Origin: Comamonadaceae bacterium
Lineage (GTDB): Bacteria > Pseudomonadota > Gammaproteobacteria > Burkholderiales > Burkholderiaceae_C
Length of the DNA: 51,507 nucleotides
Reading direction: 5' to 3'
NCBI GenBank assembly: GCA_947476285.1
Contig: CANJPU010000033.1
Coordinates: 1-51,507, forward strand
Shown here: piece by piece, positions 1-51,507 of the stretch
How the letters are laid out: each line of letters begins with the position of its first letter
Position numbering within the stretch: the first letter of the stretch is position 1
Position numbers and translations under genes: made by a program
Notes under the pieces: generated by a model
What the model was told of the DNA's origin: nothing
What the model saw: only the letters and a program-made list of their open reading frames with translations
The model's database searches: none

Positions 1-1110
1 CACCGCCACGCCAATCTTGTCTTTGCCCACCAGCTTGGCGCACTCAACTCGGACTTTGATCTTGTCCAGATTCTTCTCGGTCGCTGCCAACAAATCTTCT
101 CTGGTGTGAACCCGCAACTTCGCCAGCTCCGGGTTGCGGCAAGCTACTAGGCGCTCACCGGGAAAGTCCGGTGAGCTGATCTCCAGCAAATTGAGCGCAT
201 CAAACAAGCCCATCTGCACATGCCCCTGCTCCACCAGCGTGCGAATGGAGCTGCTGCGCAGCGCCGTAATCCAGGCCACATCGGCATCAGTGCTCATCGC
301 ATCAATGGCCTTTTGCGAAATCATGCCTCTGTCGCCCACCATGACCATGCGTTTAATGCCGAATTCCTTGCGCAGGTGCGTGACCTGCGGCATAAACGTC
401 GTGCTGTCCGAGGTGTTGCCCTCGTGCACCGAGACGGCCACCGGGCAACCCCGATCATCGGTGAGCAGCCCGTAGTTGACCTGCAAGGTGCCGCGCTTGC
501 CATCACGGCTGTAGCCCATCTTGGCCAAGGGACAGCGCGAGCCTTCGAAGTAGCTCGATGAGAGGTCGTACAGCACCAGGGCGTCTTCTTTGAGGTGGCG
601 AGCTGCGAGCTTCCTTTGAATCCGATCTTGCCCCGCGAGCAGCCAATCCATGGCCGCGTACAGGTCGTCCTCAGTGGCATCGGCCACGCCAAATTCCTGA
701 GCCAAGGTGCTGGTATGCCACAGGCGCGTGGTGGCGAGCTTGGTGGCGGGGCAGACGATGCGCGACGCCACCATGGCACAAACCAGGTCGCGTTCAGGAC
801 AGGGCTTGGATGCCAGCAAAGAGGTAAAGCCCAGGCGCTGCATCGCCAAGGCGACCGCTTGGACATGACCGTGGGCACGCGATGATGAAATCTCAAAGGC
901 CTCACCCGCAGGGACAAAGGTCTCGCCCGCCAAAGAGCGGCGGATCAGATCGACCACGGAATCGGGCAGATGCGATAAGTTACCCAAGGTCTCGTTCTTG
1001 ACCTTGCCGTCTTCGCGGTAACTGCGACGCAGCAAATGGGTGCAATAGACTTGGTCTTTGTACTTGCGCTTAGTGGTGACTACGTGAGCCGTGCCGTTTC
1101 TTGATGCCAT
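1..1110 (-). mobile_element. IS1634-type transposase, N-terminal 370 codons, cut by the window edge
   Basis: The minus strand is open from an ATG at 1110-1108 to the first base of the window, so the C-terminal part is missing. The product is a DDE transposase of the IS4/IS1634 type. It shows the first catalytic Asp context 'LYDLSSSYFEG' followed by 'GYSRDGKRGT', and the second Asp in 'VMVGDRGMIS'. The third acidic residue should lie outside the window. No frameshift or internal stop is seen in the visible part. The start has its own strong promoter (TTGCAA / TATAAT), and a terminator sits between it and rloB. Family assignment is from remembered motifs, not a search. Confidence 0.85.
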
Positions 1111-1117
1111 AAGCTTG

Positions 1118-1145
1118 ATTATAGTCAATAAATTGCTACTTGCAA
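1118..1145 (-). promoter_or_regulatory. Promoter of the transposase gene
   Basis: Read on the minus strand, a TTGCAA -35 element (1145-1140) is followed after 16 bases by a perfect TATAAT -10 element (1123-1118). The -10 element ends seven bases before the transposase ATG, so the mRNA would be nearly leaderless. Assignment is by consensus only. Confidence 0.5.
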
Positions 1146-1172
1146 ACTTGTTTAGTGACTACACAAGTGAGT

Positions 1173-1199
1173 ACAAAAAAGACTGCACTCGGCAGTCTT
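1173..1199 (-). terminator. Rho-independent terminator facing the IS
   Basis: On the minus strand an 8-bp perfect stem (AAGACTGC / GCAGTCTT, loop CGAGT) runs into a T tract (plus-strand A run 1175-1180). It would stop leftward transcripts from the rloAB side before they enter the transposase gene. It may be the natural terminator of rloAB or an insulator carried by the IS. Confidence 0.7.
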
Positions 1200-1257
1200 G
1201 CATGGCTACAGGGGTGGAAAAATGCGATTTAGAGGCTCAAATATGGGAGGAACTTCG

Positions 1258-1323
1258 GCCTAGCCCTGGGCGCGAATCCATCACTTTCATTCTGTTTCGA
1301 TTCTTCTGCGTTGGAGCACTAGT
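1258..1323. repeat. 66-bp arm of a dispersed palindromic element (left copy)
   Basis: These 66 bases are the reverse complement of 51359-51424, with only two differences (at 1309 and 1315). The CACTAGT end faces inward, eight bases from the rloB stop. The other end stops abruptly at 1257/1258, where IS-side sequence begins. Only one arm of the element seen at the right end of the window is present here. Confidence 0.9.
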
Positions 1324-1330
1324 GCATGCC

Positions 1331-2005
1331 TCAGTCGCGCTGCTTGATCAGCAAGGACACCAGTTCGGCGATTCCCGTGTAGGGCTGCGGATCGGTATAA
1401 GCGTTGAAATTGACCTCCAATGCCCGTGCCCGCAGCATGGCTGCATCCAAGCGGTCGCGCGTCGCGGAAAAAGCACCGCCCGCGCCTTTGCCATAGCCCG
1501 GCAGGTGTCGCTTGAGGCGGCCGAACACTTCGTCGCGGTGTATGGGATGCGCAATGTCCTCGTAGTGCAACAAGAGCCACAGCTCGAAGCTGGGCACCGA
1601 AGCAACGGCCTTGAAGCTCACCAGTTCTTTGACGTCGTTTTTCAGCTTGCCTGCCAGTGACCGGGCCAAGTCCAGAGCTTCGAAATAGCTGCCATGGTCG
1701 TCACGGTCGAACACGGCGAACACCCTGTCAAAGCTGCGCGGGCGAATGCCCTTGTACAGATCGCCTTGTTCGAACAACTGCCGAGCGTACCTGACCACCT
1801 GAATCGGCGCGGTGCCGAGTTGGCTGGGTTGAACCTGCACATTCGCCGAATGCAACTGGTAGGCGGCCCGGATGTCCCCGAAGTAAAGCGGCTCGGTCTT
1901 GCTGCCCTCCGTGACAATCAAAGTGCGAAGGTAACTCGCGCGGCGGACCTGCTTTTTCTGACTTCGGGCGAGCTGTCTATCCTTGGGCTGGTTGTCGCGC
2001 CCCAT
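1331..2005 (-). CDS. rloB: RloB-family protein, Toprim-like partner of an ATPase
   Basis: A 224-residue protein with a basic N-terminus (about residues 1-25). It then shows a Toprim-like pattern: a Glu in 'IVTEGSKTEPLYF' (E33) and an acidic cluster in 'VFAVFDRDDHGS' (D100, D102, D103). These match the RloB family, known from restriction-modification loci and ATPase/Toprim phage-defence pairs such as PARIS. The product is probably a nuclease or effector held or triggered by the upstream ATPase; nuclease activity is inferred. The start ATG shares one base with the rloA stop (TGATG at 2007-2003), so the two are translationally coupled. The gene ends eight bases from a dispersed repeat arm. Confidence 0.8.
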   Translation of the reverse strand: MGRDNQPKDRQLARSQKKQVRRASYLRTLIVTEGSKTEPLYFGDIRAAYQLHSANVQVQPSQLGTAPIQVVRYARQLFEQGDLYKGIRPRSFDRVFAVFDRDDHGSYFEALDLARSLAGKLKNDVKELVSFKAVASVPSFELWLLLHYEDIAHPIHRDEVFGRLKRHLPGYGKGAGGAFSATRDRLDAAMLRARALEVNFNAYTDPQPYTGIAELVSLLIKQRD

Positions 2006-3276
2006 CAGTCCTTGACTCCCGGCAATTGATCGCGCAAGAGCGGCAAAGCGCCATAGCGACCCTGCAGGTAGCCGCGCTCCAGTGCCTCATTCTTCCGAGG
2101 GCTGAAGTCAGTCAGTGGGTAAAGCACAGAACTTTGATCCGGTTTCTTCTCGACAAACCAGACCTGATCGCGCCGGAGCAGGCCGTATGCATCGAGCAGC
2201 GAAGTGTCATGTGTCGTGAACACAAGTTGCGCACCACCGGTATTCGCTTCAGGCCGGTGAAACAGCCGCACCAGGGCTTGCACAAGCAAGGTGTGCAGGC
2301 TGGTGTCGAGTTCATCCACGACCAAGGTCAGGCCCTTGTTCAAAATATCCAGGATCGGCCCGGTAAGGAACAGCAGGTTGCGGGTGCCGCTGGATTCATC
2401 CATCAAATCGAAAACGGCCTTGCCGTGTTCGGTGACGTGGTGGAACTTCACTTCATCGACCGCTTGCTCGCCAGCCTCTTCCTCCCGCTTGCCGGTGGCC
2501 AGATCGAATCGAATGCTTTGAACCGCAGCCTGTCTGGTCGCCACTTCGACGTCAGCGATGCTGATATCGGCCGCGCGCAGAAAATCGCACATGGCTTTTC
2601 GTTGGGCTTCCTGCTTGAGCATTTGCACCGAAAAATGCGGCGACAAAGGTGCCAGTTCATTGAAGATCACCAGCCGATTGGCAAACCAGTCGAACACGGG
2701 GCGCAGGGCATCGCTATTGAGCTGCACAGCCATGGACAGGAACAAGGCATTGGACCGGGTGGCGCCCTCCCACAAATGCTTGGCACCTTTGAGGCCCGGG
2801 CCGAATTCGTACACATCCTTGCCGCTTTCGGCATCGAAATGACGATCGAACCAGCGCTGCGGCTTGAACGCCTTATAAACCAGCAGATGCTCCCTGACGA
2901 TGCGTTGCGTGGTCATGGCAAAGCCGTACTGGTAGCGCACGCCGTCGAGCAAGAACGTGACTTCGAAGTCCGTGGGCTGACCGCCCGAAGAGGCATCGAG
3001 CTTGAAGGGCTGGAGTCGATCAAAGGTCTGGCCCGGCTGCAGGCCGGCTGAGTCCGTCACCACGCCACGCATGTATTGCATGGCTTTGATAAGGTTGGAT
3101 TTGCCGCTGGCATTGGCCCCGTACACCACCGCACTCTTGAGTAAATGCGGGGCCGCCTTCAGGCCGGTTGCCAATGCATGGGTCTCAAGCAAGGTCTTGT
3201 CGGTGGAAGCCACCAGACTAAGCGCCTGCTCATCACGTAGGCTGCGGAAGTTCTTGATGCGGAACTCGACGAGCAT
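2005..3276 (-). CDS. rloA: RloA-type AAA/SMC-like ATPase of a defence module
   Basis: A 423-residue ATPase of the AAA_15/AAA_21 (OLD/RloA-like) group. Visible features are the N-terminal 'FRIKNFRSLRDEQ' typical of SMC-like ATPases, Walker A GANASGKS at 53-60, Walker B and D-loop 'LVVDELDTSLH' near 319-327, and the H-loop 'FTTHD' with His 356. The architecture (head domain with middle insert, no large coiled coil) fits the ATPase subunit of two-gene anti-phage systems paired with a Toprim-like effector. It is the first gene of a two-gene operon driven by an AT-rich promoter just upstream. Defence function is inferred from family and gene pairing. Confidence 0.8.
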   Translation of the reverse strand: MLVEFRIKNFRSLRDEQALSLVASTDKTLLETHALATGLKAAPHLLKSAVVYGANASGKSNLIKAMQYMRGVVTDSAGLQPGQTFDRLQPFKLDASSGGQPTDFEVTFLLDGVRYQYGFAMTTQRIVREHLLVYKAFKPQRWFDRHFDAESGKDVYEFGPGLKGAKHLWEGATRSNALFLSMAVQLNSDALRPVFDWFANRLVIFNELAPLSPHFSVQMLKQEAQRKAMCDFLRAADISIADVEVATRQAAVQSIRFDLATGKREEEAGEQAVDEVKFHHVTEHGKAVFDLMDESSGTRNLLFLTGPILDILNKGLTLVVDELDTSLHTLLVQALVRLFHRPEANTGGAQLVFTTHDTSLLDAYGLLRRDQVWFVEKKPDQSSVLYPLTDFSPRKNEALERGYLQGRYGALPLLRDQLPGVKD

Positions 3277-3353
3277 TTATTCACCGACGATTAATATAAT
3301 AAATGTCTATTATGCTCTTATTGCACAAATAGTGAAGTTATTTAGTTAGGTTT
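3277..3353 (-). promoter_or_regulatory. AT-rich promoter region of rloAB
   Basis: About 75 bases far more AT-rich than the flanks lie directly upstream of rloA. On the minus strand TTGTGC and several TATTAT/TATAAT-like hexamers are present, together with an ATAATA-N6-TATTAT dyad that could be an operator. The right edge of this AT-rich block is also the point where the neighbouring 2TM gene loses its 5' end. Exact promoter elements are not certain. Confidence 0.45.
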
Positions 3354-3599
3354 GCGTCAAAAATCCTCGGCTGGTTCGTGCATGCCTGCGTCTACCTGGT
3401 GGTCAACCTCTTCATCCACGGCCTGTCGCACTGGGGCGCGATCAGCCGGACCTGGACCGCCCTGCCGCTGCTGGCCTGGGGCCTGGGTCTTGCCCTGCAC
3501 GGCATCGCGGTGTTTCTGCTGGGTGCCGGCAGCGGGCTGGGTGAGCGCCTGGTGCAAAAAGAGCGCGATCGGCTGCAGCGGCAGCATGATGGGACTTGA
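3354..3599 (+). pseudogene. 5'-truncated 2TM-domain membrane protein
   Basis: The frame encodes the core of a 2TM domain protein: 'KILGWFVHACVYLVVNLFI' (first membrane helix), a short loop, 'LPLLAWGLGLALHGIAVFLL' (second helix), and the charged tail 'GERLVQKERDRLQRQ'. In this small inner-membrane family the first helix usually follows 15-25 N-terminal residues with an ATG. Here the frame runs back into the AT-rich rloA promoter with no ATG, and the nearest possible start is GTG 3378, inside the first helix. The gene therefore appears decapitated by arrival of the rlo module. A shortened but still translated protein cannot be excluded. Confidence 0.6.
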
Positions 3600-3723
3600 G
3601 CGCCTTCGGCATCAGCCGCCGCAGCCGACTGTCAACGCAGCAAAACTGCAGACCCAAGCCGCCGCGCCTGATGGCGGGGCGCGCTTACGCGTCTGATGGC
3701 CATGGACCGCAGCCGAGGGCACT

Positions 3724-4302
3724 TTACCGACCGGGGCCGGGCAGCCGTTGTGTGCGACCAGTGGTCGAGGCCGCCGAACCAGCCGGTTGATCGCCCCTGC
3801 GGGGGTGGCGGGGGACGCCGGTTGGAGCTGCCGGCGCTGCACCTGGCACTGCTTGTTCCGATGGCGCCCCAGAGCCTGCGTAGAGTGGCCACTGAGGACG
3901 CTGAGACTCGGACGGAAACTCTTGGATGCCAAATAAGCTGTCGAACCGAGCTTGCCGCCCTTCAACATCTGATGAGCGTTGAGAGCTTCGGTCAGGGCGT
4001 TGCACTCCAGACCGATCTGATGGCGCGGGCGACGTTGACCCACCCCCACCATCTGGCCAGAAGCCGAAACGCTCCAGGGCATCGTCAATAGCCAGCGGGT
4101 CCGGCGGCGAAACTGGCCGTCTTGGGGCGGGGGAAGTGAGCCGCACGCCAGTCGCACCCACAGGGGCAAGGGCGGATGTAGGCGTAGGACTGCGCGACTC
4201 CTCGAAAGGCAGATCGCTCAGTGGGGCAAAAATACGATTGTTTCCAGGGCTGGGCGAAGACCGGACATGGGCAGGAGTGAAAGAACCAGAACGACGGGGC
4301 AT
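3724..4302 (-). CDS. Hypothetical Ser/Pro-rich protein, distal half of a split frame
   Basis: I do not recognise this 192-residue protein. It is rich in Ser, Pro, Arg and Gly and looks disordered, with a more ordered stretch 'PLAIDDALERFGFWPDG' near the middle. It has no signal peptide or membrane helix. It lies in the same reading frame as the Ser/Pro-rich frame upstream (4348-4752), from which a single TGA (4350-4348) separates it. Either one gene of about 340 codons has been cut by a nonsense mutation, or there are two small related genes, since both begin Met-Pro and carry similar Pro/Arg-rich text. Composition of this kind is seen at the N-termini of secreted effectors, but that is only a resemblance. 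Confidence 0.35.
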   Translation of the reverse strand: MPRRSGSFTPAHVRSSPSPGNNRIFAPLSDLPFEESRSPTPTSALAPVGATGVRLTSPAPRRPVSPPDPLAIDDALERFGFWPDGGGGSTSPAPSDRSGVQRPDRSSQRSSDVEGRQARFDSLFGIQEFPSESQRPQWPLYAGSGAPSEQAVPGAAPAAPTGVPRHPRRGDQPAGSAASTTGRTQRLPGPGR

Positions 4303-4347
4303 CTTGAGAGGAATAAACGAGAGTTGAAAAACCAGGCGATCAACCGT

Positions 4348-4752
4348 TCAAGGGCTTGGCTGCCGTCGACGCGGCGCCGCAGGAGCGAGGGGGCGACCTG
4401 GACCGTGAGCCGGGTCGCCGGGGGGATCCAGATTCACAGGCATCTCCCAGGCACTTGTGGGCGCCGGGACGGCTCCAGTCGCCCTAACTTGCGTGGGTGC
4501 TTGAGGTGGTCCCGACTGGTCCGCCGTCATTTCACCCAGGATCCTGCGAAGTCGATGGCTCCTGGGTTCGGCCGGACCAAGCAATGCGCGCAATTCACGT
4601 GCAAGCACGGCCGCTGGCGATGAAAGTGGAAGTGGGGGAACATTCGGTGGGCGGGTGGGTCCGCCAGCACCAGGGAATGATGAGGGCCCACGACGGGGCG
4701 GCAGGTCCCTCTGCGGAAGAGGCAAAGGCGGGGGGGTGGATCCAGATGGCAT
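4348..4752 (-). CDS. Hypothetical Pro-rich protein, proximal half of a split frame
   Basis: A 134-codon proline-rich frame with the start chosen at ATG 4752, just downstream of a terminator-like hairpin. Earlier in-frame starts would lie across that hairpin. The middle holds a possible short helix 'AAVLARELRALLGPAEPRSHRLRRILGEM'-like segment (only the pattern is given), flanked by Pro/Arg-rich text. The family is unknown. It continues in frame into 3724-4302 apart from one TGA. GC-rich DNA often gives spurious proline-rich frames, so coding is uncertain. Confidence 0.3.
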   Translation of the reverse strand: MPSGSTPPPLPLPQRDLPPRRGPSSFPGAGGPTRPPNVPPLPLSSPAAVLARELRALLGPAEPRSHRLRRILGEMTADQSGPPQAPTQVRATGAVPAPTSAWEMPVNLDPPGDPAHGPGRPLAPAAPRRRQPSP

Positions 4753-4766
4753 ATTTGGTTCGCATG

Positions 4767-4793
4767 AAAAGGGGCCGATCAAGCGATCAGCCC
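4767..4793 (-). terminator. Terminator-like hairpin downstream of the Pro/Val/Tyr-repeat gene
   Basis: On the minus strand GGGCTGATC-GCTT-GATCGGCCC forms a 9-bp stem with one G-U pair, followed by C and four T residues (plus A run 4767-4770). It would end the transcript of the secreted repeat protein at 4940-5362. The short T tract makes it a moderate candidate. Confidence 0.5.
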
Positions 4794-4939
4794 ACTTCTT
4801 TGGGGTTTGGGTAGGACAGGCCGCAGGAATTCTGCCCACGCAGTGCCCCGGCGTGCAGATCAATCCACAGACCGCCCCCCAGCGAGCACCGCTTGGCACA
4901 TTTCAGCAACGAAGTGCCACTCAGCGCTCGCCCGCCGCG

Positions 4940-5362
4940 TCAATTCCAGTGACGATGACGCCACTGCGGGCCGACGATACGCTGCCTGTAATACGTGGGC
5001 GGGCCGTAGTAATACCCCACGCCATACACGGGCGGCGCTTGCACATACACCGGCGGCGCTTGCACATACACCGGCGCTGGCCTCACATACACCGGCGCTG
5101 GCCTCACGTACACCTGTGCGGGCTGCACGTAGTAGGGTCGGGGCTGCAGGTAGACCGGTGGTGCATACACGGGTTGGGCATAGACCTGCTGCGGGTAATA
5201 CGCCGGCGCGTTGGACACCCCCACACTCACACCGGGCGCCACTTGCGCGCCAATGGAGAAATAGACGTTGCTGGCCGCCTGCGCCATAGGGGCAGTGACT
5301 GCCGCTGCCAGCACCACGGCCGCTGCGGCCGCCTTGACGTAGAGGGAATTGCTGAGCTTCAT
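4940..5362 (-). CDS. Secreted Pro/Val/Tyr-repeat protein
   Basis: A 140-residue exported protein of unknown function. Residues 1-30 are a signal peptide: 'MKLSNSLYVK', an Ala-rich core and 'MAQAA'. After a short folded-looking part (about 31-55) comes a low-complexity Tyr/Pro/Val/Gln tract with near-identical units such as 'APVYVRP' and 'PPVYVQA', then an aromatic/basic C-terminus ending 'WRHRHWN'. At DNA level the repeat is tandem 21-bp units around 5035-5110. Similar short exported proteins are common in Comamonadaceae and usually annotated hypothetical; a surface or periplasmic role is inferred. The ATG is preceded by an AAGGAGAATCACA ribosome binding site. It is divergent from glnS. Confidence 0.8.
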   Translation of the reverse strand: MKLSNSLYVKAAAAAVVLAAAVTAPMAQAASNVYFSIGAQVAPGVSVGVSNAPAYYPQQVYAQPVYAPPVYLQPRPYYVQPAQVYVRPAPVYVRPAPVYVQAPPVYVQAPPVYGVGYYYGPPTYYRQRIVGPQWRHRHWN

Positions 5363-5558
5363 TGTGATTCTCCTTGTGGTTTGCCGGGCCGATCAAAGCC
5401 CTACGCCCCCATCTAACGCGGTAGCACCGCATGCGAATACCATCTGCACCGTCAAAGTCATTGCAAAACGTAACGCACAGAGAAATCAGACACATTTGAG
5501 CCCCGCGCAGACTCACCGGGCCGCCCCGTACTGCGGTGCACCCTAAAATGGTTCTAAT

Positions 5559-7340
5559 ATGAACGCGCCCCCAGAAAAAGAAACTCTCAAGCCCAGCAAC
5601 TTCCTGCGTCAGGTGATTGAACGCGACCTGGAGCAAGGCACTTACACGCAGCGCAAGTGGGCCGGCCAGCCCGCCGATGCCGCCGGCCATGCGCAGGGCC
5701 AGGCCGATCCTGCCAGAATCCGCACCCGCTTTCCGCCCGAGCCCAATGGCTATCTGCACGTGGGCCACGCCAAAAGCATCTGCCTCAATTTTGGTTTGGC
5801 GCGCGACTACGGCGGTGTCTGCCACATGCGCTTTGACGACACCAACCCCGAGAAAGAAGACAAAGAATTCGTCGACAGCATTCTCGACGCGGTGCACTGG
5901 CTGGGCTTTGGCTGGGAAGCCCACGGCACCAGCCACCTCTATCACGCCAGCGATTATTTTGACTTCATGTACCGCGCGGCCGAGTATCTGGTGGAAGCAG
6001 GCCTGGCCTATGTGGACGAACAATCCGCGCAAGACATGCGCATCAACCGCGGCGACTTCAACCGCCCCGGCACCGACAGCCCCTACCGCAGCCGCAGCAT
6101 CGACGAGAACCTGCAACGCTTTCGCGACATGCGCGATGCCAAGCTGGCCGACGGCGCAGCCGTGCTGCGCGCCAAAATCGACATGGCGCACCCCAACATC
6201 AACCTGCGCGACCCGGCCATCTACCGCATTCGCCGCGCCAATCATCACAACACCGGCGACAAGTGGTGCATCTACCCGATGTACACCTATGCCCACCCGA
6301 TTGAAGATGCGCTGGAGAACATCACCCACAGCATTTGCACGCTGGAGTTTGAAGACCAGCGGCCTTTCTACGACTGGCTGCTCGACCGCCTGGCCGAAGG
6401 CGGCCTGGTCAATCAGCCGCACCCGCGCCAATATGAGTTTGCACGCCTGAACCTCACCTATGTGATCACCAGCAAACGCAAGCTCAAGCAACTGGTGGAC
6501 GAAGGCCGCGTCAGCGGCTGGGACGACCCGCGCATGCCCACCATCGTGGGCCTGCGCCGGCGCGGCTACACGGCGCAGAGCATTCAACTCTTCGCCGATC
6601 GCATCGGCGTGACCAAGAGCGACAGTTGGATCGACTACAGCACCCTGGAAGGCGCGCTGCGCGACGACCTCGACCCCAAGGCCGCCCGGGCGATGGCCGT
6701 GCTCGACCCTGTGCAACTGGTCATCAGCAATTGGGATGCGCTGCATGACGTTGGGTTTCTCGATGCGTGCTCAGCACCCGTGCACCCCCACCTGCCCGAG
6801 GCCGGCACCCGTGAATTCAAGTTCGGCCGCGAATTGTGGATAGAGCGCAGCGACTATGAGGATGTGCCGCCCAAGGGCTACAACCGCTTGTTCCCCGGCA
6901 ACAAGGTGCGCCTCAAATATGGCCATGTGATCGAATGCAAAGGCGCCACGCGCGACGCAGCAGGCCACATCACGCAAGTGCAAGCCGAGCTGATCCCCGA
7001 CACCAAGAGCGGCACCCCCGGCGCCAGTGCGATCAAGGTCAAGGGCGTGATCACCTGGGTAGCGGCAGCCGATGCGGTGCCGGCGCAGGTGCGCCTCTAC
7101 GACAAACTCTTCACAGTGCCTCAGCCCGACACCTCGGACAAGGATTTTCTGGAAGAACTCAACCCCGACAGCCTGAAAGTCATCACCGCATACGTAGAGC
7201 CTGCGCTTGCCCAGGCCCGGCCTGACGACAGGTTTCAGTTTGAGCGGCACGGCTATTTTGTGGCGGACCGCATCGAGCATGCGCCAGGACGGCCGGTGTT
7301 CAACAAGATCACGGGGATGAAGGATTCGTTCGGGAAATGA
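5559..7340 (+). CDS. glnS: Glutaminyl-tRNA synthetase
   Basis: A 593-residue class I aminoacyl-tRNA synthetase that charges tRNA-Gln with glutamine. The HIGH-type motif is in 'PEPNGYLHVGHAKS' (about residues 60-73) and the KMSKS-type loop reads 'VITSKRKLKQ'. The C-terminal two-barrel anticodon-binding part follows and ends 'NKITGMKDSFGK'. Length and motifs are normal for the bacterial enzyme. It is a housekeeping gene transcribed rightward from the region divergent from the secreted repeat protein; a DUF2283 gene follows 21 bases after the stop. Confidence 0.97.
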   Translation: MNAPPEKETLKPSNFLRQVIERDLEQGTYTQRKWAGQPADAAGHAQGQADPARIRTRFPPEPNGYLHVGHAKSICLNFGLARDYGGVCHMRFDDTNPEKEDKEFVDSILDAVHWLGFGWEAHGTSHLYHASDYFDFMYRAAEYLVEAGLAYVDEQSAQDMRINRGDFNRPGTDSPYRSRSIDENLQRFRDMRDAKLADGAAVLRAKIDMAHPNINLRDPAIYRIRRANHHNTGDKWCIYPMYTYAHPIEDALENITHSICTLEFEDQRPFYDWLLDRLAEGGLVNQPHPRQYEFARLNLTYVITSKRKLKQLVDEGRVSGWDDPRMPTIVGLRRRGYTAQSIQLFADRIGVTKSDSWIDYSTLEGALRDDLDPKAARAMAVLDPVQLVISNWDALHDVGFLDACSAPVHPHLPEAGTREFKFGRELWIERSDYEDVPPKGYNRLFPGNKVRLKYGHVIECKGATRDAAGHITQVQAELIPDTKSGTPGASAIKVKGVITWVAAADAVPAQVRLYDKLFTVPQPDTSDKDFLEELNPDSLKVITAYVEPALAQARPDDRFQFERHGYFVADRIEHAPGRPVFNKITGMKDSFGK

Positions 7341-7361
7341 GCACCACCGGAAGATCGCGCC

Positions 7362-7553
7362 ATGAAGTCTGTTTACTTCGAAGATGACGATATCCTGCAA
7401 ATCCGTGTATCGGACAAGCCCATCGTGCGCGAGATTTCCCAAGGCTGGAACACGAACATCAGCTATGCGCAGGATGGATCCATCGTGGAGATCGTGTTGC
7501 TCGATGCCAAGAAAGAGGGTTTGCTGCCCCTGGAGTTCAAGAGGGCGGCTTAG
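7362..7553 (+). CDS. DUF2283 family small protein
   Basis: A 63-residue protein with the DUF2283 pattern: 'YFEDDDILQIRVSDKP', 'DGSIVEIVLLDA' and a C-terminal 'LPLEF'. The family is a small beta-rich domain of unknown function, often found beside toxin-antitoxin-like genes; no toxin partner is seen here. It begins 21 bases after glnS and may be read through from it. About 270 bases without a convincing gene follow. Confidence 0.75.
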   Translation: MKSVYFEDDDILQIRVSDKPIVREISQGWNTNISYAQDGSIVEIVLLDAKKEGLLPLEFKRAA

Positions 7554-7825
7554 GTTTATGCCAGTAAGTGACGGCGCGTGCGTGGCTGAGTGACAAGAAG
7601 AATCTGATCGAGCATGCCCATACAGACTGACGACTTCAGAGCCGCCTTGGTCGAGGTGCTCAGACGTGACGCACATGAGGGCCATCACTTCTGGGCATTT
7701 CCAGCGCCTGCCCACACCCTTCGCCCGGTGGCTCCTGCGATGGATGCGCCACATTTGAAAGCACACACTCGGTCGCGCTCGCTCCACTTTGTGCCAGACC
7801 CGGCCTCAGGGGATTGCAAATCGCC

Positions 7826-8461
7826 ATGCGTCCGGATTTCCCCGCCATGTATGGTCAAACGACGGCGGCCGAAAGGCAGAGAGCGAAAGATAATTTCGAT
7901 CAAGGTCGTGGCGTCTTCAACTGCGAGGAGTACGTACTCGCAGTGCTGCAACAGGTTGGCCTCATACCGCAGGCATGCGTGACCGCCCTTTACCGGGAGA
8001 TGTGCTCACTGACGTCTCAAATCGCCAATTGGCTCCAACTCGGCAGATTCGAGCCTATGCCAACTTCGCCCTTACTGGCCAACCATGGTGGCTCAGTCTG
8101 GACAAGTTATTCCCTCGCCATGGGTTTTGCAAAGGCCCGACCGCTAGACGATTCCATCCGGCCCGGCGATCTTCTCTTTCTTGCACAGTCCACCGACCAA
8201 CCCTGGTGTGCGCACGTCGGGTTCTCCATGGGCCGCAGTGGGCCCGAAGCTGACACCGCCTACTGGGCGGAGCTGACCGGGCCCGAAAGCAAGGGCCCCG
8301 AGGGGTACGCACAGCGTCGCGTGAAAATTGCGCCCCGCGCAGCCACCGAAAATGTCCGCTTCCTGCCTCTGGACCAAGTCTGTGACTTGCTTAAAGAGTT
8401 CTGCCCTACGGCATCGGCTGGCGCTAGACACACACCGGATATCACCGCAGCATTTGCATAA
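7826..8461 (+). CDS. Putative NlpC/P60- or CHAP-like cysteine hydrolase
   Basis: I do not recognise a specific family for this 211-residue protein. Its pattern fits a papain-like NlpC/P60 or CHAP fold: a candidate nucleophile Cys in 'VFNCEEYVLAVLQQVGL', a central 'SIRPGDLLFLAQ' turn (this type of 'RPGDLLFF' is typical of the fold), and a candidate His in 'CAHVGFSMG'. There is no signal peptide, so any peptidoglycan or amide substrate is open. The start was set at ATG 7826 behind an AGGGGA-like site; a TTG at 7814 is in frame. The gene stands alone between a DUF2283 gene and a scarred toxin-antitoxin locus. Confidence 0.55.
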   Translation: MRPDFPAMYGQTTAAERQRAKDNFDQGRGVFNCEEYVLAVLQQVGLIPQACVTALYREMCSLTSQIANWLQLGRFEPMPTSPLLANHGGSVWTSYSLAMGFAKARPLDDSIRPGDLLFLAQSTDQPWCAHVGFSMGRSGPEADTAYWAELTGPESKGPEGYAQRRVKIAPRAATENVRFLPLDQVCDLLKEFCPTASAGARHTPDITAAFA

Positions 8462-8663
8462 CTATCGTGAATGAGAGCGGCAGCCCTTCTGGCGCGCGAG
8501 ACGGCTCAGGGCCAGAGGCTACGTCTGTCCAGCCTTCGCAAATGCACCTGTCAGAACGCTCAGTCAAAAACCCCAATAGAGGTATGACCAACCCCATTAT
8601 GGGTATTTCTCAGCTCAAACCACGTCACTCAGGCATGTCGGATGCGCTGCTTCACCCGCGTTC

Positions 8664-8710
8664 TCGCGCGCCTTACCGGCGTGCACTTTGACCCAGCCTT
8701 CGCTGATGCA
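8664..8710 (-). pseudogene. 47-bp remnant of a second DUF3297 gene copy
   Basis: This segment matches 9144-9190, the middle of the DUF3297 frame, at 44 of 47 positions in the same orientation. Translated on the minus strand it gives 'CISEGWVKVHAGKAR', the DUF3297 core. Both sides of the match are unrelated. It lies in an otherwise gene-free 287-base stretch (8462-8748) upstream of the MNT gene, so the MNT gene sits between two DUF3297 pieces. Confidence 0.75.
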
Positions 8711-8748
8711 CAAATAAGTTTGCCTGAGCGACTTCACTTGCGCACAAT

Positions 8749-9045
8749 ATGCCCATGCGTCCATCCCAAGCCCTTGATCTGCATCGCGCTCGCATCCGAC
8801 AGATCGCTCTCGGCCATCACGTCAAGAACGTTAGAGTTTTCGGTTCAGCCCTGCGTGGCCTCGATGTTGAGGGCAGTGACCTGGATCTATTGGTGGAACC
8901 GACGGCGGAAACCACGTTGTTCGACATCGGCGCCATCCGCTTCGAACTCAAGCAGTTGCTCGGCCTGGAAATCGACGTGTTGACGCCCAATTCCTTACCC
9001 GACAAATTTCGAGCTCAGGTCATTGGCGAGGCTCAACCAGTATGA
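8749..9045 (+). CDS. MNT-type nucleotidyltransferase, antitoxin-like
   Basis: A 98-residue minimal nucleotidyltransferase. The signature is 'VFGSALRGLDVEGSDLDLLVE': GS, then the SDLD metal-binding pair. In HEPN/MNT modules this protein silences a HEPN ribonuclease, in characterised cases by adenylylating it. The stop overlaps the ATG of the next frame (ATGA at 9042-9045), the usual MNT-HEPN arrangement, but that partner is only a stub. ATG 8749 is used; ATG 8755 is also possible. With the toxin lost, the protein is either vestigial or acts on another target. Confidence 0.85.
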   Translation: MPMRPSQALDLHRARIRQIALGHHVKNVRVFGSALRGLDVEGSDLDLLVEPTAETTLFDIGAIRFELKQLLGLEIDVLTPNSLPDKFRAQVIGEAQPV

Positions 9046-9092
9046 GCCGGGGCGATCCGTCGCGCTTGCACGACCAATCAGCCTACCGATAA
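9042..9092 (+). pseudogene. 5' stub of a HEPN (DUF86-type) toxin gene
   Basis: The ATG overlaps the MNT stop and the first codons give 'MSRGDPSRLHDQ', which matches the usual opening of DUF86/HEPN toxins (Met-Ser-Arg-x-Asp-Pro-x-Arg-Leu-x-Asp). After about a dozen codons the sequence becomes the 3' end of the DUF3297 gene on the other strand, and a stop follows at 9090. The toxin body, including the R-x4-6-H RNase motif, is absent. Confidence 0.65.
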
Positions 9093-9311
9093 AACGCCTC
9101 CACCTTCCCCTTCAAGGTAATCAGCAGCGGCTGCCCCTTGCGGTCGCGGGCCTTGCCGGCGGGCACTTTGACCCAGCCTTCGCTGATGCAGTATTCCTCC
9201 ACGTCATGGCGCTCGTTTCCGTTGAATCGGATGCCGATGTCATGCTCAAACGCAGCGGCGACATGGTGGGGGCTGCGCGGGGGCAGATGGGGCGGATGTG
9301 GCTTCGTTCAT
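9083..9311 (-). pseudogene. DUF3297 protein gene with a frameshift
   Basis: The minus strand from 9265 to the TAG at 9085-9083 encodes the conserved DUF3297 body: 'FEHDIGIRFNGNERHDVEEY', 'CISEGWVKVPAGKARDRKG' and 'ITLKGKVEAFYR'. The only plausible upstream start, ATG 9311 ('MNEATSAPSAPAQP'), is in a different frame. Removing one base from the run of five G at 9268-9272 joins the two frames. A spacer usually present between start and core also seems missing. It lies 24 bases after rbgA on the same strand, so it was probably co-transcribed. A sequencing error in the homopolymer is an alternative. Confidence 0.65.
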
Positions 9312-9334
9312 GTTTGTATTTTCCAGGATTTGGG

Positions 9335-10276
9335 TCATTCGTCTGAAGCGCTTTGATCGGCCTGCTTGCCCTTGCCCGTGCGCGCCGCCTTTTTGGCCAG
9401 GCGCTGCGCATCGAGTTGCTGCCCTGCGGCCAGCCACTGGGCAAACTCTTGAGGGGTCTCCAGGGTGATGCGGCCCAGGATAGCGCCGCGAAATTCCTGG
9501 ATCACGATCTCGGCGGCCTTCTGCAGGTTGATGCGGCCTTTGCCCAATAACGCGCCGCGCTGGCGGCCGACGGACTCCAGCACTTCTTCGTCTTTCATCT
9601 GGGCCACGCCAGCGAGCTTGAAGCGCGCCTCCAGCAGCCCAGCGTAGTGTTGGCGCAGGTAGTCCAGCAACTCCAGCGCGACTTCTTCTTCGTCATAGGC
9701 ATTGCGGCCGATGGCGCCGCTGGCCGCAAGGTTATAGCCGCTCTTGGCCACGATGATGCGCGGCCACAAGAGGCCCGGCGTGTCGTACAAGTAGAAATCG
9801 TCGGCCAGGGTGATGCGCTGCTCCAGCTTGGTGATGCCGGCTTCGTCGCCGGTCTTGGCGTGGCGCTTGTTGGTGAGTGCATTGATCAAGGTGGACTTGC
9901 CAACATTGGGCACGCCGCAAATCAGCACCCGCATGGGCTTGGCCATGCCGCCGCGCCCGGGCGCCAGCGCATGGCATGCCGGCGCCAGGCGCTGGGTGCT
10001 GATGGCGTCGCTGGCTTTCAGGGCCACGGCGCGCACGCCGGGCTGGGCGTTGTAATGATCGAGCCACTGCAAGGTGCGATCGGGGTCGGCAAGGTCTTGC
10101 TTATTGAGGATTTTCAGGGTGGGCTTGTGGCCGGTCATCTCGGCCAGCAGCGGGTTGGCGCTGGAGCCGGGCAGGCGTGCGTCCAGCACCTCGATGACGA
10201 CGTCGATGTCCTTGATGCGCTCGGCAATGGCCTTGCGCGTGAGGTTCATGTGCCCCGGAAACCACTGGATCGCCAT
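9335..10276 (-). CDS. rbgA: Ribosome biogenesis GTPase YlqF/RbgA
   Basis: A 313-residue circularly permuted GTPase that acts in late maturation of the 50S ribosomal subunit. The N-terminal 'MAIQWFPGHM' is the family hallmark. G motifs occur in permuted order: G4 NKQD at 58-61, G1 GVPNVGKST at 121-129, G3 DTPG at 165-168. A C-terminal helical domain follows. The start is placed at ATG 10276 because this is where family proteins begin; the frame is open further upstream without similarity. It is divergent from the HAD gene at 10341. Confidence 0.93.
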   Translation of the reverse strand: MAIQWFPGHMNLTRKAIAERIKDIDVVIEVLDARLPGSSANPLLAEMTGHKPTLKILNKQDLADPDRTLQWLDHYNAQPGVRAVALKASDAISTQRLAPACHALAPGRGGMAKPMRVLICGVPNVGKSTLINALTNKRHAKTGDEAGITKLEQRITLADDFYLYDTPGLLWPRIIVAKSGYNLAASGAIGRNAYDEEEVALELLDYLRQHYAGLLEARFKLAGVAQMKDEEVLESVGRQRGALLGKGRINLQKAAEIVIQEFRGAILGRITLETPQEFAQWLAAGQQLDAQRLAKKAARTGKGKQADQSASDE

Positions 10277-10340
10277 CGCTTGTTTGCTCTTTGTGCAGGA
10301 AGATTCGGAAGCCTGAGATTGTGCTGCATAGAATGGGCCT

Positions 10341-11066
10341 ATGCCGCACCCCCTATCCACCAGCGTCAGCGCTAGCGTCAGCGTACTTGCCTTCGACATC
10401 TTCGGCACCGTGGTCGATTGGCACGGCAGCATCGTGCGGGAGATGGCGCAGCTGCATCCGCAGGTGGACGGCGATGCCTTCGCGCTTGCATGGCGGGCCG
10501 GCTACAGGCCGGCGATGGCCCGCGTGATGAGCGGCGAACTCGGCTGGACCCGCATCGACGAGCTGCATCGCATGATTCTTGACGGCATCTTGCCGCAGTT
10601 CGGGCTGCAAGACTTGAGTGAGGATCAGCGTCGCCATCTCAATCGCGTGTGGCATCGACTGGCGCCCTGGCCTGACAGCGCGCAGGGGCTGACACTGTTG
10701 AAGCGCAAGTTCACCATCAGCACCCTGTCCAACGGCAACATCGGCCTGCTCACCGACATGGCCAAGAACGCGGGCTTGCCCTGGGATTGCATTCTCTCTG
10801 CCGAGGTATTTCGCGCCTACAAGCCCGACCCGGCCACCTACCTGGGCGTTGCCCGTGTGTTTGATCTGGCGCCCTCGCAGGTGATGTTGGTGGCCGCGCA
10901 CCATGAAGATCTGTCAGCGGCCCGTGCCTGCGGCCTGCGCACTGCCTACATTGAGCGACCGCTTGAATTTGGTGCTGGCCACATCAAGGACGTGTCACCA
11001 CAGGCTGGCAATGACCTGCACTGTAAAAGCTTGCTGGATCTGGCTCACGCGCTGGGCATTGCGTAA
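10341..11066 (+). CDS. HAD-family hydrolase, haloacid dehalogenase type II-like
   Basis: A 241-residue HAD hydrolase. Motif I is 'FDIFGTVVDW' with nucleophile Asp 19, motif II is in 'ISTLSNGN', motif III is the Lys of 'AYKPDPATYL', and the acidic motif IV lies in 'VAAHHEDLSAARACGL'. The FDxFGT opening and 'LSNGN' are typical of (S)-2-haloacid dehalogenases, but many such proteins are general phosphatases or fluoroacetate/haloacid hydrolases, so the substrate is not assigned. It is a soluble cytoplasmic enzyme, divergent from rbgA with 64 bases between the starts. Confidence 0.85.
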   Translation: MPHPLSTSVSASVSVLAFDIFGTVVDWHGSIVREMAQLHPQVDGDAFALAWRAGYRPAMARVMSGELGWTRIDELHRMILDGILPQFGLQDLSEDQRRHLNRVWHRLAPWPDSAQGLTLLKRKFTISTLSNGNIGLLTDMAKNAGLPWDCILSAEVFRAYKPDPATYLGVARVFDLAPSQVMLVAAHHEDLSAARACGLRTAYIERPLEFGAGHIKDVSPQAGNDLHCKSLLDLAHALGIA

Positions 11067-11170
11067 TCGCTGCGCACGGGTCTTGCCATAGGTCAAATAC
11101 AAGCTCAAGCACAGCCTGCACGCGCACCGTACAATTTTTCCACTTTCAGTTCAAGACGAACGGGCTCGGT

Positions 11171-12190
11171 TTGTACAAGATTTATCGAAGCCGGCACTTT
11201 CAAGGTCTGATCAAGGGCGCGCTCCTGCTCGCCCTGATCCATCTGGTGGGCACGCTGGGCTACCTCTACATCGGACGGCCGACGGCCACCTTGATCGACA
11301 GCTTCTACATGACTTTCATCACCGTAGCCTCCATCGGTTACAGCGAGATCGTCGATCTGAGCCATCACCCCATGGGCCGCCTGTTCACCGTGGCCATTGC
11401 CGTGGTGGGCATCGGCACGATGACCTACCTGTTTTCCACATTTGTCGCGTTACTGCTCGAATCCGATCTCAACTCCGCCCTGAGGAAACGCAATATGCAA
11501 CGCCAGATTTCCGCAATGAGCGGCCACTACATCGTGTGTGGCATCGGCCGCGTGGGCAGCAACGTGGCGGACGAACTCCTCACAACGCGCCGCCCCTTCG
11601 TCGTCATCGAGCAAGACCAGGCCGTGCTGGACCGCTGGCTTGAGAGCCACCCCGACAGCTTGTATCTACACGAAGATGCGGCGCAAGACGAAGGCCTGCG
11701 ACGGGCCGGTCTGATGTCCGCGGGCGGCGTCTTCGCCGTGACCGGGGACGACAGTCACAATCTGATGATCGCGCTGTCGGTCAAGCTGCTCAATCCAAAG
11801 GCACGGGTGGTGGCCAGGTTGCATGACATTCGCAACGCCGACAAGGCCCGCCGCGCCGGTGCCGATGAGATCGTCTCACCCGATTTCACCGGCGGCATGC
11901 GCATCGCGTCGGCCATGATCCGGCCCCATGCGGTGAATTTCATGGATCAGATGCTGCGCACCGATGACAAGCTGCGGGTGGAAGAAGTGGTAGTGCCCAC
12001 CGGTTTTCAACCGCGCCCAATTTCTGTCTTGCTGCCCCAATCGAGCGAGTTTCTCTTGATGGCCATTCACGAGGGGGAACACTGGGTGTTCAATCCGCCT
12101 GGCGACCACATGATCCAGCCTGGCGCGGCGCTGGTGATGATGACCAGCCCCGAAGGCAGGGTGCGGGTAGAGCAACTGCTGTCAGCTTGA
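11171..12190 (+). CDS. Potassium channel-like protein with a cytoplasmic RCK/TrkA-N domain
   Basis: A 339-residue protein with two membrane helices (about 12-35 and 70-95) around a pore loop, followed by an RCK domain with the Rossmann motif 'HYIVCGIGRVGSNVADELL' and a C-terminal TrkA-C-like part. This is the layout of two-helix ion channels gated by a cytoplasmic ligand-binding ring. The expected filter T-V-G-Y-G is replaced by S-I-G-Y-S in 'VASIGYSEI', so K+ selectivity is not certain. The start is TTG 11171; no ATG precedes the first helix in this frame. The gene lies between the HAD gene and the convergent galE. Confidence 0.8.
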   Translation: MYKIYRSRHFQGLIKGALLLALIHLVGTLGYLYIGRPTATLIDSFYMTFITVASIGYSEIVDLSHHPMGRLFTVAIAVVGIGTMTYLFSTFVALLLESDLNSALRKRNMQRQISAMSGHYIVCGIGRVGSNVADELLTTRRPFVVIEQDQAVLDRWLESHPDSLYLHEDAAQDEGLRRAGLMSAGGVFAVTGDDSHNLMIALSVKLLNPKARVVARLHDIRNADKARRAGADEIVSPDFTGGMRIASAMIRPHAVNFMDQMLRTDDKLRVEEVVVPTGFQPRPISVLLPQSSEFLLMAIHEGEHWVFNPPGDHMIQPGAALVMMTSPEGRVRVEQLLSA

Positions 12191-12206
12191 AGAACCTGCC
12201 GAACGC

Positions 12207-13217
12207 TCAGCGGTAGCCGTTCGGATTGCGACTCTGCCAGCGCCAAGCGTCGGCACACATCTGCTGCAATGAGCGCGTGGCACGCCAACCCAGAAGTTGC
12301 TGCGCCAAAGTGGCGTCCGCATAGCATTGCGCCACATCTCCTGGCCGGCGCGGCCCAAGCTGATAGGGAATGGTTCGGCCGCTGGCCGCCTCAAACGCGC
12401 GCACCACTTCCAGCACACTGTGCCCTTGCCCGGTACCCAGGTTGGCAGTGAAGCTTTCGCCCTGCGCGAACAAGGCCTTGATCGCGGCCACATGGCCCTC
12501 AGCCAGATCGCACACATGGATGTAGTCGCGCACCCCTGTACCGTCTGGCGTGGGGTAGTCGCTGCCGTACACCTGCAAGCGGGGGCGCTGGCTCAGCGCC
12601 ACTTGGGTGATGTAAGGCATCAGGTTGTTGGGAATGCCCACCGGGTCTTCGCCGATCAGGCCGCTGGGATGTGCGCCCACAGGGTTGAAATAGCGCAACA
12701 CAGCCACTTTCCATTCGGGGTGCGCGATGCGCTGCGCTTGCAGCATGTCCTCGATGACCAGCTTGGTGTGGCCATAGGGATTGGTGTGCTGGCGCGGAAA
12801 ATTCTCGCAGATCGGCACGGTGGCCGGATCGCCATACACCGTGGCGCTGCTGGAGAAAACCAGCGTGGCGCAGCCCGCGCCCTCCATGGCTCTCATCAGG
12901 CTCACCGCACCGCCAATGTTGTTGTGGTAGTACTTCAGCGGCTGGGCCACACTCTCGCCCACGGCTTTGTAGCCTGCGAAATGGATGACGCCCGCAATCT
13001 GATGCCGGCGCAGCACTTGCTCAACCCAGGCGGTGTCCAGCACGTCGCCACGCTCGCATACGACCGCGTGCCCGGTGATGGCCCTGAGCCGATCGAGCAC
13101 CGCCGTATGGCTGTTGACGAAGTTATCCAGAATGACGGGGCGCATGCCCGCATCCACCAGGGAGACGAAGGTGTGGCTGCCGATAAAGCCAGCTCCGCCC
13201 GTCAGAAGTATGTTCAT
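12207..13217 (-). CDS. galE: UDP-glucose 4-epimerase
   Basis: A 336-residue extended short-chain dehydrogenase that interconverts UDP-glucose and UDP-galactose for exopolysaccharide and LPS sugars. The NAD motif is 'LLTGGAGFIGSH' at 5-16. The catalytic set is Ser in 'FSSSATVYG', Tyr 148 and Lys 152 in 'NPYGHTK'. Length is normal. The stop is 16 bases from the convergent channel gene, so the two genes may share a terminator region. There is no obvious gal or polysaccharide operon around it. Confidence 0.93.
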   Translation of the reverse strand: MNILLTGGAGFIGSHTFVSLVDAGMRPVILDNFVNSHTAVLDRLRAITGHAVVCERGDVLDTAWVEQVLRRHQIAGVIHFAGYKAVGESVAQPLKYYHNNIGGAVSLMRAMEGAGCATLVFSSSATVYGDPATVPICENFPRQHTNPYGHTKLVIEDMLQAQRIAHPEWKVAVLRYFNPVGAHPSGLIGEDPVGIPNNLMPYITQVALSQRPRLQVYGSDYPTPDGTGVRDYIHVCDLAEGHVAAIKALFAQGESFTANLGTGQGHSVLEVVRAFEAASGRTIPYQLGPRRPGDVAQCYADATLAQQLLGWRATRSLQQMCADAWRWQSRNPNGYR

Positions 13218-13333
13218 GTTGTGCAGGTCGCGGGGCCTGGGCCGCGCGCCTGGGCAATTACCCGCGCCTGCAAGTATGCATCAAGGGCTCTGCGCCCACC
13301 GGGCAGCACCACCGCCCGATCAGGTCGCCAGCA

Positions 13334-14338
13334 TCACATCTTGATGTTGCGGTCCTTGACCAGCTTGGTCCAGCGCGGCTTCTCGCTCGCGATCAGGTCG
13401 GCCAGTTCTTTTGGGGTGCCGCCTTCAACGGCGCCGCCCAGGCTGACGATCCGCTCCTTGATGTCGGGGGAGGACAGGGCCTTGTTCATCTCGTCATTGA
13501 GTCGGGCCACGATGTTGGCTGGCGTGTGCGCTGGTGCGATGAACGCAAACCAGGCGCTGCCTTGCACAGCGGGCAATCCGGCCTCGCCAATGGTGGGCAC
13601 ATCAGGCACTGCTGGCGAACGCTTGGGCAGCACAATGGCCAAGCCCCTCAGCCGCTTTTCTTGAATGAGTTTGGTGCTGGTACTGAGCGTATCGAAGTAC
13701 ACCGGCACCTGGCCAGCCAGCGTGGCCTGCAGCGCGGGCGCCCCACCCTTGTAGGGCACATGGATCATGTCCAGGCCCGCAACGGCCTGAAATTGCTCGC
13801 TCAGCAAATGGGTCATGGTACCGGCGCCACCAGAGGCAATGGCAATCTGCCCGGGCTTGCCCTTCGCATCGGCCACCACATCGGCCACCGTCTTGTAAGG
13901 CGAATTCATGGCGGTGACCATGACCATGGGCGCGGACACAGCCAAGCCGATCGGAGCGATATCCTTGCTTGCATCGAATGTTGCGCCGGCAACCAGCGCA
14001 GGCGATACGGTGATGGCACTGGCCATGAGGCCGATTGTGTAGCCGTCAGGGTCTGCCTTGGACACCGCTTCGGCGCCGATCAAACCTGCACCACCCGGCT
14101 TGTTGTCCACCACCACCGACTGGCCCAGTGCAATGGCCATCTTGTTGCCGATCAACCGGGCGAGCACATCGGTGAGGCCGCCGGGTGCTGAATTGACCAC
14201 CAGCTTGATCGACTTTTGGGGATAGGCCTGCGCCAGCGCGCCTGAGGTCAACCCAAGGGTACCAGCGAGCACCAGAGCAGCCCCCAGCACGGTGCGGCGG
14301 ACATGAAATTTGGAAGAAGCAGAACTGCGAAGAGTCAT
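13334..14338 (-). CDS. Bug/TctC-family periplasmic binding protein 1
   Basis: A 334-residue tripartite-tricarboxylate-type receptor that binds a small carboxylate or related solute in the periplasm. The start is ATG 14338, followed by a basic stretch and a long hydrophobic signal peptide ending 'GALAQA'. The mature protein opens 'YPQKSIKLVV', with the family signatures 'APGGLTDVLARLIG' and 'VDNKPGGAGLIGAE'. No TctA/TctB membrane genes accompany it. It is divergent from an acyl-CoA ligase gene, and a TTCG-N6-CGAA dyad lies about 70 bases upstream of its start. Such orphan Bug receptors are typical of Burkholderiales and can act in uptake or sensing. Confidence 0.88.
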   Translation of the reverse strand: MTLRSSASSKFHVRRTVLGAALVLAGTLGLTSGALAQAYPQKSIKLVVNSAPGGLTDVLARLIGNKMAIALGQSVVVDNKPGGAGLIGAEAVSKADPDGYTIGLMASAITVSPALVAGATFDASKDIAPIGLAVSAPMVMVTAMNSPYKTVADVVADAKGKPGQIAIASGGAGTMTHLLSEQFQAVAGLDMIHVPYKGGAPALQATLAGQVPVYFDTLSTSTKLIQEKRLRGLAIVLPKRSPAVPDVPTIGEAGLPAVQGSAWFAFIAPAHTPANIVARLNDEMNKALSSPDIKERIVSLGGAVEGGTPKELADLIASEKPRWTKLVKDRNIKM

Positions 14339-14668
14339 GATGAATACCTCAGAGATGATGACGCGCGGAAACACTGTAAACGAGAACAACAAGGGCAACT
14401 GATGATTTCGAGAAGCCGAAATTGTATCCTTGATTTAGAAATTATGCCAGCACGCATGCATGCTAAGTCAACAGCGATTTCGAAAAGAAGTAGGCATTCG
14501 ATTGTCGAGCTGATGAACAGCTCTTCCCTGGCTTGCCCCTGATGAATTGCAATGGTAGGCTTCCCCCATTCGATACATCTCTGCGGCAACCGACACATCG
14601 ACGAGTTGTCAGTCCGGCGGCCGCACACGCCGCGCTGACTGCAGCGTGTGCGGCTTGCGGTGCAATCC
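14339..14668. promoter_or_regulatory. Divergent intergenic region with IclR-type dyads
   Basis: This 330-base gap holds no gene. It is AT-richer than its flanks and carries a perfect 6-bp-arm dyad at 14405-14422 (ATTTCG-N6-CGAAAT), an 8-bp palindrome TTTCGAAA at 14478-14485, a TTCGATTG half-site at 14497-14504 and a GCATGCATGC palindrome at 14454-14463. The first three resemble elements upstream of other operons in this window and may control both the Bug gene and the acyl-CoA ligase gene. Confidence 0.55.
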
Positions 14669-16297
14669 ATGAACACCAGCTTTCCCCTGCCAGCTCTTTC
14701 CTTCCCCAACGTGCTGGCTCACCACGTGGCGCGCAATGGCACCAAGGTGTTTCTGACTGAACTCGCCACAGGGCGCAAGTGGACTTTCAGCGAGTTGGAT
14801 GCCTGGTCAAATCGGCTGGCCAATGGGCTGTACGCCCTGGGCGTTGCGCATGGCACGCATGTGGGTCTGCTGATGGGAAATTGTGCCGAGCACCTGGCGC
14901 TGTTTCTTGCGCTGGGCAAGTTGGGCGCGGTCTATGTGCCTGTCAACACGGCTGCGCGCGGTGAGCTGCTGCGCTATTACTTTGCCCATGCGAGCGTGCG
15001 GCTCGTGATCGCCGATGAAGAACTTGCACCGCGCCTGGCGGACGTGCTCATTGATTTGCCCGAGCTGCAAGACGTGGTGCTGGCGGGCCGCGCCGGCGCA
15101 GGTGCTGATCTGTCGAGTCTGACCTGGGCTCGCCCTGTGCACGATCTGGCCGCCATGACCGCGAGCGCGTCAGACATGCCGGTGCAAGCAGACATTCATT
15201 GCCACACCCTGCTCATGCTGGCCTACACCTCGGGCACCACAGGGCCTTCCAAGGCAAGCATGCTGTCCCATGCGGCGGCGCTGAGCTACGGCACGGGCGG
15301 GATCGAGGCCCACGGTTATCGACAGAGCGATGTGTTCTATGTCTGCCTGCCTTTGTTCCACGTCAATGCGCTGCTCACATCCACCGCGACCGCACTGGTG
15401 TCGGGCGCGTCGGTGGTGCTGGCAGAACGCTTCTCGGCTTCCAACTTCTTCGACGAAATCCGCGCCTGCAAGGCGACCACCACCAACCTGCTGGGGGCCA
15501 TGACCAACTTTCTATGGTCACGCCCGCCCCAGGCCAGCGATGCGGACAACGCCCTGCGCCTGGTCAGCATGTCGCCCTTGCCCAAGTTCACGCCCGAGTT
15601 CGAGAAGCGATTCGGATTGAAGGCGGTGACCAATTACGGTTTGTCCGACTTTGGCACCGTCACCTCCTACCCTGCTGGCTCACCCATTGAGAAGCTCGGA
15701 TCCATCGGCAAGCCGCGTAGCTATTTCGAGGCGAGGATCATCGATGAGAACGACATGGAATGCGCGCCCGATGTGATTGGCGAAATTGCCTTGCGCACCC
15801 GTGAACCCTGGCGCGCCGCGACCGGCTATTACAAAATGCCAGAGGCCACTGCAGCAGCCAATCGCAATCAATGGTTCCACACCGGCGACCGCGCTTACAG
15901 AGACGCAGATGGCTACCTGTGGTTCGTCGACCGCAAGAAAGACTGCATCCGCCGGCGCGGCGAAAACATCTCGGCCTTTGAAGTGGAGCAGGTCATCACC
16001 AGCCATCCCGCCGTAGGCTCAGCAGCGGTGTTTCCAGTGAGCACGGCGGAGAAGGACGAGGAAGTGGGCGCGGCAGTGGCGCTGCGAGAAGGCGCGGTGC
16101 TCACCGAGCGCGAACTCATCGAACACTGCGCACAGAACATGAGTTACTTCATGGTGCCGCGCTACATTCAGTTCATGCCCGAGCTGCCCACCACGATGAA
16201 CCAGAAGATCGAGAAATTCAAGCTCAAGCAGGCCATGGAAGCCGCTCTCGATACGGTGTGGGATCGCGAGCGGGCCGGGATTGTGCTGGCCCGCTGA
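14669..16297 (+). CDS. AMP-forming acyl-CoA synthetase 1
   Basis: A 542-residue member of the ANL superfamily that activates a carboxylic acid to its CoA thioester through an acyl-adenylate. The P-loop reads 'LAYTSGTTGPSKASM', the A5 motif 'NYGLSDFG', the hinge 'TGDRAYRDADGYLWFVDRKK' and 'RRGENIS', and the catalytic Lys region is 'MNQKIEKFKLKQ'. The start is ATG 14669; the open frame begins slightly earlier. The substrate is unknown. It is transcribed rightward from the divergent promoter region and converges with the DUF35 gene. A second ligase (22478-24088) belongs to the same island. Confidence 0.9.
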   Translation: MNTSFPLPALSFPNVLAHHVARNGTKVFLTELATGRKWTFSELDAWSNRLANGLYALGVAHGTHVGLLMGNCAEHLALFLALGKLGAVYVPVNTAARGELLRYYFAHASVRLVIADEELAPRLADVLIDLPELQDVVLAGRAGAGADLSSLTWARPVHDLAAMTASASDMPVQADIHCHTLLMLAYTSGTTGPSKASMLSHAAALSYGTGGIEAHGYRQSDVFYVCLPLFHVNALLTSTATALVSGASVVLAERFSASNFFDEIRACKATTTNLLGAMTNFLWSRPPQASDADNALRLVSMSPLPKFTPEFEKRFGLKAVTNYGLSDFGTVTSYPAGSPIEKLGSIGKPRSYFEARIIDENDMECAPDVIGEIALRTREPWRAATGYYKMPEATAAANRNQWFHTGDRAYRDADGYLWFVDRKKDCIRRRGENISAFEVEQVITSHPAVGSAAVFPVSTAEKDEEVGAAVALREGAVLTERELIEHCAQNMSYFMVPRYIQFMPELPTTMNQKIEKFKLKQAMEAALDTVWDRERAGIVLAR

Positions 16298-16314
16298 GAT
16301 TGCGCCCGGGTGGT

Positions 16315-16332
16315 GCCTGATCGGCATCAGGC
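16315..16332. terminator. Hairpin between convergent genes
   Basis: GCCTGAT-CGGC-ATCAGGC is a perfect 7-bp stem between the acyl-CoA ligase stop and the DUF35 stop, overlapping the latter. It lacks a T tract on either strand, so it is only a candidate bidirectional terminator or mRNA-end stabiliser. Confidence 0.35.
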
Positions 16333-16749
16333 CGGATCAAACACCAGATCAGCCCGGCCATTGCCGGTCACAAATCGCGCCTGCACCGGCTGCCCGATCT
16401 TGAGCGGCGTCTCTGTCGGCCAACGCCCCAGTGCGCGCACGCCTTCTTCCAGATCGACCGTGACGATGGTGTAGGGCACTTCGCTTGCGAAGCCCTTGTG
16501 GAAGGCATGATGCGAGATGGTCCAACTGTGTACTTTGGCTCGGCCGCTCGATTGCACCCACTCGACCGCGTCCGAGTAGCAAGCGTCGCATATCAGGCGC
16601 GGATAGTGGCGCACCTTGCCGCACGCTGTGCAGCGCTGCAGCACCAGGCGGCCTTGCGCGGCTGCTTCCCAGTAGGCCTTGGACAGCGCGCTGGGTTGGG
16701 GCAGTGGTTTTTCAACCGGAGCGGGGTTTGCGTTTGCGTTTGCGTTCAT
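16327..16749 (-). CDS. DUF35 (rubredoxin-like zinc ribbon / OB-fold) protein
   Basis: A 140-residue acyl-CoA-associated OB-fold protein. The N-terminal helix is followed by an intact zinc ribbon, 'RCTACGKVRHYPRLICDACY', with four Cys, then the OB-fold. DUF35 proteins form complexes with thiolase-like enzymes and feed or hold CoA thioesters. It starts at ATG 16749, four bases after the thiolase-like gene, with an AGGATAAAAAG ribosome binding site, so it is coupled to it. It is the last gene of the long leftward run. Contrast the second DUF35 protein (45072-45527), which has lost the cysteines. Confidence 0.85.
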   Translation of the reverse strand: MNANANANPAPVEKPLPQPSALSKAYWEAAAQGRLVLQRCTACGKVRHYPRLICDACYSDAVEWVQSSGRAKVHSWTISHHAFHKGFASEVPYTIVTVDLEEGVRALGRWPTETPLKIGQPVQARFVTGNGRADLVFDPA

Positions 16750-16753
16750 CTTT

Positions 16754-17914
16754 TTATCCTCTGCGCAAGATGGCCAGGGCGCCGTCGCCCAGATCGCCAT
16801 AGCCTGTGACCAGCCCGACTTGGGCATCCTTGACCTGGGCGCGTCCCGCATCGTGGCGAAGTTGGCGCACCAACTCCACGATATGGTTCAGGCCCCAGAC
16901 ATGCGCCTGCGACAGCAGTCCGCCATGTGTGTTGACCGGCAGCGCACCGCCAAGCTTGATGCGCCCGCCCCGCACGAAGGCGCCGCCCTCGCCTTTCTCG
17001 CAAAAGCCAGCGTCTTCCAATTGGCGGATGACGGCGTAGGTAAAGCAATCGTAGATTTCGGCGACGTTGATGTCAGCGGGGGTGACGCCCGCCATCTCGA
17101 AGGCGCGCTTGGCCGCCTTCTTGATGCCCAGGCTGGTCATGTCCGGTCGCTGCGTGATGGAGCCCGGTGAGTCCGGGTGACCTTCGGCGACACCGGAGAT
17201 ATACACACGCCGATGCTTGAGATCGGCTGCGCGCTCTGAACTGCTGACAATGATGGCCGCGCCGCCGTCACTCTCCAGGCTGCAATCGAGCAGCCGGAAT
17301 GGGTCGGTGATCATGCGCGAGTTGGCATGGTCTTCCAGCGTGATGGGCTTTTTCATGATCGCGTTGTCATTGAGCATCGCATGCTCGCGGTGAGCGACGG
17401 CGACCTCGCCGAAGTCCGACACACGGGTGCCGTAGAGCTCCATGTGGCGGCGGGCCATGGGCGCGTAGATTTGCGCCGGTGCGATCGAGCCCAGCGGGTA
17501 CTCGAACTCGGTGACATAGTGGAACTGCGGCATGGTGTGAATGCGCGCACCGGCCTTGTTGTTCAGGGCCGCCGCAGTGACGTTGCGCCCAAAGGTGATG
17601 AGCACATGGTTGCAAGCGCCCGACGCCACGGCAGCGGCCGCGCACTGCAAGGCCATGACAGGGCTTGCGCCGCCGTGCGGAATGAGCGCCGAGAAGCGCA
17701 GGTCAGGAATGCCAAAGTGGTCGATGAAATCATCGGCGGTGCCGCTGACGATGCCAATGGGAATCACGCCATCGATGTCCTTGGGCGTGATGCCCGCATC
17801 GTTGACTGCTTTGAGCGATGCTTCCAACTGCAGCTCAAAGGCTGATTTGTCGGACCCTCGCATGTATTTGGTTTCGCCCAGGCCCGTAACACAGGCTTTG
17901 TCTCGAAGTGACAT
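16754..17914 (-). CDS. Thiolase-like protein, SCP-x/Ltp2 type
   Basis: A 386-residue member of the lipid-transfer thiolase-like group. It starts at ATG 17914 behind a GGAGGGGTGA ribosome binding site; the longer frame is not used. The classic nucleophile Cys block is replaced by 'IPHGGASPVMALQCAAAAVASG', and the C-terminal GHP block by 'GGALPVNTHGGLLSQAHVWGL'. Such proteins paired with DUF35 partners include the retro-aldolase Ltp2 of steroid side-chain degradation. Here the DUF35 gene follows directly. The reaction may therefore be thiolysis or retro-aldol cleavage of a CoA thioester; the sequence does not decide. Confidence 0.85.
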   Translation of the reverse strand: MSLRDKACVTGLGETKYMRGSDKSAFELQLEASLKAVNDAGITPKDIDGVIPIGIVSGTADDFIDHFGIPDLRFSALIPHGGASPVMALQCAAAAVASGACNHVLITFGRNVTAAALNNKAGARIHTMPQFHYVTEFEYPLGSIAPAQIYAPMARRHMELYGTRVSDFGEVAVAHREHAMLNDNAIMKKPITLEDHANSRMITDPFRLLDCSLESDGGAAIIVSSSERAADLKHRRVYISGVAEGHPDSPGSITQRPDMTSLGIKKAAKRAFEMAGVTPADINVAEIYDCFTYAVIRQLEDAGFCEKGEGGAFVRGGRIKLGGALPVNTHGGLLSQAHVWGLNHIVELVRQLRHDAGRAQVKDAQVGLVTGYGDLGDGALAILRRG

Positions 17915-17933
17915 CTGTTCACCCCTCCATGGT

Positions 17934-19301
17934 TCAAGTTGTGGAAGCCACGCCAGGTGCTGACGTGGTACTGATCGAGGGCCGCTTGCCGGCCTGCTTG
18001 CGCTCGCGCGCAAGCTGCGCCCTGTAGAAAGTGGGGTCCAGCTCCAGCGCATAGCGCGGACTGCCCGGGTAGTGGTGACGCAAGAAAGCCTGCTCCTCTT
18101 CCATCACCATGCGCATCTGCATCTCATCTGGCAGGCGGAGGTCACCAAGAATCAATTCGCCTATCCATTCGGCCTGGTCGTCCATCATTCGGATGTTTCC
18201 GCCGCCAGCCACGTTGAACAATCCCATGAAGTAGAGGCCGCGCCGGCTGGGGTGCACCACACGCAGAAAGAGTTCCAGCCGGTGGCCCTCCAGCGGCCGC
18301 AAATGCGGCGCCAGAAACGGCAGATCCACCGAGTAGCCGGTGCCTGCGATCACCGCGTCGAAAGTCTGGCTGCTGCCGTCCACAAACTGCACCTCTTGCC
18401 CCTTGACCGACGCGATGCCCGGCTTGGCCTTGATGCGGTCCCACACAAAATGCGACATCAGGTTGGGATGGCTGGTCGGGTGGGTGCGGCTCTTGGGCGT
18501 GGTAAAACCCCACTGCTCCATGCGGCCGTGCACGATGCGTGTGAGCACTTCGCGGATCGTGCGGCGAACCGGCCAAGGCATCCACTTGCGCTCGAGCTTT
18601 CCCAGCACGCGCGAAGTGGGCACGCCAAACAGCATGCGCGGCATCACCAGCACCGGCGAGCGCGCCGAGATGGTCGTCGACTCGGTCACCACGCAGATGT
18701 CGGACGCAATGTCCACCGCGCTGTTGCCCATACCCACGACCAGCACCCGCTTGCCGCGGAAGGGTTCCGGGATGCGGTAGGTGTGCGAATGCAGATACTC
18801 GCCAGTGAATTGATCGCGCCACTCGGGGTGAGAGGGAATGCTTTGATGGCCGCTGGCAACAATGACCGCGTCAAAGTCGCCGCCATCGCCGTCTTGCAGC
18901 TTGAGGCGCCAGCGCTCACCCAGAGGCGAGACGCCAGTCACCCGTGACTTGAAGCGAATATGCGGCGTGACGCCAAAGCGCTCGGCATACGACTCCAGAT
19001 ACTGGCGCACCTTGCGGTGATCCGGGTAGAGCGGGCCGTCTTCTGGAAAAGGGTAGTCCCGATATGCGGTGACCTTGGCTTCGGAATTGAGGTGCAGCGA
19101 TTGGTACGCAGGCCCCATGCCGTTGTCATTGTCATAGACCCACAGGCCGCCAATGCAGGTGCCGATCTCATAGACCACCACCTCCACACCGCGCGCCAGC
19201 AGATGCCGCGCGGCGCACAGACCGGCTGCACCCGCACCAATCACCGCGACGCGTTTGCCAGCGGTTGCAGCGGCTGCAGTTCGGCTTGTGTTGTCAGTCA
19301 T
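17934..19301 (-). CDS. FMO-type flavin-dependent monooxygenase
   Basis: A 455-residue class B flavoprotein monooxygenase using FAD and NADPH. The FAD motif is 'VAVIGAGAAGLCAARHL', the second Rossmann motif is 'VLVVGMGNSAVDIASD', and the class fingerprint is 'FTGEYLHSHTY' (FxGxxxHxxxY), as in flavin-containing monooxygenases rather than Baeyer-Villiger enzymes. It may oxidise a heteroatom or a ketone. It sits between the thiolase-like gene and a Bug receptor, with 19- and 6-base gaps. It is one of five flavin monooxygenases in this island. Confidence 0.87.
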   Translation of the reverse strand: MTDNTSRTAAAATAGKRVAVIGAGAAGLCAARHLLARGVEVVVYEIGTCIGGLWVYDNDNGMGPAYQSLHLNSEAKVTAYRDYPFPEDGPLYPDHRKVRQYLESYAERFGVTPHIRFKSRVTGVSPLGERWRLKLQDGDGGDFDAVIVASGHQSIPSHPEWRDQFTGEYLHSHTYRIPEPFRGKRVLVVGMGNSAVDIASDICVVTESTTISARSPVLVMPRMLFGVPTSRVLGKLERKWMPWPVRRTIREVLTRIVHGRMEQWGFTTPKSRTHPTSHPNLMSHFVWDRIKAKPGIASVKGQEVQFVDGSSQTFDAVIAGTGYSVDLPFLAPHLRPLEGHRLELFLRVVHPSRRGLYFMGLFNVAGGGNIRMMDDQAEWIGELILGDLRLPDEMQMRMVMEEEQAFLRHHYPGSPRYALELDPTFYRAQLARERKQAGKRPSISTTSAPGVASTT

Positions 19302-19307
19302 GCGGAA

Positions 19308-20288
19308 TCAGTCCTTGGTGGCGCCAGACAGGCGCACCACGTCTTTCCACTTTACTCGCTCGCTTTCGGCGAAGATCTCCAACTCTCTGGGCGTAGACCC
19401 CACGGTCATCGCACCGATCTGAATGAATCGCTCCTTGACGGCTGGGTCCTTGGCGATTTCAAGGATAGCTGCCGACACCTTGTTGGCCACTGCCGCAGGT
19501 GTGCCCTTTGGCATCACGAATGCACCCCAGGAGGTGATGACGAAATCCTTGATGCCGGCCTCTGACATGGTGGGAATCTCGGGGAAAGCCGGCCAACGCT
19601 GCGGGCAGGTCACCGCCAAGGCCTTGGCCTTGCCGGCCTTGATCATGACCGAATAGTTGCCCAGGTTGTCAATGGCGAAGTCAGTGTCGCCGGCGAGCAG
19701 AGCCTGGACCGATTGCGGCCCCCCGCGAAACGGCACATGCACCGTGGAGATTCCGGTGCGGGTGCGGAACAACTCGGCAGACAGATGCGGCGTGGTGCCG
19801 ACACCGGAGGTGCCATAAGTCACGCCCTGAGGCTTGGCCTTGGCCCAGTCCAGGAACTCCTTGACCGTCTTGGCAGGGTGGGTGCCCGGCACGACCAGGG
19901 CATTGCAGTTCTCCCAGAATTTCGAGACATAGACATAGTCGGCCACCGAGTCATAAGGCATCTTGGGGACCAGGAACTGATTGATCGACAGCGTACCGAT
20001 GGTGGCCGAGATGATGGTGTGGCCGTCGGTGGCGTTCTTGCCGGCCTCCATGCCGATGTTGCCGCCGGCACCCGACTTGTTGTCCACGATCCATGTCTGG
20101 CCCAGTTTGGCGGCCAGCCGCTCCGCCATGACCCGCGTGAGCAAATCCGCAGTGCCCCCCGGCGGGAACGGAACGATGATCTTGACCGGCGCGGTCGGCC
20201 AGTTGTCTTGCGCATGAACGACGCCCAGAGCGACCGATGCGATGCAGGCCACCAAGGCCTGGCTCAGGAGACGATGGGTAGTTTTCAT
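19308..20288 (-). CDS. Bug/TctC-family periplasmic binding protein 2
   Basis: A 326-residue solute receptor with an N-terminal signal peptide ending 'VVHAQDN'. It has the family signatures 'VPFPPGGTADLLTRVMAERL' and 'VDNKSGAGGNIGMEAG'. It is placed inside the leftward catabolic run between the acyl-CoA dehydrogenase and FMO genes, without membrane components. It may capture the growth substrate or an exported intermediate. Ligand unknown. Confidence 0.88.
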   Translation of the reverse strand: MKTTHRLLSQALVACIASVALGVVHAQDNWPTAPVKIIVPFPPGGTADLLTRVMAERLAAKLGQTWIVDNKSGAGGNIGMEAGKNATDGHTIISATIGTLSINQFLVPKMPYDSVADYVYVSKFWENCNALVVPGTHPAKTVKEFLDWAKAKPQGVTYGTSGVGTTPHLSAELFRTRTGISTVHVPFRGGPQSVQALLAGDTDFAIDNLGNYSVMIKAGKAKALAVTCPQRWPAFPEIPTMSEAGIKDFVITSWGAFVMPKGTPAAVANKVSAAILEIAKDPAVKERFIQIGAMTVGSTPRELEIFAESERVKWKDVVRLSGATKD

Positions 20289-20330
20289 AAGCTGTCCTTG
20301 TTTGAATAAATGTGAGTTCCAGCAAGACGC

Positions 20331-21491
20331 TCATGCGTCCTTGCGTACCTTTGGCAATAGCGAATTGGCAATGATCTGCTTCATCACCTCAGTTGTGCCG
20401 CCGCCGATGCGGCTCATGCGTGCGTCGGCAAATGCGCGGGCAATCGGGTATTCCCACATATAGCCCCAGCCTCCGAAGAACTGCAGGCACTGGTCCATCA
20501 CCTTGCCTTGCAAGTCGGTGGTCACCAGCTTGCAGGAAGCGGCGTCGACCGGGTCGAGCTTGCCCTGCAAATGCAGCTCGATGCAACGGTCCAGGAAGAC
20601 ACGCTGCGCCAGCACTTCGGCATGCAGCCCGGCCAGCACGAAGCGCGTGTTCTGGAAATCGCCCAGAGTCTGACCGAACATTTTGCGGTCGGCGACATAG
20701 TCGCGCGTCCATTGCAGCGCCGCTTCGCAACTGGAGATGGCGCGAATCGCCTGGATCAGCCGCTCCTGCGCAAGCTGCGTCATCAGCACGCCAAAGCCGC
20801 CGCCCTCGGTGCCCAGAAGATTTTCGACTGGCACTTTCAAATCCGCGAAGAACAACTCCGCCGTGTCCTGGGCCTTGCAGCCGATCTTCTCAAGCTTGCG
20901 GCCACGGGTGAAGCCTTCCCGGTTGGTTTCCACCAGGATCAGGCTCACGCCCTTGGCGCGCTGCTTGGGATCGGTCTTGCAGGCCAGCAGCACCACGTCG
21001 GCGCTAAAGCCATTGGTGATGAACACCTTCTGGCCGTTGATGACGTAGTGATCGCCAGTGCGAATGGCCTGGGTGCGAATATTTTGCACATCGCTGCCAC
21101 CGGAAGGCTCACTCATGCCCAGTGCGACCACCACTTCGCCCTTGGCCATTTTGGGCAACCACTTGCGCTTTTGTTCTTCGGTGCCGAAATCCACCAGGTA
21201 GGGCGCGACGATGTCCGAGTGCAGATAGAACGTCGGGCCGGTCGCGCCCGCCCGGGCCATCTCTTCGATCAGGATGGCGCTGTGCAAAAAATCGCCGCCC
21301 ATGCCGCCGTATTCCTCGGGCACGTTGCAGCACAACAAGCCCAGCTCACCGGCCTTGAGCCAAAGCGAACGAGGCACCTGCCCGGCTTTTTCCCACTCGG
21401 CGTGAAACGGCATCACATGCTCATCGATGAAGCGCCTGACGGAATCTCGAAAGGCCTCGTGGTCGGCAGAAAAGAGGGTGCGTGGAATCAT
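20331..21491 (-). CDS. Acyl-CoA dehydrogenase, long-chain (LCAD)-like
   Basis: A 386-residue FAD acyl-CoA dehydrogenase that introduces an alpha-beta double bond and passes electrons to ETF. It shows 'SEPSGGSDVQNIRTQA', 'YVINGQKVFITNG' and the C-terminal 'FFGGWGYMWEYPIARAFADA'. The usual catalytic Glu of the MCAD C-terminal motif is Gly in 'RIGGGTTEVMKQ', but a Glu is present in 'AISSCEAALQWTRDY', the position used in long-chain and isovaleryl-type enzymes. The enzyme therefore looks active. It is part of the leftward run, with a 69-base gap to the cyclase-family gene upstream. Confidence 0.9.
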   Translation of the reverse strand: MIPRTLFSADHEAFRDSVRRFIDEHVMPFHAEWEKAGQVPRSLWLKAGELGLLCCNVPEEYGGMGGDFLHSAILIEEMARAGATGPTFYLHSDIVAPYLVDFGTEEQKRKWLPKMAKGEVVVALGMSEPSGGSDVQNIRTQAIRTGDHYVINGQKVFITNGFSADVVLLACKTDPKQRAKGVSLILVETNREGFTRGRKLEKIGCKAQDTAELFFADLKVPVENLLGTEGGGFGVLMTQLAQERLIQAIRAISSCEAALQWTRDYVADRKMFGQTLGDFQNTRFVLAGLHAEVLAQRVFLDRCIELHLQGKLDPVDAASCKLVTTDLQGKVMDQCLQFFGGWGYMWEYPIARAFADARMSRIGGGTTEVMKQIIANSLLPKVRKDA

Positions 21492-21560
21492 GATGACAAT
21501 CGGTCAGGTGTGTTGAATTGAATCTGTGGATGTTTTCGTAATTGACGCCGCCATCGGGCC

Positions 21561-22463
21561 TCAAAGAATCGCCAATGGTGTGAGCGGGCTGCCAGTGGCA
21601 CCCACGATGGGCAAGGCTGCTGCGACAAAGAGGAACTCATCGCGGCCGGTCAAAGCGAGCTGCTCAAGCACCAGACCTTCCAGCAGCGGAATGCCAAAGT
21701 CACGAATCACGCACTGATGCACCGGAAACACCGTGCCCGGCGCGAAGGGCAGCACTTCCACCGCATAGTTGTCAGCACCGATCAGGGCCACGTCCTGTCG
21801 CGCCAGCCACAGGCCAGCTTCATAGTCGATGCCCGGCTCGGCATTGAAGTCGATATCCGGGTTGTTGGCTTGCTGGGCCAACCAGCCCGTGTGCAGCAGC
21901 ACCGCGTCGCCCGGCTCGATGCGCCTGCCGGTTTGGGCCAGGCTCGCCTCGATGTCCATTCGGGTGATCACCTCCGTGCCCCCAAGCGGGCGCCCCCGCA
22001 ACTTCACCATGTCGATCAGCAGGCCGCGAGTGAACGCGGGTGGCATTTTCTCCATGCCCAGGCGCGTCGCGCCATTGCTGCGCATGGTGGTGTCGCGGTA
22101 GCCGTTGAACATTTTTTCTTCGCACCAGGCGTGGCACAGTGCGTCGATGTGGGTGCCGACGTGAAGCGGCATCACCACTGTGTCCTCCGCGAACTGCCAA
22201 CCGCCAGGACGACGGGAACCTGCCGCATAATCGCCGCCGTCACGGCCCATGAAATGCTGCAGGCCGGCGCGATGGCGCGGCACCGGCGTCTTGCTAGACA
22301 GCAATTGCGCCAGGCGTAGCACCTGGCCGCTCTTGACCAGTCCGGCCGCGCGCTTGACCTGCTCGGGGCCGATGAGATTGAGTGAACCCGCTTCGTCATC
22401 GATACCCCAGCGGCCCCAGGCGTTGGGGCGGGTGTTGCTGATGTCGCGGTCAGTCTCGCTCAT
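21561..22463 (-). CDS. Cyclase/kynurenine formamidase-like metal hydrolase
   Basis: A 300-residue member of the cyclase (PF04199) family. The metal motif is 'HVGTHIDALCHAW', with further His/Glu ligands likely near the C-terminal end of the fold. These are zinc or manganese hydrolases, including kynurenine formamidase and ring-opening or lactone hydrolases. In this island it could open a lactone or beta-diketone. The start was set at ATG 22463, which has an AAGGAAC ribosome binding site; an upstream ATG (22481) overlaps the stop of the acyl-CoA ligase gene as ATGA and is also possible. Confidence 0.85.
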   Translation of the reverse strand: MSETDRDISNTRPNAWGRWGIDDEAGSLNLIGPEQVKRAAGLVKSGQVLRLAQLLSSKTPVPRHRAGLQHFMGRDGGDYAAGSRRPGGWQFAEDTVVMPLHVGTHIDALCHAWCEEKMFNGYRDTTMRSNGATRLGMEKMPPAFTRGLLIDMVKLRGRPLGGTEVITRMDIEASLAQTGRRIEPGDAVLLHTGWLAQQANNPDIDFNAEPGIDYEAGLWLARQDVALIGADNYAVEVLPFAPGTVFPVHQCVIRDFGIPLLEGLVLEQLALTGRDEFLFVAAALPIVGATGSPLTPLAIL

Positions 22464-22477
22464 GTTTGTTCCTTGAT

Positions 22478-24088
22478 TCATTGCGCTGGCTTGTCATCCA
22501 GCAATGTGTGCAGCTTCATCTTCTGCAACTTGCCTGTGCTGGTCAGAGGAAGCTCTGCATCCGTGGCGAAACGGAATCGCGCAGGCACCTTGTAGGCGGC
22601 AAGCTCACTCTTGCAAAATTGCTTGAGTTCATCTGCAGTCACCGTCTTACCGGGATGCGGAATGATGAAGGCCACCAAGATTTCATCCAGTGAAGGATCG
22701 GGCACGCCAATCACGTAGGCGCTGCGCACCGCAGGGTGGCGCATGAGGGTTTCTTCCACTTCGATCGGAGCGATGTTGATACCGCCGCTCTTGACCATCT
22801 CCTTGAGACGACCGCGATAGAACAGCCGACCGTGTTCGTCCACCACGCCCAGGTCGCCGGTGTGGAAGAAGCCGTCGGAATCAAAAGACTCCTTGGTCTT
22901 TTCCTCGTCTTTGTAGTAGGCGGTAAACAACGGTCCGCGCACGCAGATCTCGCCCACTTCGCCTACGGGCAAAGGCAAGCCGGTTTCCATGTGGCAGATG
23001 CGCTGGGTCACGCCGGGCAAAGGCATGCCCACCGATTCCAGCCGAACTTCAAGCGGCTCGTCGGCGTCGGTCACATTGCAATTGCCGTAGGTCTCGCTCA
23101 GGCCATAGACGTTGCAAATCTTGGTCGCGCCTAGGTGCACCGCACCCATCAACTGCTCAGGCGTGCCGATCATGGCACCACTGCGCAGCGAGCTCAGATC
23201 GCGCTTGGGCCGATCGGGATGCTCCACCAGAGCCTGGACCATGTTGGGCGTGCCATACATGATGGTGCAGTGCTCACGCTCGATCAGGTTCAATGCCTCG
23301 GTCGCATCGAAGTGCTCTTGCAGCACCGTGCAGCCACCATGCCCAAACAGATTGGGCATGGCATTGACACTGCCAAAACTCCAGAAGAGCGACACCGCCA
23401 GCCAGAGGCGATCTTCCTGCGTCGCCTTCTGCCGCTCGCCGATGTGGAACGCGTTTTGTATCCAGTTGCCGTGCTGCAGCAAGATGCCCTTGGGCGTGGC
23501 AGTGGAGCCCGATGTGTAGAGCAGCATGGCCACATCGTCCGGGTCGGTTGCCCGGCCGGCCGCGTCAAGGCGTTCGTCTGCAATGTCCTGGCCCATGCCC
23601 AACAGAGCGTCCCAGCTCAGCTCGCTAGCTGGAATGGGCGCGCTGTCCGAGCCTGTGGGCAGCCACACCAAGTGCTTGAGCTTGGGCAACAAGCTGGCTC
23701 GCGGCGCAATCGCTGCGATCATGGCACGGTAGTCGTTGCGCCGAAAACGGTCCACCGCGATCAGGCAGGAAACCTCGGCATGCGCCAGCGTGAATTCCAT
23801 CTCGCGTGGTGTGGCCCAGGTGTTGAGGCCGACAACCGTTGCGCCCAACTGCTGCGCGGCAAAAAAAGCCAGAGGCCACTCAATGCGGTTACCCATGAGA
23901 ATGGCCACCCGATCGCCCCGCCCGATGCCCAGCGACATCAGGCCGCGCGCGGTGCGCCGCACTTCCCGTCGAAAGCTGCGGTAGTCAAGGCGCGTGGTGC
24001 CGGCCACGAAAGCCTCTCGGTCGCCGAATCGGGCGGCCTGCTCATCTAATAGCGCCGGAATCGTCCGGCTCGCAGGCATGCTGCTCAT
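22478..24088 (-). CDS. AMP-forming acyl-CoA synthetase 2
   Basis: A 536-residue ANL-superfamily ligase. Motifs are the P-loop 'LLYTSGSTATPKGILLQ', 'NVYGLSETYGN', the hinge 'TGDLGVVDEHGRLFYRGRLK' followed by 'SGGINIAPIEVEE', and the catalytic Lys in 'LTSTGKLQKMKLH'. The start is ATG 24088 with GGAAAGA upstream; the open frame extends further but without similarity. It probably activates the acid released after ester or lactone hydrolysis. It lies between the flavin reductase and the cyclase-family gene, in the same direction. Confidence 0.9.
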   Translation of the reverse strand: MSSMPASRTIPALLDEQAARFGDREAFVAGTTRLDYRSFRREVRRTARGLMSLGIGRGDRVAILMGNRIEWPLAFFAAQQLGATVVGLNTWATPREMEFTLAHAEVSCLIAVDRFRRNDYRAMIAAIAPRASLLPKLKHLVWLPTGSDSAPIPASELSWDALLGMGQDIADERLDAAGRATDPDDVAMLLYTSGSTATPKGILLQHGNWIQNAFHIGERQKATQEDRLWLAVSLFWSFGSVNAMPNLFGHGGCTVLQEHFDATEALNLIEREHCTIMYGTPNMVQALVEHPDRPKRDLSSLRSGAMIGTPEQLMGAVHLGATKICNVYGLSETYGNCNVTDADEPLEVRLESVGMPLPGVTQRICHMETGLPLPVGEVGEICVRGPLFTAYYKDEEKTKESFDSDGFFHTGDLGVVDEHGRLFYRGRLKEMVKSGGINIAPIEVEETLMRHPAVRSAYVIGVPDPSLDEILVAFIIPHPGKTVTADELKQFCKSELAAYKVPARFRFATDAELPLTSTGKLQKMKLHTLLDDKPAQ

Positions 24089-24135
24089 ATCGCTGTCTTT
24101 CCAATTGTGAAACGGTCGATGCGGGGATGCGGCTG

Positions 24136-24693
24136 TCAGCCCAATCCACCCCATACCGCATTGATATCCGACTCGGCCGAACCAGTGCGCAAGGGCAGCG
24201 GTGTGCAATAACGCCCGGCATTGAAGATCAAGGGCTCACCATGCCCATAGCGAATCTTGTGCACCCGGCCGATGAAAAGCAAATGGTCCCCGCCCTGCAC
24301 CGTGGTCTCGGTCTTGCACTCGAATGTGGCCAGCGCGCCATGCAATAAAGGTGCGCCGCCAAAGCCCTCTTGATACTGCAGCCCCGCGTACTTGTCTGTC
24401 TGAGGCGTGGCAAAGCGGTGCGACATGTCCGACTGATGCGCGGCCAACACGTTAATCGCGAAATGCCCCGCTGCCTCGAACGCGGGCAGAGAGCTCGACT
24501 TGCGCACGATGCTCCACAGGACAAGCGGAGGGTCCAGCGACAATGCGGAAAACGAATTGGCCGTCAAGCCAACGCGCTGGCCATCAGGCGCACGCGCGGT
24601 AATCACCGTCACTCCAGTGGGAAACCGGCCGAGCGCATTGCGCAACTCGCGGCTGTCATGGGTTCCGTCGAGGAGAACTTCGGTCATGTTCAT
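24136..24693 (-). CDS. Flavin reductase (HpaC-like FMN-binding split barrel)
   Basis: A 185-residue flavin reductase domain protein. The N-terminal 'ALGRFPTGVTVITAR' and 'GLTANSFSALSLDPPLVLWSI' are the family hallmarks. It reduces FMN or FAD with NAD(P)H and supplies it to a two-component monooxygenase. The neighbour 24 bases upstream is a luciferase-like monooxygenase, the natural partner. The second luciferase-like enzyme of the window (33864-35177) has no reductase beside it and may share this one. Confidence 0.9.
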   Translation of the reverse strand: MNMTEVLLDGTHDSRELRNALGRFPTGVTVITARAPDGQRVGLTANSFSALSLDPPLVLWSIVRKSSSLPAFEAAGHFAINVLAAHQSDMSHRFATPQTDKYAGLQYQEGFGGAPLLHGALATFECKTETTVQGGDHLLFIGRVHKIRYGHGEPLIFNAGRYCTPLPLRTGSAESDINAVWGGLG

Positions 24694-24717
24694 GGCTGGC
24701 GGTCCAATGTTTCCTTG

Positions 24718-25794
24718 TTACCGGTTAAACAGGGGCAGTACCTTTTCCGCCATCAGTCTCATGGAATTGCGCGCCAGGGCGGGGTCCTTCCAGTCGACAC
24801 CGCCGTAGAGCAGGGTGCCAAACTTGCCGGTCTCTTCTTGCAGCGCATGCAGCTTGTCGGCCACCTGCGATGGCGTGCCCCAGATCATCAGCTTCTCGAA
24901 AGCCTTGTCCAGCGTGACTTCTTCGTCGGGCTGGTCGCGGTGCGTCTTGAACACGCCCAGCGCGCCGCGGCGCTTGAGCTTGTTGTAGAGCGAACGGTAG
25001 TAATAGTAGTAGGGGCCATCGGTGCCCATGCCGTAGGCCTTGGCGGTGGCCTCATCCTCGGCCACGAACACAGTCTTGGCCACCCGCCAATTGGCCGGGT
25101 CAGCCACTCGCCCGCCGCGCTCACAGCCCTCCACATATTTGGCCCAGTGGGTCTTGACCCACTGCGGCAGCAGGAACGGAGCGGAGATCGGGTCCCAGCC
25201 GCGCACCGCCGCTTCGGTGATGCCCTGTGAGAACGGCGCCACGGCCGTCACCACGATGGGTGGGTGCGGGCGCTGCAGCGGCAGCGGAATGGTGCCCATG
25301 CCGGTCTCGGGAATGTGGGTGCGCTCGGTGGAAAGATTCCAGAACTGTCCCTTGATGTTGTAGGGTGGCTTGGTCGTCCACAGTTGCAGCACCTGATTGA
25401 TCGCCTCCAGGAACATCGCCGGCCGGTTCATGTCCATGTTGCCGAAGATCTCGGCATCGGATGGCAGCGCGCCTGGGCTGATGCCGATGTTCAGGCGCCC
25501 GTCGAACATGTGGTCGAGCATGGCCATCTCGCTGGCCACGGCGGCCGGATGGTGGTTGGGCATGTTGAGTGTGCCGGTGCCCAGCCTGATGTTCTTGGTG
25601 ACGCCGATCAGCGAAGCCATGAACAGTGCAGAGGAGGTAATGTTCTCTTCCGGGTCGGTATTGTGCTCACCGCAATAGCCTTCAACGAAACCAAGTTCAT
25701 CGGCCAGGATGAAAGCTTCGCGGTCCTCGCGCAGAGACTGCTGCCAATCTTTCCCGATCGGATGCATGGGCATGGTGAAAAAGCCGAGTTTCAT
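24718..25794 (-). CDS. Luciferase-like (LLM) flavin-dependent monooxygenase 1
   Basis: A 358-residue bacterial-luciferase-like TIM-barrel enzyme using reduced FMN. It starts 'MKLGFFTMPMHPIGKDW' and contains 'RLGTGTLNMPNHHPAAVASE' and 'LDHMFDGRLNIGISPG', typical of alkanal/limonene-type LLM enzymes and type II Baeyer-Villiger oxygenases. The start ATG 25794 overlaps the stop of the upstream BVMO gene as ATGA, fixing the start; the longer open frame is antisense-like text. It forms a two-component system with the downstream flavin reductase. Substrate unknown. Confidence 0.9.
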   Translation of the reverse strand: MKLGFFTMPMHPIGKDWQQSLREDREAFILADELGFVEGYCGEHNTDPEENITSSALFMASLIGVTKNIRLGTGTLNMPNHHPAAVASEMAMLDHMFDGRLNIGISPGALPSDAEIFGNMDMNRPAMFLEAINQVLQLWTTKPPYNIKGQFWNLSTERTHIPETGMGTIPLPLQRPHPPIVVTAVAPFSQGITEAAVRGWDPISAPFLLPQWVKTHWAKYVEGCERGGRVADPANWRVAKTVFVAEDEATAKAYGMGTDGPYYYYYRSLYNKLKRRGALGVFKTHRDQPDEEVTLDKAFEKLMIWGTPSQVADKLHALQEETGKFGTLLYGGVDWKDPALARNSMRLMAEKVLPLFNR

Positions 25795-27404
25795 GATGAC
25801 TCCTGATTGTGCTTGGATGATGATCTGGATATTTGGAAACCTTCGTAGCCTTTGTCGGCGATGTCCTGGCACTCCTTGCGGTAGGCGCCGATCTTGGCCA
25901 CGTAAGGCATGAATACGCGCGGCTTGCCGGGAATGTTGGCGCCCAGAAACCATGAGTTGGCCAGCGGGAACAAGGTCTTGGCCGCCGCCTGGTTCACATG
26001 TTCAACCCATTTGTCTTGCGCCGCCTGGCCAGCTTCGATGGTATCCAGCGCTCGATCGCGCAGGTAAGCGATGCAATCGCAGATCCACTCGACATGGTGC
26101 TCGATGCCCACCACCATGTTGACCAGCACAGAGGGGCTGCCCGCCCCCGTGATGATGAACATATTGGGAAAGCCGTGGGTCATGATGCCCAGATAGGTGC
26201 GCGGGCCATCGGCCCACTGCTGCGCCAGCAACTGCCCCTTGCGACCGCGGATGTCGATGTTGAGCACAGCCCCTGTCAGCGCGTCGTAGCCGGTGGCGCA
26301 GACCAACGCATCGAGCTCGAAACTCTGCTGGCTGGTGACGATGCTGCTTGCTGTCACCGCCTCAATGGGTGTCTTCTTCAGATCGACCAGCCGCACATTG
26401 GGCCGGTTATAGGTTTCGTAGTAGCCGGTGTCCACGCAGATGCGCTTGGTGCCCAGCGGATGATCTGTGGGGCACAGGGATTGCGCCACCTGCGGGTCTT
26501 TGACAATCTCTTTGATGCGCGCTCGGACAAAGTCAGCAATGGTGTCGTTGGACGCCTTGTCGATCATCAGGTCATTGAACGCGTGCACAAAATTGACACC
26601 ACCTTTGTCCCAGCGCCGTTGATACTCGGCCTCGCGCTCTTGCGCGCTTACCTGTGAGGCGGCCTTGTCACTGAATTCATACAGGGTGCCGACCTCGCGC
26701 GCACGGGCGCGATGGGATGCATATTCTCTTTTCCAGGCCTGCTGGGTCTGCGGCTGCAGCGGCCCATTCCAGGCGGGGATCGAGAAATTCGCGGTGCGCT
26801 GGAACACCACGAGGCTGCTGGCTTGCTTTGCCACCTGCGGAATGACTTGTATGCCCGACGAGCCCGTGCCGATGACCCCCACCCGCTGCCCGGAAAAATC
26901 GACGCCCTCTTGCGGCCAGGCACCCGTGTGATAAATCTTGCCTGTGAAGTCGCCAATGCCGGGAATGTCCGGCAGGCGCGGCACCGAAAGCGAGCCCGAG
27001 GCCATGACCAGATAGCGGCACTGCGCCGATTCACCCGACTGCGCCACCACATCCCATAGCCCAGTCTCCTCATCAAAGCGCGCGGCACTGATGCGCGTAT
27101 TGAACTGGATATGCCGGCGCAGATCGAAGCGATCGGCCACATGCTGGATGTAGCGCAAGATCTCAGGCTGCGCCGCGTACTTCTCGGTCCACTCCCACTG
27201 CTGCTCCAATTCGGACGAGAAGGAATACGAATATTGCAGGCTCTGGACGTCGCAGCGCGCGCCGGGGTAACGGTTCCAGAACCACACACCACCCACATCC
27301 GGCGCGGCCTCGTAGACCTTGGCCGACAAACCCATGGCGCGCAGCCGATCAAGCATGTGCAGCCCGGCAAAACCGGCACCGATGATGATTGCGTCGTACT
27401 TCAT
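25791..27404 (-). CDS. Type I Baeyer-Villiger monooxygenase 1
   Basis: A 537-residue FAD/NADPH monooxygenase that inserts oxygen next to a carbonyl to give an ester or lactone. The FAD motif 'IIIGAGFAGLHMLDRLR' is at the N-terminus. The BVMO fingerprint 'FTGKIYHTGAWP' (FxGxxxHxxxWP) is complete, and the NADPH motif is 'VGVIGTGSSGIQVIPQ'. It is of the cyclohexanone monooxygenase type. ATG 27404 was chosen; ATG 27416 four codons earlier is possible. It is clearly homologous to the second BVMO (35837-37465). It follows livG by 36 bases. Confidence 0.93.
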   Translation of the reverse strand: MKYDAIIIGAGFAGLHMLDRLRAMGLSAKVYEAAPDVGGVWFWNRYPGARCDVQSLQYSYSFSSELEQQWEWTEKYAAQPEILRYIQHVADRFDLRRHIQFNTRISAARFDEETGLWDVVAQSGESAQCRYLVMASGSLSVPRLPDIPGIGDFTGKIYHTGAWPQEGVDFSGQRVGVIGTGSSGIQVIPQVAKQASSLVVFQRTANFSIPAWNGPLQPQTQQAWKREYASHRARAREVGTLYEFSDKAASQVSAQEREAEYQRRWDKGGVNFVHAFNDLMIDKASNDTIADFVRARIKEIVKDPQVAQSLCPTDHPLGTKRICVDTGYYETYNRPNVRLVDLKKTPIEAVTASSIVTSQQSFELDALVCATGYDALTGAVLNIDIRGRKGQLLAQQWADGPRTYLGIMTHGFPNMFIITGAGSPSVLVNMVVGIEHHVEWICDCIAYLRDRALDTIEAGQAAQDKWVEHVNQAAAKTLFPLANSWFLGANIPGKPRVFMPYVAKIGAYRKECQDIADKGYEGFQISRSSSKHNQESS

Positions 27405-27440
27405 GCGCTCTTGCATCCTTTCCTCATGGCTCCAAAATGA

Positions 27441-28235
27441 TCAGGCCGCCAGTGCCGCTGGGGCACCGTGGCTGGTGCCCAGATAAGCGGCGATGACGAC
27501 TTCGTCCGCCTGCACCTGTGCGGGCGTGCCTTCGGAGATCTTTCGACCAAAATCGAGCACCACTATTTTGTCGGATATGTCCATGATGACAGGAATGTCA
27601 TGCTCGACAATCAGAAAACTCATACCAAAGCGTTGCTGCACCCGACGGATAAGCTCTGTCATCGCGATTTTTTCAGATCCACTCATGCCAGCCATCGGTT
27701 CATCGAGCAAAACCAGCCGCGCCTTTTGCATCAAGGCGCGCGCGAACTCGACCTGTTTTTGCTTGCCGTAGGACAGCTCGCCGGGCAGCAAATCAGCCGT
27801 GTCCAGCATGCCCAGGAAGTCGAGCACTTCATCGGCTGCGGCCACGGCGGCCCGCTGTTCGGCCCGCGCGCGCGGCGACAAAAATGCACCCTGCAGCAAA
27901 CCAGACGACCCTTGTCGGTAGGCGCCCACAAGCAGGTTCTCACGCACCGTGAGTCCTGCAAACAAAGCCAGGTTCTGGAAGGTGCGCGCGATGCCGTGGC
28001 GCGAGACCTTGTGCGCGGCCAAAGCGGTGATGTCCGCGCCGTCAAAGCTCACACGCCCAGCAGTGGGCCGGTACATGCCAGTGACGCAATTGAACAGCGT
28101 GGTCTTGCCGGCTCCGTTGGGGCCGATCACAGAAGTGATGGAGCCCGCATCCATGGTGAAGGACACATTGTCCAGCGCCATCAGGCCCTGGAACTTCATC
28201 TGAAGCGAGGAGACTTCGAGCAGAACTGTCGTCAT
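27441..28235 (-). CDS. livG: LIV-type ABC transporter ATPase, LivG-like
   Basis: A 264-residue ATPase of the branched-chain amino acid importer family (HAAT). It shows Walker A 'GPNGAGKTTL', signature 'ELSYGKQKQVEFARAL' and Walker B 'LVLLDEPMAGMSG', and the family C-terminus 'GTSHG'. The start overlaps the livF stop by four bases (ATGA). It works with LivF on the membrane pair LivHM and receptor LivK of the same run. The name reflects family only; the solute is probably the island's substrate rather than an amino acid. Confidence 0.9.
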   Translation of the reverse strand: MTTVLLEVSSLQMKFQGLMALDNVSFTMDAGSITSVIGPNGAGKTTLFNCVTGMYRPTAGRVSFDGADITALAAHKVSRHGIARTFQNLALFAGLTVRENLLVGAYRQGSSGLLQGAFLSPRARAEQRAAVAAADEVLDFLGMLDTADLLPGELSYGKQKQVEFARALMQKARLVLLDEPMAGMSGSEKIAMTELIRRVQQRFGMSFLIVEHDIPVIMDISDKIVVLDFGRKISEGTPAQVQADEVVIAAYLGTSHGAPAALAA

Positions 28236-29011
28236 GTCTGAGCACGCTCCACCATGACAGCGGCGGCCGGCTGCTTGCGCGCGCTGCCCAGGTAGGACTC
28301 CTTGATGAGGTCGCTAGAGGCCACTTCTTCGGCCGTGCCAGACAGCGCGATGCGGCCGCGCTCGATCACATACGCTGTGGCCGCGAACTCCAATGCGATG
28401 CGTGCGTTCTGTTCAACAATCAGCATCGATGTACCCAGCGTGCGGCCCACCACGATGAGCTGCTTGTAGATGGCCTCCACGATGAGTGGCGCAAGCCCAA
28501 GCGAGAGCTCGTCCACCAACAAGAGCCGCGGGCTGGCGATGAGCGCACGGCCCAGCGCCAGCATCTGCTGCTCACCACCCGACAACCAACCTGCGGCCTG
28601 CTTGCGCCGCTCCTGCAAACGCGGGAACAGCTCGTACACCGCTTCCAGTCGTTCTTTTACCTTGGAGCGCGGCAGCAGGGCCGCGCCCACCGCCAGGTTG
28701 TCTTCGACGTTCAGCTGCTTGAAGATGAGGCGCCCCTCAGGCACCTGCGCCATGCCCATGCGCACCAGCTTGTGGGCTGGCTGGCCCTGAATCGGCTGGC
28801 CGTCCAGGTTGATGCTGCCACCCGTCACATGCCCGTGGTGCAGAGACAAGAGGCCAGTGACAGCGCGGATCAGCGTTGTCTTGCCCGCACCGTTGGCACC
28901 CAGCAAGGCAACGATGCTGCCTTTGGGAACAGAAAGGCTCACGTCCTCCAGTGCCAGGCCCTTGCGTGCATAGCCAACCGACAGTCCCTTGACTTCAAGA
29001 ATGGTTTCCAT
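28232..29011 (-). CDS. livF: LIV-type ABC transporter ATPase, LivF-like
   Basis: A 259-residue ATPase with Walker A 'GANGAGKTTLIRAVTGL', signature 'WLSGGEQQMLALGRAL' and Walker B 'LLLVDELSLGLAP'. The Glu-Leu in place of Glu-Pro after Walker B is common in LivF. The ATG at 29011 shares one base with the livM stop (TGATG), so it is translationally coupled; a TTG one codon earlier is not needed. Second ATPase of the importer. Confidence 0.9.
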   Translation of the reverse strand: METILEVKGLSVGYARKGLALEDVSLSVPKGSIVALLGANGAGKTTLIRAVTGLLSLHHGHVTGGSINLDGQPIQGQPAHKLVRMGMAQVPEGRLIFKQLNVEDNLAVGAALLPRSKVKERLEAVYELFPRLQERRKQAAGWLSGGEQQMLALGRALIASPRLLLVDELSLGLAPLIVEAIYKQLIVVGRTLGTSMLIVEQNARIALEFAATAYVIERGRIALSGTAEEVASSDLIKESYLGSARKQPAAAVMVERAQT

Positions 29012-30102
29012 CAATCACCCCGCCCGGACATGAAGCGTGCCTTCAATTGCCGACCCAGACCCGCAATGCCGCTGGGTGCGAAGATCAGCAAGACGATGAC
29101 CAGGGTGCCAAAGAGTGCCTGCACGAACTGCGCCCTGTGGTCTATCAGCAAGGCGCGCACGATGCCGGTGCTTCCAGTAGCCTGTGCAGCGAAGCCAGTG
29201 ATGACAGAAGGCAGCAGCAGCCAGATCGCCGAGCCAACCAGCGCACCGGGCAATGAGCCCATGCCGCCGATGATGATGATGGCAATGAACTGAATCGCGA
29301 AATTGATGTTGAAGATCTCGGAGGTGACGTTGGTCATGAGATAGGCATACAGCGCGCCAGCCACTGCGGCGATGGCCGAGCTAAACGCAAAGGCCTTCAG
29401 GCGCAGGATGCGCACATCCACACCCACCGAGGTGGTCGCCAGCTCATGGTCGCGCATGGCCATCATCGCCCTGCCCTCGCGGGTACGCAAAGTATTGCGC
29501 AGGCCCCAGTACACCAGTGCCACCAGCGGCAGCAGGAAGAAATACCAGCGCGTGGAGTTGCTAAGCTCAAATGGACCCAGCATGGCGGGCTTGTAGGGTA
29601 CGCCCACCACGTCAAAGAACTTGAACTGATACTCCAGAAACGCGAACACCACCACGTAGTGCACAGCGAAAGTGGAGAGCACAAAATACAGTCCACGCAC
29701 CCGTAGCGAAGGCAGACCCGCCAGCAGCCCGGCAACCGAGCCCACCACTGCGGCCGAGAGCAGAACCAGCGGAAACGGCCAGCCCCACTGGGTGCCAGTG
29801 ATAGCCGCCGTCATGGCGCCCACGCAGTAGAAGGCCGCATGGCCGATGGAAATCAGCCCGGCCGAACCAGTGAGGTAGTTCAACGACATGGCCCCCAGCA
29901 TGGTGATGAGCATCAGGTTGATCTGCGTCAGGCCCAGATTGAGCAACTGCATGTTGGACAGGCGCACACCGAAAATGGCGCGCTCGGTGAGCAGCACCGG
30001 CAGGTAGCACAGCAAGGCAATGACCACAGCCAGCCCCAACAGGTGCATTGGCTTGATGGCGCGCGCGGGCTTGGTGGCGACGGACAGCGTTGGGGTGGTC
30101 AT
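29011..30102 (-). CDS. livM: LIV-type ABC transporter permease, LivM-like
   Basis: A 363-residue inner-membrane permease with about nine to ten hydrophobic segments. It shows the family loop 'GRAMMAMRDHELATTSVGVD' and 'LKAFAFSSAIAAVAGALYAY', the EAA-like region that contacts the ATPases. The start at ATG 30102 has a GGGAGA ribosome binding site; a TTG overlapping the livH stop would add eight residues. It pairs with LivH. Confidence 0.9.
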   Translation of the reverse strand: MTTPTLSVATKPARAIKPMHLLGLAVVIALLCYLPVLLTERAIFGVRLSNMQLLNLGLTQINLMLITMLGAMSLNYLTGSAGLISIGHAAFYCVGAMTAAITGTQWGWPFPLVLLSAAVVGSVAGLLAGLPSLRVRGLYFVLSTFAVHYVVVFAFLEYQFKFFDVVGVPYKPAMLGPFELSNSTRWYFFLLPLVALVYWGLRNTLRTREGRAMMAMRDHELATTSVGVDVRILRLKAFAFSSAIAAVAGALYAYLMTNVTSEIFNINFAIQFIAIIIIGGMGSLPGALVGSAIWLLLPSVITGFAAQATGSTGIVRALLIDHRAQFVQALFGTLVIVLLIFAPSGIAGLGRQLKARFMSGRGD

Positions 30103-30122
30103 GAAATGGTCTCCCGGAAACG

Positions 30123-30989
30123 TCAAACGCGTCCAAGCTCCTTTTGACCGAACAAGCCCCAGGGGCGAACCAGCAGGATCACCAGCAACAGGCTGTAGAT
30201 CAGGATGTCGCTCGATTTGGGCGAGATGTATGTGGCAGCGAGTTGCTCGATGATGCCCACCAGCAAGCCGCCCACAATGGCACCGGGAATGCTCTGCATG
30301 CCGCCGATCACCACCGCAGGCAAGGCCAGCAAGCCAATGCTCTCCAGGTCGGTCGAAGCAATCTGCAACTGGCCAAGGAACACGCCGCCAATGGCCGCCA
30401 GCGTGCTGCCGATGGCCCAGGCCAGGCGGTTCATGACATTGACGTTCACGCCTGAGACAACGGCCGCCTCATGCCCATCGGCCGTGGCGCGCATCAGCAG
30501 CCCAACCGAGGTGAACTTGAAGAAGGCGCCAAAGCCAGCCATGCAGGCCCAGCTCACCAGCGCTGCAGTCAGGTGCAACTGCGAAATGCGCACATCGCCC
30601 AGAAGGAAAATCCCAGTGGGCAATGGCGTGGTCAGGTTGCGACCCTGGGGACCGTAGATGATTTCGATCACCGCGCGCATCACGATCGACAAGGCGATGG
30701 TGACCATGATGACCGAGAGCATGGGCCGGCCCGACAAGGGTTGGATCAAGAGAATGTGGATCACCACACCCAGCAATGCAGCCGCCCCAATGATGCCGAT
30801 GACTGCCAGCGCAAAGGGAAGCTGCATCAGGGTGATGGTGGTCACTGCGAAGAACGCACCGCAGACCACGAACATGCCCTGGGCAAAGTTGAATACGTCC
30901 GTTGCCTTGAAGACAACGGCGAACCCCAGTGCCACCAGGCCATAAATGCTGCCCAATGCCAAACCGCTGAACAGGACTTGAGCAAGCAT
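30123..30989 (-). CDS. livH: LIV-type ABC transporter permease, LivH-like
   Basis: A 288-residue permease with the usual opening 'GLALGSIYGLVALGFAVVFKATDVFNFAQG' pattern, eight or so membrane helices and the EAA-like 'NRLAWAIGSTLAAIGGVFLG'. Length is standard. It follows livK by 30 bases and leads the membrane part of the importer. Confidence 0.9.
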   Translation of the reverse strand: MLAQVLFSGLALGSIYGLVALGFAVVFKATDVFNFAQGMFVVCGAFFAVTTITLMQLPFALAVIGIIGAAALLGVVIHILLIQPLSGRPMLSVIMVTIALSIVMRAVIEIIYGPQGRNLTTPLPTGIFLLGDVRISQLHLTAALVSWACMAGFGAFFKFTSVGLLMRATADGHEAAVVSGVNVNVMNRLAWAIGSTLAAIGGVFLGQLQIASTDLESIGLLALPAVVIGGMQSIPGAIVGGLLVGIIEQLAATYISPKSSDILIYSLLLVILLVRPWGLFGQKELGRV

Positions 30990-31019
30990 GTGGTGCCTTC
31001 GTTGCGACGGGGTTGGAGC

Positions 31020-32249
31020 TTACTTCGTGTACTTGGCGTAGTCGCTGTACTCGCCGTAGTGCTTGAACTTCTTGGTTGTGTAGTCGTAACCGAAGATCTT
31101 CAACACTTTCGGGCCGATGTGGTCGGTGCGGGTGTAGTGGATCGGTGCGGCCAGGCCCTTGCTGTCAACCACGAAGCCCTTGTCCAGTGCGTCCACCAGC
31201 TTGGCGCGGGTCGGCTCCTTGCCGGCGCGGCCCAGTGACTCGGCAGCCATTTGCGCGACCACCCAGCCGGCCACGTAGTTGATGTCTTCCTTCATCGCGC
31301 TGTTGCCCACCTTGTCGGCGAAGGCCGACATTTCCTTGTTGCCCGGGGTCTGGTCAGAGCCGCCCGGTGTGAAGCAACTCACGAAGGTGTAGTTGGCGCC
31401 GGCCTCCGGGCCCATGGCGTTGAACATCTGCGGCGAACCCAGATAGGAGATGCCGAACACCGGCGTCTTCAGACCATAGGCCTGCATGCCCTTCATGGTG
31501 GAGATGGAAGTATTGGACACACCGTAGGTGGTGATCAGGTCGGGCTTGGCCGCCTGGATTTCAAGAACCTGGGGCGTGGCATCCACTGCAGTCACCTTCA
31601 TGGTGACCATGCTGGCGGTGCCGCCGTACTTGGCGACCACTTCCTTGACGTACTCGAAGTACTCCTTGCCGCCCGCGCTTTCAATGGCGACCACCATGAC
31701 CTTGGGGTTCTTCAGCTTGAGCTTCTCGGTGTAGTAGCCAATGCCGGTCTGGGCCATTTCCTTGTAGCCGCAAAAGCCGTTGTACACGACCGGTGTCACA
31801 GGCTCGGACAAAGCCCTGGTGGGGGTATAGGTGCCGACAATGGGCACCTTGCCGGACTTGATGATGCCGGCCAGCGCAACCTGCGAAGCAGACGTGCCCA
31901 TGCCAGAGATGGCGATCACCGGGGTCTGGCTGACCAGCTTCTCGAACACGATCTTGTCGGTCGCGGCGTTGTAGCGGTTGTCCTCAGCCAGCACATTGAC
32001 CTTGCGACCATGAATGCCACCGGCCTCGTTGACCTTGCGCATGTAATCCTGGAAGCCCTTGACCCAGATGGCCTGCGAGGCCGAGGTCGGGCCGCTCATG
32101 TCCATGTTCACGCCCCAATCGACTCGATCTTTGTAGACGCCGTCGCCCGGCGCTTCGAAGGCGCTGGCAGACAGGGAAAGGCTGCCCAGGCCAAAGGCCA
32201 CGGCATACCCCAGGGACGAGGCGATCAGCCCCGGTTTCATTGACTTCAT
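31020..32249 (-). CDS. livK: LIV-type ABC transporter substrate-binding protein, LivK-like
   Basis: A 409-residue periplasmic receptor of the peripla_BP_6 family. The start is ATG 32249 behind TAAGGAGACCGCA; the signal peptide runs to about residue 31 ('SLSLSASAFEAP'). The mature part shows 'VDWGVNMDMSGPTSASQ', 'KVNVLAEDNRYNA' and a second lobe rich in Tyr/Phe, typical of receptors for aromatic or carboxylic ligands. It is the first gene of the long leftward run, so its promoter (32250-32434) controls the whole run. Confidence 0.9.
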   Translation of the reverse strand: MKSMKPGLIASSLGYAVAFGLGSLSLSASAFEAPGDGVYKDRVDWGVNMDMSGPTSASQAIWVKGFQDYMRKVNEAGGIHGRKVNVLAEDNRYNAATDKIVFEKLVSQTPVIAISGMGTSASQVALAGIIKSGKVPIVGTYTPTRALSEPVTPVVYNGFCGYKEMAQTGIGYYTEKLKLKNPKVMVVAIESAGGKEYFEYVKEVVAKYGGTASMVTMKVTAVDATPQVLEIQAAKPDLITTYGVSNTSISTMKGMQAYGLKTPVFGISYLGSPQMFNAMGPEAGANYTFVSCFTPGGSDQTPGNKEMSAFADKVGNSAMKEDINYVAGWVVAQMAAESLGRAGKEPTRAKLVDALDKGFVVDSKGLAAPIHYTRTDHIGPKVLKIFGYDYTTKKFKHYGEYSDYAKYTK

Positions 32250-32326
32250 TGCGGTCTCCTTAGATTTGCACGCATTGCGCGTGACTTGTTCACAAAACAA
32301 ACAACCAACCAAAAGAATGGCTGACA

Positions 32327-32365
32327 AATTCGAATTATCGAAATCTAGTTTGGATTTTCGAAAAT
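32327..32365 (-). promoter_or_regulatory. Candidate IclR-type operators upstream of the livK run
   Basis: Two dyads lie 78-116 bases upstream of livK: 32327-32344 contains TTCG-AATTAT-CGAA, and 32354-32365 is the perfect palindrome ATTTTCGAAAAT. The intergenic region 32250-32434 serves only this run, since the SDR gene on the other side ends here. The same TTCG-N6-CGAA form recurs at three other promoters of the island. Confidence 0.55.
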
Positions 32366-32434
32366 TCTATCATCAAGCCCGTTTTAAGCAATATGGACTT
32401 TTCATCAAAACGGGACTGTTCGCGTCGCCCGACG

Positions 32435-33166
32435 TCACAGCGCAGCGCCCCCATCCATTGCCACTTCCGAACCGGTCATGTACACGCTGTCGTCGGACAG
32501 CAGAAACGCCACCAGCCCAGCGATTTCTTCAGGCGTGCCCAGGCGCTTCATTGGCACCTGCTGCACGCGGCGCAGGTTCTCCTCACGGCTGCGCACATTG
32601 AGCATGTCGGTGTCAATGGGACCTGGGTGGACCGAGTTGACCCGGATGTTCTTGGGCGCCAGCTCCAGCGCGGCGCCCTTGGTCATGCCGCGCACCGCCC
32701 ACTTGCTCGCGGTGTACGCAATTGCATTGCCTGCGCTGCGCAAGGCAACGGTGGAAGACATGTTGACGATGGCGCCGCTGCCGGTGCGCTCAAAGGCTGC
32801 CACCACTTCGCGCATGCCCAGAAAAGTGCCCAACTGGTTGATGCGAATGTGCCGTTCATATTCGGCTGTCTCCGTGTCCACCAATGGCAGTGGCTTGTAG
32901 ACACCGGCGTTGTTGACCAGCCCGTGCAGCTTGCCCAGGCTCTCGGCCCGTGCGACGGCGCTGCGCCACTGCATCTCATCGGTCACATCCAGATGCACAT
33001 ACACGCATGACGGGCCCAGCTCAGAGGCCAATGCCTGCCCTTGCTCATCGAGCAGATCGCCGATCACCACAGTGGCGCCCTGTGCCACCAGCAGCCTGGC
33101 CTGCGCGGCGCCCAGGCCGCGGGCACCACCCGAAATCAGAAATACCCTGTCAGTCATTCGCCCCAT
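32435..33166 (-). CDS. Short-chain dehydrogenase/reductase
   Basis: A 243-residue classical SDR. The cofactor motif is 'LISGGARGLGAAQA', the 'NNAG' motif is present, and the catalytic set is Ser in 'MSSTVAL' with 'YTASK'. 'IGDLLDEQG' with Asp after the second strand favours NAD(H). It most likely interconverts an alcohol and the ketone that a BVMO then attacks. The start at ATG 33166 has a GAGGAAG site. It is the last gene of the second leftward set, after tetR. Confidence 0.9.
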   Translation of the reverse strand: MGRMTDRVFLISGGARGLGAAQARLLVAQGATVVIGDLLDEQGQALASELGPSCVYVHLDVTDEMQWRSAVARAESLGKLHGLVNNAGVYKPLPLVDTETAEYERHIRINQLGTFLGMREVVAAFERTGSGAIVNMSSTVALRSAGNAIAYTASKWAVRGMTKGAALELAPKNIRVNSVHPGPIDTDMLNVRSREENLRRVQQVPMKRLGTPEEIAGLVAFLLSDDSVYMTGSEVAMDGGAAL

Positions 33167-33202
33167 GATGTCTTCCTCTGCGGCTCTCGCCTTGCTGTGG
33201 TT

Positions 33203-33859
33203 TCAGATATGCGCTGGTTCGGCTGTGCGCACGGCGCCTGTGGATGCGGCTCTTGCGTGTGTCCTCCCCAGCACCAACTCACAGATCCGGTCCGCGGTCT
33301 CTTCAGGTGCAAACCGTCCCTCGGGCCGGTACCAGATGTGGCACCAGCTCACGATGCCGCCAATGGCCAGCGCGGTGATCTGCGGATCTTCAATGGTGAG
33401 GTCGCCGTCTGCATGCCCCCGAATCAGCAAGGCAGTGAACTTTCTGTCGAACTCGCGCCGCATGCTGTTGATAGCCTGCGCATCGGCAGGCAGCAAATGC
33501 TTTTGCTCGCGGCTGTAGATGGTGAGGTTGCGTTGGTTGCGCAGCACCGCCAGCACAAAATCGTGCACAAAAATGCGCAACTTGGCGCCGGCTGCGCCCG
33601 GCGAGGCCAGCACCCGATCCAGCACCAGAAGTGACGAGCGAATGCCGCGCGAGCAGATCTCGGCCAGCAGCTCGCTCTTGGCGCCAAAACGGGCGTAGAT
33701 GAATGGCTTGGTCACCTTGAGCTTTTCGGCCACCGCATCCATGCTGGTGTTGCCAAACCCACGGCTGTGGAAGAGATCGGCAGCCACTTCAATGACACGC
33801 TCACGCTTGAGCTGCTGCACCTGCTCGCGGATGCCGTCGTCGGACTGCGCCAGATTCAT
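33203..33859 (-). CDS. TetR/AcrR-family transcriptional regulator
   Basis: A 218-residue repressor-type regulator. The N-terminal helix-turn-helix is 'FGNTSMDAVAEKLKVTKPFIYARFGAKSELL' in pattern, followed by an all-helical ligand domain. It is placed between the LLM 2 gene (4-base gap) and the SDR gene (36-base gap), so it is co-transcribed with the enzymes it probably controls. Candidate operators with GTATC-N5-GATAC symmetry lie upstream of the operon at 35763-35800. Confidence 0.9.
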   Translation of the reverse strand: MNLAQSDDGIREQVQQLKRERVIEVAADLFHSRGFGNTSMDAVAEKLKVTKPFIYARFGAKSELLAEICSRGIRSSLLVLDRVLASPGAAGAKLRIFVHDFVLAVLRNQRNLTIYSREQKHLLPADAQAINSMRREFDRKFTALLIRGHADGDLTIEDPQITALAIGGIVSWCHIWYRPEGRFAPEETADRICELVLGRTHARAASTGAVRTAEPAHI

Positions 33860-33863
33860 GATG

Positions 33864-35177
33864 TCAGGCCATCAGGTTGTCGCGAAAGCTCTCACCCTCA
33901 TAAGAGGTGCGAAAGATGCCGCGCTTTTGCAAAATCGGCACCACATGGTCGACGAAATCGTCCACGCTGTCGGGGTTGGTGGTGGGGCTGAGATTGAAGC
34001 CGTAGCAGCCGGTGGCACGCCAGATGCGCTCGAACTCATCGGCCACCATCTCGGGCGTACCGATGACCTGCGGAATGCCGACGCTCAGCGCCCAGTTGTT
34101 GGCTGCCTCGCGCAGCGTCTGGGCTTTGCCATCGCCGGTGCCGCCCATCAACACTGCCTTCAGCCCTTGCGACGCCTGGCTGTCGAAATCTTTCATCGGC
34201 TGATCGGGATCGAGCTTGCTCAAGTCAAAACCCACAATGCCGGAAAGGCGTGCCAGGGTTGCATCCAGCGGGATGCGTTCTAGCAATTGCTCGGCGCGCT
34301 GGCGGGCCTCGGCCTCGGTACTGCGCACAATGGGCTGCAGGCCAAGAATCACCTTCAGATCGCCACTATGGCCGTGCTGCGCCGCCGCGGCGCGCAACTG
34401 CTCCATGCTCTTCAGCATGCCTGGCAAATGGGCCTGAATGGCGAAGATGACTTCCGCATGGTTCATCGCGAACTTCATGCCACGGCCGGACGAGCCAGCC
34501 TGAAAGCGCAGTGGCCTTCCCCACTTGGAGGGCAGCGTGGGGCCAACGGCCTTGCAGGAAAGGTACTTTCCTTTGAAGTCGACGGGCTTGATCTTGGACG
34601 GATCAGCAAACTGGCCGGTGGCTTCGTTCATCAAAATCGCGTCATCTGGCACGCTGTCCCAAAGCTTGTAGACGATCTCCATGAACTCATCGGCCTGGTC
34701 GTAGCGCTCGTCATGCGGCGTCTGTTGCGCCATGCCATTGGCAAGCTGCTCGGCCGCGCTGAAGCCGCAAACTATGTTCCAGCCCACGCGGCCACGGCTC
34801 AGGTAATTCAGGGTGGAGATACGCCGGCATGCCAGGTAAGGCGTGGTGCCGGTGGTGGAGAGCGTGACACCGATGCCCAGATGCTTGGTGGCGGCGGCCA
34901 TGGTTGCCACCAGTGGCATTGGGTCATGGTTGGGCCAGGAGACCCCGTACTGCACAGAGGGAACCGAGCTACCCTTGTAGACCGCGTGCGTGGCCGGGCT
35001 GTCGGCGAAGAAAACGCCATCGAAACAGCCGCGCTCCAGCGTTCGCGCCACATGCTGCCAATAGGCAAAATCCTGCAGGCCGCCGAGTTGGTCGTCTTTG
35101 GGGTCGGTCCAGCTCATGAGCGTGTGGGTAGTGGCCGTGCTGACCAACATCTGGAGCAAGTGCATCTTGGAAGACAT
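33864..35177 (-). CDS. Luciferase-like monooxygenase 2, NtaA/SnaA/DszA group
   Basis: A 437-residue reduced-FMN-dependent monooxygenase of the nitrilotriacetate/dibenzothiophene-sulfone group. It shows 'FDGVFFADSPATHAVYKG', 'ISTLNYLSRGRVGWNIVCGF' and 'RPLRFQAGSSGRGMKFA'. The start was set at ATG 35177 ('MSSKMHLLQML'), the usual family opening. It needs a flavin reductase; the only one in the window is at 24136-24693. It belongs to the cupin-LLM-tetR-SDR operon. The substrate is unknown; group members cleave C-N or C-S bonds or do Baeyer-Villiger-like chemistry. Confidence 0.88.
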   Translation of the reverse strand: MSSKMHLLQMLVSTATTHTLMSWTDPKDDQLGGLQDFAYWQHVARTLERGCFDGVFFADSPATHAVYKGSSVPSVQYGVSWPNHDPMPLVATMAAATKHLGIGVTLSTTGTTPYLACRRISTLNYLSRGRVGWNIVCGFSAAEQLANGMAQQTPHDERYDQADEFMEIVYKLWDSVPDDAILMNEATGQFADPSKIKPVDFKGKYLSCKAVGPTLPSKWGRPLRFQAGSSGRGMKFAMNHAEVIFAIQAHLPGMLKSMEQLRAAAAQHGHSGDLKVILGLQPIVRSTEAEARQRAEQLLERIPLDATLARLSGIVGFDLSKLDPDQPMKDFDSQASQGLKAVLMGGTGDGKAQTLREAANNWALSVGIPQVIGTPEMVADEFERIWRATGCYGFNLSPTTNPDSVDDFVDHVVPILQKRGIFRTSYEGESFRDNLMA

Positions 35178-35240
35178 GGCAATGACTCGTGCGTAGGGGG
35201 TTGATGAAAGACGGGGAATGTCGCTGCGCTGGCAGGACAA

Positions 35241-35735
35241 TCAGCGGATAAGTGACTTCAGATAGTCCTCACCCAGACCGACTTCGCGGCAGTGCTTGCC
35301 GTAGCGGTCCAGGCGCAGAAACACATCGTCGTAGTCGACTGCGTCGCCTTTTTCGTCCACATAGATCAAGGGGCCGAACACATGGAACAGCGCCGTCATG
35401 TGGCCCACTGTTGGGTCAATGTACAAAGTGTGGATGTGGCCGGCCGGCTCATAGGCGAAGCTGCCGGCACGCGCGACCCAGTCGTGCTCGCGGTAGCCCC
35501 AGGCACCGTCGATGGTCCAGGCGGTGACGGGCGCGGCGTGCCTGTGGCGCTGAATGGTGCCCTGGCCTTGCGCCTTGAGAATGCTGATCCAGCCACCATT
35601 GGTGACGTCAAACATGAGCGGCCGCACCATGCCGAGCTTGCCAAGCGCGTACCAGCGCTTGTCAACGACCATCACGTCGGGATCGAACATTTCGGGGCGG
35701 GTGTAGGGAGAAACAGGCACGTTGATCATCGGCAT
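35241..35735 (-). CDS. Cupin of the 2,4'-dihydroxyacetophenone dioxygenase family
   Basis: A 164-residue single-domain cupin resembling 2,4'-dihydroxyacetophenone dioxygenase (DAD). Motif 1 is 'IQRHRHAAPVTAWTIDGAWG' with metal-ligand His residues; motif 2 lies in 'GSFAYEPAGHIHTLYI'. DAD cleaves the C-C bond between carbonyl and hydroxymethyl groups with a non-haem iron. The start is ATG 35735 with AGGAAAA upstream. It is the first gene of its operon, directly below an operator-rich promoter, and lies just downstream of BVMO 2. Substrate identity is not proven. Confidence 0.75.
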   Translation of the reverse strand: MPMINVPVSPYTRPEMFDPDVMVVDKRWYALGKLGMVRPLMFDVTNGGWISILKAQGQGTIQRHRHAAPVTAWTIDGAWGYREHDWVARAGSFAYEPAGHIHTLYIDPTVGHMTALFHVFGPLIYVDEKGDAVDYDDVFLRLDRYGKHCREVGLGEDYLKSLIR

Positions 35736-35762
35736 GTGATTTTTCCTCATCATTGGAGATTT

Positions 35763-35800
35763 ATACTAGATAGTATCTTGCAGATACCGCATAGTATATC
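35763..35800 (-). promoter_or_regulatory. Dyad-rich operator region, candidate TetR site
   Basis: The 101-base gap between the BVMO 2 stop and the cupin start holds nested inverted repeats: ATACTA-GA-TAGTAT (35763-35776) and GTATC-TTGCA-GATAC (35773-35787), followed by another AGTATATC. TetR-family proteins bind such dyads, and a tetR gene is in the operon downstream. This is also the likely promoter of the cupin-LLM-tetR-SDR set. Confidence 0.5.
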
Positions 35801-35836
35801 GGTCTTACCCTGAGATTGCCGCCCAGACCAGGGCGA

Positions 35837-37465
35837 TCAGGCTGGCTGGGGCTGACCGGAAAAGGCAAAGCCCCGGTAGCCGGCCTTGATCACGTCCTCG
35901 CAGATGACTGTGTAGTTGCCAAAGCCACCGACATAGGGCAAAAACACGCGCGGCTTGCCCGGGATGTTGGCCCCCATGTACCAGGACTTGGTCGTGGGAA
36001 ACAGTGTCTGGTCAGCCACCTCATTGACGTGCTTGACCCATTCGTCCTCGGCCGTCTGGCGCGGCTCGGCAATGGTCTGGCCGCTGGCCTGCATGTGCGC
36101 GATGCAGCGCGAGATCCAATCCACATGCTGCTCGATGGCCACGATCACATTGGTCAGCACCGAGGGGCTGCCCGGCCCGGTGATGAAGAACAGATTGGGA
36201 TAGCCAGCCGTCATGATGCCCAGATAGGTCTTGGGGCCGTGCGACCACTTGTCTTTGAGCGCGACACCTGCGCGGCCGCGGATCTCGATGCGGTCAATCG
36301 AGCCGGTGACCGCGTCGTAGCCAGTGGCAAAGACGATGCTGTCGAGCGCGTAGGTATCACTGGCGGTGCGGATGCCCTCGGGCACGATGGTCTCGATGGG
36401 TGCCGCACGCAGGTCATGCAGCTTCACATTCGGCCGGTTGAAGGTGGCGTAATAGTCGCTGTCCACGCAGATGCGCTTGGTGCCGATCGCGTGATCGCTG
36501 GGGGCAAGCAGCGCCGCAGTCTTGGGGTCGCGCACGATGCTGCTGATCTTATTGCGTACGAACTGCGCCGCCTGATCATTGGACACACGGTTGATGAAGA
36601 TATCGTTGAATGCGTGCGTGAAGTTGGCCCCGCCGCGCTGCCAACGCCGTTCATACTCAGCCTGGCGCTCAGCCTCGTCCACATCGGCGGTAGCACGCAG
36701 GCTGTACTGGTACAGGATGCCCGAGCGGGTGTTGCGCGCCCGCTCGCGATGCTCGACGTAATTGGCTTTCCAGGCATCCTGCTCCTCTTGGGGCAAGGGC
36801 CGGTTCCACGCGGGGATGCTGAAGTTGGGCGTGCGCTGGAACACCACCAGCTCGCTGGCCTGACGCGCGATCACTGGAATCGCCTGGATGCCCGATGAGC
36901 CGGTGCCGATCACACCCACACGCTGCCCGGTGAAGTCGATCTTTTCATGCGGCCAGGTACCGGTGTGGTACCACTTGCCCTTGAAATCGGCCAAGCCCGC
37001 AACCTCCGGAACCCGCGCGGCCGACAGGCAGCCCGCAGCCGAAATCAAGAAGCGGCAATTGATCTCTTCACCCTTGTCGGTGCGCACGGTCCAGCGCCCG
37101 GTATTCTCGTCCAGATCTGCACTTGTGACGCGGGTTTCGAGCTGGATGTCGCGGCGCAAGTCGAAGCGGTCGGCCACATGATTGATGTAGCTCAGAATTT
37201 CGGCCTGCGCTGGATATCGCTCGGTCCATTTCCACTCCTGCTGGAGCTGCTCGTCGAAGGAGTAGGAATACTGCATGCTCTCCACATCGCAACGTGCGCC
37301 GGGGTAGCAGTTCCAGTACCAGGTGCCGCCAACGCCATCGCCCGCTTCGAACACCTGTGTGTTCAAGCCCAGCTTGCGCAGGCGGTGAAGCATGTAGAGG
37401 CCGGCAAATCCGGCACCGATCACCACTGCATCGGTCTGCCTGGCCATGGAAGGTGCGGTGTTCAT
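35837..37465 (-). CDS. Type I Baeyer-Villiger monooxygenase 2
   Basis: A 542-residue FAD/NADPH monooxygenase, a paralogue of the enzyme at 25791-27404. It has the FAD motif 'AVVIGAGFAGLYMLHRLR', the complete fingerprint 'FKGKWYHTGTWP' and the NADPH motif 'VGVIGTGSSGIQAIP'. The start is ATG 37465 with AGGAG eight bases before it; the open frame extends upstream without similarity. The alpha/beta hydrolase gene ends 32 bases upstream in the same direction, the classic BVMO-esterase pair that oxidises a ketone and hydrolyses the ester. Confidence 0.93.
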   Translation of the reverse strand: MNTAPSMARQTDAVVIGAGFAGLYMLHRLRKLGLNTQVFEAGDGVGGTWYWNCYPGARCDVESMQYSYSFDEQLQQEWKWTERYPAQAEILSYINHVADRFDLRRDIQLETRVTSADLDENTGRWTVRTDKGEEINCRFLISAAGCLSAARVPEVAGLADFKGKWYHTGTWPHEKIDFTGQRVGVIGTGSSGIQAIPVIARQASELVVFQRTPNFSIPAWNRPLPQEEQDAWKANYVEHRERARNTRSGILYQYSLRATADVDEAERQAEYERRWQRGGANFTHAFNDIFINRVSNDQAAQFVRNKISSIVRDPKTAALLAPSDHAIGTKRICVDSDYYATFNRPNVKLHDLRAAPIETIVPEGIRTASDTYALDSIVFATGYDAVTGSIDRIEIRGRAGVALKDKWSHGPKTYLGIMTAGYPNLFFITGPGSPSVLTNVIVAIEQHVDWISRCIAHMQASGQTIAEPRQTAEDEWVKHVNEVADQTLFPTTKSWYMGANIPGKPRVFLPYVGGFGNYTVICEDVIKAGYRGFAFSGQPQPA

Positions 37466-37497
37466 GAATGAATCTCCTGGATGGGTGTTCGCACGCC

Positions 37498-38472
37498 TCA
37501 CGCGGCGCGTTGCGCGACGGGAATGCCTTGGTGGAGTGCATGCCCGATGGCCGCCCCGACGAAATCGACGATCAGGTTGCTCGCACGCACCTGCTTGCCC
37601 TGCATCAGCATGCCGTGCATGTGGTCTCCCAGATGCAAGTAGGTGACGCGCACGCCCTGCGCTTCCAGGCGCTGCGCATAGGCGCGCCCCTCGTCGCACA
37701 AAGGGTCATGCGCAGTGGTCACCACCAGCGCCGGCGGCGTGCCAGCCAGACTGGACGCGAGAATGGGAGATGCGCGCCAATCAAGCCTGTCTTTCGCATC
37801 GGGCGTGTAGTGGCCGATGAAGTAATGCATGGTGGCCGCAGTGAGCGGCACGCCTGAAGTCACCCGTTCATAGGAGCCGGTGTTGGCACGCAGATCGACC
37901 GTCGGATAGATCAGCGCCTGAAACATGGTGGCTGGCGCAAGCCCGTCGCGGCCCATGATCGCGAGCACGGCTGCCAGGTTGCCACCGGCGCTATCGCCGC
38001 CGATGGCGATGCGCTCGGGTGCGATGGCCAGTGCGCCAGCGTTGGCAGCTACCCATTCAAGTGCGCTCGCACTGTCATCCAATGCGGCAGGAAACACATG
38101 CTCTGGTGCTAGCCGGTAGTCCACCGCCACAACGCAGACTCGGGCCCGATTGGCAAAACTGCGGCACAGGCGATCATGGCTGTCCAGGTTGCCGATGACC
38201 CAGCCGCCGCCATGCAAGTACACAAGGCAGGGCAAGACCTCTTGCGCCCCGGTGCCGGCTGCGCGATAAATACGCAGATTCACTTCGCCATGCTTGCCCG
38301 TGATGGTGACGTCCCGCACCAGCGCCACATCCTGTGCAGGGGGCTGCAGAAAATCCCAGCTCGCGGCGTATGCGGCGCGCGCTTCCTGCGGCGAGAGCTT
38401 TTCAAAAGGAGGCCGCCCGAGGGAACTCACCAACTCAAGCAGTTTGGCAACATCAGGATCAAAAGCCGGCAT
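37498..38472 (-). CDS. Alpha/beta hydrolase, HSL-type carboxylesterase
   Basis: A 324-residue esterase of the hormone-sensitive-lipase family. The oxyanion motif is 'YLHGGGWVIGN', the nucleophile elbow 'IGGDSAGGNLAAV', the acid Asp in 'TTAHDPLCDEG' and the His in 'GDHMHGML'. There is no signal peptide, so it is cytoplasmic. It probably hydrolyses the ester or lactone made by the following BVMO. The start at ATG 38472 has GGAG upstream. It is the first gene of its set, divergent from the bicupin gene across a palindrome-rich promoter. Confidence 0.92.
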   Translation of the reverse strand: MPAFDPDVAKLLELVSSLGRPPFEKLSPQEARAAYAASWDFLQPPAQDVALVRDVTITGKHGEVNLRIYRAAGTGAQEVLPCLVYLHGGGWVIGNLDSHDRLCRSFANRARVCVVAVDYRLAPEHVFPAALDDSASALEWVAANAGALAIAPERIAIGGDSAGGNLAAVLAIMGRDGLAPATMFQALIYPTVDLRANTGSYERVTSGVPLTAATMHYFIGHYTPDAKDRLDWRASPILASSLAGTPPALVVTTAHDPLCDEGRAYAQRLEAQGVRVTYLHLGDHMHGMLMQGKQVRASNLIVDFVGAAIGHALHQGIPVAQRAA

Positions 38473-38568
38473 GGCGTACTCCGGTGGATGGATCGAAGCT
38501 GGACGATGCGCGCAGCTCAGGGAATAATGCTTGACGCCCCGAATGCGAAACTGTATCGTTCCTGAAAA

Positions 38569-38611
38569 CGAAAATATTTTCGCATAATCGAAACGACGCA
38601 AGTATACTTGC
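38569..38611. promoter_or_regulatory. Palindrome cluster in the hydrolase/bicupin divergent promoter
   Basis: Within the 164-base gap three dyads are packed: a perfect 14-bp palindrome CGAAAATATTTTCG (38569-38582), an overlapping TTTCG-CATAAT-CGAAA (38578-38593), and a second perfect 14-bp palindrome GCAAGTATACTTGC (38598-38611) with a TATACT -10 element for the rightward gene inside it. The first two fit an IclR-type site, the third resembles the TetR-type region at 35763-35800. Confidence 0.6.
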
Positions 38612-38636
38612 AATGCATCTGAGGAGGTAGTCGATT

Positions 38637-39416
38637 TTGATTTCCCAACAAACTCTGGATCATGCGCGGCCCAGCCGCACCCGTGTCGACAAACCGGAGT
38701 TTGCCGGCTTCAAGACCGAGCTCATCAACCCAGAGCTGGTCTCGACCACACCGCGGCCCCAGGCCTTTCTGGTCGAGCAGACGTCCAACTGGACGCTGCC
38801 CACCCACTTTCACGAAGAACACCAATTCCAGGTTTTCGTGGCGGGCGGCGGCTTCCTTGGCAAACACCCGATCGAGCACCTGGCGGTTCATTACGCGTCG
38901 CCGCACTCGGCCTACGGCCCATTGATTTCGGGCGAAGAAGGCATTTCCTATTTCACCTTGCGCGCCGTTGGCGACGTCGGCGCCTGGTACATGCCTGAGC
39001 AGCGCGCGCATTTGCAGCTTCGCATCCCCAAGCGGCAAGCCCATGGTGCACCGAGCACGCACATGACGGACGAAGAGTTGCGGGCGCTCACCCAGGCCCA
39101 GGAGGAAACCTTGATCCCTGCGGAAGAAAGCGGACTCGCGGCCTGGATGGTACGAGTGCCCGCGGGGCAAACCATCGCACCGCCAACGACGCAACACGCG
39201 GGCGGCGGCCGCTTCTACGTGGTCACTCAGGGCTCACTCTTGCGCGGGCAGGAAGAGTTGCTCGGGCTGGCGACCGTGTTCGTCTCAAACGACGACAAAA
39301 TCGAGCTGCAGGCCGGCCCCAATGGGCTGCAAGTCATTATTCTGCAGTATCCTCTGGCCGGCGCGAGCTCCTTCATCGAAGCACAGAAGCGCAATCAAAC
39401 TGGCCAGAGCGCGTGA
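38637..39416 (+). CDS. Two-cupin-domain protein
   Basis: A 259-residue bicupin. The N-terminal cupin has 'LPTHFHEEHQFQVFVAGGG' with His-x-His and a later His; the C-terminal half, 'WMVRVPAGQTIAPPTTQHAG' onward, is a second cupin-like barrel. Function is unknown: it could be a metal-dependent enzyme or a ligand sensor for the IclR regulator that follows. The start is TTG 38637, supported by a strong GAGGAGG site nine bases upstream. It is probably co-transcribed with the IclR gene 49 bases on. Confidence 0.75.
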   Translation: MISQQTLDHARPSRTRVDKPEFAGFKTELINPELVSTTPRPQAFLVEQTSNWTLPTHFHEEHQFQVFVAGGGFLGKHPIEHLAVHYASPHSAYGPLISGEEGISYFTLRAVGDVGAWYMPEQRAHLQLRIPKRQAHGAPSTHMTDEELRALTQAQEETLIPAEESGLAAWMVRVPAGQTIAPPTTQHAGGGRFYVVTQGSLLRGQEELLGLATVFVSNDDKIELQAGPNGLQVIILQYPLAGASSFIEAQKRNQTGQSA

Positions 39417-39465
39417 GATTTTCTTTCACGCGGCCCCGGCCGTTCCTTTCAACTTCCATCCCGCA

Positions 39466-40278
39466 ATGAGTCCTGACCGCTACCTGCGCACCTTCGATCT
39501 TCTTGATCTGCTGGTTCAACACAAAGATGGCCTGCGCCTGACAGAGATCAAGGAAGCGCTTGACCTGCCGGTCAGCAGCGTCCACAACATGCTCCAGACC
39601 ATGGTGACGGCCGACGTCGCCACCGTGAGTGAGGACCTGCGCTATTTTGTCGGCCCACGCGCGATTCAGCTCGCACTGCGCACGCTGCAGTCGCTGGACA
39701 TCCGCACCATCGCACGGCGCTATCTGCAAGAACTGGCCAAGACCATTGGAGACGATGTGTACTTCGCCATGCGAGTGGGCAGGCGCGTCTTCTACGCCGA
39801 CCGTTGCCTGGGTACGCAGCGCGTTTCGCTCGACATCCGGCTGGGCGAACCGCTCTTTCTGCACAGCACGGCCACCGGCAAGCTGTTCGCCGCCTTCGAC
39901 AGCAAGCTGGCAGCTCAGGCTCTGTCTGGACGACTGACCAAGCTCACACCCATGACATTGACCAATGCGGATGACCTCAAGCAAGAATTCGAGCACATCC
40001 GCGAGCTCGGCTATGCCAAGAGCGCGCAAGAATCTGTGGAAGGCATCGTCGGTTATGCGGTTCCCATCCGCGATGCGTCGGGCCAGATCGCCGCAGCCAT
40101 CCATGCATCGGTGCTGGGCAACCGCGCCACCAAGTCGCATGAACGCAAGCTGCTCAGCGCGGCGCATGAATGCGCCGAGCAGATCGAAAGGCAGTTGGGC
40201 AACTTCGGCCGCACAGGCGGGTCGCGCGCCGGGCGTGACGAGTCGGCACCGACCACGAAGGCAGTGCGCGCAGCATGA
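39466..40278 (+). CDS. IclR-family transcriptional regulator
   Basis: A 270-residue regulator. The N-terminal winged helix-turn-helix reads 'GLRLTEIKEALDLPVSSVHN'; the C-terminal GAF-like effector domain includes 'GEPLFLHSTATGKLFAAF' and 'VEGIVGYAVPIRD'. IclR proteins of Burkholderiales commonly control aromatic and carboxylate catabolism and bind short dyads. It lies in the centre of the island, and TTCG-N6-CGAA dyads occur at four nearby promoters. ATG 39466 is chosen over the longer frame because family proteins start just before the HTH. Its stop overlaps the next ATG (ATGA). Confidence 0.93.
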   Translation: MSPDRYLRTFDLLDLLVQHKDGLRLTEIKEALDLPVSSVHNMLQTMVTADVATVSEDLRYFVGPRAIQLALRTLQSLDIRTIARRYLQELAKTIGDDVYFAMRVGRRVFYADRCLGTQRVSLDIRLGEPLFLHSTATGKLFAAFDSKLAAQALSGRLTKLTPMTLTNADDLKQEFEHIRELGYAKSAQESVEGIVGYAVPIRDASGQIAAAIHASVLGNRATKSHERKLLSAAHECAEQIERQLGNFGRTGGSRAGRDESAPTTKAVRAA

Positions 40279-40470
40279 GCACCGCTGAAAAAACGACGCC
40301 CGCAACAGCGGCTGCGTCGCCTCGGGCCAAGCCTGCCACTGCGTTGGGTGGCCTCGAGATCCTCGATGCCAGCCGGCTGCTGCGCGCGGCAGTTCGAACA
40401 ACTCGACGAGCTGTTCGCACAGCGCGCCCGCGCTGACACCGCATCTCAAACTCAAAGGAGCAGTCAATGA
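40275..40470 (+). pseudogene. Small frameshifted ORF between the IclR and Bug genes
   Basis: ATG 40275 overlaps the IclR stop. The frame gives 'MSTAEKTTPATAAASPRAKP' and then 'LGGLEILDASRLLR' before ending at 40436 in Arg-rich text with poor GC3. Skipping one base in the GCGCGCGG run (about 40384-40389) instead gives 'RQFEQLDELFAQRARADTAS' with normal codon use. That frame ends in a TGA at 40468-40470 overlapping the Bug ATG as ATGA. Coupled overlaps at both ends suggest a real gene of about 65 codons with a one-base insertion. Product not recognised; a sequencing error or an accidental frame are alternatives. Confidence 0.4.
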
Positions 40471-41492
40471 ATGACGCCAGGCAACCCCAGTCCCAGACTC
40501 GCGCGCAAGCGCCCTCCCTCACTCGCCGTGTCGCAAGCATGGGCCTGCTGATGGGCGCACTCGCATTCGGTGGTGCCACGCAGGCGCAGGCGCAGACCTA
40601 TCCAGACAAGCCGGTGCGCCTGGTGGTGGGCTTCGCTCCCGGCGGCTCGGACATCTCCGCGCGCATCGTGGCGCAAAAGCTCTCGGTGCTGTGGGGCCAC
40701 CAAGTCATCGTGGACAACCGCGCTGGCGCAGCGGGCAACATCGGCGCGGACTTGGTCTCACGGGCCGCGCCGGACGGCTACACATTGCTCTTGTGCGTCA
40801 ACTCCTACACCATCAACACCAGCGTCTACCGCAACCTCTCGTGGGATCTGCTGCGCGACTTCGCACCGGTGGGCCTCTATGCCGCCTCACCGCTGGTGGT
40901 GGTGGTCAACGACAAGATGCCGGCGCGCAACTTCAACGAGCTGCTCGCCTACGCCAGGGCCAACCCCGGCAAACTGAACTACGGCTCTGCCGGCACCGGC
41001 ACCGCGCCGCATCTGGCGGTGGAGTTGTTCGCCCAGAAGACCAACCTGAGCATGACGCACATCCCCTACAAGGGCTCGGCCCCTTCGGTCACCGCGCTGC
41101 TGGCCAACGAAGTGCAGTTTGCCTTCGGCGCGCTCTCGGCCTTCGACGCATTCATCAAGGCCGGCCGCCTGCGCCCGCTGGCGGTGACCACGGCCACACG
41201 CTATTCCCGGCTGCCCGATACTCCCACTGTCAGAGAAGTCAGCGGCATTGCCGACTTCGACGTGGACATCTGGTATGGCCTGCTGGCCCCAGCCAAGACG
41301 CCCTCTGCCATCATTCGCAAGCTCAGTGAAGACCTGAAGAAAGTGCTGGCCGACCCTGACACGCAGAACAAGCTGCGGGAGGCGGGCGTCGAGCCCGCCT
41401 ACATGGACCCGCAGCAACTGGGCGACCTGATGAAGCGCGACGTCGAGCGCTGGCGCGATGTCGCAACCCGCCTGAAGATCACGCTGGACTGA
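40467..41492 (+). CDS. Bug/TctC-family periplasmic binding protein 3
   Basis: A 341-residue receptor. ATG 40467 has AAAGGAG upstream; a long signal peptide ends 'ATQAQAQ', and the mature part opens 'TYPDKPVRLVVGFAPGGSD' with 'VDNRAGAAGNIGADLVSRA'. It lies between the IclR gene and an SMP-30 gene, again with no membrane genes. It may deliver ligand to a transporter encoded elsewhere or act in signalling. Confidence 0.9.
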   Translation: MNDARQPQSQTRAQAPSLTRRVASMGLLMGALAFGGATQAQAQTYPDKPVRLVVGFAPGGSDISARIVAQKLSVLWGHQVIVDNRAGAAGNIGADLVSRAAPDGYTLLLCVNSYTINTSVYRNLSWDLLRDFAPVGLYAASPLVVVVNDKMPARNFNELLAYARANPGKLNYGSAGTGTAPHLAVELFAQKTNLSMTHIPYKGSAPSVTALLANEVQFAFGALSAFDAFIKAGRLRPLAVTTATRYSRLPDTPTVREVSGIADFDVDIWYGLLAPAKTPSAIIRKLSEDLKKVLADPDTQNKLREAGVEPAYMDPQQLGDLMKRDVERWRDVATRLKITLD

Positions 41493-41506
41493 ACTGGACG
41501 AGCGCA

Positions 41507-42460
41507 ATGGAAACACCTGTGCAAATTGGGGACGCAGGTTTGTCCTTCGTCGGCACTGATCTTCACCGGCCAGAGTGCGTGCTGGCCACCGCATCGGGCA
41601 GGCTGTTTGTCTCCGACCGCCGCGGCGGCGTGACGGTGATAGAGCCTGATGGTCACCAGCACAGACTGGGCACCTCCAGCCTGATGCCCAACGGCATTGC
41701 GCTGCAACGCGACGGCAGCTTCCTGGTGGCCAACCTCTCGCCAGAAGGCGGCGTCTGGCGCATTGGCACCGACGGCACAGTGCTGCCCTGGCTCATGGAA
41801 GTGGACGGCGTGAAGCTGCCCGGCGTGAACTTCCTGCAGAGCGACGCCGAAGGCCGCACCTGGATCGGCGTGAGTGCCACGCACACCGGCGACCACTACC
41901 CCATCGACGACGCCACTGGCTACATCATTCTTCATCACCAGGGCGCCAGCCGTGTCATCGCCGATGGTCTGCGCTACACCAATGAATTCCGCATGAGCGC
42001 GGATGGCCGCTTCATGTATGTGGTGGAGACCTTCGGTCGCCGGCTATCGCGCTTTCGGATCGCATCCGATGGCCGCCTGATCGAGCGCGCCACGGTGGCC
42101 GAGTTCGACGCGGGCGACATCCCCGACGGCATGGCGCTTGATGTGGAAGGCGGCGCATGGGTGGTTTGCGTAGTCAGCAACCGCGTCTACCGCATCACCC
42201 CGGACGGCAAGCGCCACACGCTGATCGACGACTCCGACCCAGCGACCCTTGAACGGATCGAGGCCGCCTACGTCTCGCGCACCCTCACACGCCCCATGCT
42301 TTCCGCCGCCAGCGGCCGCCGGCTGAAGAACATCACCAGCATCGCGTTCGGTGGGCCTGACATGCGCACCGCGTGGATGGGCTGCCTGGGAGGCAACACA
42401 CTCACCCGCTTTCGCTCGCCCGTGGCGGGCCTCAAGCCCGCGCACTGGCACTGGGCCTGA
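41507..42460 (+). CDS. SMP-30/gluconolactonase/LRE-family lactone hydrolase
   Basis: A 317-residue six-bladed beta-propeller of the SMP-30 family. It shows 'RPECVLATASGRLFVSDRRGG', 'MPNGIALQRDGSFLVANLSPEG' and 'YTNEFRMSADGRFMYVVETFGRR', with acidic and Asn metal ligands. These calcium or zinc enzymes hydrolyse lactones. In this island it is a natural candidate to open a BVMO-derived lactone. It begins 14 bases after the Bug 3 stop, in the same operon. Confidence 0.88.
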   Translation: METPVQIGDAGLSFVGTDLHRPECVLATASGRLFVSDRRGGVTVIEPDGHQHRLGTSSLMPNGIALQRDGSFLVANLSPEGGVWRIGTDGTVLPWLMEVDGVKLPGVNFLQSDAEGRTWIGVSATHTGDHYPIDDATGYIILHHQGASRVIADGLRYTNEFRMSADGRFMYVVETFGRRLSRFRIASDGRLIERATVAEFDAGDIPDGMALDVEGGAWVVCVVSNRVYRITPDGKRHTLIDDSDPATLERIEAAYVSRTLTRPMLSAASGRRLKNITSIAFGGPDMRTAWMGCLGGNTLTRFRSPVAGLKPAHWHWA

Positions 42461-42501
42461 CGGCCTTGATCGCACGGAGGTCGGCGCAGGCCACCTCTTC
42501 C

Positions 42502-42602
42502 ATTGAGATTCGATTGAGATTCGATTGAAGAAAGCACTATGCGCCTCGAATCTTGTCTGATATACTTTTTCGATTGTTTGGATTATTGTTCGAGTTTTCG
42601 AA
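42502..42602 (+). promoter_or_regulatory. Operator-rich promoter of the thiolase operon
   Basis: The 225-base gap before the first thiolase-like gene holds 11-bp tandem repeats (unit ATTGAGATTCG, 42502-42528), a TATACT -10-like element (42561-42566), three TTCGATTG half-sites (42509, 42520, 42569) and the dyad TTCG-AGTTTT-CGAA (42589-42602). This suggests a separately controlled promoter responding to the same factor as the other island promoters. Confidence 0.5.
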
Positions 42603-42685
42603 TTTGATCCGAACAAGAAGTCTTCCAGGTTCCGACAACGGCGATGCGCGGGCAGCGTGCATCGCCCACTTTTGCAAGGACGAAT

Positions 42686-43861
42686 ATGGGCAATCAAATC
42701 AAGGTGGGAGTCATCGGCAGCGCCGTGCTGGCGCCCCGCCACCCAAAGAACATGTCGCTCGAGGAATCGATGCATGCGGTCACGCATGCGGCGCTTCGCG
42801 ACGCCGGCATCGGGATCGAGGACATTGACGGCATCGTCGTGGCATCGTGCGACCAGCTCGATGGTCGCGCCATCGCCATCATGATGGCGTCTGGCTCGGT
42901 CGGCGGGGTGGGTCGAGACCTGCTGTCCACGCCGTCGAGCGCCGAACATGCCTTCGTACTGGGCGCACTGCGCGTGCGCTCTGGGATGTACCGCACTCAG
43001 CTGGTGGTCTCCTGGAACGCCATGGAAACCGACGACATCATCGACACCCAGCGCCTGGGCACCGATCCCTACTTCCACCGCGCGCTTCCGCTCGACGACC
43101 TGTCGTCGCACGCCTTGCAGGCCAATGCGCTGGAGGCGAAGGTTCCCGGTCTGCGCGAAGCCGCAGTGACGGTGACCGAGACCAACCGCCGTCATGGCTC
43201 CATGGCCTATCCCGATTACTCGCCTGCCCCGCGCGAGCGTGTGCAAATCGAGGGCGGAAAAATGCTCCGATGGCCGCTCACAGAAGGCATGGTGTCAGCA
43301 CCGGTTCTGGGGCTGGTTGCCATGGTGCTGGCCAGCGACGACTGGATCGCCGAGCACAAGGACAAGAACCTCAAGACCGCCTGGGTGCATGGCATGGGCT
43401 GGGCCACCGAGACTGGATTCCTGGGCGACCGCGACCTGTCCACCCTGCCCTCGCTAAGAGCTGCGACAGAGCAGGCCTACCGTGAATCGGGCACCGACCT
43501 GGCCAAGCCCGACTTCGATCTGGCCGAAGTGGCCGATGCCACTCCCTACCAGCAGTTGGTTGCCCTGGAAGGTCTGGGCCTGTGCCCACGCGAGCGCTGG
43601 ACGCAGGCCACCGCCAGCGGCCAGTTCTCCAAGGAAGGCGAAACACCCGTGAACCTGTCGGGCGGTGCGCTCTCGTTCAACCCGGTCTTTTGCTCCGGTC
43701 TGATGCGCATTGCCGAGGCCGCCAACCAGACGCGCGGCTGCGCTGGGGCGCACCAGAGAGCAGTTGTTCGCAAGGCCGTGGCGCATGGAGCGAGCGGCTT
43801 CGCAATGCAGTACAACACCGTGGTCGTATTCGGCCGCGAACCCATGGAGACCGCGCAATGA
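42686..43861 (+). CDS. Thiolase-like protein A (non-canonical)
   Basis: A 391-residue thiolase-fold protein of the lipid-transfer type. The start at ATG 42686 has AAGGACG upstream. The block that normally holds the nucleophile Cys reads 'LLSTPSSAEHAFVLGALRV', without Cys, and the C-terminal block 'ETPVNLSGGALSFNPVFCSG' lacks the GHP His. It is therefore unlikely to be a normal thiolase alone. It overlaps thiolase-like B (ATGA), and a DUF35-like gene follows, so a three-part complex is likely, possibly an aldolase. Confidence 0.82.
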   Translation: MGNQIKVGVIGSAVLAPRHPKNMSLEESMHAVTHAALRDAGIGIEDIDGIVVASCDQLDGRAIAIMMASGSVGGVGRDLLSTPSSAEHAFVLGALRVRSGMYRTQLVVSWNAMETDDIIDTQRLGTDPYFHRALPLDDLSSHALQANALEAKVPGLREAAVTVTETNRRHGSMAYPDYSPAPRERVQIEGGKMLRWPLTEGMVSAPVLGLVAMVLASDDWIAEHKDKNLKTAWVHGMGWATETGFLGDRDLSTLPSLRAATEQAYRESGTDLAKPDFDLAEVADATPYQQLVALEGLGLCPRERWTQATASGQFSKEGETPVNLSGGALSFNPVFCSGLMRIAEAANQTRGCAGAHQRAVVRKAVAHGASGFAMQYNTVVVFGREPMETAQ

Positions 43862-45039
43862 AAAAGATACCCCGCGTCGGCATCATCGGAATCGGCCAGT
43901 CTAATTTCACCGCCCGCCGGCCCGACGCCAACTATCCAGAGCTCGTCCGTGAGGCCGTCAGGCTCGCCATGGCCGATGCCAAGAGAGAACTCAGCGACAT
44001 CGAAGCCGTTGTCTATTCGCTCGCTCCTGATGCCCTGCTGGGCATCGGCAATGCCGAACGCCTTGGCGTGGACGCCGTGGGCGCGCGCAGCAAACGCTTC
44101 ATGCGTATCAACACCGGCGGGGCCACTGGCCTTTCCGCGCTGGCAGCCGCGCATTCCCACATTCTGGCCGGCGCATGCGACCTGGTGCTGGTGGCCGGTG
44201 CCGACAAGGTGGGCGAATGCGGCGATTCCCAGACCATTCTGAACAAGATCTGGGACCCGACCTACGAGCGCTCACTGCCTCTGGGCACTATCACCATGCT
44301 GGCCATGTCGGGCATCCGCTACATGCACAAGTACGGCATGACGCAGGAAGACATGGCGCGCGTGGTGGTAAAGAACCGCGAACACGCCGCGCTCAATCCG
44401 CATGCGCACCTGCGTGAGCGCACCACGATCGAGGAGGTGATGAACTCACGCATGATCTCCTGGCCAATCAAGCTGTTCGATGCCTGCCCTCAGTCCAGTG
44501 GCGGCTGCGCGATGGTGCTCGCCTCCGAAGACTACATCCGCCGCAACCAGCTCGAAGCAGTGTGGATCACCGGCGTGGCGCACAGCTCGGAGAGCTATTT
44601 CATCGGCGACCGCATGGGCAACAAATTTACCGCTGACCATGCCGACGCACAGGCGCTGGGCGAAGCCATCCACCGCGCCTACAAGATGTCTGGCATCACC
44701 GATCCGGTCAAGCAGATCGATGCTGCCGAACTCTACGCCCCCTTTAGCAACACTGAATTCCACTCGATCGAGGCAGCCGGTCTCGCGCCCCTGGGCCAGT
44801 CTCCCGCCATGCTGCGCGAAGGCTATTTCAAGCTGGGCGGCCAAAATCCGGTGAACGCGTCGGGCGGCGTGCTGTGTGCCAACGCGATCGCCATCACCGC
44901 AATGGTCCGAGTGGCCGAAGCCGCCCTGCAGGTCTGGGGCCGCGCGGGCGATCACCAGGTCAAAGGGGCCAAACGCGCGGTTGCCTCTGGCAACGGCGGC
45001 GACCACCAACTCTTCGGCGCCATGGTCGTCGAGGCTTGA
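43858..45039 (+). CDS. Thiolase-like protein B (non-canonical)
   Basis: A 393-residue thiolase-fold protein. The nucleophile block is 'INTGGATGLSALAAAHSHIL', with Gly/Ala where Cys is expected; the C-terminal block is 'GGQNPVNASGGVLCANAIAI'. Its start ATG 43858 overlaps the stop of thiolase-like A, which fixes it and implies equal synthesis of the two. By analogy with two-thiolase/DUF35 operons the products form one complex acting on a CoA ester. Confidence 0.85.
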   Translation: MKKIPRVGIIGIGQSNFTARRPDANYPELVREAVRLAMADAKRELSDIEAVVYSLAPDALLGIGNAERLGVDAVGARSKRFMRINTGGATGLSALAAAHSHILAGACDLVLVAGADKVGECGDSQTILNKIWDPTYERSLPLGTITMLAMSGIRYMHKYGMTQEDMARVVVKNREHAALNPHAHLRERTTIEEVMNSRMISWPIKLFDACPQSSGGCAMVLASEDYIRRNQLEAVWITGVAHSSESYFIGDRMGNKFTADHADAQALGEAIHRAYKMSGITDPVKQIDAAELYAPFSNTEFHSIEAAGLAPLGQSPAMLREGYFKLGGQNPVNASGGVLCANAIAITAMVRVAEAALQVWGRAGDHQVKGAKRAVASGNGGDHQLFGAMVVEA

Positions 45040-45071
45040 ACAAGACTTTCACCGGAACAAAGGAAATCAAA

Positions 45072-45527
45072 ATGGAACTGATGACACGCACCGAACAGTG
45101 GAACATCACTTATAAGCACGCTCTGGGCGAGACCGCCAGCTGGTTCTTCGAGCAGATTCGCGACAACAAGAAGATCTATGGCCGCCGCGACCCGAAATCG
45201 GACCGCGTACTGGTGCCGCCGCGAGCTTTCTCCGACGAGACGTTGGAGCCCACCAAAGAGTGGGTGGAAGTCGGCCCCGAAGGCGTGATCGAATGCTTCA
45301 CCATCGTCTACGCCGCATTCAAGGACCTGCCTGATCCACCGTACGCCTTCGGCTACGTGCACCTCAAAGGCGCGGATACTGCCATTGGCGGCTACTTCAA
45401 GGGCCTTGACCTGAGCGACGGTGCTGCGGCAGCGGCCAAGCTCGCCGTGGGCACCAAGGTCATCACCCGCTTCGCCGAGAAGCGCACCGGCGACGTGCTG
45501 GACTTCTGGTTCGAACTGGCCAACTAG
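45072..45527 (+). CDS. DUF35 OB-fold protein with a cysteine-free zinc-ribbon region
   Basis: A 151-residue DUF35 family protein. The helix and ribbon region reads 'YGRRDPKSDRVLVPPRAFSD', where family members have Cys-x2-Cys and a second Cys pair around the conserved 'VxVPPR'; all four ligands are replaced (Asp, Ser, Ser and another residue). The OB-fold that follows ('ECFTIVYAAF', 'FGYVHLKGADTAIGGYF') is intact. It follows thiolase-like B by 32 bases with an AAAGGAAATCAAA site. It probably serves as partner subunit without zinc. Compare the intact DUF35 at 16327-16749. Confidence 0.85.
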   Translation: MELMTRTEQWNITYKHALGETASWFFEQIRDNKKIYGRRDPKSDRVLVPPRAFSDETLEPTKEWVEVGPEGVIECFTIVYAAFKDLPDPPYAFGYVHLKGADTAIGGYFKGLDLSDGAAAAAKLAVGTKVITRFAEKRTGDVLDFWFELAN

Positions 45528-45627
45528 AAACAGCCAGCCCCCTGCAGCCCCTCGGCGTCGCGGCATACCATGTGCCCTGACGCCGATGGTCCGTTCACAG
45601 TCAGTCAACATAGTGGAGAAGTGCAAC

Positions 45628-46629
45628 ATGTCCTCGACAAGCCCCAGCCTTTTGAATCGTCGCCAGCTCATTCAGAGTGCAGCGGCAGCCGCATCCGGCA
45701 TCGCGCTGGGCTCAGGCCCGGCATTCGCACAAAGCTCCGATGCCCCGATGAGGCTCGCAGTTGGCTTTCCCCCGGGCGGTGCGGGCGACCTCTTCGCGCG
45801 CATTCTGGCCGATGGTCTGCGCGAAGAGCTGGGCGGGCGGACGGTGTTGGTCGAGAACAAGCCCGGCGGCGGTGGCCTGACCGTGGCCACTGGGTTCTTG
45901 CGCGCGCCCAAGGATGGCACGCAGTTGATGGTGGCCACAGGCTCCACCGCCATATCCGCACCCATCTCGCGCGCCAAGCCGCCCTACAACGCCGTCGAAG
46001 ATTTCCAGTGGATCGCACTGCTGTCGAACGCGCCATTCGTGATTGCCGTCAACCCGGCGTTGCCGGTCACTGACCTCAAAGGCCTGGTCGCGTACTGCAA
46101 GGCGCGGCCGCACAATTTGTCCTACGGGCATGCTGGCCTGGGCACCACGGTGCACCTGGCGGCCGAGCTGTTCAAAGACCGCGCGGGCATCGATGTGGTG
46201 GACATCGCCTACGCGGGCAGTGGCCCGGCCATCACCGACACCATTGCCGGCAATGTGCAGTTCATCGTCGAGACCTCCGGCACACTGCTGCCACACCACA
46301 AGTCAGGCAAGCTGCGCATCATCAGCGCCATGGCGGAGGCACGTGAGAAGATCGCGCCAGAGATCCCTACCTCTCGCGAAGAAGGCTATGACCTCATCGC
46401 CGGCACCTGCAATCTGCTGGCCGCCCCCCTTGGTACGCCGCGCGAAATCGTTGAGCCAATCGCCCGCGCTGTCAATCGCGTGATGCTGCGGCCAGCCATT
46501 CAGGAGCGCCTGGCCGTGCTGGGTATCGTGCCCATCACCAACTCCAATCCGGCGCAAGCGCGTGCGTTCGTCACCAGTGAAGTGGCCCGCTGGTCCGCCG
46601 TTGTCAAGAAGCTGGGAATCGCACTTTAA
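45628..46629 (+). CDS. Bug/TctC-family periplasmic binding protein 4
   Basis: A 333-residue receptor. The N-terminus 'NRRQLIQSAAAAASGIALG' contains a twin-Arg-like NRRQ-L and ends 'PAFAQSS', so export may use Tat or Sec. Family signatures are 'VGFPPGGAGDLFARILADGL' and 'VENKPGGGGLTVATG'. It sits between the DUF35-like gene and the ADP-forming synthetase gene, whose ATG shares a base with its stop (TAATG). No membrane subunits nearby. Confidence 0.88.
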   Translation: MSSTSPSLLNRRQLIQSAAAAASGIALGSGPAFAQSSDAPMRLAVGFPPGGAGDLFARILADGLREELGGRTVLVENKPGGGGLTVATGFLRAPKDGTQLMVATGSTAISAPISRAKPPYNAVEDFQWIALLSNAPFVIAVNPALPVTDLKGLVAYCKARPHNLSYGHAGLGTTVHLAAELFKDRAGIDVVDIAYAGSGPAITDTIAGNVQFIVETSGTLLPHHKSGKLRIISAMAEAREKIAPEIPTSREEGYDLIAGTCNLLAAPLGTPREIVEPIARAVNRVMLRPAIQERLAVLGIVPITNSNPAQARAFVTSEVARWSAVVKKLGIAL

Positions 46630-48812
46630 TGGGTGCTGGTCCCATCAGTCAGACCCGTCAGACCGGTCAGGCCGAACCATCAGAGCAGGCCGAATTGTCG
46701 GCCGTGCATGCTCTCCTCAACCCCGGTAGCATCGCACTCATAGGCGCCTCCGACAAGTCGCGATGGTCGGGCAATGTCTTTGGCAATTTGCAAGGCGGGG
46801 GCTTTCCCGGCCAACTGCACATGGTCAATCCGCGCGGTGCCATGGCCCATGGCCAGCAATGCGCCAAGACCTGCACGCAAGTGGGCGCACCGATTGACCT
46901 GGGCCTGATCATGGCGCCGGGCGGCGCGGTGGCCGATGCGGTGGCTGACTTGGCCGCTGCCGGCGGGCGATCGGCCGTCATCCTGACCGCCGGCTTCGCT
47001 GAGACAGGAGGCGAAGGCTGCGCCTTGCAAGAGAGCGTGCGCGCTGTCGCAGCCGCCCACGGCGTGCGCTTGCTCGGGCCAAATTGCCTGGGCTATGTCA
47101 ATTTCACCAACCGCTCCTATGTATGGACCTCGCCCGTCAAGGCGCCGTCGCGCGACCACGGCGTGGCCATCGTGTCGCAAAGCGGTGCCACCGCACAGTT
47201 TCTCTCCTACCTTGCCTGGGCACAGGACGTGGGCCTGTCCCACCTGATCTCCACCGGCAATGAGGCCGACCTGGACAGCACCAGTTTTGTGGACTACTTG
47301 CTGGACGTGCCCCAGGCCCGCGCCATCGCGCTCTTCGCCGAAACATTCCGCAACCCGGCGCGCTTCCTGCGCGTGGCCGAGCGTGCGCTTCGCATTGGCA
47401 AGCCCCTGGTCGTGCTCAAGATGGGCGCCAGCGAGGTCACCGCAAAATCAGCGATGGCACACACAGGCTCACTGGTGGGCGACGACCGCGTGTTCGACGG
47501 CATCTGCGAGCAATACGGCATCATCCGCGCGCGTTCGATGGAAGAGCTGCTGGCCACCGCCGATGTGCTCTCGCGCACCGGCGTGCTGCGCCCAGGTGGC
47601 TTGGGCGTGGCTACCAACTCTGGCGGCATCGGCGAGATCGCCGCCGACACCGCGCACCTGCGCGGCATCTTCGTGCCGCCGCTGGAAGGCGAAGCACTGG
47701 AGGCCATGCGCCTGACAATTCCGGACACAGCCACACCACACAACCCGATTGACCTGACCGGCTCGGTCACCCCAGAGCAATGCGAAGGCGCAGTGCTGGC
47801 CCTGGCCAAGATGCCCGATTGCGCCGTGGTGCTGTGCCCCTGGTACGACATACCCAACGCACCCGATGAAATGAGCGAGCGGCTCACCGCCTTGCACCAC
47901 CACCTGGCCGCCGGCATGGCTGCCATACCCGTACCCGGCATGCTGGTGAGCTACACCAGCACTGTGGTCAACGAGATGGCGCGGGGCATTGTGCGAGAGA
48001 CCGGCGCCAACTATCTGGCCTGCGGCCTCGATCGCGCAGTGGCCGCAATTGCCGGCGCTTTCAAATGGTCCGAGCGCTACCGCGCACAGTTGGAAGTGAA
48101 GGCGTCACCCACAGTGCAATTCAGCGTGACCACCGAACGCCCGCGTTCAGAACGCGATGCTCTGGACTACCTGGCCCGCCACGGCGTACCCGTCGTTCCC
48201 GCTTCTGTCGTCACCAATGCAGATCAGGCCGTGGACGCAGCGCGCGCACTGGCCTGCCCGGTCGTCATCAAGGTGGCTTCGCCGGACATCGCGCACAAGA
48301 GCGACATCGGCGGCGTGCTCCTCAATCTGCAAGGCGATGAGGCCGTACGCGCGGGCTTCAAGCAGGTTATGGATGCCGCCCGCGAGCGCTGCCCCACCGC
48401 ACGCCTGGACGGGGCCATCGTCGCGCCCATGCGCGGGCGCGGCATCGAATTGTTCGTCGGCTTCTCGCGCGACCCACAGTGGGGCCCCATCCTCGCGGTG
48501 GGCCTGGGCGGGGTTTGGGTGGAAGTGCTGCAAGATGTGGCGCTGCGACCGCTGCCGGTGAGCGCAGCCGAGGTCAAGCACATGCTGGGCGGCCTGCGTG
48601 GCGCCAAGCTGCTGGCCGGCCAGCGCGGTGTGCCTGCGGCCGACATGGATGCGGTGGCTTGCGTCATCGCCAACATCGGCGATGCCATACTCTCGCTAGG
48701 CCCTGATCTGGCCGAACTCGACGTCAACCCGCTGTGGGTCTGCGGCAGTCAGATTGAAGCGCTTGACGCGCTCTTTGTCTGGCAGGGCGATGCACCTTCG
48801 CCCACACACTGA
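46629..48812 (+). CDS. ADP-forming acyl-CoA synthetase (fused alpha/beta)
   Basis: A 727-residue fused NDP-forming acyl-CoA synthetase. It has an N-terminal CoA-binding domain ('IALIGASDKSRWSGNVFGNL'), a succinyl-CoA ligase-like domain with 'GVAIVSQSGATAQ' and 'AHTGSLVGDD' (the phospho-His region), and a C-terminal ATP-grasp domain with 'VVIKVASPDIAHKSDIGGV' and 'LAVGLGGVWVEVLQDV'. It makes or cleaves an acyl-CoA with ADP/ATP. With two AMP-forming ligases in the island it is a third activation or energy-recovery step. Overlaps the Bug 4 stop by one base. Confidence 0.9.
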   Translation: MGAGPISQTRQTGQAEPSEQAELSAVHALLNPGSIALIGASDKSRWSGNVFGNLQGGGFPGQLHMVNPRGAMAHGQQCAKTCTQVGAPIDLGLIMAPGGAVADAVADLAAAGGRSAVILTAGFAETGGEGCALQESVRAVAAAHGVRLLGPNCLGYVNFTNRSYVWTSPVKAPSRDHGVAIVSQSGATAQFLSYLAWAQDVGLSHLISTGNEADLDSTSFVDYLLDVPQARAIALFAETFRNPARFLRVAERALRIGKPLVVLKMGASEVTAKSAMAHTGSLVGDDRVFDGICEQYGIIRARSMEELLATADVLSRTGVLRPGGLGVATNSGGIGEIAADTAHLRGIFVPPLEGEALEAMRLTIPDTATPHNPIDLTGSVTPEQCEGAVLALAKMPDCAVVLCPWYDIPNAPDEMSERLTALHHHLAAGMAAIPVPGMLVSYTSTVVNEMARGIVRETGANYLACGLDRAVAAIAGAFKWSERYRAQLEVKASPTVQFSVTTERPRSERDALDYLARHGVPVVPASVVTNADQAVDAARALACPVVIKVASPDIAHKSDIGGVLLNLQGDEAVRAGFKQVMDAARERCPTARLDGAIVAPMRGRGIELFVGFSRDPQWGPILAVGLGGVWVEVLQDVALRPLPVSAAEVKHMLGGLRGAKLLAGQRGVPAADMDAVACVIANIGDAILSLGPDLAELDVNPLWVCGSQIEALDALFVWQGDAPSPTH

Positions 48813-48834
48813 AACCCGAACCAAGGAACCTGCT

Positions 48835-49959
48835 ATGCGCACCCCTCTCTGTGAAAAGCTCGGCTGCGAACTACCCATCTTCGCTTTCTCCCACTGCCGT
48901 GATGTGGTGGTGGAGGTCACCAAAGCAGGCGGCTTTGGTGTGCTGGGCGCGTCCACCTTTTCGCCAGAGCAGCTTGAGGCCGAGCTGCGCTGGATCGACC
49001 AGCACGTGGAAGGCAAGCCGTACGGCGTGGATGTGATCATCCCCACCGCCTACGACAAGGAAGCCGAAACCACCACCGAAGATCTCGACTCGCTGATTCC
49101 CAAGGAACACCGCGAGTTCATGGACAACTTCCTGGAGAAGGAAGGCGTGCCGCCGCTGCCCGATGGCGAGCGCGAGCGCATTCACCGCGAGATCATCGAA
49201 GGGCGCGGCAACATGACGCCCGACGGCGCGCGGCGGCTGCTGGCCGTGACGCTTGCCCACCCCCAGGTCAAGATGGTGGTGAGCGCGCTGGGCTCGCCAC
49301 CGCCTGATGTGATGGCGCAATTGCGCGAGCACAAGGTCGTGATAGGCGCCATGTGCGGCAAGGCCGAGCATGCGGCCCGCCACATGAAGGCCGGCGTTGA
49401 CGTGATCGTGGCGCAAGGCACCGAAGCAGGCGGACACACCGGCGAGATTGCCACCATGGTGCTGGTGCCGCAGGTGGTGCAGGCTTGTGGTGACGGCGTG
49501 GCCGTGCTGGCCGCCGGCGGCATCGCCCATGGCAGCCAGATTGCCGCGTCGCTGGCGCTGGGCGCGCAAGGCGTGTGGTGCGGCACCGTGTGGCTGGGCA
49601 CGCGCGAGAGCGAGCTCGACGCCTTCGAGAAAGAAGTGCTGTTCGCCACCCGCACCGAAGACGCGGTGCGCCGCAAGGCCCGCACTGGCAAGACAGTGCG
49701 CATGATCAAGAGCCGCTTGTCCGAGGCCTGGGAACAGCCCGGCGCACCCAAGTACCTGCCCACGCCGCTGCAGGGCATTCTGTACAACGAGGCGCATGCG
49801 CGCGTGGTGCGCGCCAAGCGCAAAGACCTCTACTCCTTCCCGGCCGGGCAAGTGGTAGGCATGATCAAAGAGGAAACCTCCGTGCGCGATGTGATGTACC
49901 GCATGCAGATGGAATACCTCGAAGCCATTGAACGACTCAACAAACTCACACCCACCTGA
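48835..49959 (+). CDS. NAD(P)H-dependent flavin oxidoreductase, nitronate monooxygenase-like
   Basis: A 374-residue FMN TIM-barrel protein of the nitronate monooxygenase/2-nitropropane dioxygenase family. It shows 'VIVAQGTEAGGHTGEIATM' with the active-site His, and 'VLAAGGIAHGSQIAASLALG' for phosphate binding. The length and internal insert fit the variant found in fatty-acid-like catabolic operons, where members may act as enoyl-CoA or quinone reductases. The start is ATG 48835 after CCAAGGAACCTGCT. Its substrate is unknown. Confidence 0.87.
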   Translation: MRTPLCEKLGCELPIFAFSHCRDVVVEVTKAGGFGVLGASTFSPEQLEAELRWIDQHVEGKPYGVDVIIPTAYDKEAETTTEDLDSLIPKEHREFMDNFLEKEGVPPLPDGERERIHREIIEGRGNMTPDGARRLLAVTLAHPQVKMVVSALGSPPPDVMAQLREHKVVIGAMCGKAEHAARHMKAGVDVIVAQGTEAGGHTGEIATMVLVPQVVQACGDGVAVLAAGGIAHGSQIAASLALGAQGVWCGTVWLGTRESELDAFEKEVLFATRTEDAVRRKARTGKTVRMIKSRLSEAWEQPGAPKYLPTPLQGILYNEAHARVVRAKRKDLYSFPAGQVVGMIKEETSVRDVMYRMQMEYLEAIERLNKLTPT

Positions 49960-49978
49960 ACCCGAAGGAGCAAGCAAC

Positions 49979-50743
49979 ATGACAAAAGAAGTTCTGGTCG
50001 AACACATCGACGGCCTGGTGATCATCACCATCAACCGGCCCGAGCAACGCAATGCGGTCAACCGCGCCGTCTCCTACGGCGTGTGCGAAGCGGTTGACGA
50101 ACTCGACCGCAACCCCGATCTGCGGGTGGGCATTCTCACTGGCGCGGGCGGCACCTTCTGCGCCGGCATGGACTTGAAGGCTTTTCTGCGCGGTGAAGTC
50201 ACTCGCGTGGAAGGCCGCGGCATCCTGGGCATCGCGATCACGCCCCCGAAGAAGCCGCTGATCGCCGCCGTTGAAGGGTACGCACTGGCCGGCGGCTGTG
50301 AATCGATGCTGGCCTGCGACCTGGTGGTGGCCGCGCGCAACGCCAGCTTCGGCCTGCCCGAAGTCAAGCGCGGCCTGGCCGCCGCCGCCGGCGGCCTGAT
50401 GCGCCTGCCGCGCCTGATACCGCAACGCATCGCCATGGAAATCGCACTGACCGGCGACATGGTCTCAGCCGAGCGCATGTACAGCTACGGCCTGATCAAC
50501 ACGCTCACCGAGCCGGGCCAGGCCCTTGAAGAAGCCAAGAAGCTCGCCCGCCGCATCATGGCCAATGCGCCGATGGCAGTGGCCGCCAGCAAACGCGTGA
50601 TCATCGAGCAACGCGACTGGCCCATCGCCGAGATGTTCGCCAAGCAAGAGACCATCACCGGGCATCTGCTGGCCTCAGAAGATGCGCGCGAGGGTGCTAC
50701 CGCATTTGCCGAGAAGCGTGCGGCGGTCTGGAAGGGCAAGTAA
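49979..50743 (+). CDS. Enoyl-CoA hydratase/isomerase (crotonase family)
   Basis: A 254-residue crotonase. The oxyanion-hole segment is 'GAGGTFCAGMDLKAFL'; both catalytic Glu positions are filled, in 'LAGGCESMLACDLVVA' and 'FGLPEVKRGL'. It is therefore expected to hydrate a 2-enoyl-CoA to the 3-hydroxyacyl-CoA, which the thiolase-like/DUF35 proteins could then cleave. The start was set at ATG 49979, which has AAGGAG upstream; an in-frame ATG at 49928 overlaps the previous gene. Last gene of the rightward catabolic set. Confidence 0.92.
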   Translation: MTKEVLVEHIDGLVIITINRPEQRNAVNRAVSYGVCEAVDELDRNPDLRVGILTGAGGTFCAGMDLKAFLRGEVTRVEGRGILGIAITPPKKPLIAAVEGYALAGGCESMLACDLVVAARNASFGLPEVKRGLAAAAGGLMRLPRLIPQRIAMEIALTGDMVSAERMYSYGLINTLTEPGQALEEAKKLARRIMANAPMAVAASKRVIIEQRDWPIAEMFAKQETITGHLLASEDAREGATAFAEKRAAVWKGK

Positions 50744-50952
50744 GCGATAGAGACGAGAGCCTCAGCGCCTGCGCCGCTGGTGGTGATGTGGGTCAATGCC
50801 AGGTGAACAATGCGGGAGATGTTTGACCCAACGCAAACCGCTCAGCACTGGCTCGGGCAACCTGTAGCCATGAGGCGCAATAGAACGAATGGCCGCCCAT
50901 CTGACCTGGGCCGACCACGCCTGTCAGTTTCACCCACCCCCTGGAGAACCGA

Positions 50953-51327
50953 ATGAAAATGCCTGTGGAGATCCGCTTTCTTGGCCTTGATCCGTCCGAA
51001 GCCGTTGCAGCCGCCGTGCGCGAGAAGGCACAGCATGCCGACCGCTTCTGTCCGGGCATCATGGCCTGGCGCGTCAGCATCGAACAGGAAGCCAAGCACC
51101 AGCACCAGGGCCGACCCTATGCGGTGCGCATCGATGTGACGGTGATCGGGCATGAGATCGCGGTCAATCATGTGCGCAACGAAGATGTCTATGTGGCGCT
51201 GCGCGATGCCTTCGACGCGGCCAAGCGCCAACTGGAAGAATTGGCGCGCAAGCGCCGCGGGCAGGTCAAGACGCATGCCAACTCGCGCCCGGACAGTGCT
51301 GTGCCCGAAGAAGACGCACAGCCCTGA
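50953..51327 (+). CDS. HPF/RaiA-family ribosome-associated protein
   Basis: A 124-residue protein of the ribosome hibernation factor family ('MPVEIRFLGLDPSEAVAAAV', 'AFDAAKRQLEELARKRRGQ'). Members bind the 30S decoding site in resting cells and block translation or promote 100S dimers. The chain is a short or medium type with a charged tail and no separate long C-terminal dimerisation domain. It stands alone after a 209-base gap (50744-50952) in which I see no gene. Confidence 0.85.
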   Translation: MKMPVEIRFLGLDPSEAVAAAVREKAQHADRFCPGIMAWRVSIEQEAKHQHQGRPYAVRIDVTVIGHEIAVNHVRNEDVYVALRDAFDAAKRQLEELARKRRGQVKTHANSRPDSAVPEEDAQP

Positions 51328-51340
51328 CTACGAGCTTTGA

Positions 51341-51358
51341 ACGCTTTGTCGAAAGCGT
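51341..51358 (+). terminator. Hairpin downstream of the hpf-family gene
   Basis: ACGCTTT-GTCG-AAAGCGT is a perfect 7-bp stem starting 13 bases after the stop codon. No T tract follows; the palindromic repeat begins instead. It may be a terminator that lost its T tract when the repeat inserted. Confidence 0.4.
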
Positions 51359-51507
51359 ACTAGTGCCCCAACACAGAAGAATCGAAACAGAATGAAAGTG
51401 ATGGATTCGCGCCCAGGGCTAGGCGCAAACCGCAGACATAGCCATAGCTATGGCGAGGATTTGCAACGACGCCATGGGTGCGAAGACGCACTTTCATGTT
51501 TCGATTC
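51359..51507. repeat. Palindromic dispersed element, cut by the window end
   Basis: Starting at ACTAGTG, the element is a long imperfect palindrome: 51381-51402 pairs with 51489-51507 (GAATCGAAAC and ATGAAAGTG matched, three bases indel), 'TTCGCGCCCAGGGC' pairs with the segment around 51468-51481, and a perfect CCATAGCTATGG lies in the centre. Its first 66 bases recur inverted at 1258-1323. It looks like a MITE-type or REP-like repeat. The second arm would be expected to continue beyond the window. Confidence 0.8.

Follow-up and report, generated by a model that had tools for sequence, protein, structure and literature searches.

An IclR-type regulator likely controls the whole breakdown pathway of a Comamonadaceae catabolic island through a shared paired palindrome

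The catabolic island analysed here lies on contig CANJPU010000033.1 of a Comamonadaceae bacterium (assembly GCA_947476285.1), and the whole stretch of 51,507 nucleotides is referred to as the window. TctC1 (13334-14338, minus strand; PF03401) encodes a TctC/Bug solute-binding protein, a class that we take to be COG3181, and is followed by the gene for acyl-CoA ligase 1 (14669-16297, plus strand; PF00501). A leftward run from livK (16327-32249, minus strand), which is presumably transcribed as a single unit, comprises livKHMFG and the genes for a phenylacetone-monooxygenase-like FMO, a luciferase-like monooxygenase, a flavin reductase, ligase 2, a cyclase, an acyl-CoA dehydrogenase, a Bug protein, FMO1, a thiolase and an OB-fold protein. 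A further leftward run (32435-38472, minus strand) encodes the hydrolase Abh, FMO3, a cupin, an NtaA-family luciferase-like monooxygenase, a TetR-family regulator (33203-33859, minus strand; PF00440, PF17932) and an SDR. In the opposite direction (38637-42460, plus strand) lie orf259, which has no Pfam match, the downstream gene for an IclR-family regulator (39466-40278, plus strand), TctC3 and a gene for an SMP-30/lactonase. The thiolase operon (42686-50743, plus strand) consists of two thiolase-like genes and the genes for an OB-fold protein, TctC4, an acyl-CoA synthetase of the ADP-forming type, a nitronate-monooxygenase-like protein and an enoyl-CoA hydratase.

An earlier note on this DNA had described a TTCG-N6-CGAA dyad at four promoters of the island, in under 1 kb of non-coding DNA. 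All four copies are present there, with 14-bp cores at 14407-14420, 32329-32342, 38579-38592 and 42589-42602; the window contains no others, and the intergenic regions concerned amount to 904 bp in all. None of the four dyads is located in coding sequence, given the start codons judged most likely, although longer reading frames starting at upstream TTG codons would include three of them or come within 10 bp of them. Shuffled versions of the window contain 0.75 dyads on average, and at least four were reached in one of 100 shuffles. The scan of window and genome proposed in the note yielded 77 dyads in the 4,885,933 bases of the genome, or one per 63 kb, which corresponds to an expectation of 0.81 in the window versus four observed and thus to a fivefold excess (Poisson P(>=4) = 0.0095). 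A GC3 test for coding background dyads, applied to the first 15 of the 77 genome places, was dropped as non-discriminating because the window's own four sites also came out coding-like. Local GC content is 0.36-0.45 at these four sites versus 0.54-0.67 at those 15 genome places. AT-rich intergenic DNA could give rise to TTCG/CGAA palindromes, so that four in one window would be coincidental, and the modest excess of single dyads would leave room for this; however, shuffles of the same intergenic regions average 0.06 dyads. Since the genome holds 77 single dyads, counting them was rejected as proof, and the count by itself is modest evidence; the question is decided by the conservation of the element and by a second dyad 20 bp away.

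This second dyad was detected with a matrix trained on ten sites of relatives, all of them from iclR upstream regions of other species. In the window, the four TTCG-N6-CGAA dyads occupy ranks 1 to 4 of the matrix scan, and hits 5 to 9 fall within the same four operators. A weaker dyad is located exactly 20 bp from each of the four, a pairing that chance would hardly produce; no other offset between 14 and 60 bp, to the left or to the right, yields a better partner for any of them. The same distance prevails in 19 stretches from relatives, in which 20 hit pairs are spaced by 20 bp, followed by 8 bp (13 pairs) and 28 bp (7 pairs); the latter two reflect the palindrome shifted on itself, and for this count the stretches L041 and L042 were exchanged for L023 and L024 from the same contigs. 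When 4,352 dyads in 18 iclR upstream regions of relatives were ranked de novo, TTCG-N6-CGAA and TTTC-N8-GAAA, which are one motif, shared first place (9 of 18 each). The near-duplicate of L030, L046, and the remnant L047 were left out of ranking and matrix training, and L048 and L049 (22-27% identity) were left out of all counts. The ideal half-element, taken as the consensus from the relatives, is TTTCGAAATTTCGAAA. In many copies the second dyad is degenerate, and it is missing beside some strong dyads in relatives (e.g., L129:4524). The dyad of the earlier note is real, but what it had taken for the operator is one half of an element made of two dyads.

For a genome-wide search, the pair model R1 was built without window sequences; it covers the dyad pair with 44 columns and was trained on 18 pairs hand-picked from the 20-bp pairs of relatives, minus the near-duplicates L044 and L045 and plus L032. 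Its E-values are rough by the search tool's own statement. In the 4.89-Mb genome, the four promoters of the window are the four best places among the 150 of 268 first-look candidates that were scored. Operator 1 (14407-14440; no strand is assigned to any of the four) consists of the dyads 14407-14420 (TTCG-N6-CGAA, score 18.8) and 14427-14440 (degenerate, 15.1) and lies between TctC1 (ATG 14338), its putative target, and ligase 1, a possible one (E 4.0e-4); its top score stays below 21.3, the highest chance score in 100 shuffles. Operator 2 (32329-32362; dyads 32329-32342, 27.9, and 32349-32362, 16.8; E 1.4e-4) lies upstream of livK (ATG 32249) and would serve the leftward run from this gene. 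Operator 3 (38559-38592; dyads 38559-38572, degenerate, 13.4, and 38579-38592, 22.4; E 0.0025) occupies the divergent promoter between abh (ATG 38472) and orf259-iclR (TTG 38637), and both runs are predicted targets. Operator 4 (42569-42602; dyads 42569-42582, degenerate, 12.5, and 42589-42602, 24.4), which is weak genome-wide (E 0.066), precedes the thiolase operon (ATG 42686), its likely target. Weaker R1 matches of the same genome are C14:38922, C112:3072, C81:15452, C42:9290 and C28:55567 (E 0.15-1.2). A single dyad at C81:2627 (score 19.4) lies 167 bp before a TctC1 homolog, has no 20-bp partner and may be a possible extra target.

The element is also kept before orthologous genes of related islands, a check that the note had suggested. 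A total of 55 operator places was counted in 30 stretches chosen around R1 matches, some of them from near-duplicate relatives, and many lie before livK, thiol2, abh/orf259, ligase2, iclR and TctC genes; about 23 of the 55 had served to train the matrix or R1, while neither the four operators of the window nor the sites in Rhodococcus described below took part in the training. An operator precedes livK in five other genomes and thiol2 in six, two of which are near-identical, and it is found in the abh-orf259 interval of three others; iclR itself is preceded by one in many relatives. No orthologous counterpart of the operator 1 promoter was found in the 30 stretches, and several counted operators (e.g., L131, L135, L129:615) adjoin no recognised homolog of a window gene. 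Two were marked as lying inside a gene, namely the one at the window's abh, when this gene is read from an upstream TTG instead of the ATG at 38472, and the matching place in L124, presumably for the same reason. Among 147 related genomes, three IclR carriers have 5, 2 and 6 R1 matches at E<=0.02 and four other genomes have one each, with about three chance matches expected among the non-carriers. Of the 19 genomes that have an IclR match, 18 also contain R1 matches, each with a best E of <=0.008, and the 19th carries an iclR remnant only; many genomes in these counts are incomplete assemblies. One relative with both the regulator and operators is the cultured Glaciimonas immobilis DSM 23240 (locus L037).

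The IclR protein is not the only candidate binder on the island. The main rival, which the earlier note did not consider, is the TetR-family regulator, whose gene is located in the leftward run behind the operator 3 dyad, and operators of TetR-family regulators are palindromes as well. Homologs with 53-56% identity are present in seven of 19 operator-bearing genomes, and in G152 and G154 one lies no more than about 2 kb from an operator. However, a TetR match at E<=1e-30 is missing from 10 of the 19 IclR-bearing genomes, mostly draft assemblies, and each of these ten has operator matches. Conversely, the TetR homolog loci of G006 and G028 and that of a paralog in the bacterium's own genome (L025-L027) have neither a TTCG-N6-CGAA dyad nor an R1 match. 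TetR does not consistently co-occur with the operators, and we regard it as a very improbable binder.

Operators of the same kind are found on two Rhodococcus plasmids, where R1 matches cluster around an IclR of 49-50% identity. On the 745-kb plasmid, all eight matches at E<=1 (five places) fall within 16 kb around iclR, and on the 926-kb plasmid all three (two places) fall within 8 kb; each of the matches on pRZP2 is weak by itself (E 0.08-0.52). The gene tables of the Rhodococcus stretches examined, which may be incomplete, list no TetR. With the element conserved at orthologous promoters and in Rhodococcus, the probability that the four dyads are a coincidence is close to nil. We lean towards the view that IclR and its 20-bp-phased double operator could form one control cassette, which would travel with a monooxygenase/thiolase breakdown module and keep its DNA code, including W edges combined with an even N6 spacing, across phyla from Burkholderiales to Rhodococcus megaplasmids, despite about 49% regulator identity and a reshuffled gene order.

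The regulator itself clearly belongs to the IclR family (PF09339, 41.3 bits, cut-off 22; PF01614, 125.5 bits, cut-off 24). The closest NCBIfam model is TIGR02431 PcaR/PcaU/PobR, which it matches with 106.5 bits, far below the cut-off of 284.75, and no beta-ketoadipate genes were recognised among the island genes scanned. PcaU uses three boxes, whereas the window operators have two full dyads. The site GTTCGATAATCGCAC, reported for PcaR (PMC12455658), shares the TTCG...CG core with the window dyad. TtgV, an efflux regulator with a structure as a tetramer on DNA (2XRO), is a sequence relative (E 1.1e-12). Its DNA contacts S48, T49, Q51 and R52, as given in a survey (Suvorova and Gelfand 2021, PMC8222616), align with S37, S38, H40 and N41 of the window IclR. 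P35, S37, S38, H40 and N41 are invariant in all 20 sequences compared, and the recognition residues differ from those of TtgV (V36/R47, H40/Q51, N41/R52); therefore, another specificity is expected.

In the text of this survey (PMC8222616), group 1 IclR operators have the core palindrome TYCR-N5/6-YGRA, to which both the window's TTCG-N6-CGAA and the relatives' consensus conform. Tandem palindromes with 18-22 nt between centres are reported there for 94 orthologous groups and interpreted as tetramer sites, and the 20 bp at all four window sites agree with this range; Liv transporters and COG3181 are named among the co-regulated genes. The principle of tandem IclR sites is thus already known, and the present system is a further member. 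The edges differ, however: even-length (N6) sites are described with G/C edges (NGT-12-ACN), and only odd-length sites are listed with W edges (WTT-11-AAW), whereas the window operators combine W edges with N6 and match none of the four subgroups listed there. No paper on the regulon was found in the open-licence literature searched. The regulator with its operator and regulon appears to be undescribed.

Taken together, we are confident, though short of certain, that the element is a 34-bp double operator, predicted to be bound by the IclR protein as a dimer of dimers. The four half-sites would be one helical turn apart, and therefore the two dimers would share one face of the DNA. IclR would likely repress the four promoters, as well as its own gene through operator 3, until a pathway intermediate releases it from the operator. 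Repression is suggested because promoter-like hexamers overlap operators 1-3 (matches of only 9 of 12); hexamers outside the operator are also listed at sites 2 and 3, and the scan of the operator 4 site gave no sigma-70-like promoter match. Alternatively, IclR could bind the same operators yet act mainly as an activator, like PcaU and PobR. TIGR02431 presumably includes activators among its members, and the distance between operator centre and start codon, about 61-104 bp for TctC1, livK, abh, orf259 and thiol2 (about 245 bp for ligase 1), would suit this mode of action; however, the weak hexamers overlap operators 1-3 instead of lying downstream, and an operator precedes iclR in many relatives. 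We therefore consider activation possible but the less likely mode. The regulon reading of the earlier note is supported by the conservation of the element and its tracking of iclR across genomes into Rhodococcus, with the paired element in place of the single dyad.

An island of some 34 genes thereby becomes a proposed regulon, for which both a testable operator and a candidate regulator can be named, and the operator model can be used as a sequence probe to find this regulatory system elsewhere, in genomes as well as plasmids. Regulator and operator seem to be paired across phyla, and the pair therefore offers a handle on the substrate, as inducer, and could be of use as a biosensor part. 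An acid, lactone or CoA-type intermediate from the breakdown of an alicyclic-ketone or terpenoid-like substrate is the probable effector, which is the weakest part of the proposal. In comparisons with proteins of known structure, the closest relatives are phenylacetone and steroid monooxygenases for FMO2, 3,6-diketocamphane monooxygenase for Luc1, a flavin-dependent monooxygenase (8z12) for FMO1, and thiolase 4u4e, followed by lipid-transfer-type proteins, for thiolase 1. The closest structural-database relative of the Rhodococcus P450 is CYP125, and together these relatives are a hint that the substrate may be an alicyclic ketone or a side chain.

The 51,507-base window contains exactly four copies of the dyad TTCG-N6-CGAA, at 14407, 32329, 38579 and 42589, compared with 0.75 in shuffled sequences. 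The bacterium's own genome contains 77 occurrences in 4.89 Mb, which gives an approximately fivefold excess for the window contig (Poisson P 0.0095). The dyads are located at the promoters of TctC1/ligase 1 (site 1), livK (site 2), abh/orf259-iclR (site 3) and the thiolase operon thiol2 (site 4), and all four are intergenic, given the start codons judged most likely: ATG 14338 for TctC1, ATG 32249 for livK, ATG 38472 for abh, TTG 38637 for orf259 and ATG 42686 for the thiolase gene. The earlier note, whose four coordinates were correct, had claimed a shared operator and proposed a regulon of the IclR regulator encoded at 39466-40278 (+). The operator is real and conserved across relatives, and the observation is confirmed and extended to a pair of dyads spaced by 20 bp, with the regulon of IclR as a supported proposal. 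The gene families given in that note agree with Pfam, except that orf259 (38637-39416), labelled there as a bicupin, had no match in Pfam or NCBIfam at the thresholds applied. orf259 adjoins the operator in several islands, and its homologs share 39-53% identity.

IclR orthologs (E<=1e-60) are present in 2 of the 146 other related genomes (147 searched, including the own genome). A scan of species genomes yielded 22 loci, 20 of which match IclR at 59-78% identity; one of the 20, L047, carries a remnant of the gene. When spacers of 0 to 15 were compared in these 20 loci (328,619 bp), TTCG-N6-CGAA was the commonest form with 23 occurrences, followed by N1 (17) and N10 (14); two control patterns tried at N6 occurred 12 and 8 times. 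The motif was also recovered without being assumed beforehand: among all 4,352 four-letter dyads ranked in 18 regions upstream of relatives' iclR genes, TTTC-N8-GAAA and TTCG-N6-CGAA tied for first place (9/18 each), and both are part of one 16-bp palindrome with the ideal form TTTCGAAATTTCGAAA. Some genomes carry two iclR copies close together, as in locus L029 (227-967 and 3742-4482, 65% and 78% identical to the window IclR) and on the single contig holding loci L028 and L036 (74% and 67%). A locus labelled Akkermansia muciniphila (L039, CALQKH020000001.1) also has this island, which is otherwise seen in Burkholderiales; the genome is probably mislabelled or comes from a mixed bin.

A dyad matrix trained on the sites of 10 relatives, and on none from the window, places the four dyads first to fourth in the window, and ranks 5 to 9 (32349, 14427, 32357, 38559 and 42569) all fall within the same four promoters. 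Among all positions 14 to 60 bp to the left or right of each primary dyad, the best partner was exactly 20 bp away, at +20 for sites 1 and 2 and at -20 for sites 3 and 4. In 19 stretches from relatives, some of them near-duplicates, 20 match pairs are spaced by 20 bp; 13 pairs spaced by 8 bp and 7 spaced by 28 bp reflect the palindrome overlapping itself, and no other spacing within 80 bp occurs more than 6 times. The 20-bp pairing thus gives each operator four half-sites, 10 bp apart, all on the same side of the helix.

R1, a sequence-only model built from 18 dyad pairs of relatives, was used to search whole genomes. In the own genome, with scores computed for 150 of the 268 first-look candidates, the top four places are the four window promoters (E 1.4e-4, 4.0e-4, 0.0025 and 0.066), followed by a fifth at E 0.15. 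Under stricter search filters, 7 of 147 related genomes have matches at E<=0.02. They comprise all three genomes that carry the IclR gene, which have 5, 2 and 6 matches, and four others that have a single match each, with about three expected by chance. Of the 19 genomes in which IclR has a match, 18 also have R1 matches, the best of them at E<=0.008 in each genome. Some of these 19 genomes supplied training pairs; the window and the Rhodococcus plasmids described below supplied none. Most strong matches of each of the 18 genomes lie on one contig. The 19th genome (G163, 7.1 Mb) carries iclR only as a remnant of two fragments (locus L047, around 10001-10267); no operator match at E<=0.5 was found in it, which makes it a natural negative control.

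The dyads could instead be bound by the island's other regulator, TetR (33203-33859, -). However, TetR has no match at E<=1e-30 in 10 of the 19 genomes, most of them draft assemblies, and operators are found in all ten; three loci of TetR homologs lack the dyad. Operator 3 is upstream of the iclR gene, which in relatives often has an operator directly in front of it. All 20 aligned proteins share residues P35, S37, S38, H40 and N41, which belong to the IclR recognition helix and line up with the helix through which TtgV contacts DNA (contacts described in PMC8222616). IclR is thus the likely binder, as inferred from co-occurrence. A TetR paralog (58% identical) on contig 4 of the own genome (L022/L027) adjoins ligase and TctC homologs; the dyad is absent there.

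A set of 30 stretches, made up of the window and 29 others picked to surround R1 matches, contains 55 operator places, defined as 20-bp pairs with a summed score of 26 or single dyads with a score of 22; by our count, 23 of the 55 had trained the matrix or R1. The operator is conserved in related islands before orthologous genes: outside the window, it precedes livK in 5 genomes and the thiol2 operon in 6, two of which are near-identical. In 3 genomes it separates abh from orf259, and it recurs before ligase2, iclR and TctC3/TctC4 genes. A few places lack an adjoining recognised homolog of a window gene, and the two scored as intragenic each lie within an abh reading frame judged overlong. Site 1 has no orthologous counterpart in the 30 stretches. 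A TctC1 homolog on contig 81 of the own genome has a strong single dyad (position 2627) 167 bp in front of it and is a possible fifth regulon member.

Promoter-like hexamers (9/12 matches) overlap operators 1, 2 and 3; none was found at operator 4. In the simplest reading, a predicted IclR dimer of dimers would repress by occlusion, a pathway intermediate would release repression, and operator 3 would allow autoregulation of iclR. Less probably, IclR could be an activator like PcaU and PobR. The island enzymes hint, without certainty, at a substrate that may be an alicyclic ketone or resemble a terpenoid.

The operator type is already known: Suvorova and Gelfand (PMC8222616) defined group 1 IclR sites and described, for 94 orthologous groups, sites arranged in tandem at distances of 18-22 nt, and the window operators are of this kind. 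They combine W edges with an even N6 spacing, however, a combination outside the four subgroups listed in the main text of that paper. Against the PcaR/PcaU/PobR model, the regulator scores 106.5 bits, far under the cut-off of 284.75. A search of open-licence literature found no paper on this IclR regulator, and 120 listed of 324 relatives (E<=1e-60) all have generic IclR names or none. The regulator, with its proposed regulon, has apparently not been described previously.

A plasmid search with IclR revealed regulators of 49-50% identity on two Rhodococcus megaplasmids, pRZP2 (L143) and pRop44186_a (L144). The neighbours of both iclR genes include homologs of FMO1 and ligase 2, and pRZP2 additionally carries neighbouring homologs of thiolase 1, OB1, ECH, cyclase and ACAD. 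At E<=1, R1 has 8 matches on the 744,754-bp plasmid (iclR at 41,736-42,578), in 5 places that all lie within 40,646-56,550 (best E 0.0011), and 3 singly weak matches (E 0.08-0.52) on the 926,330-bp plasmid (iclR at 581,269-582,117), in 2 places within 581,217-588,726. The 20-bp spacing is found in three pairs on the R. opacus plasmid; on pRZP2, the strongest dyads are unpaired among the top matches, and one weak pair (15240/15260) has this spacing. The presence of IclR, part of the breakdown module and clustered operator matches on actinobacterial megaplasmids is a sign of horizontal spread.
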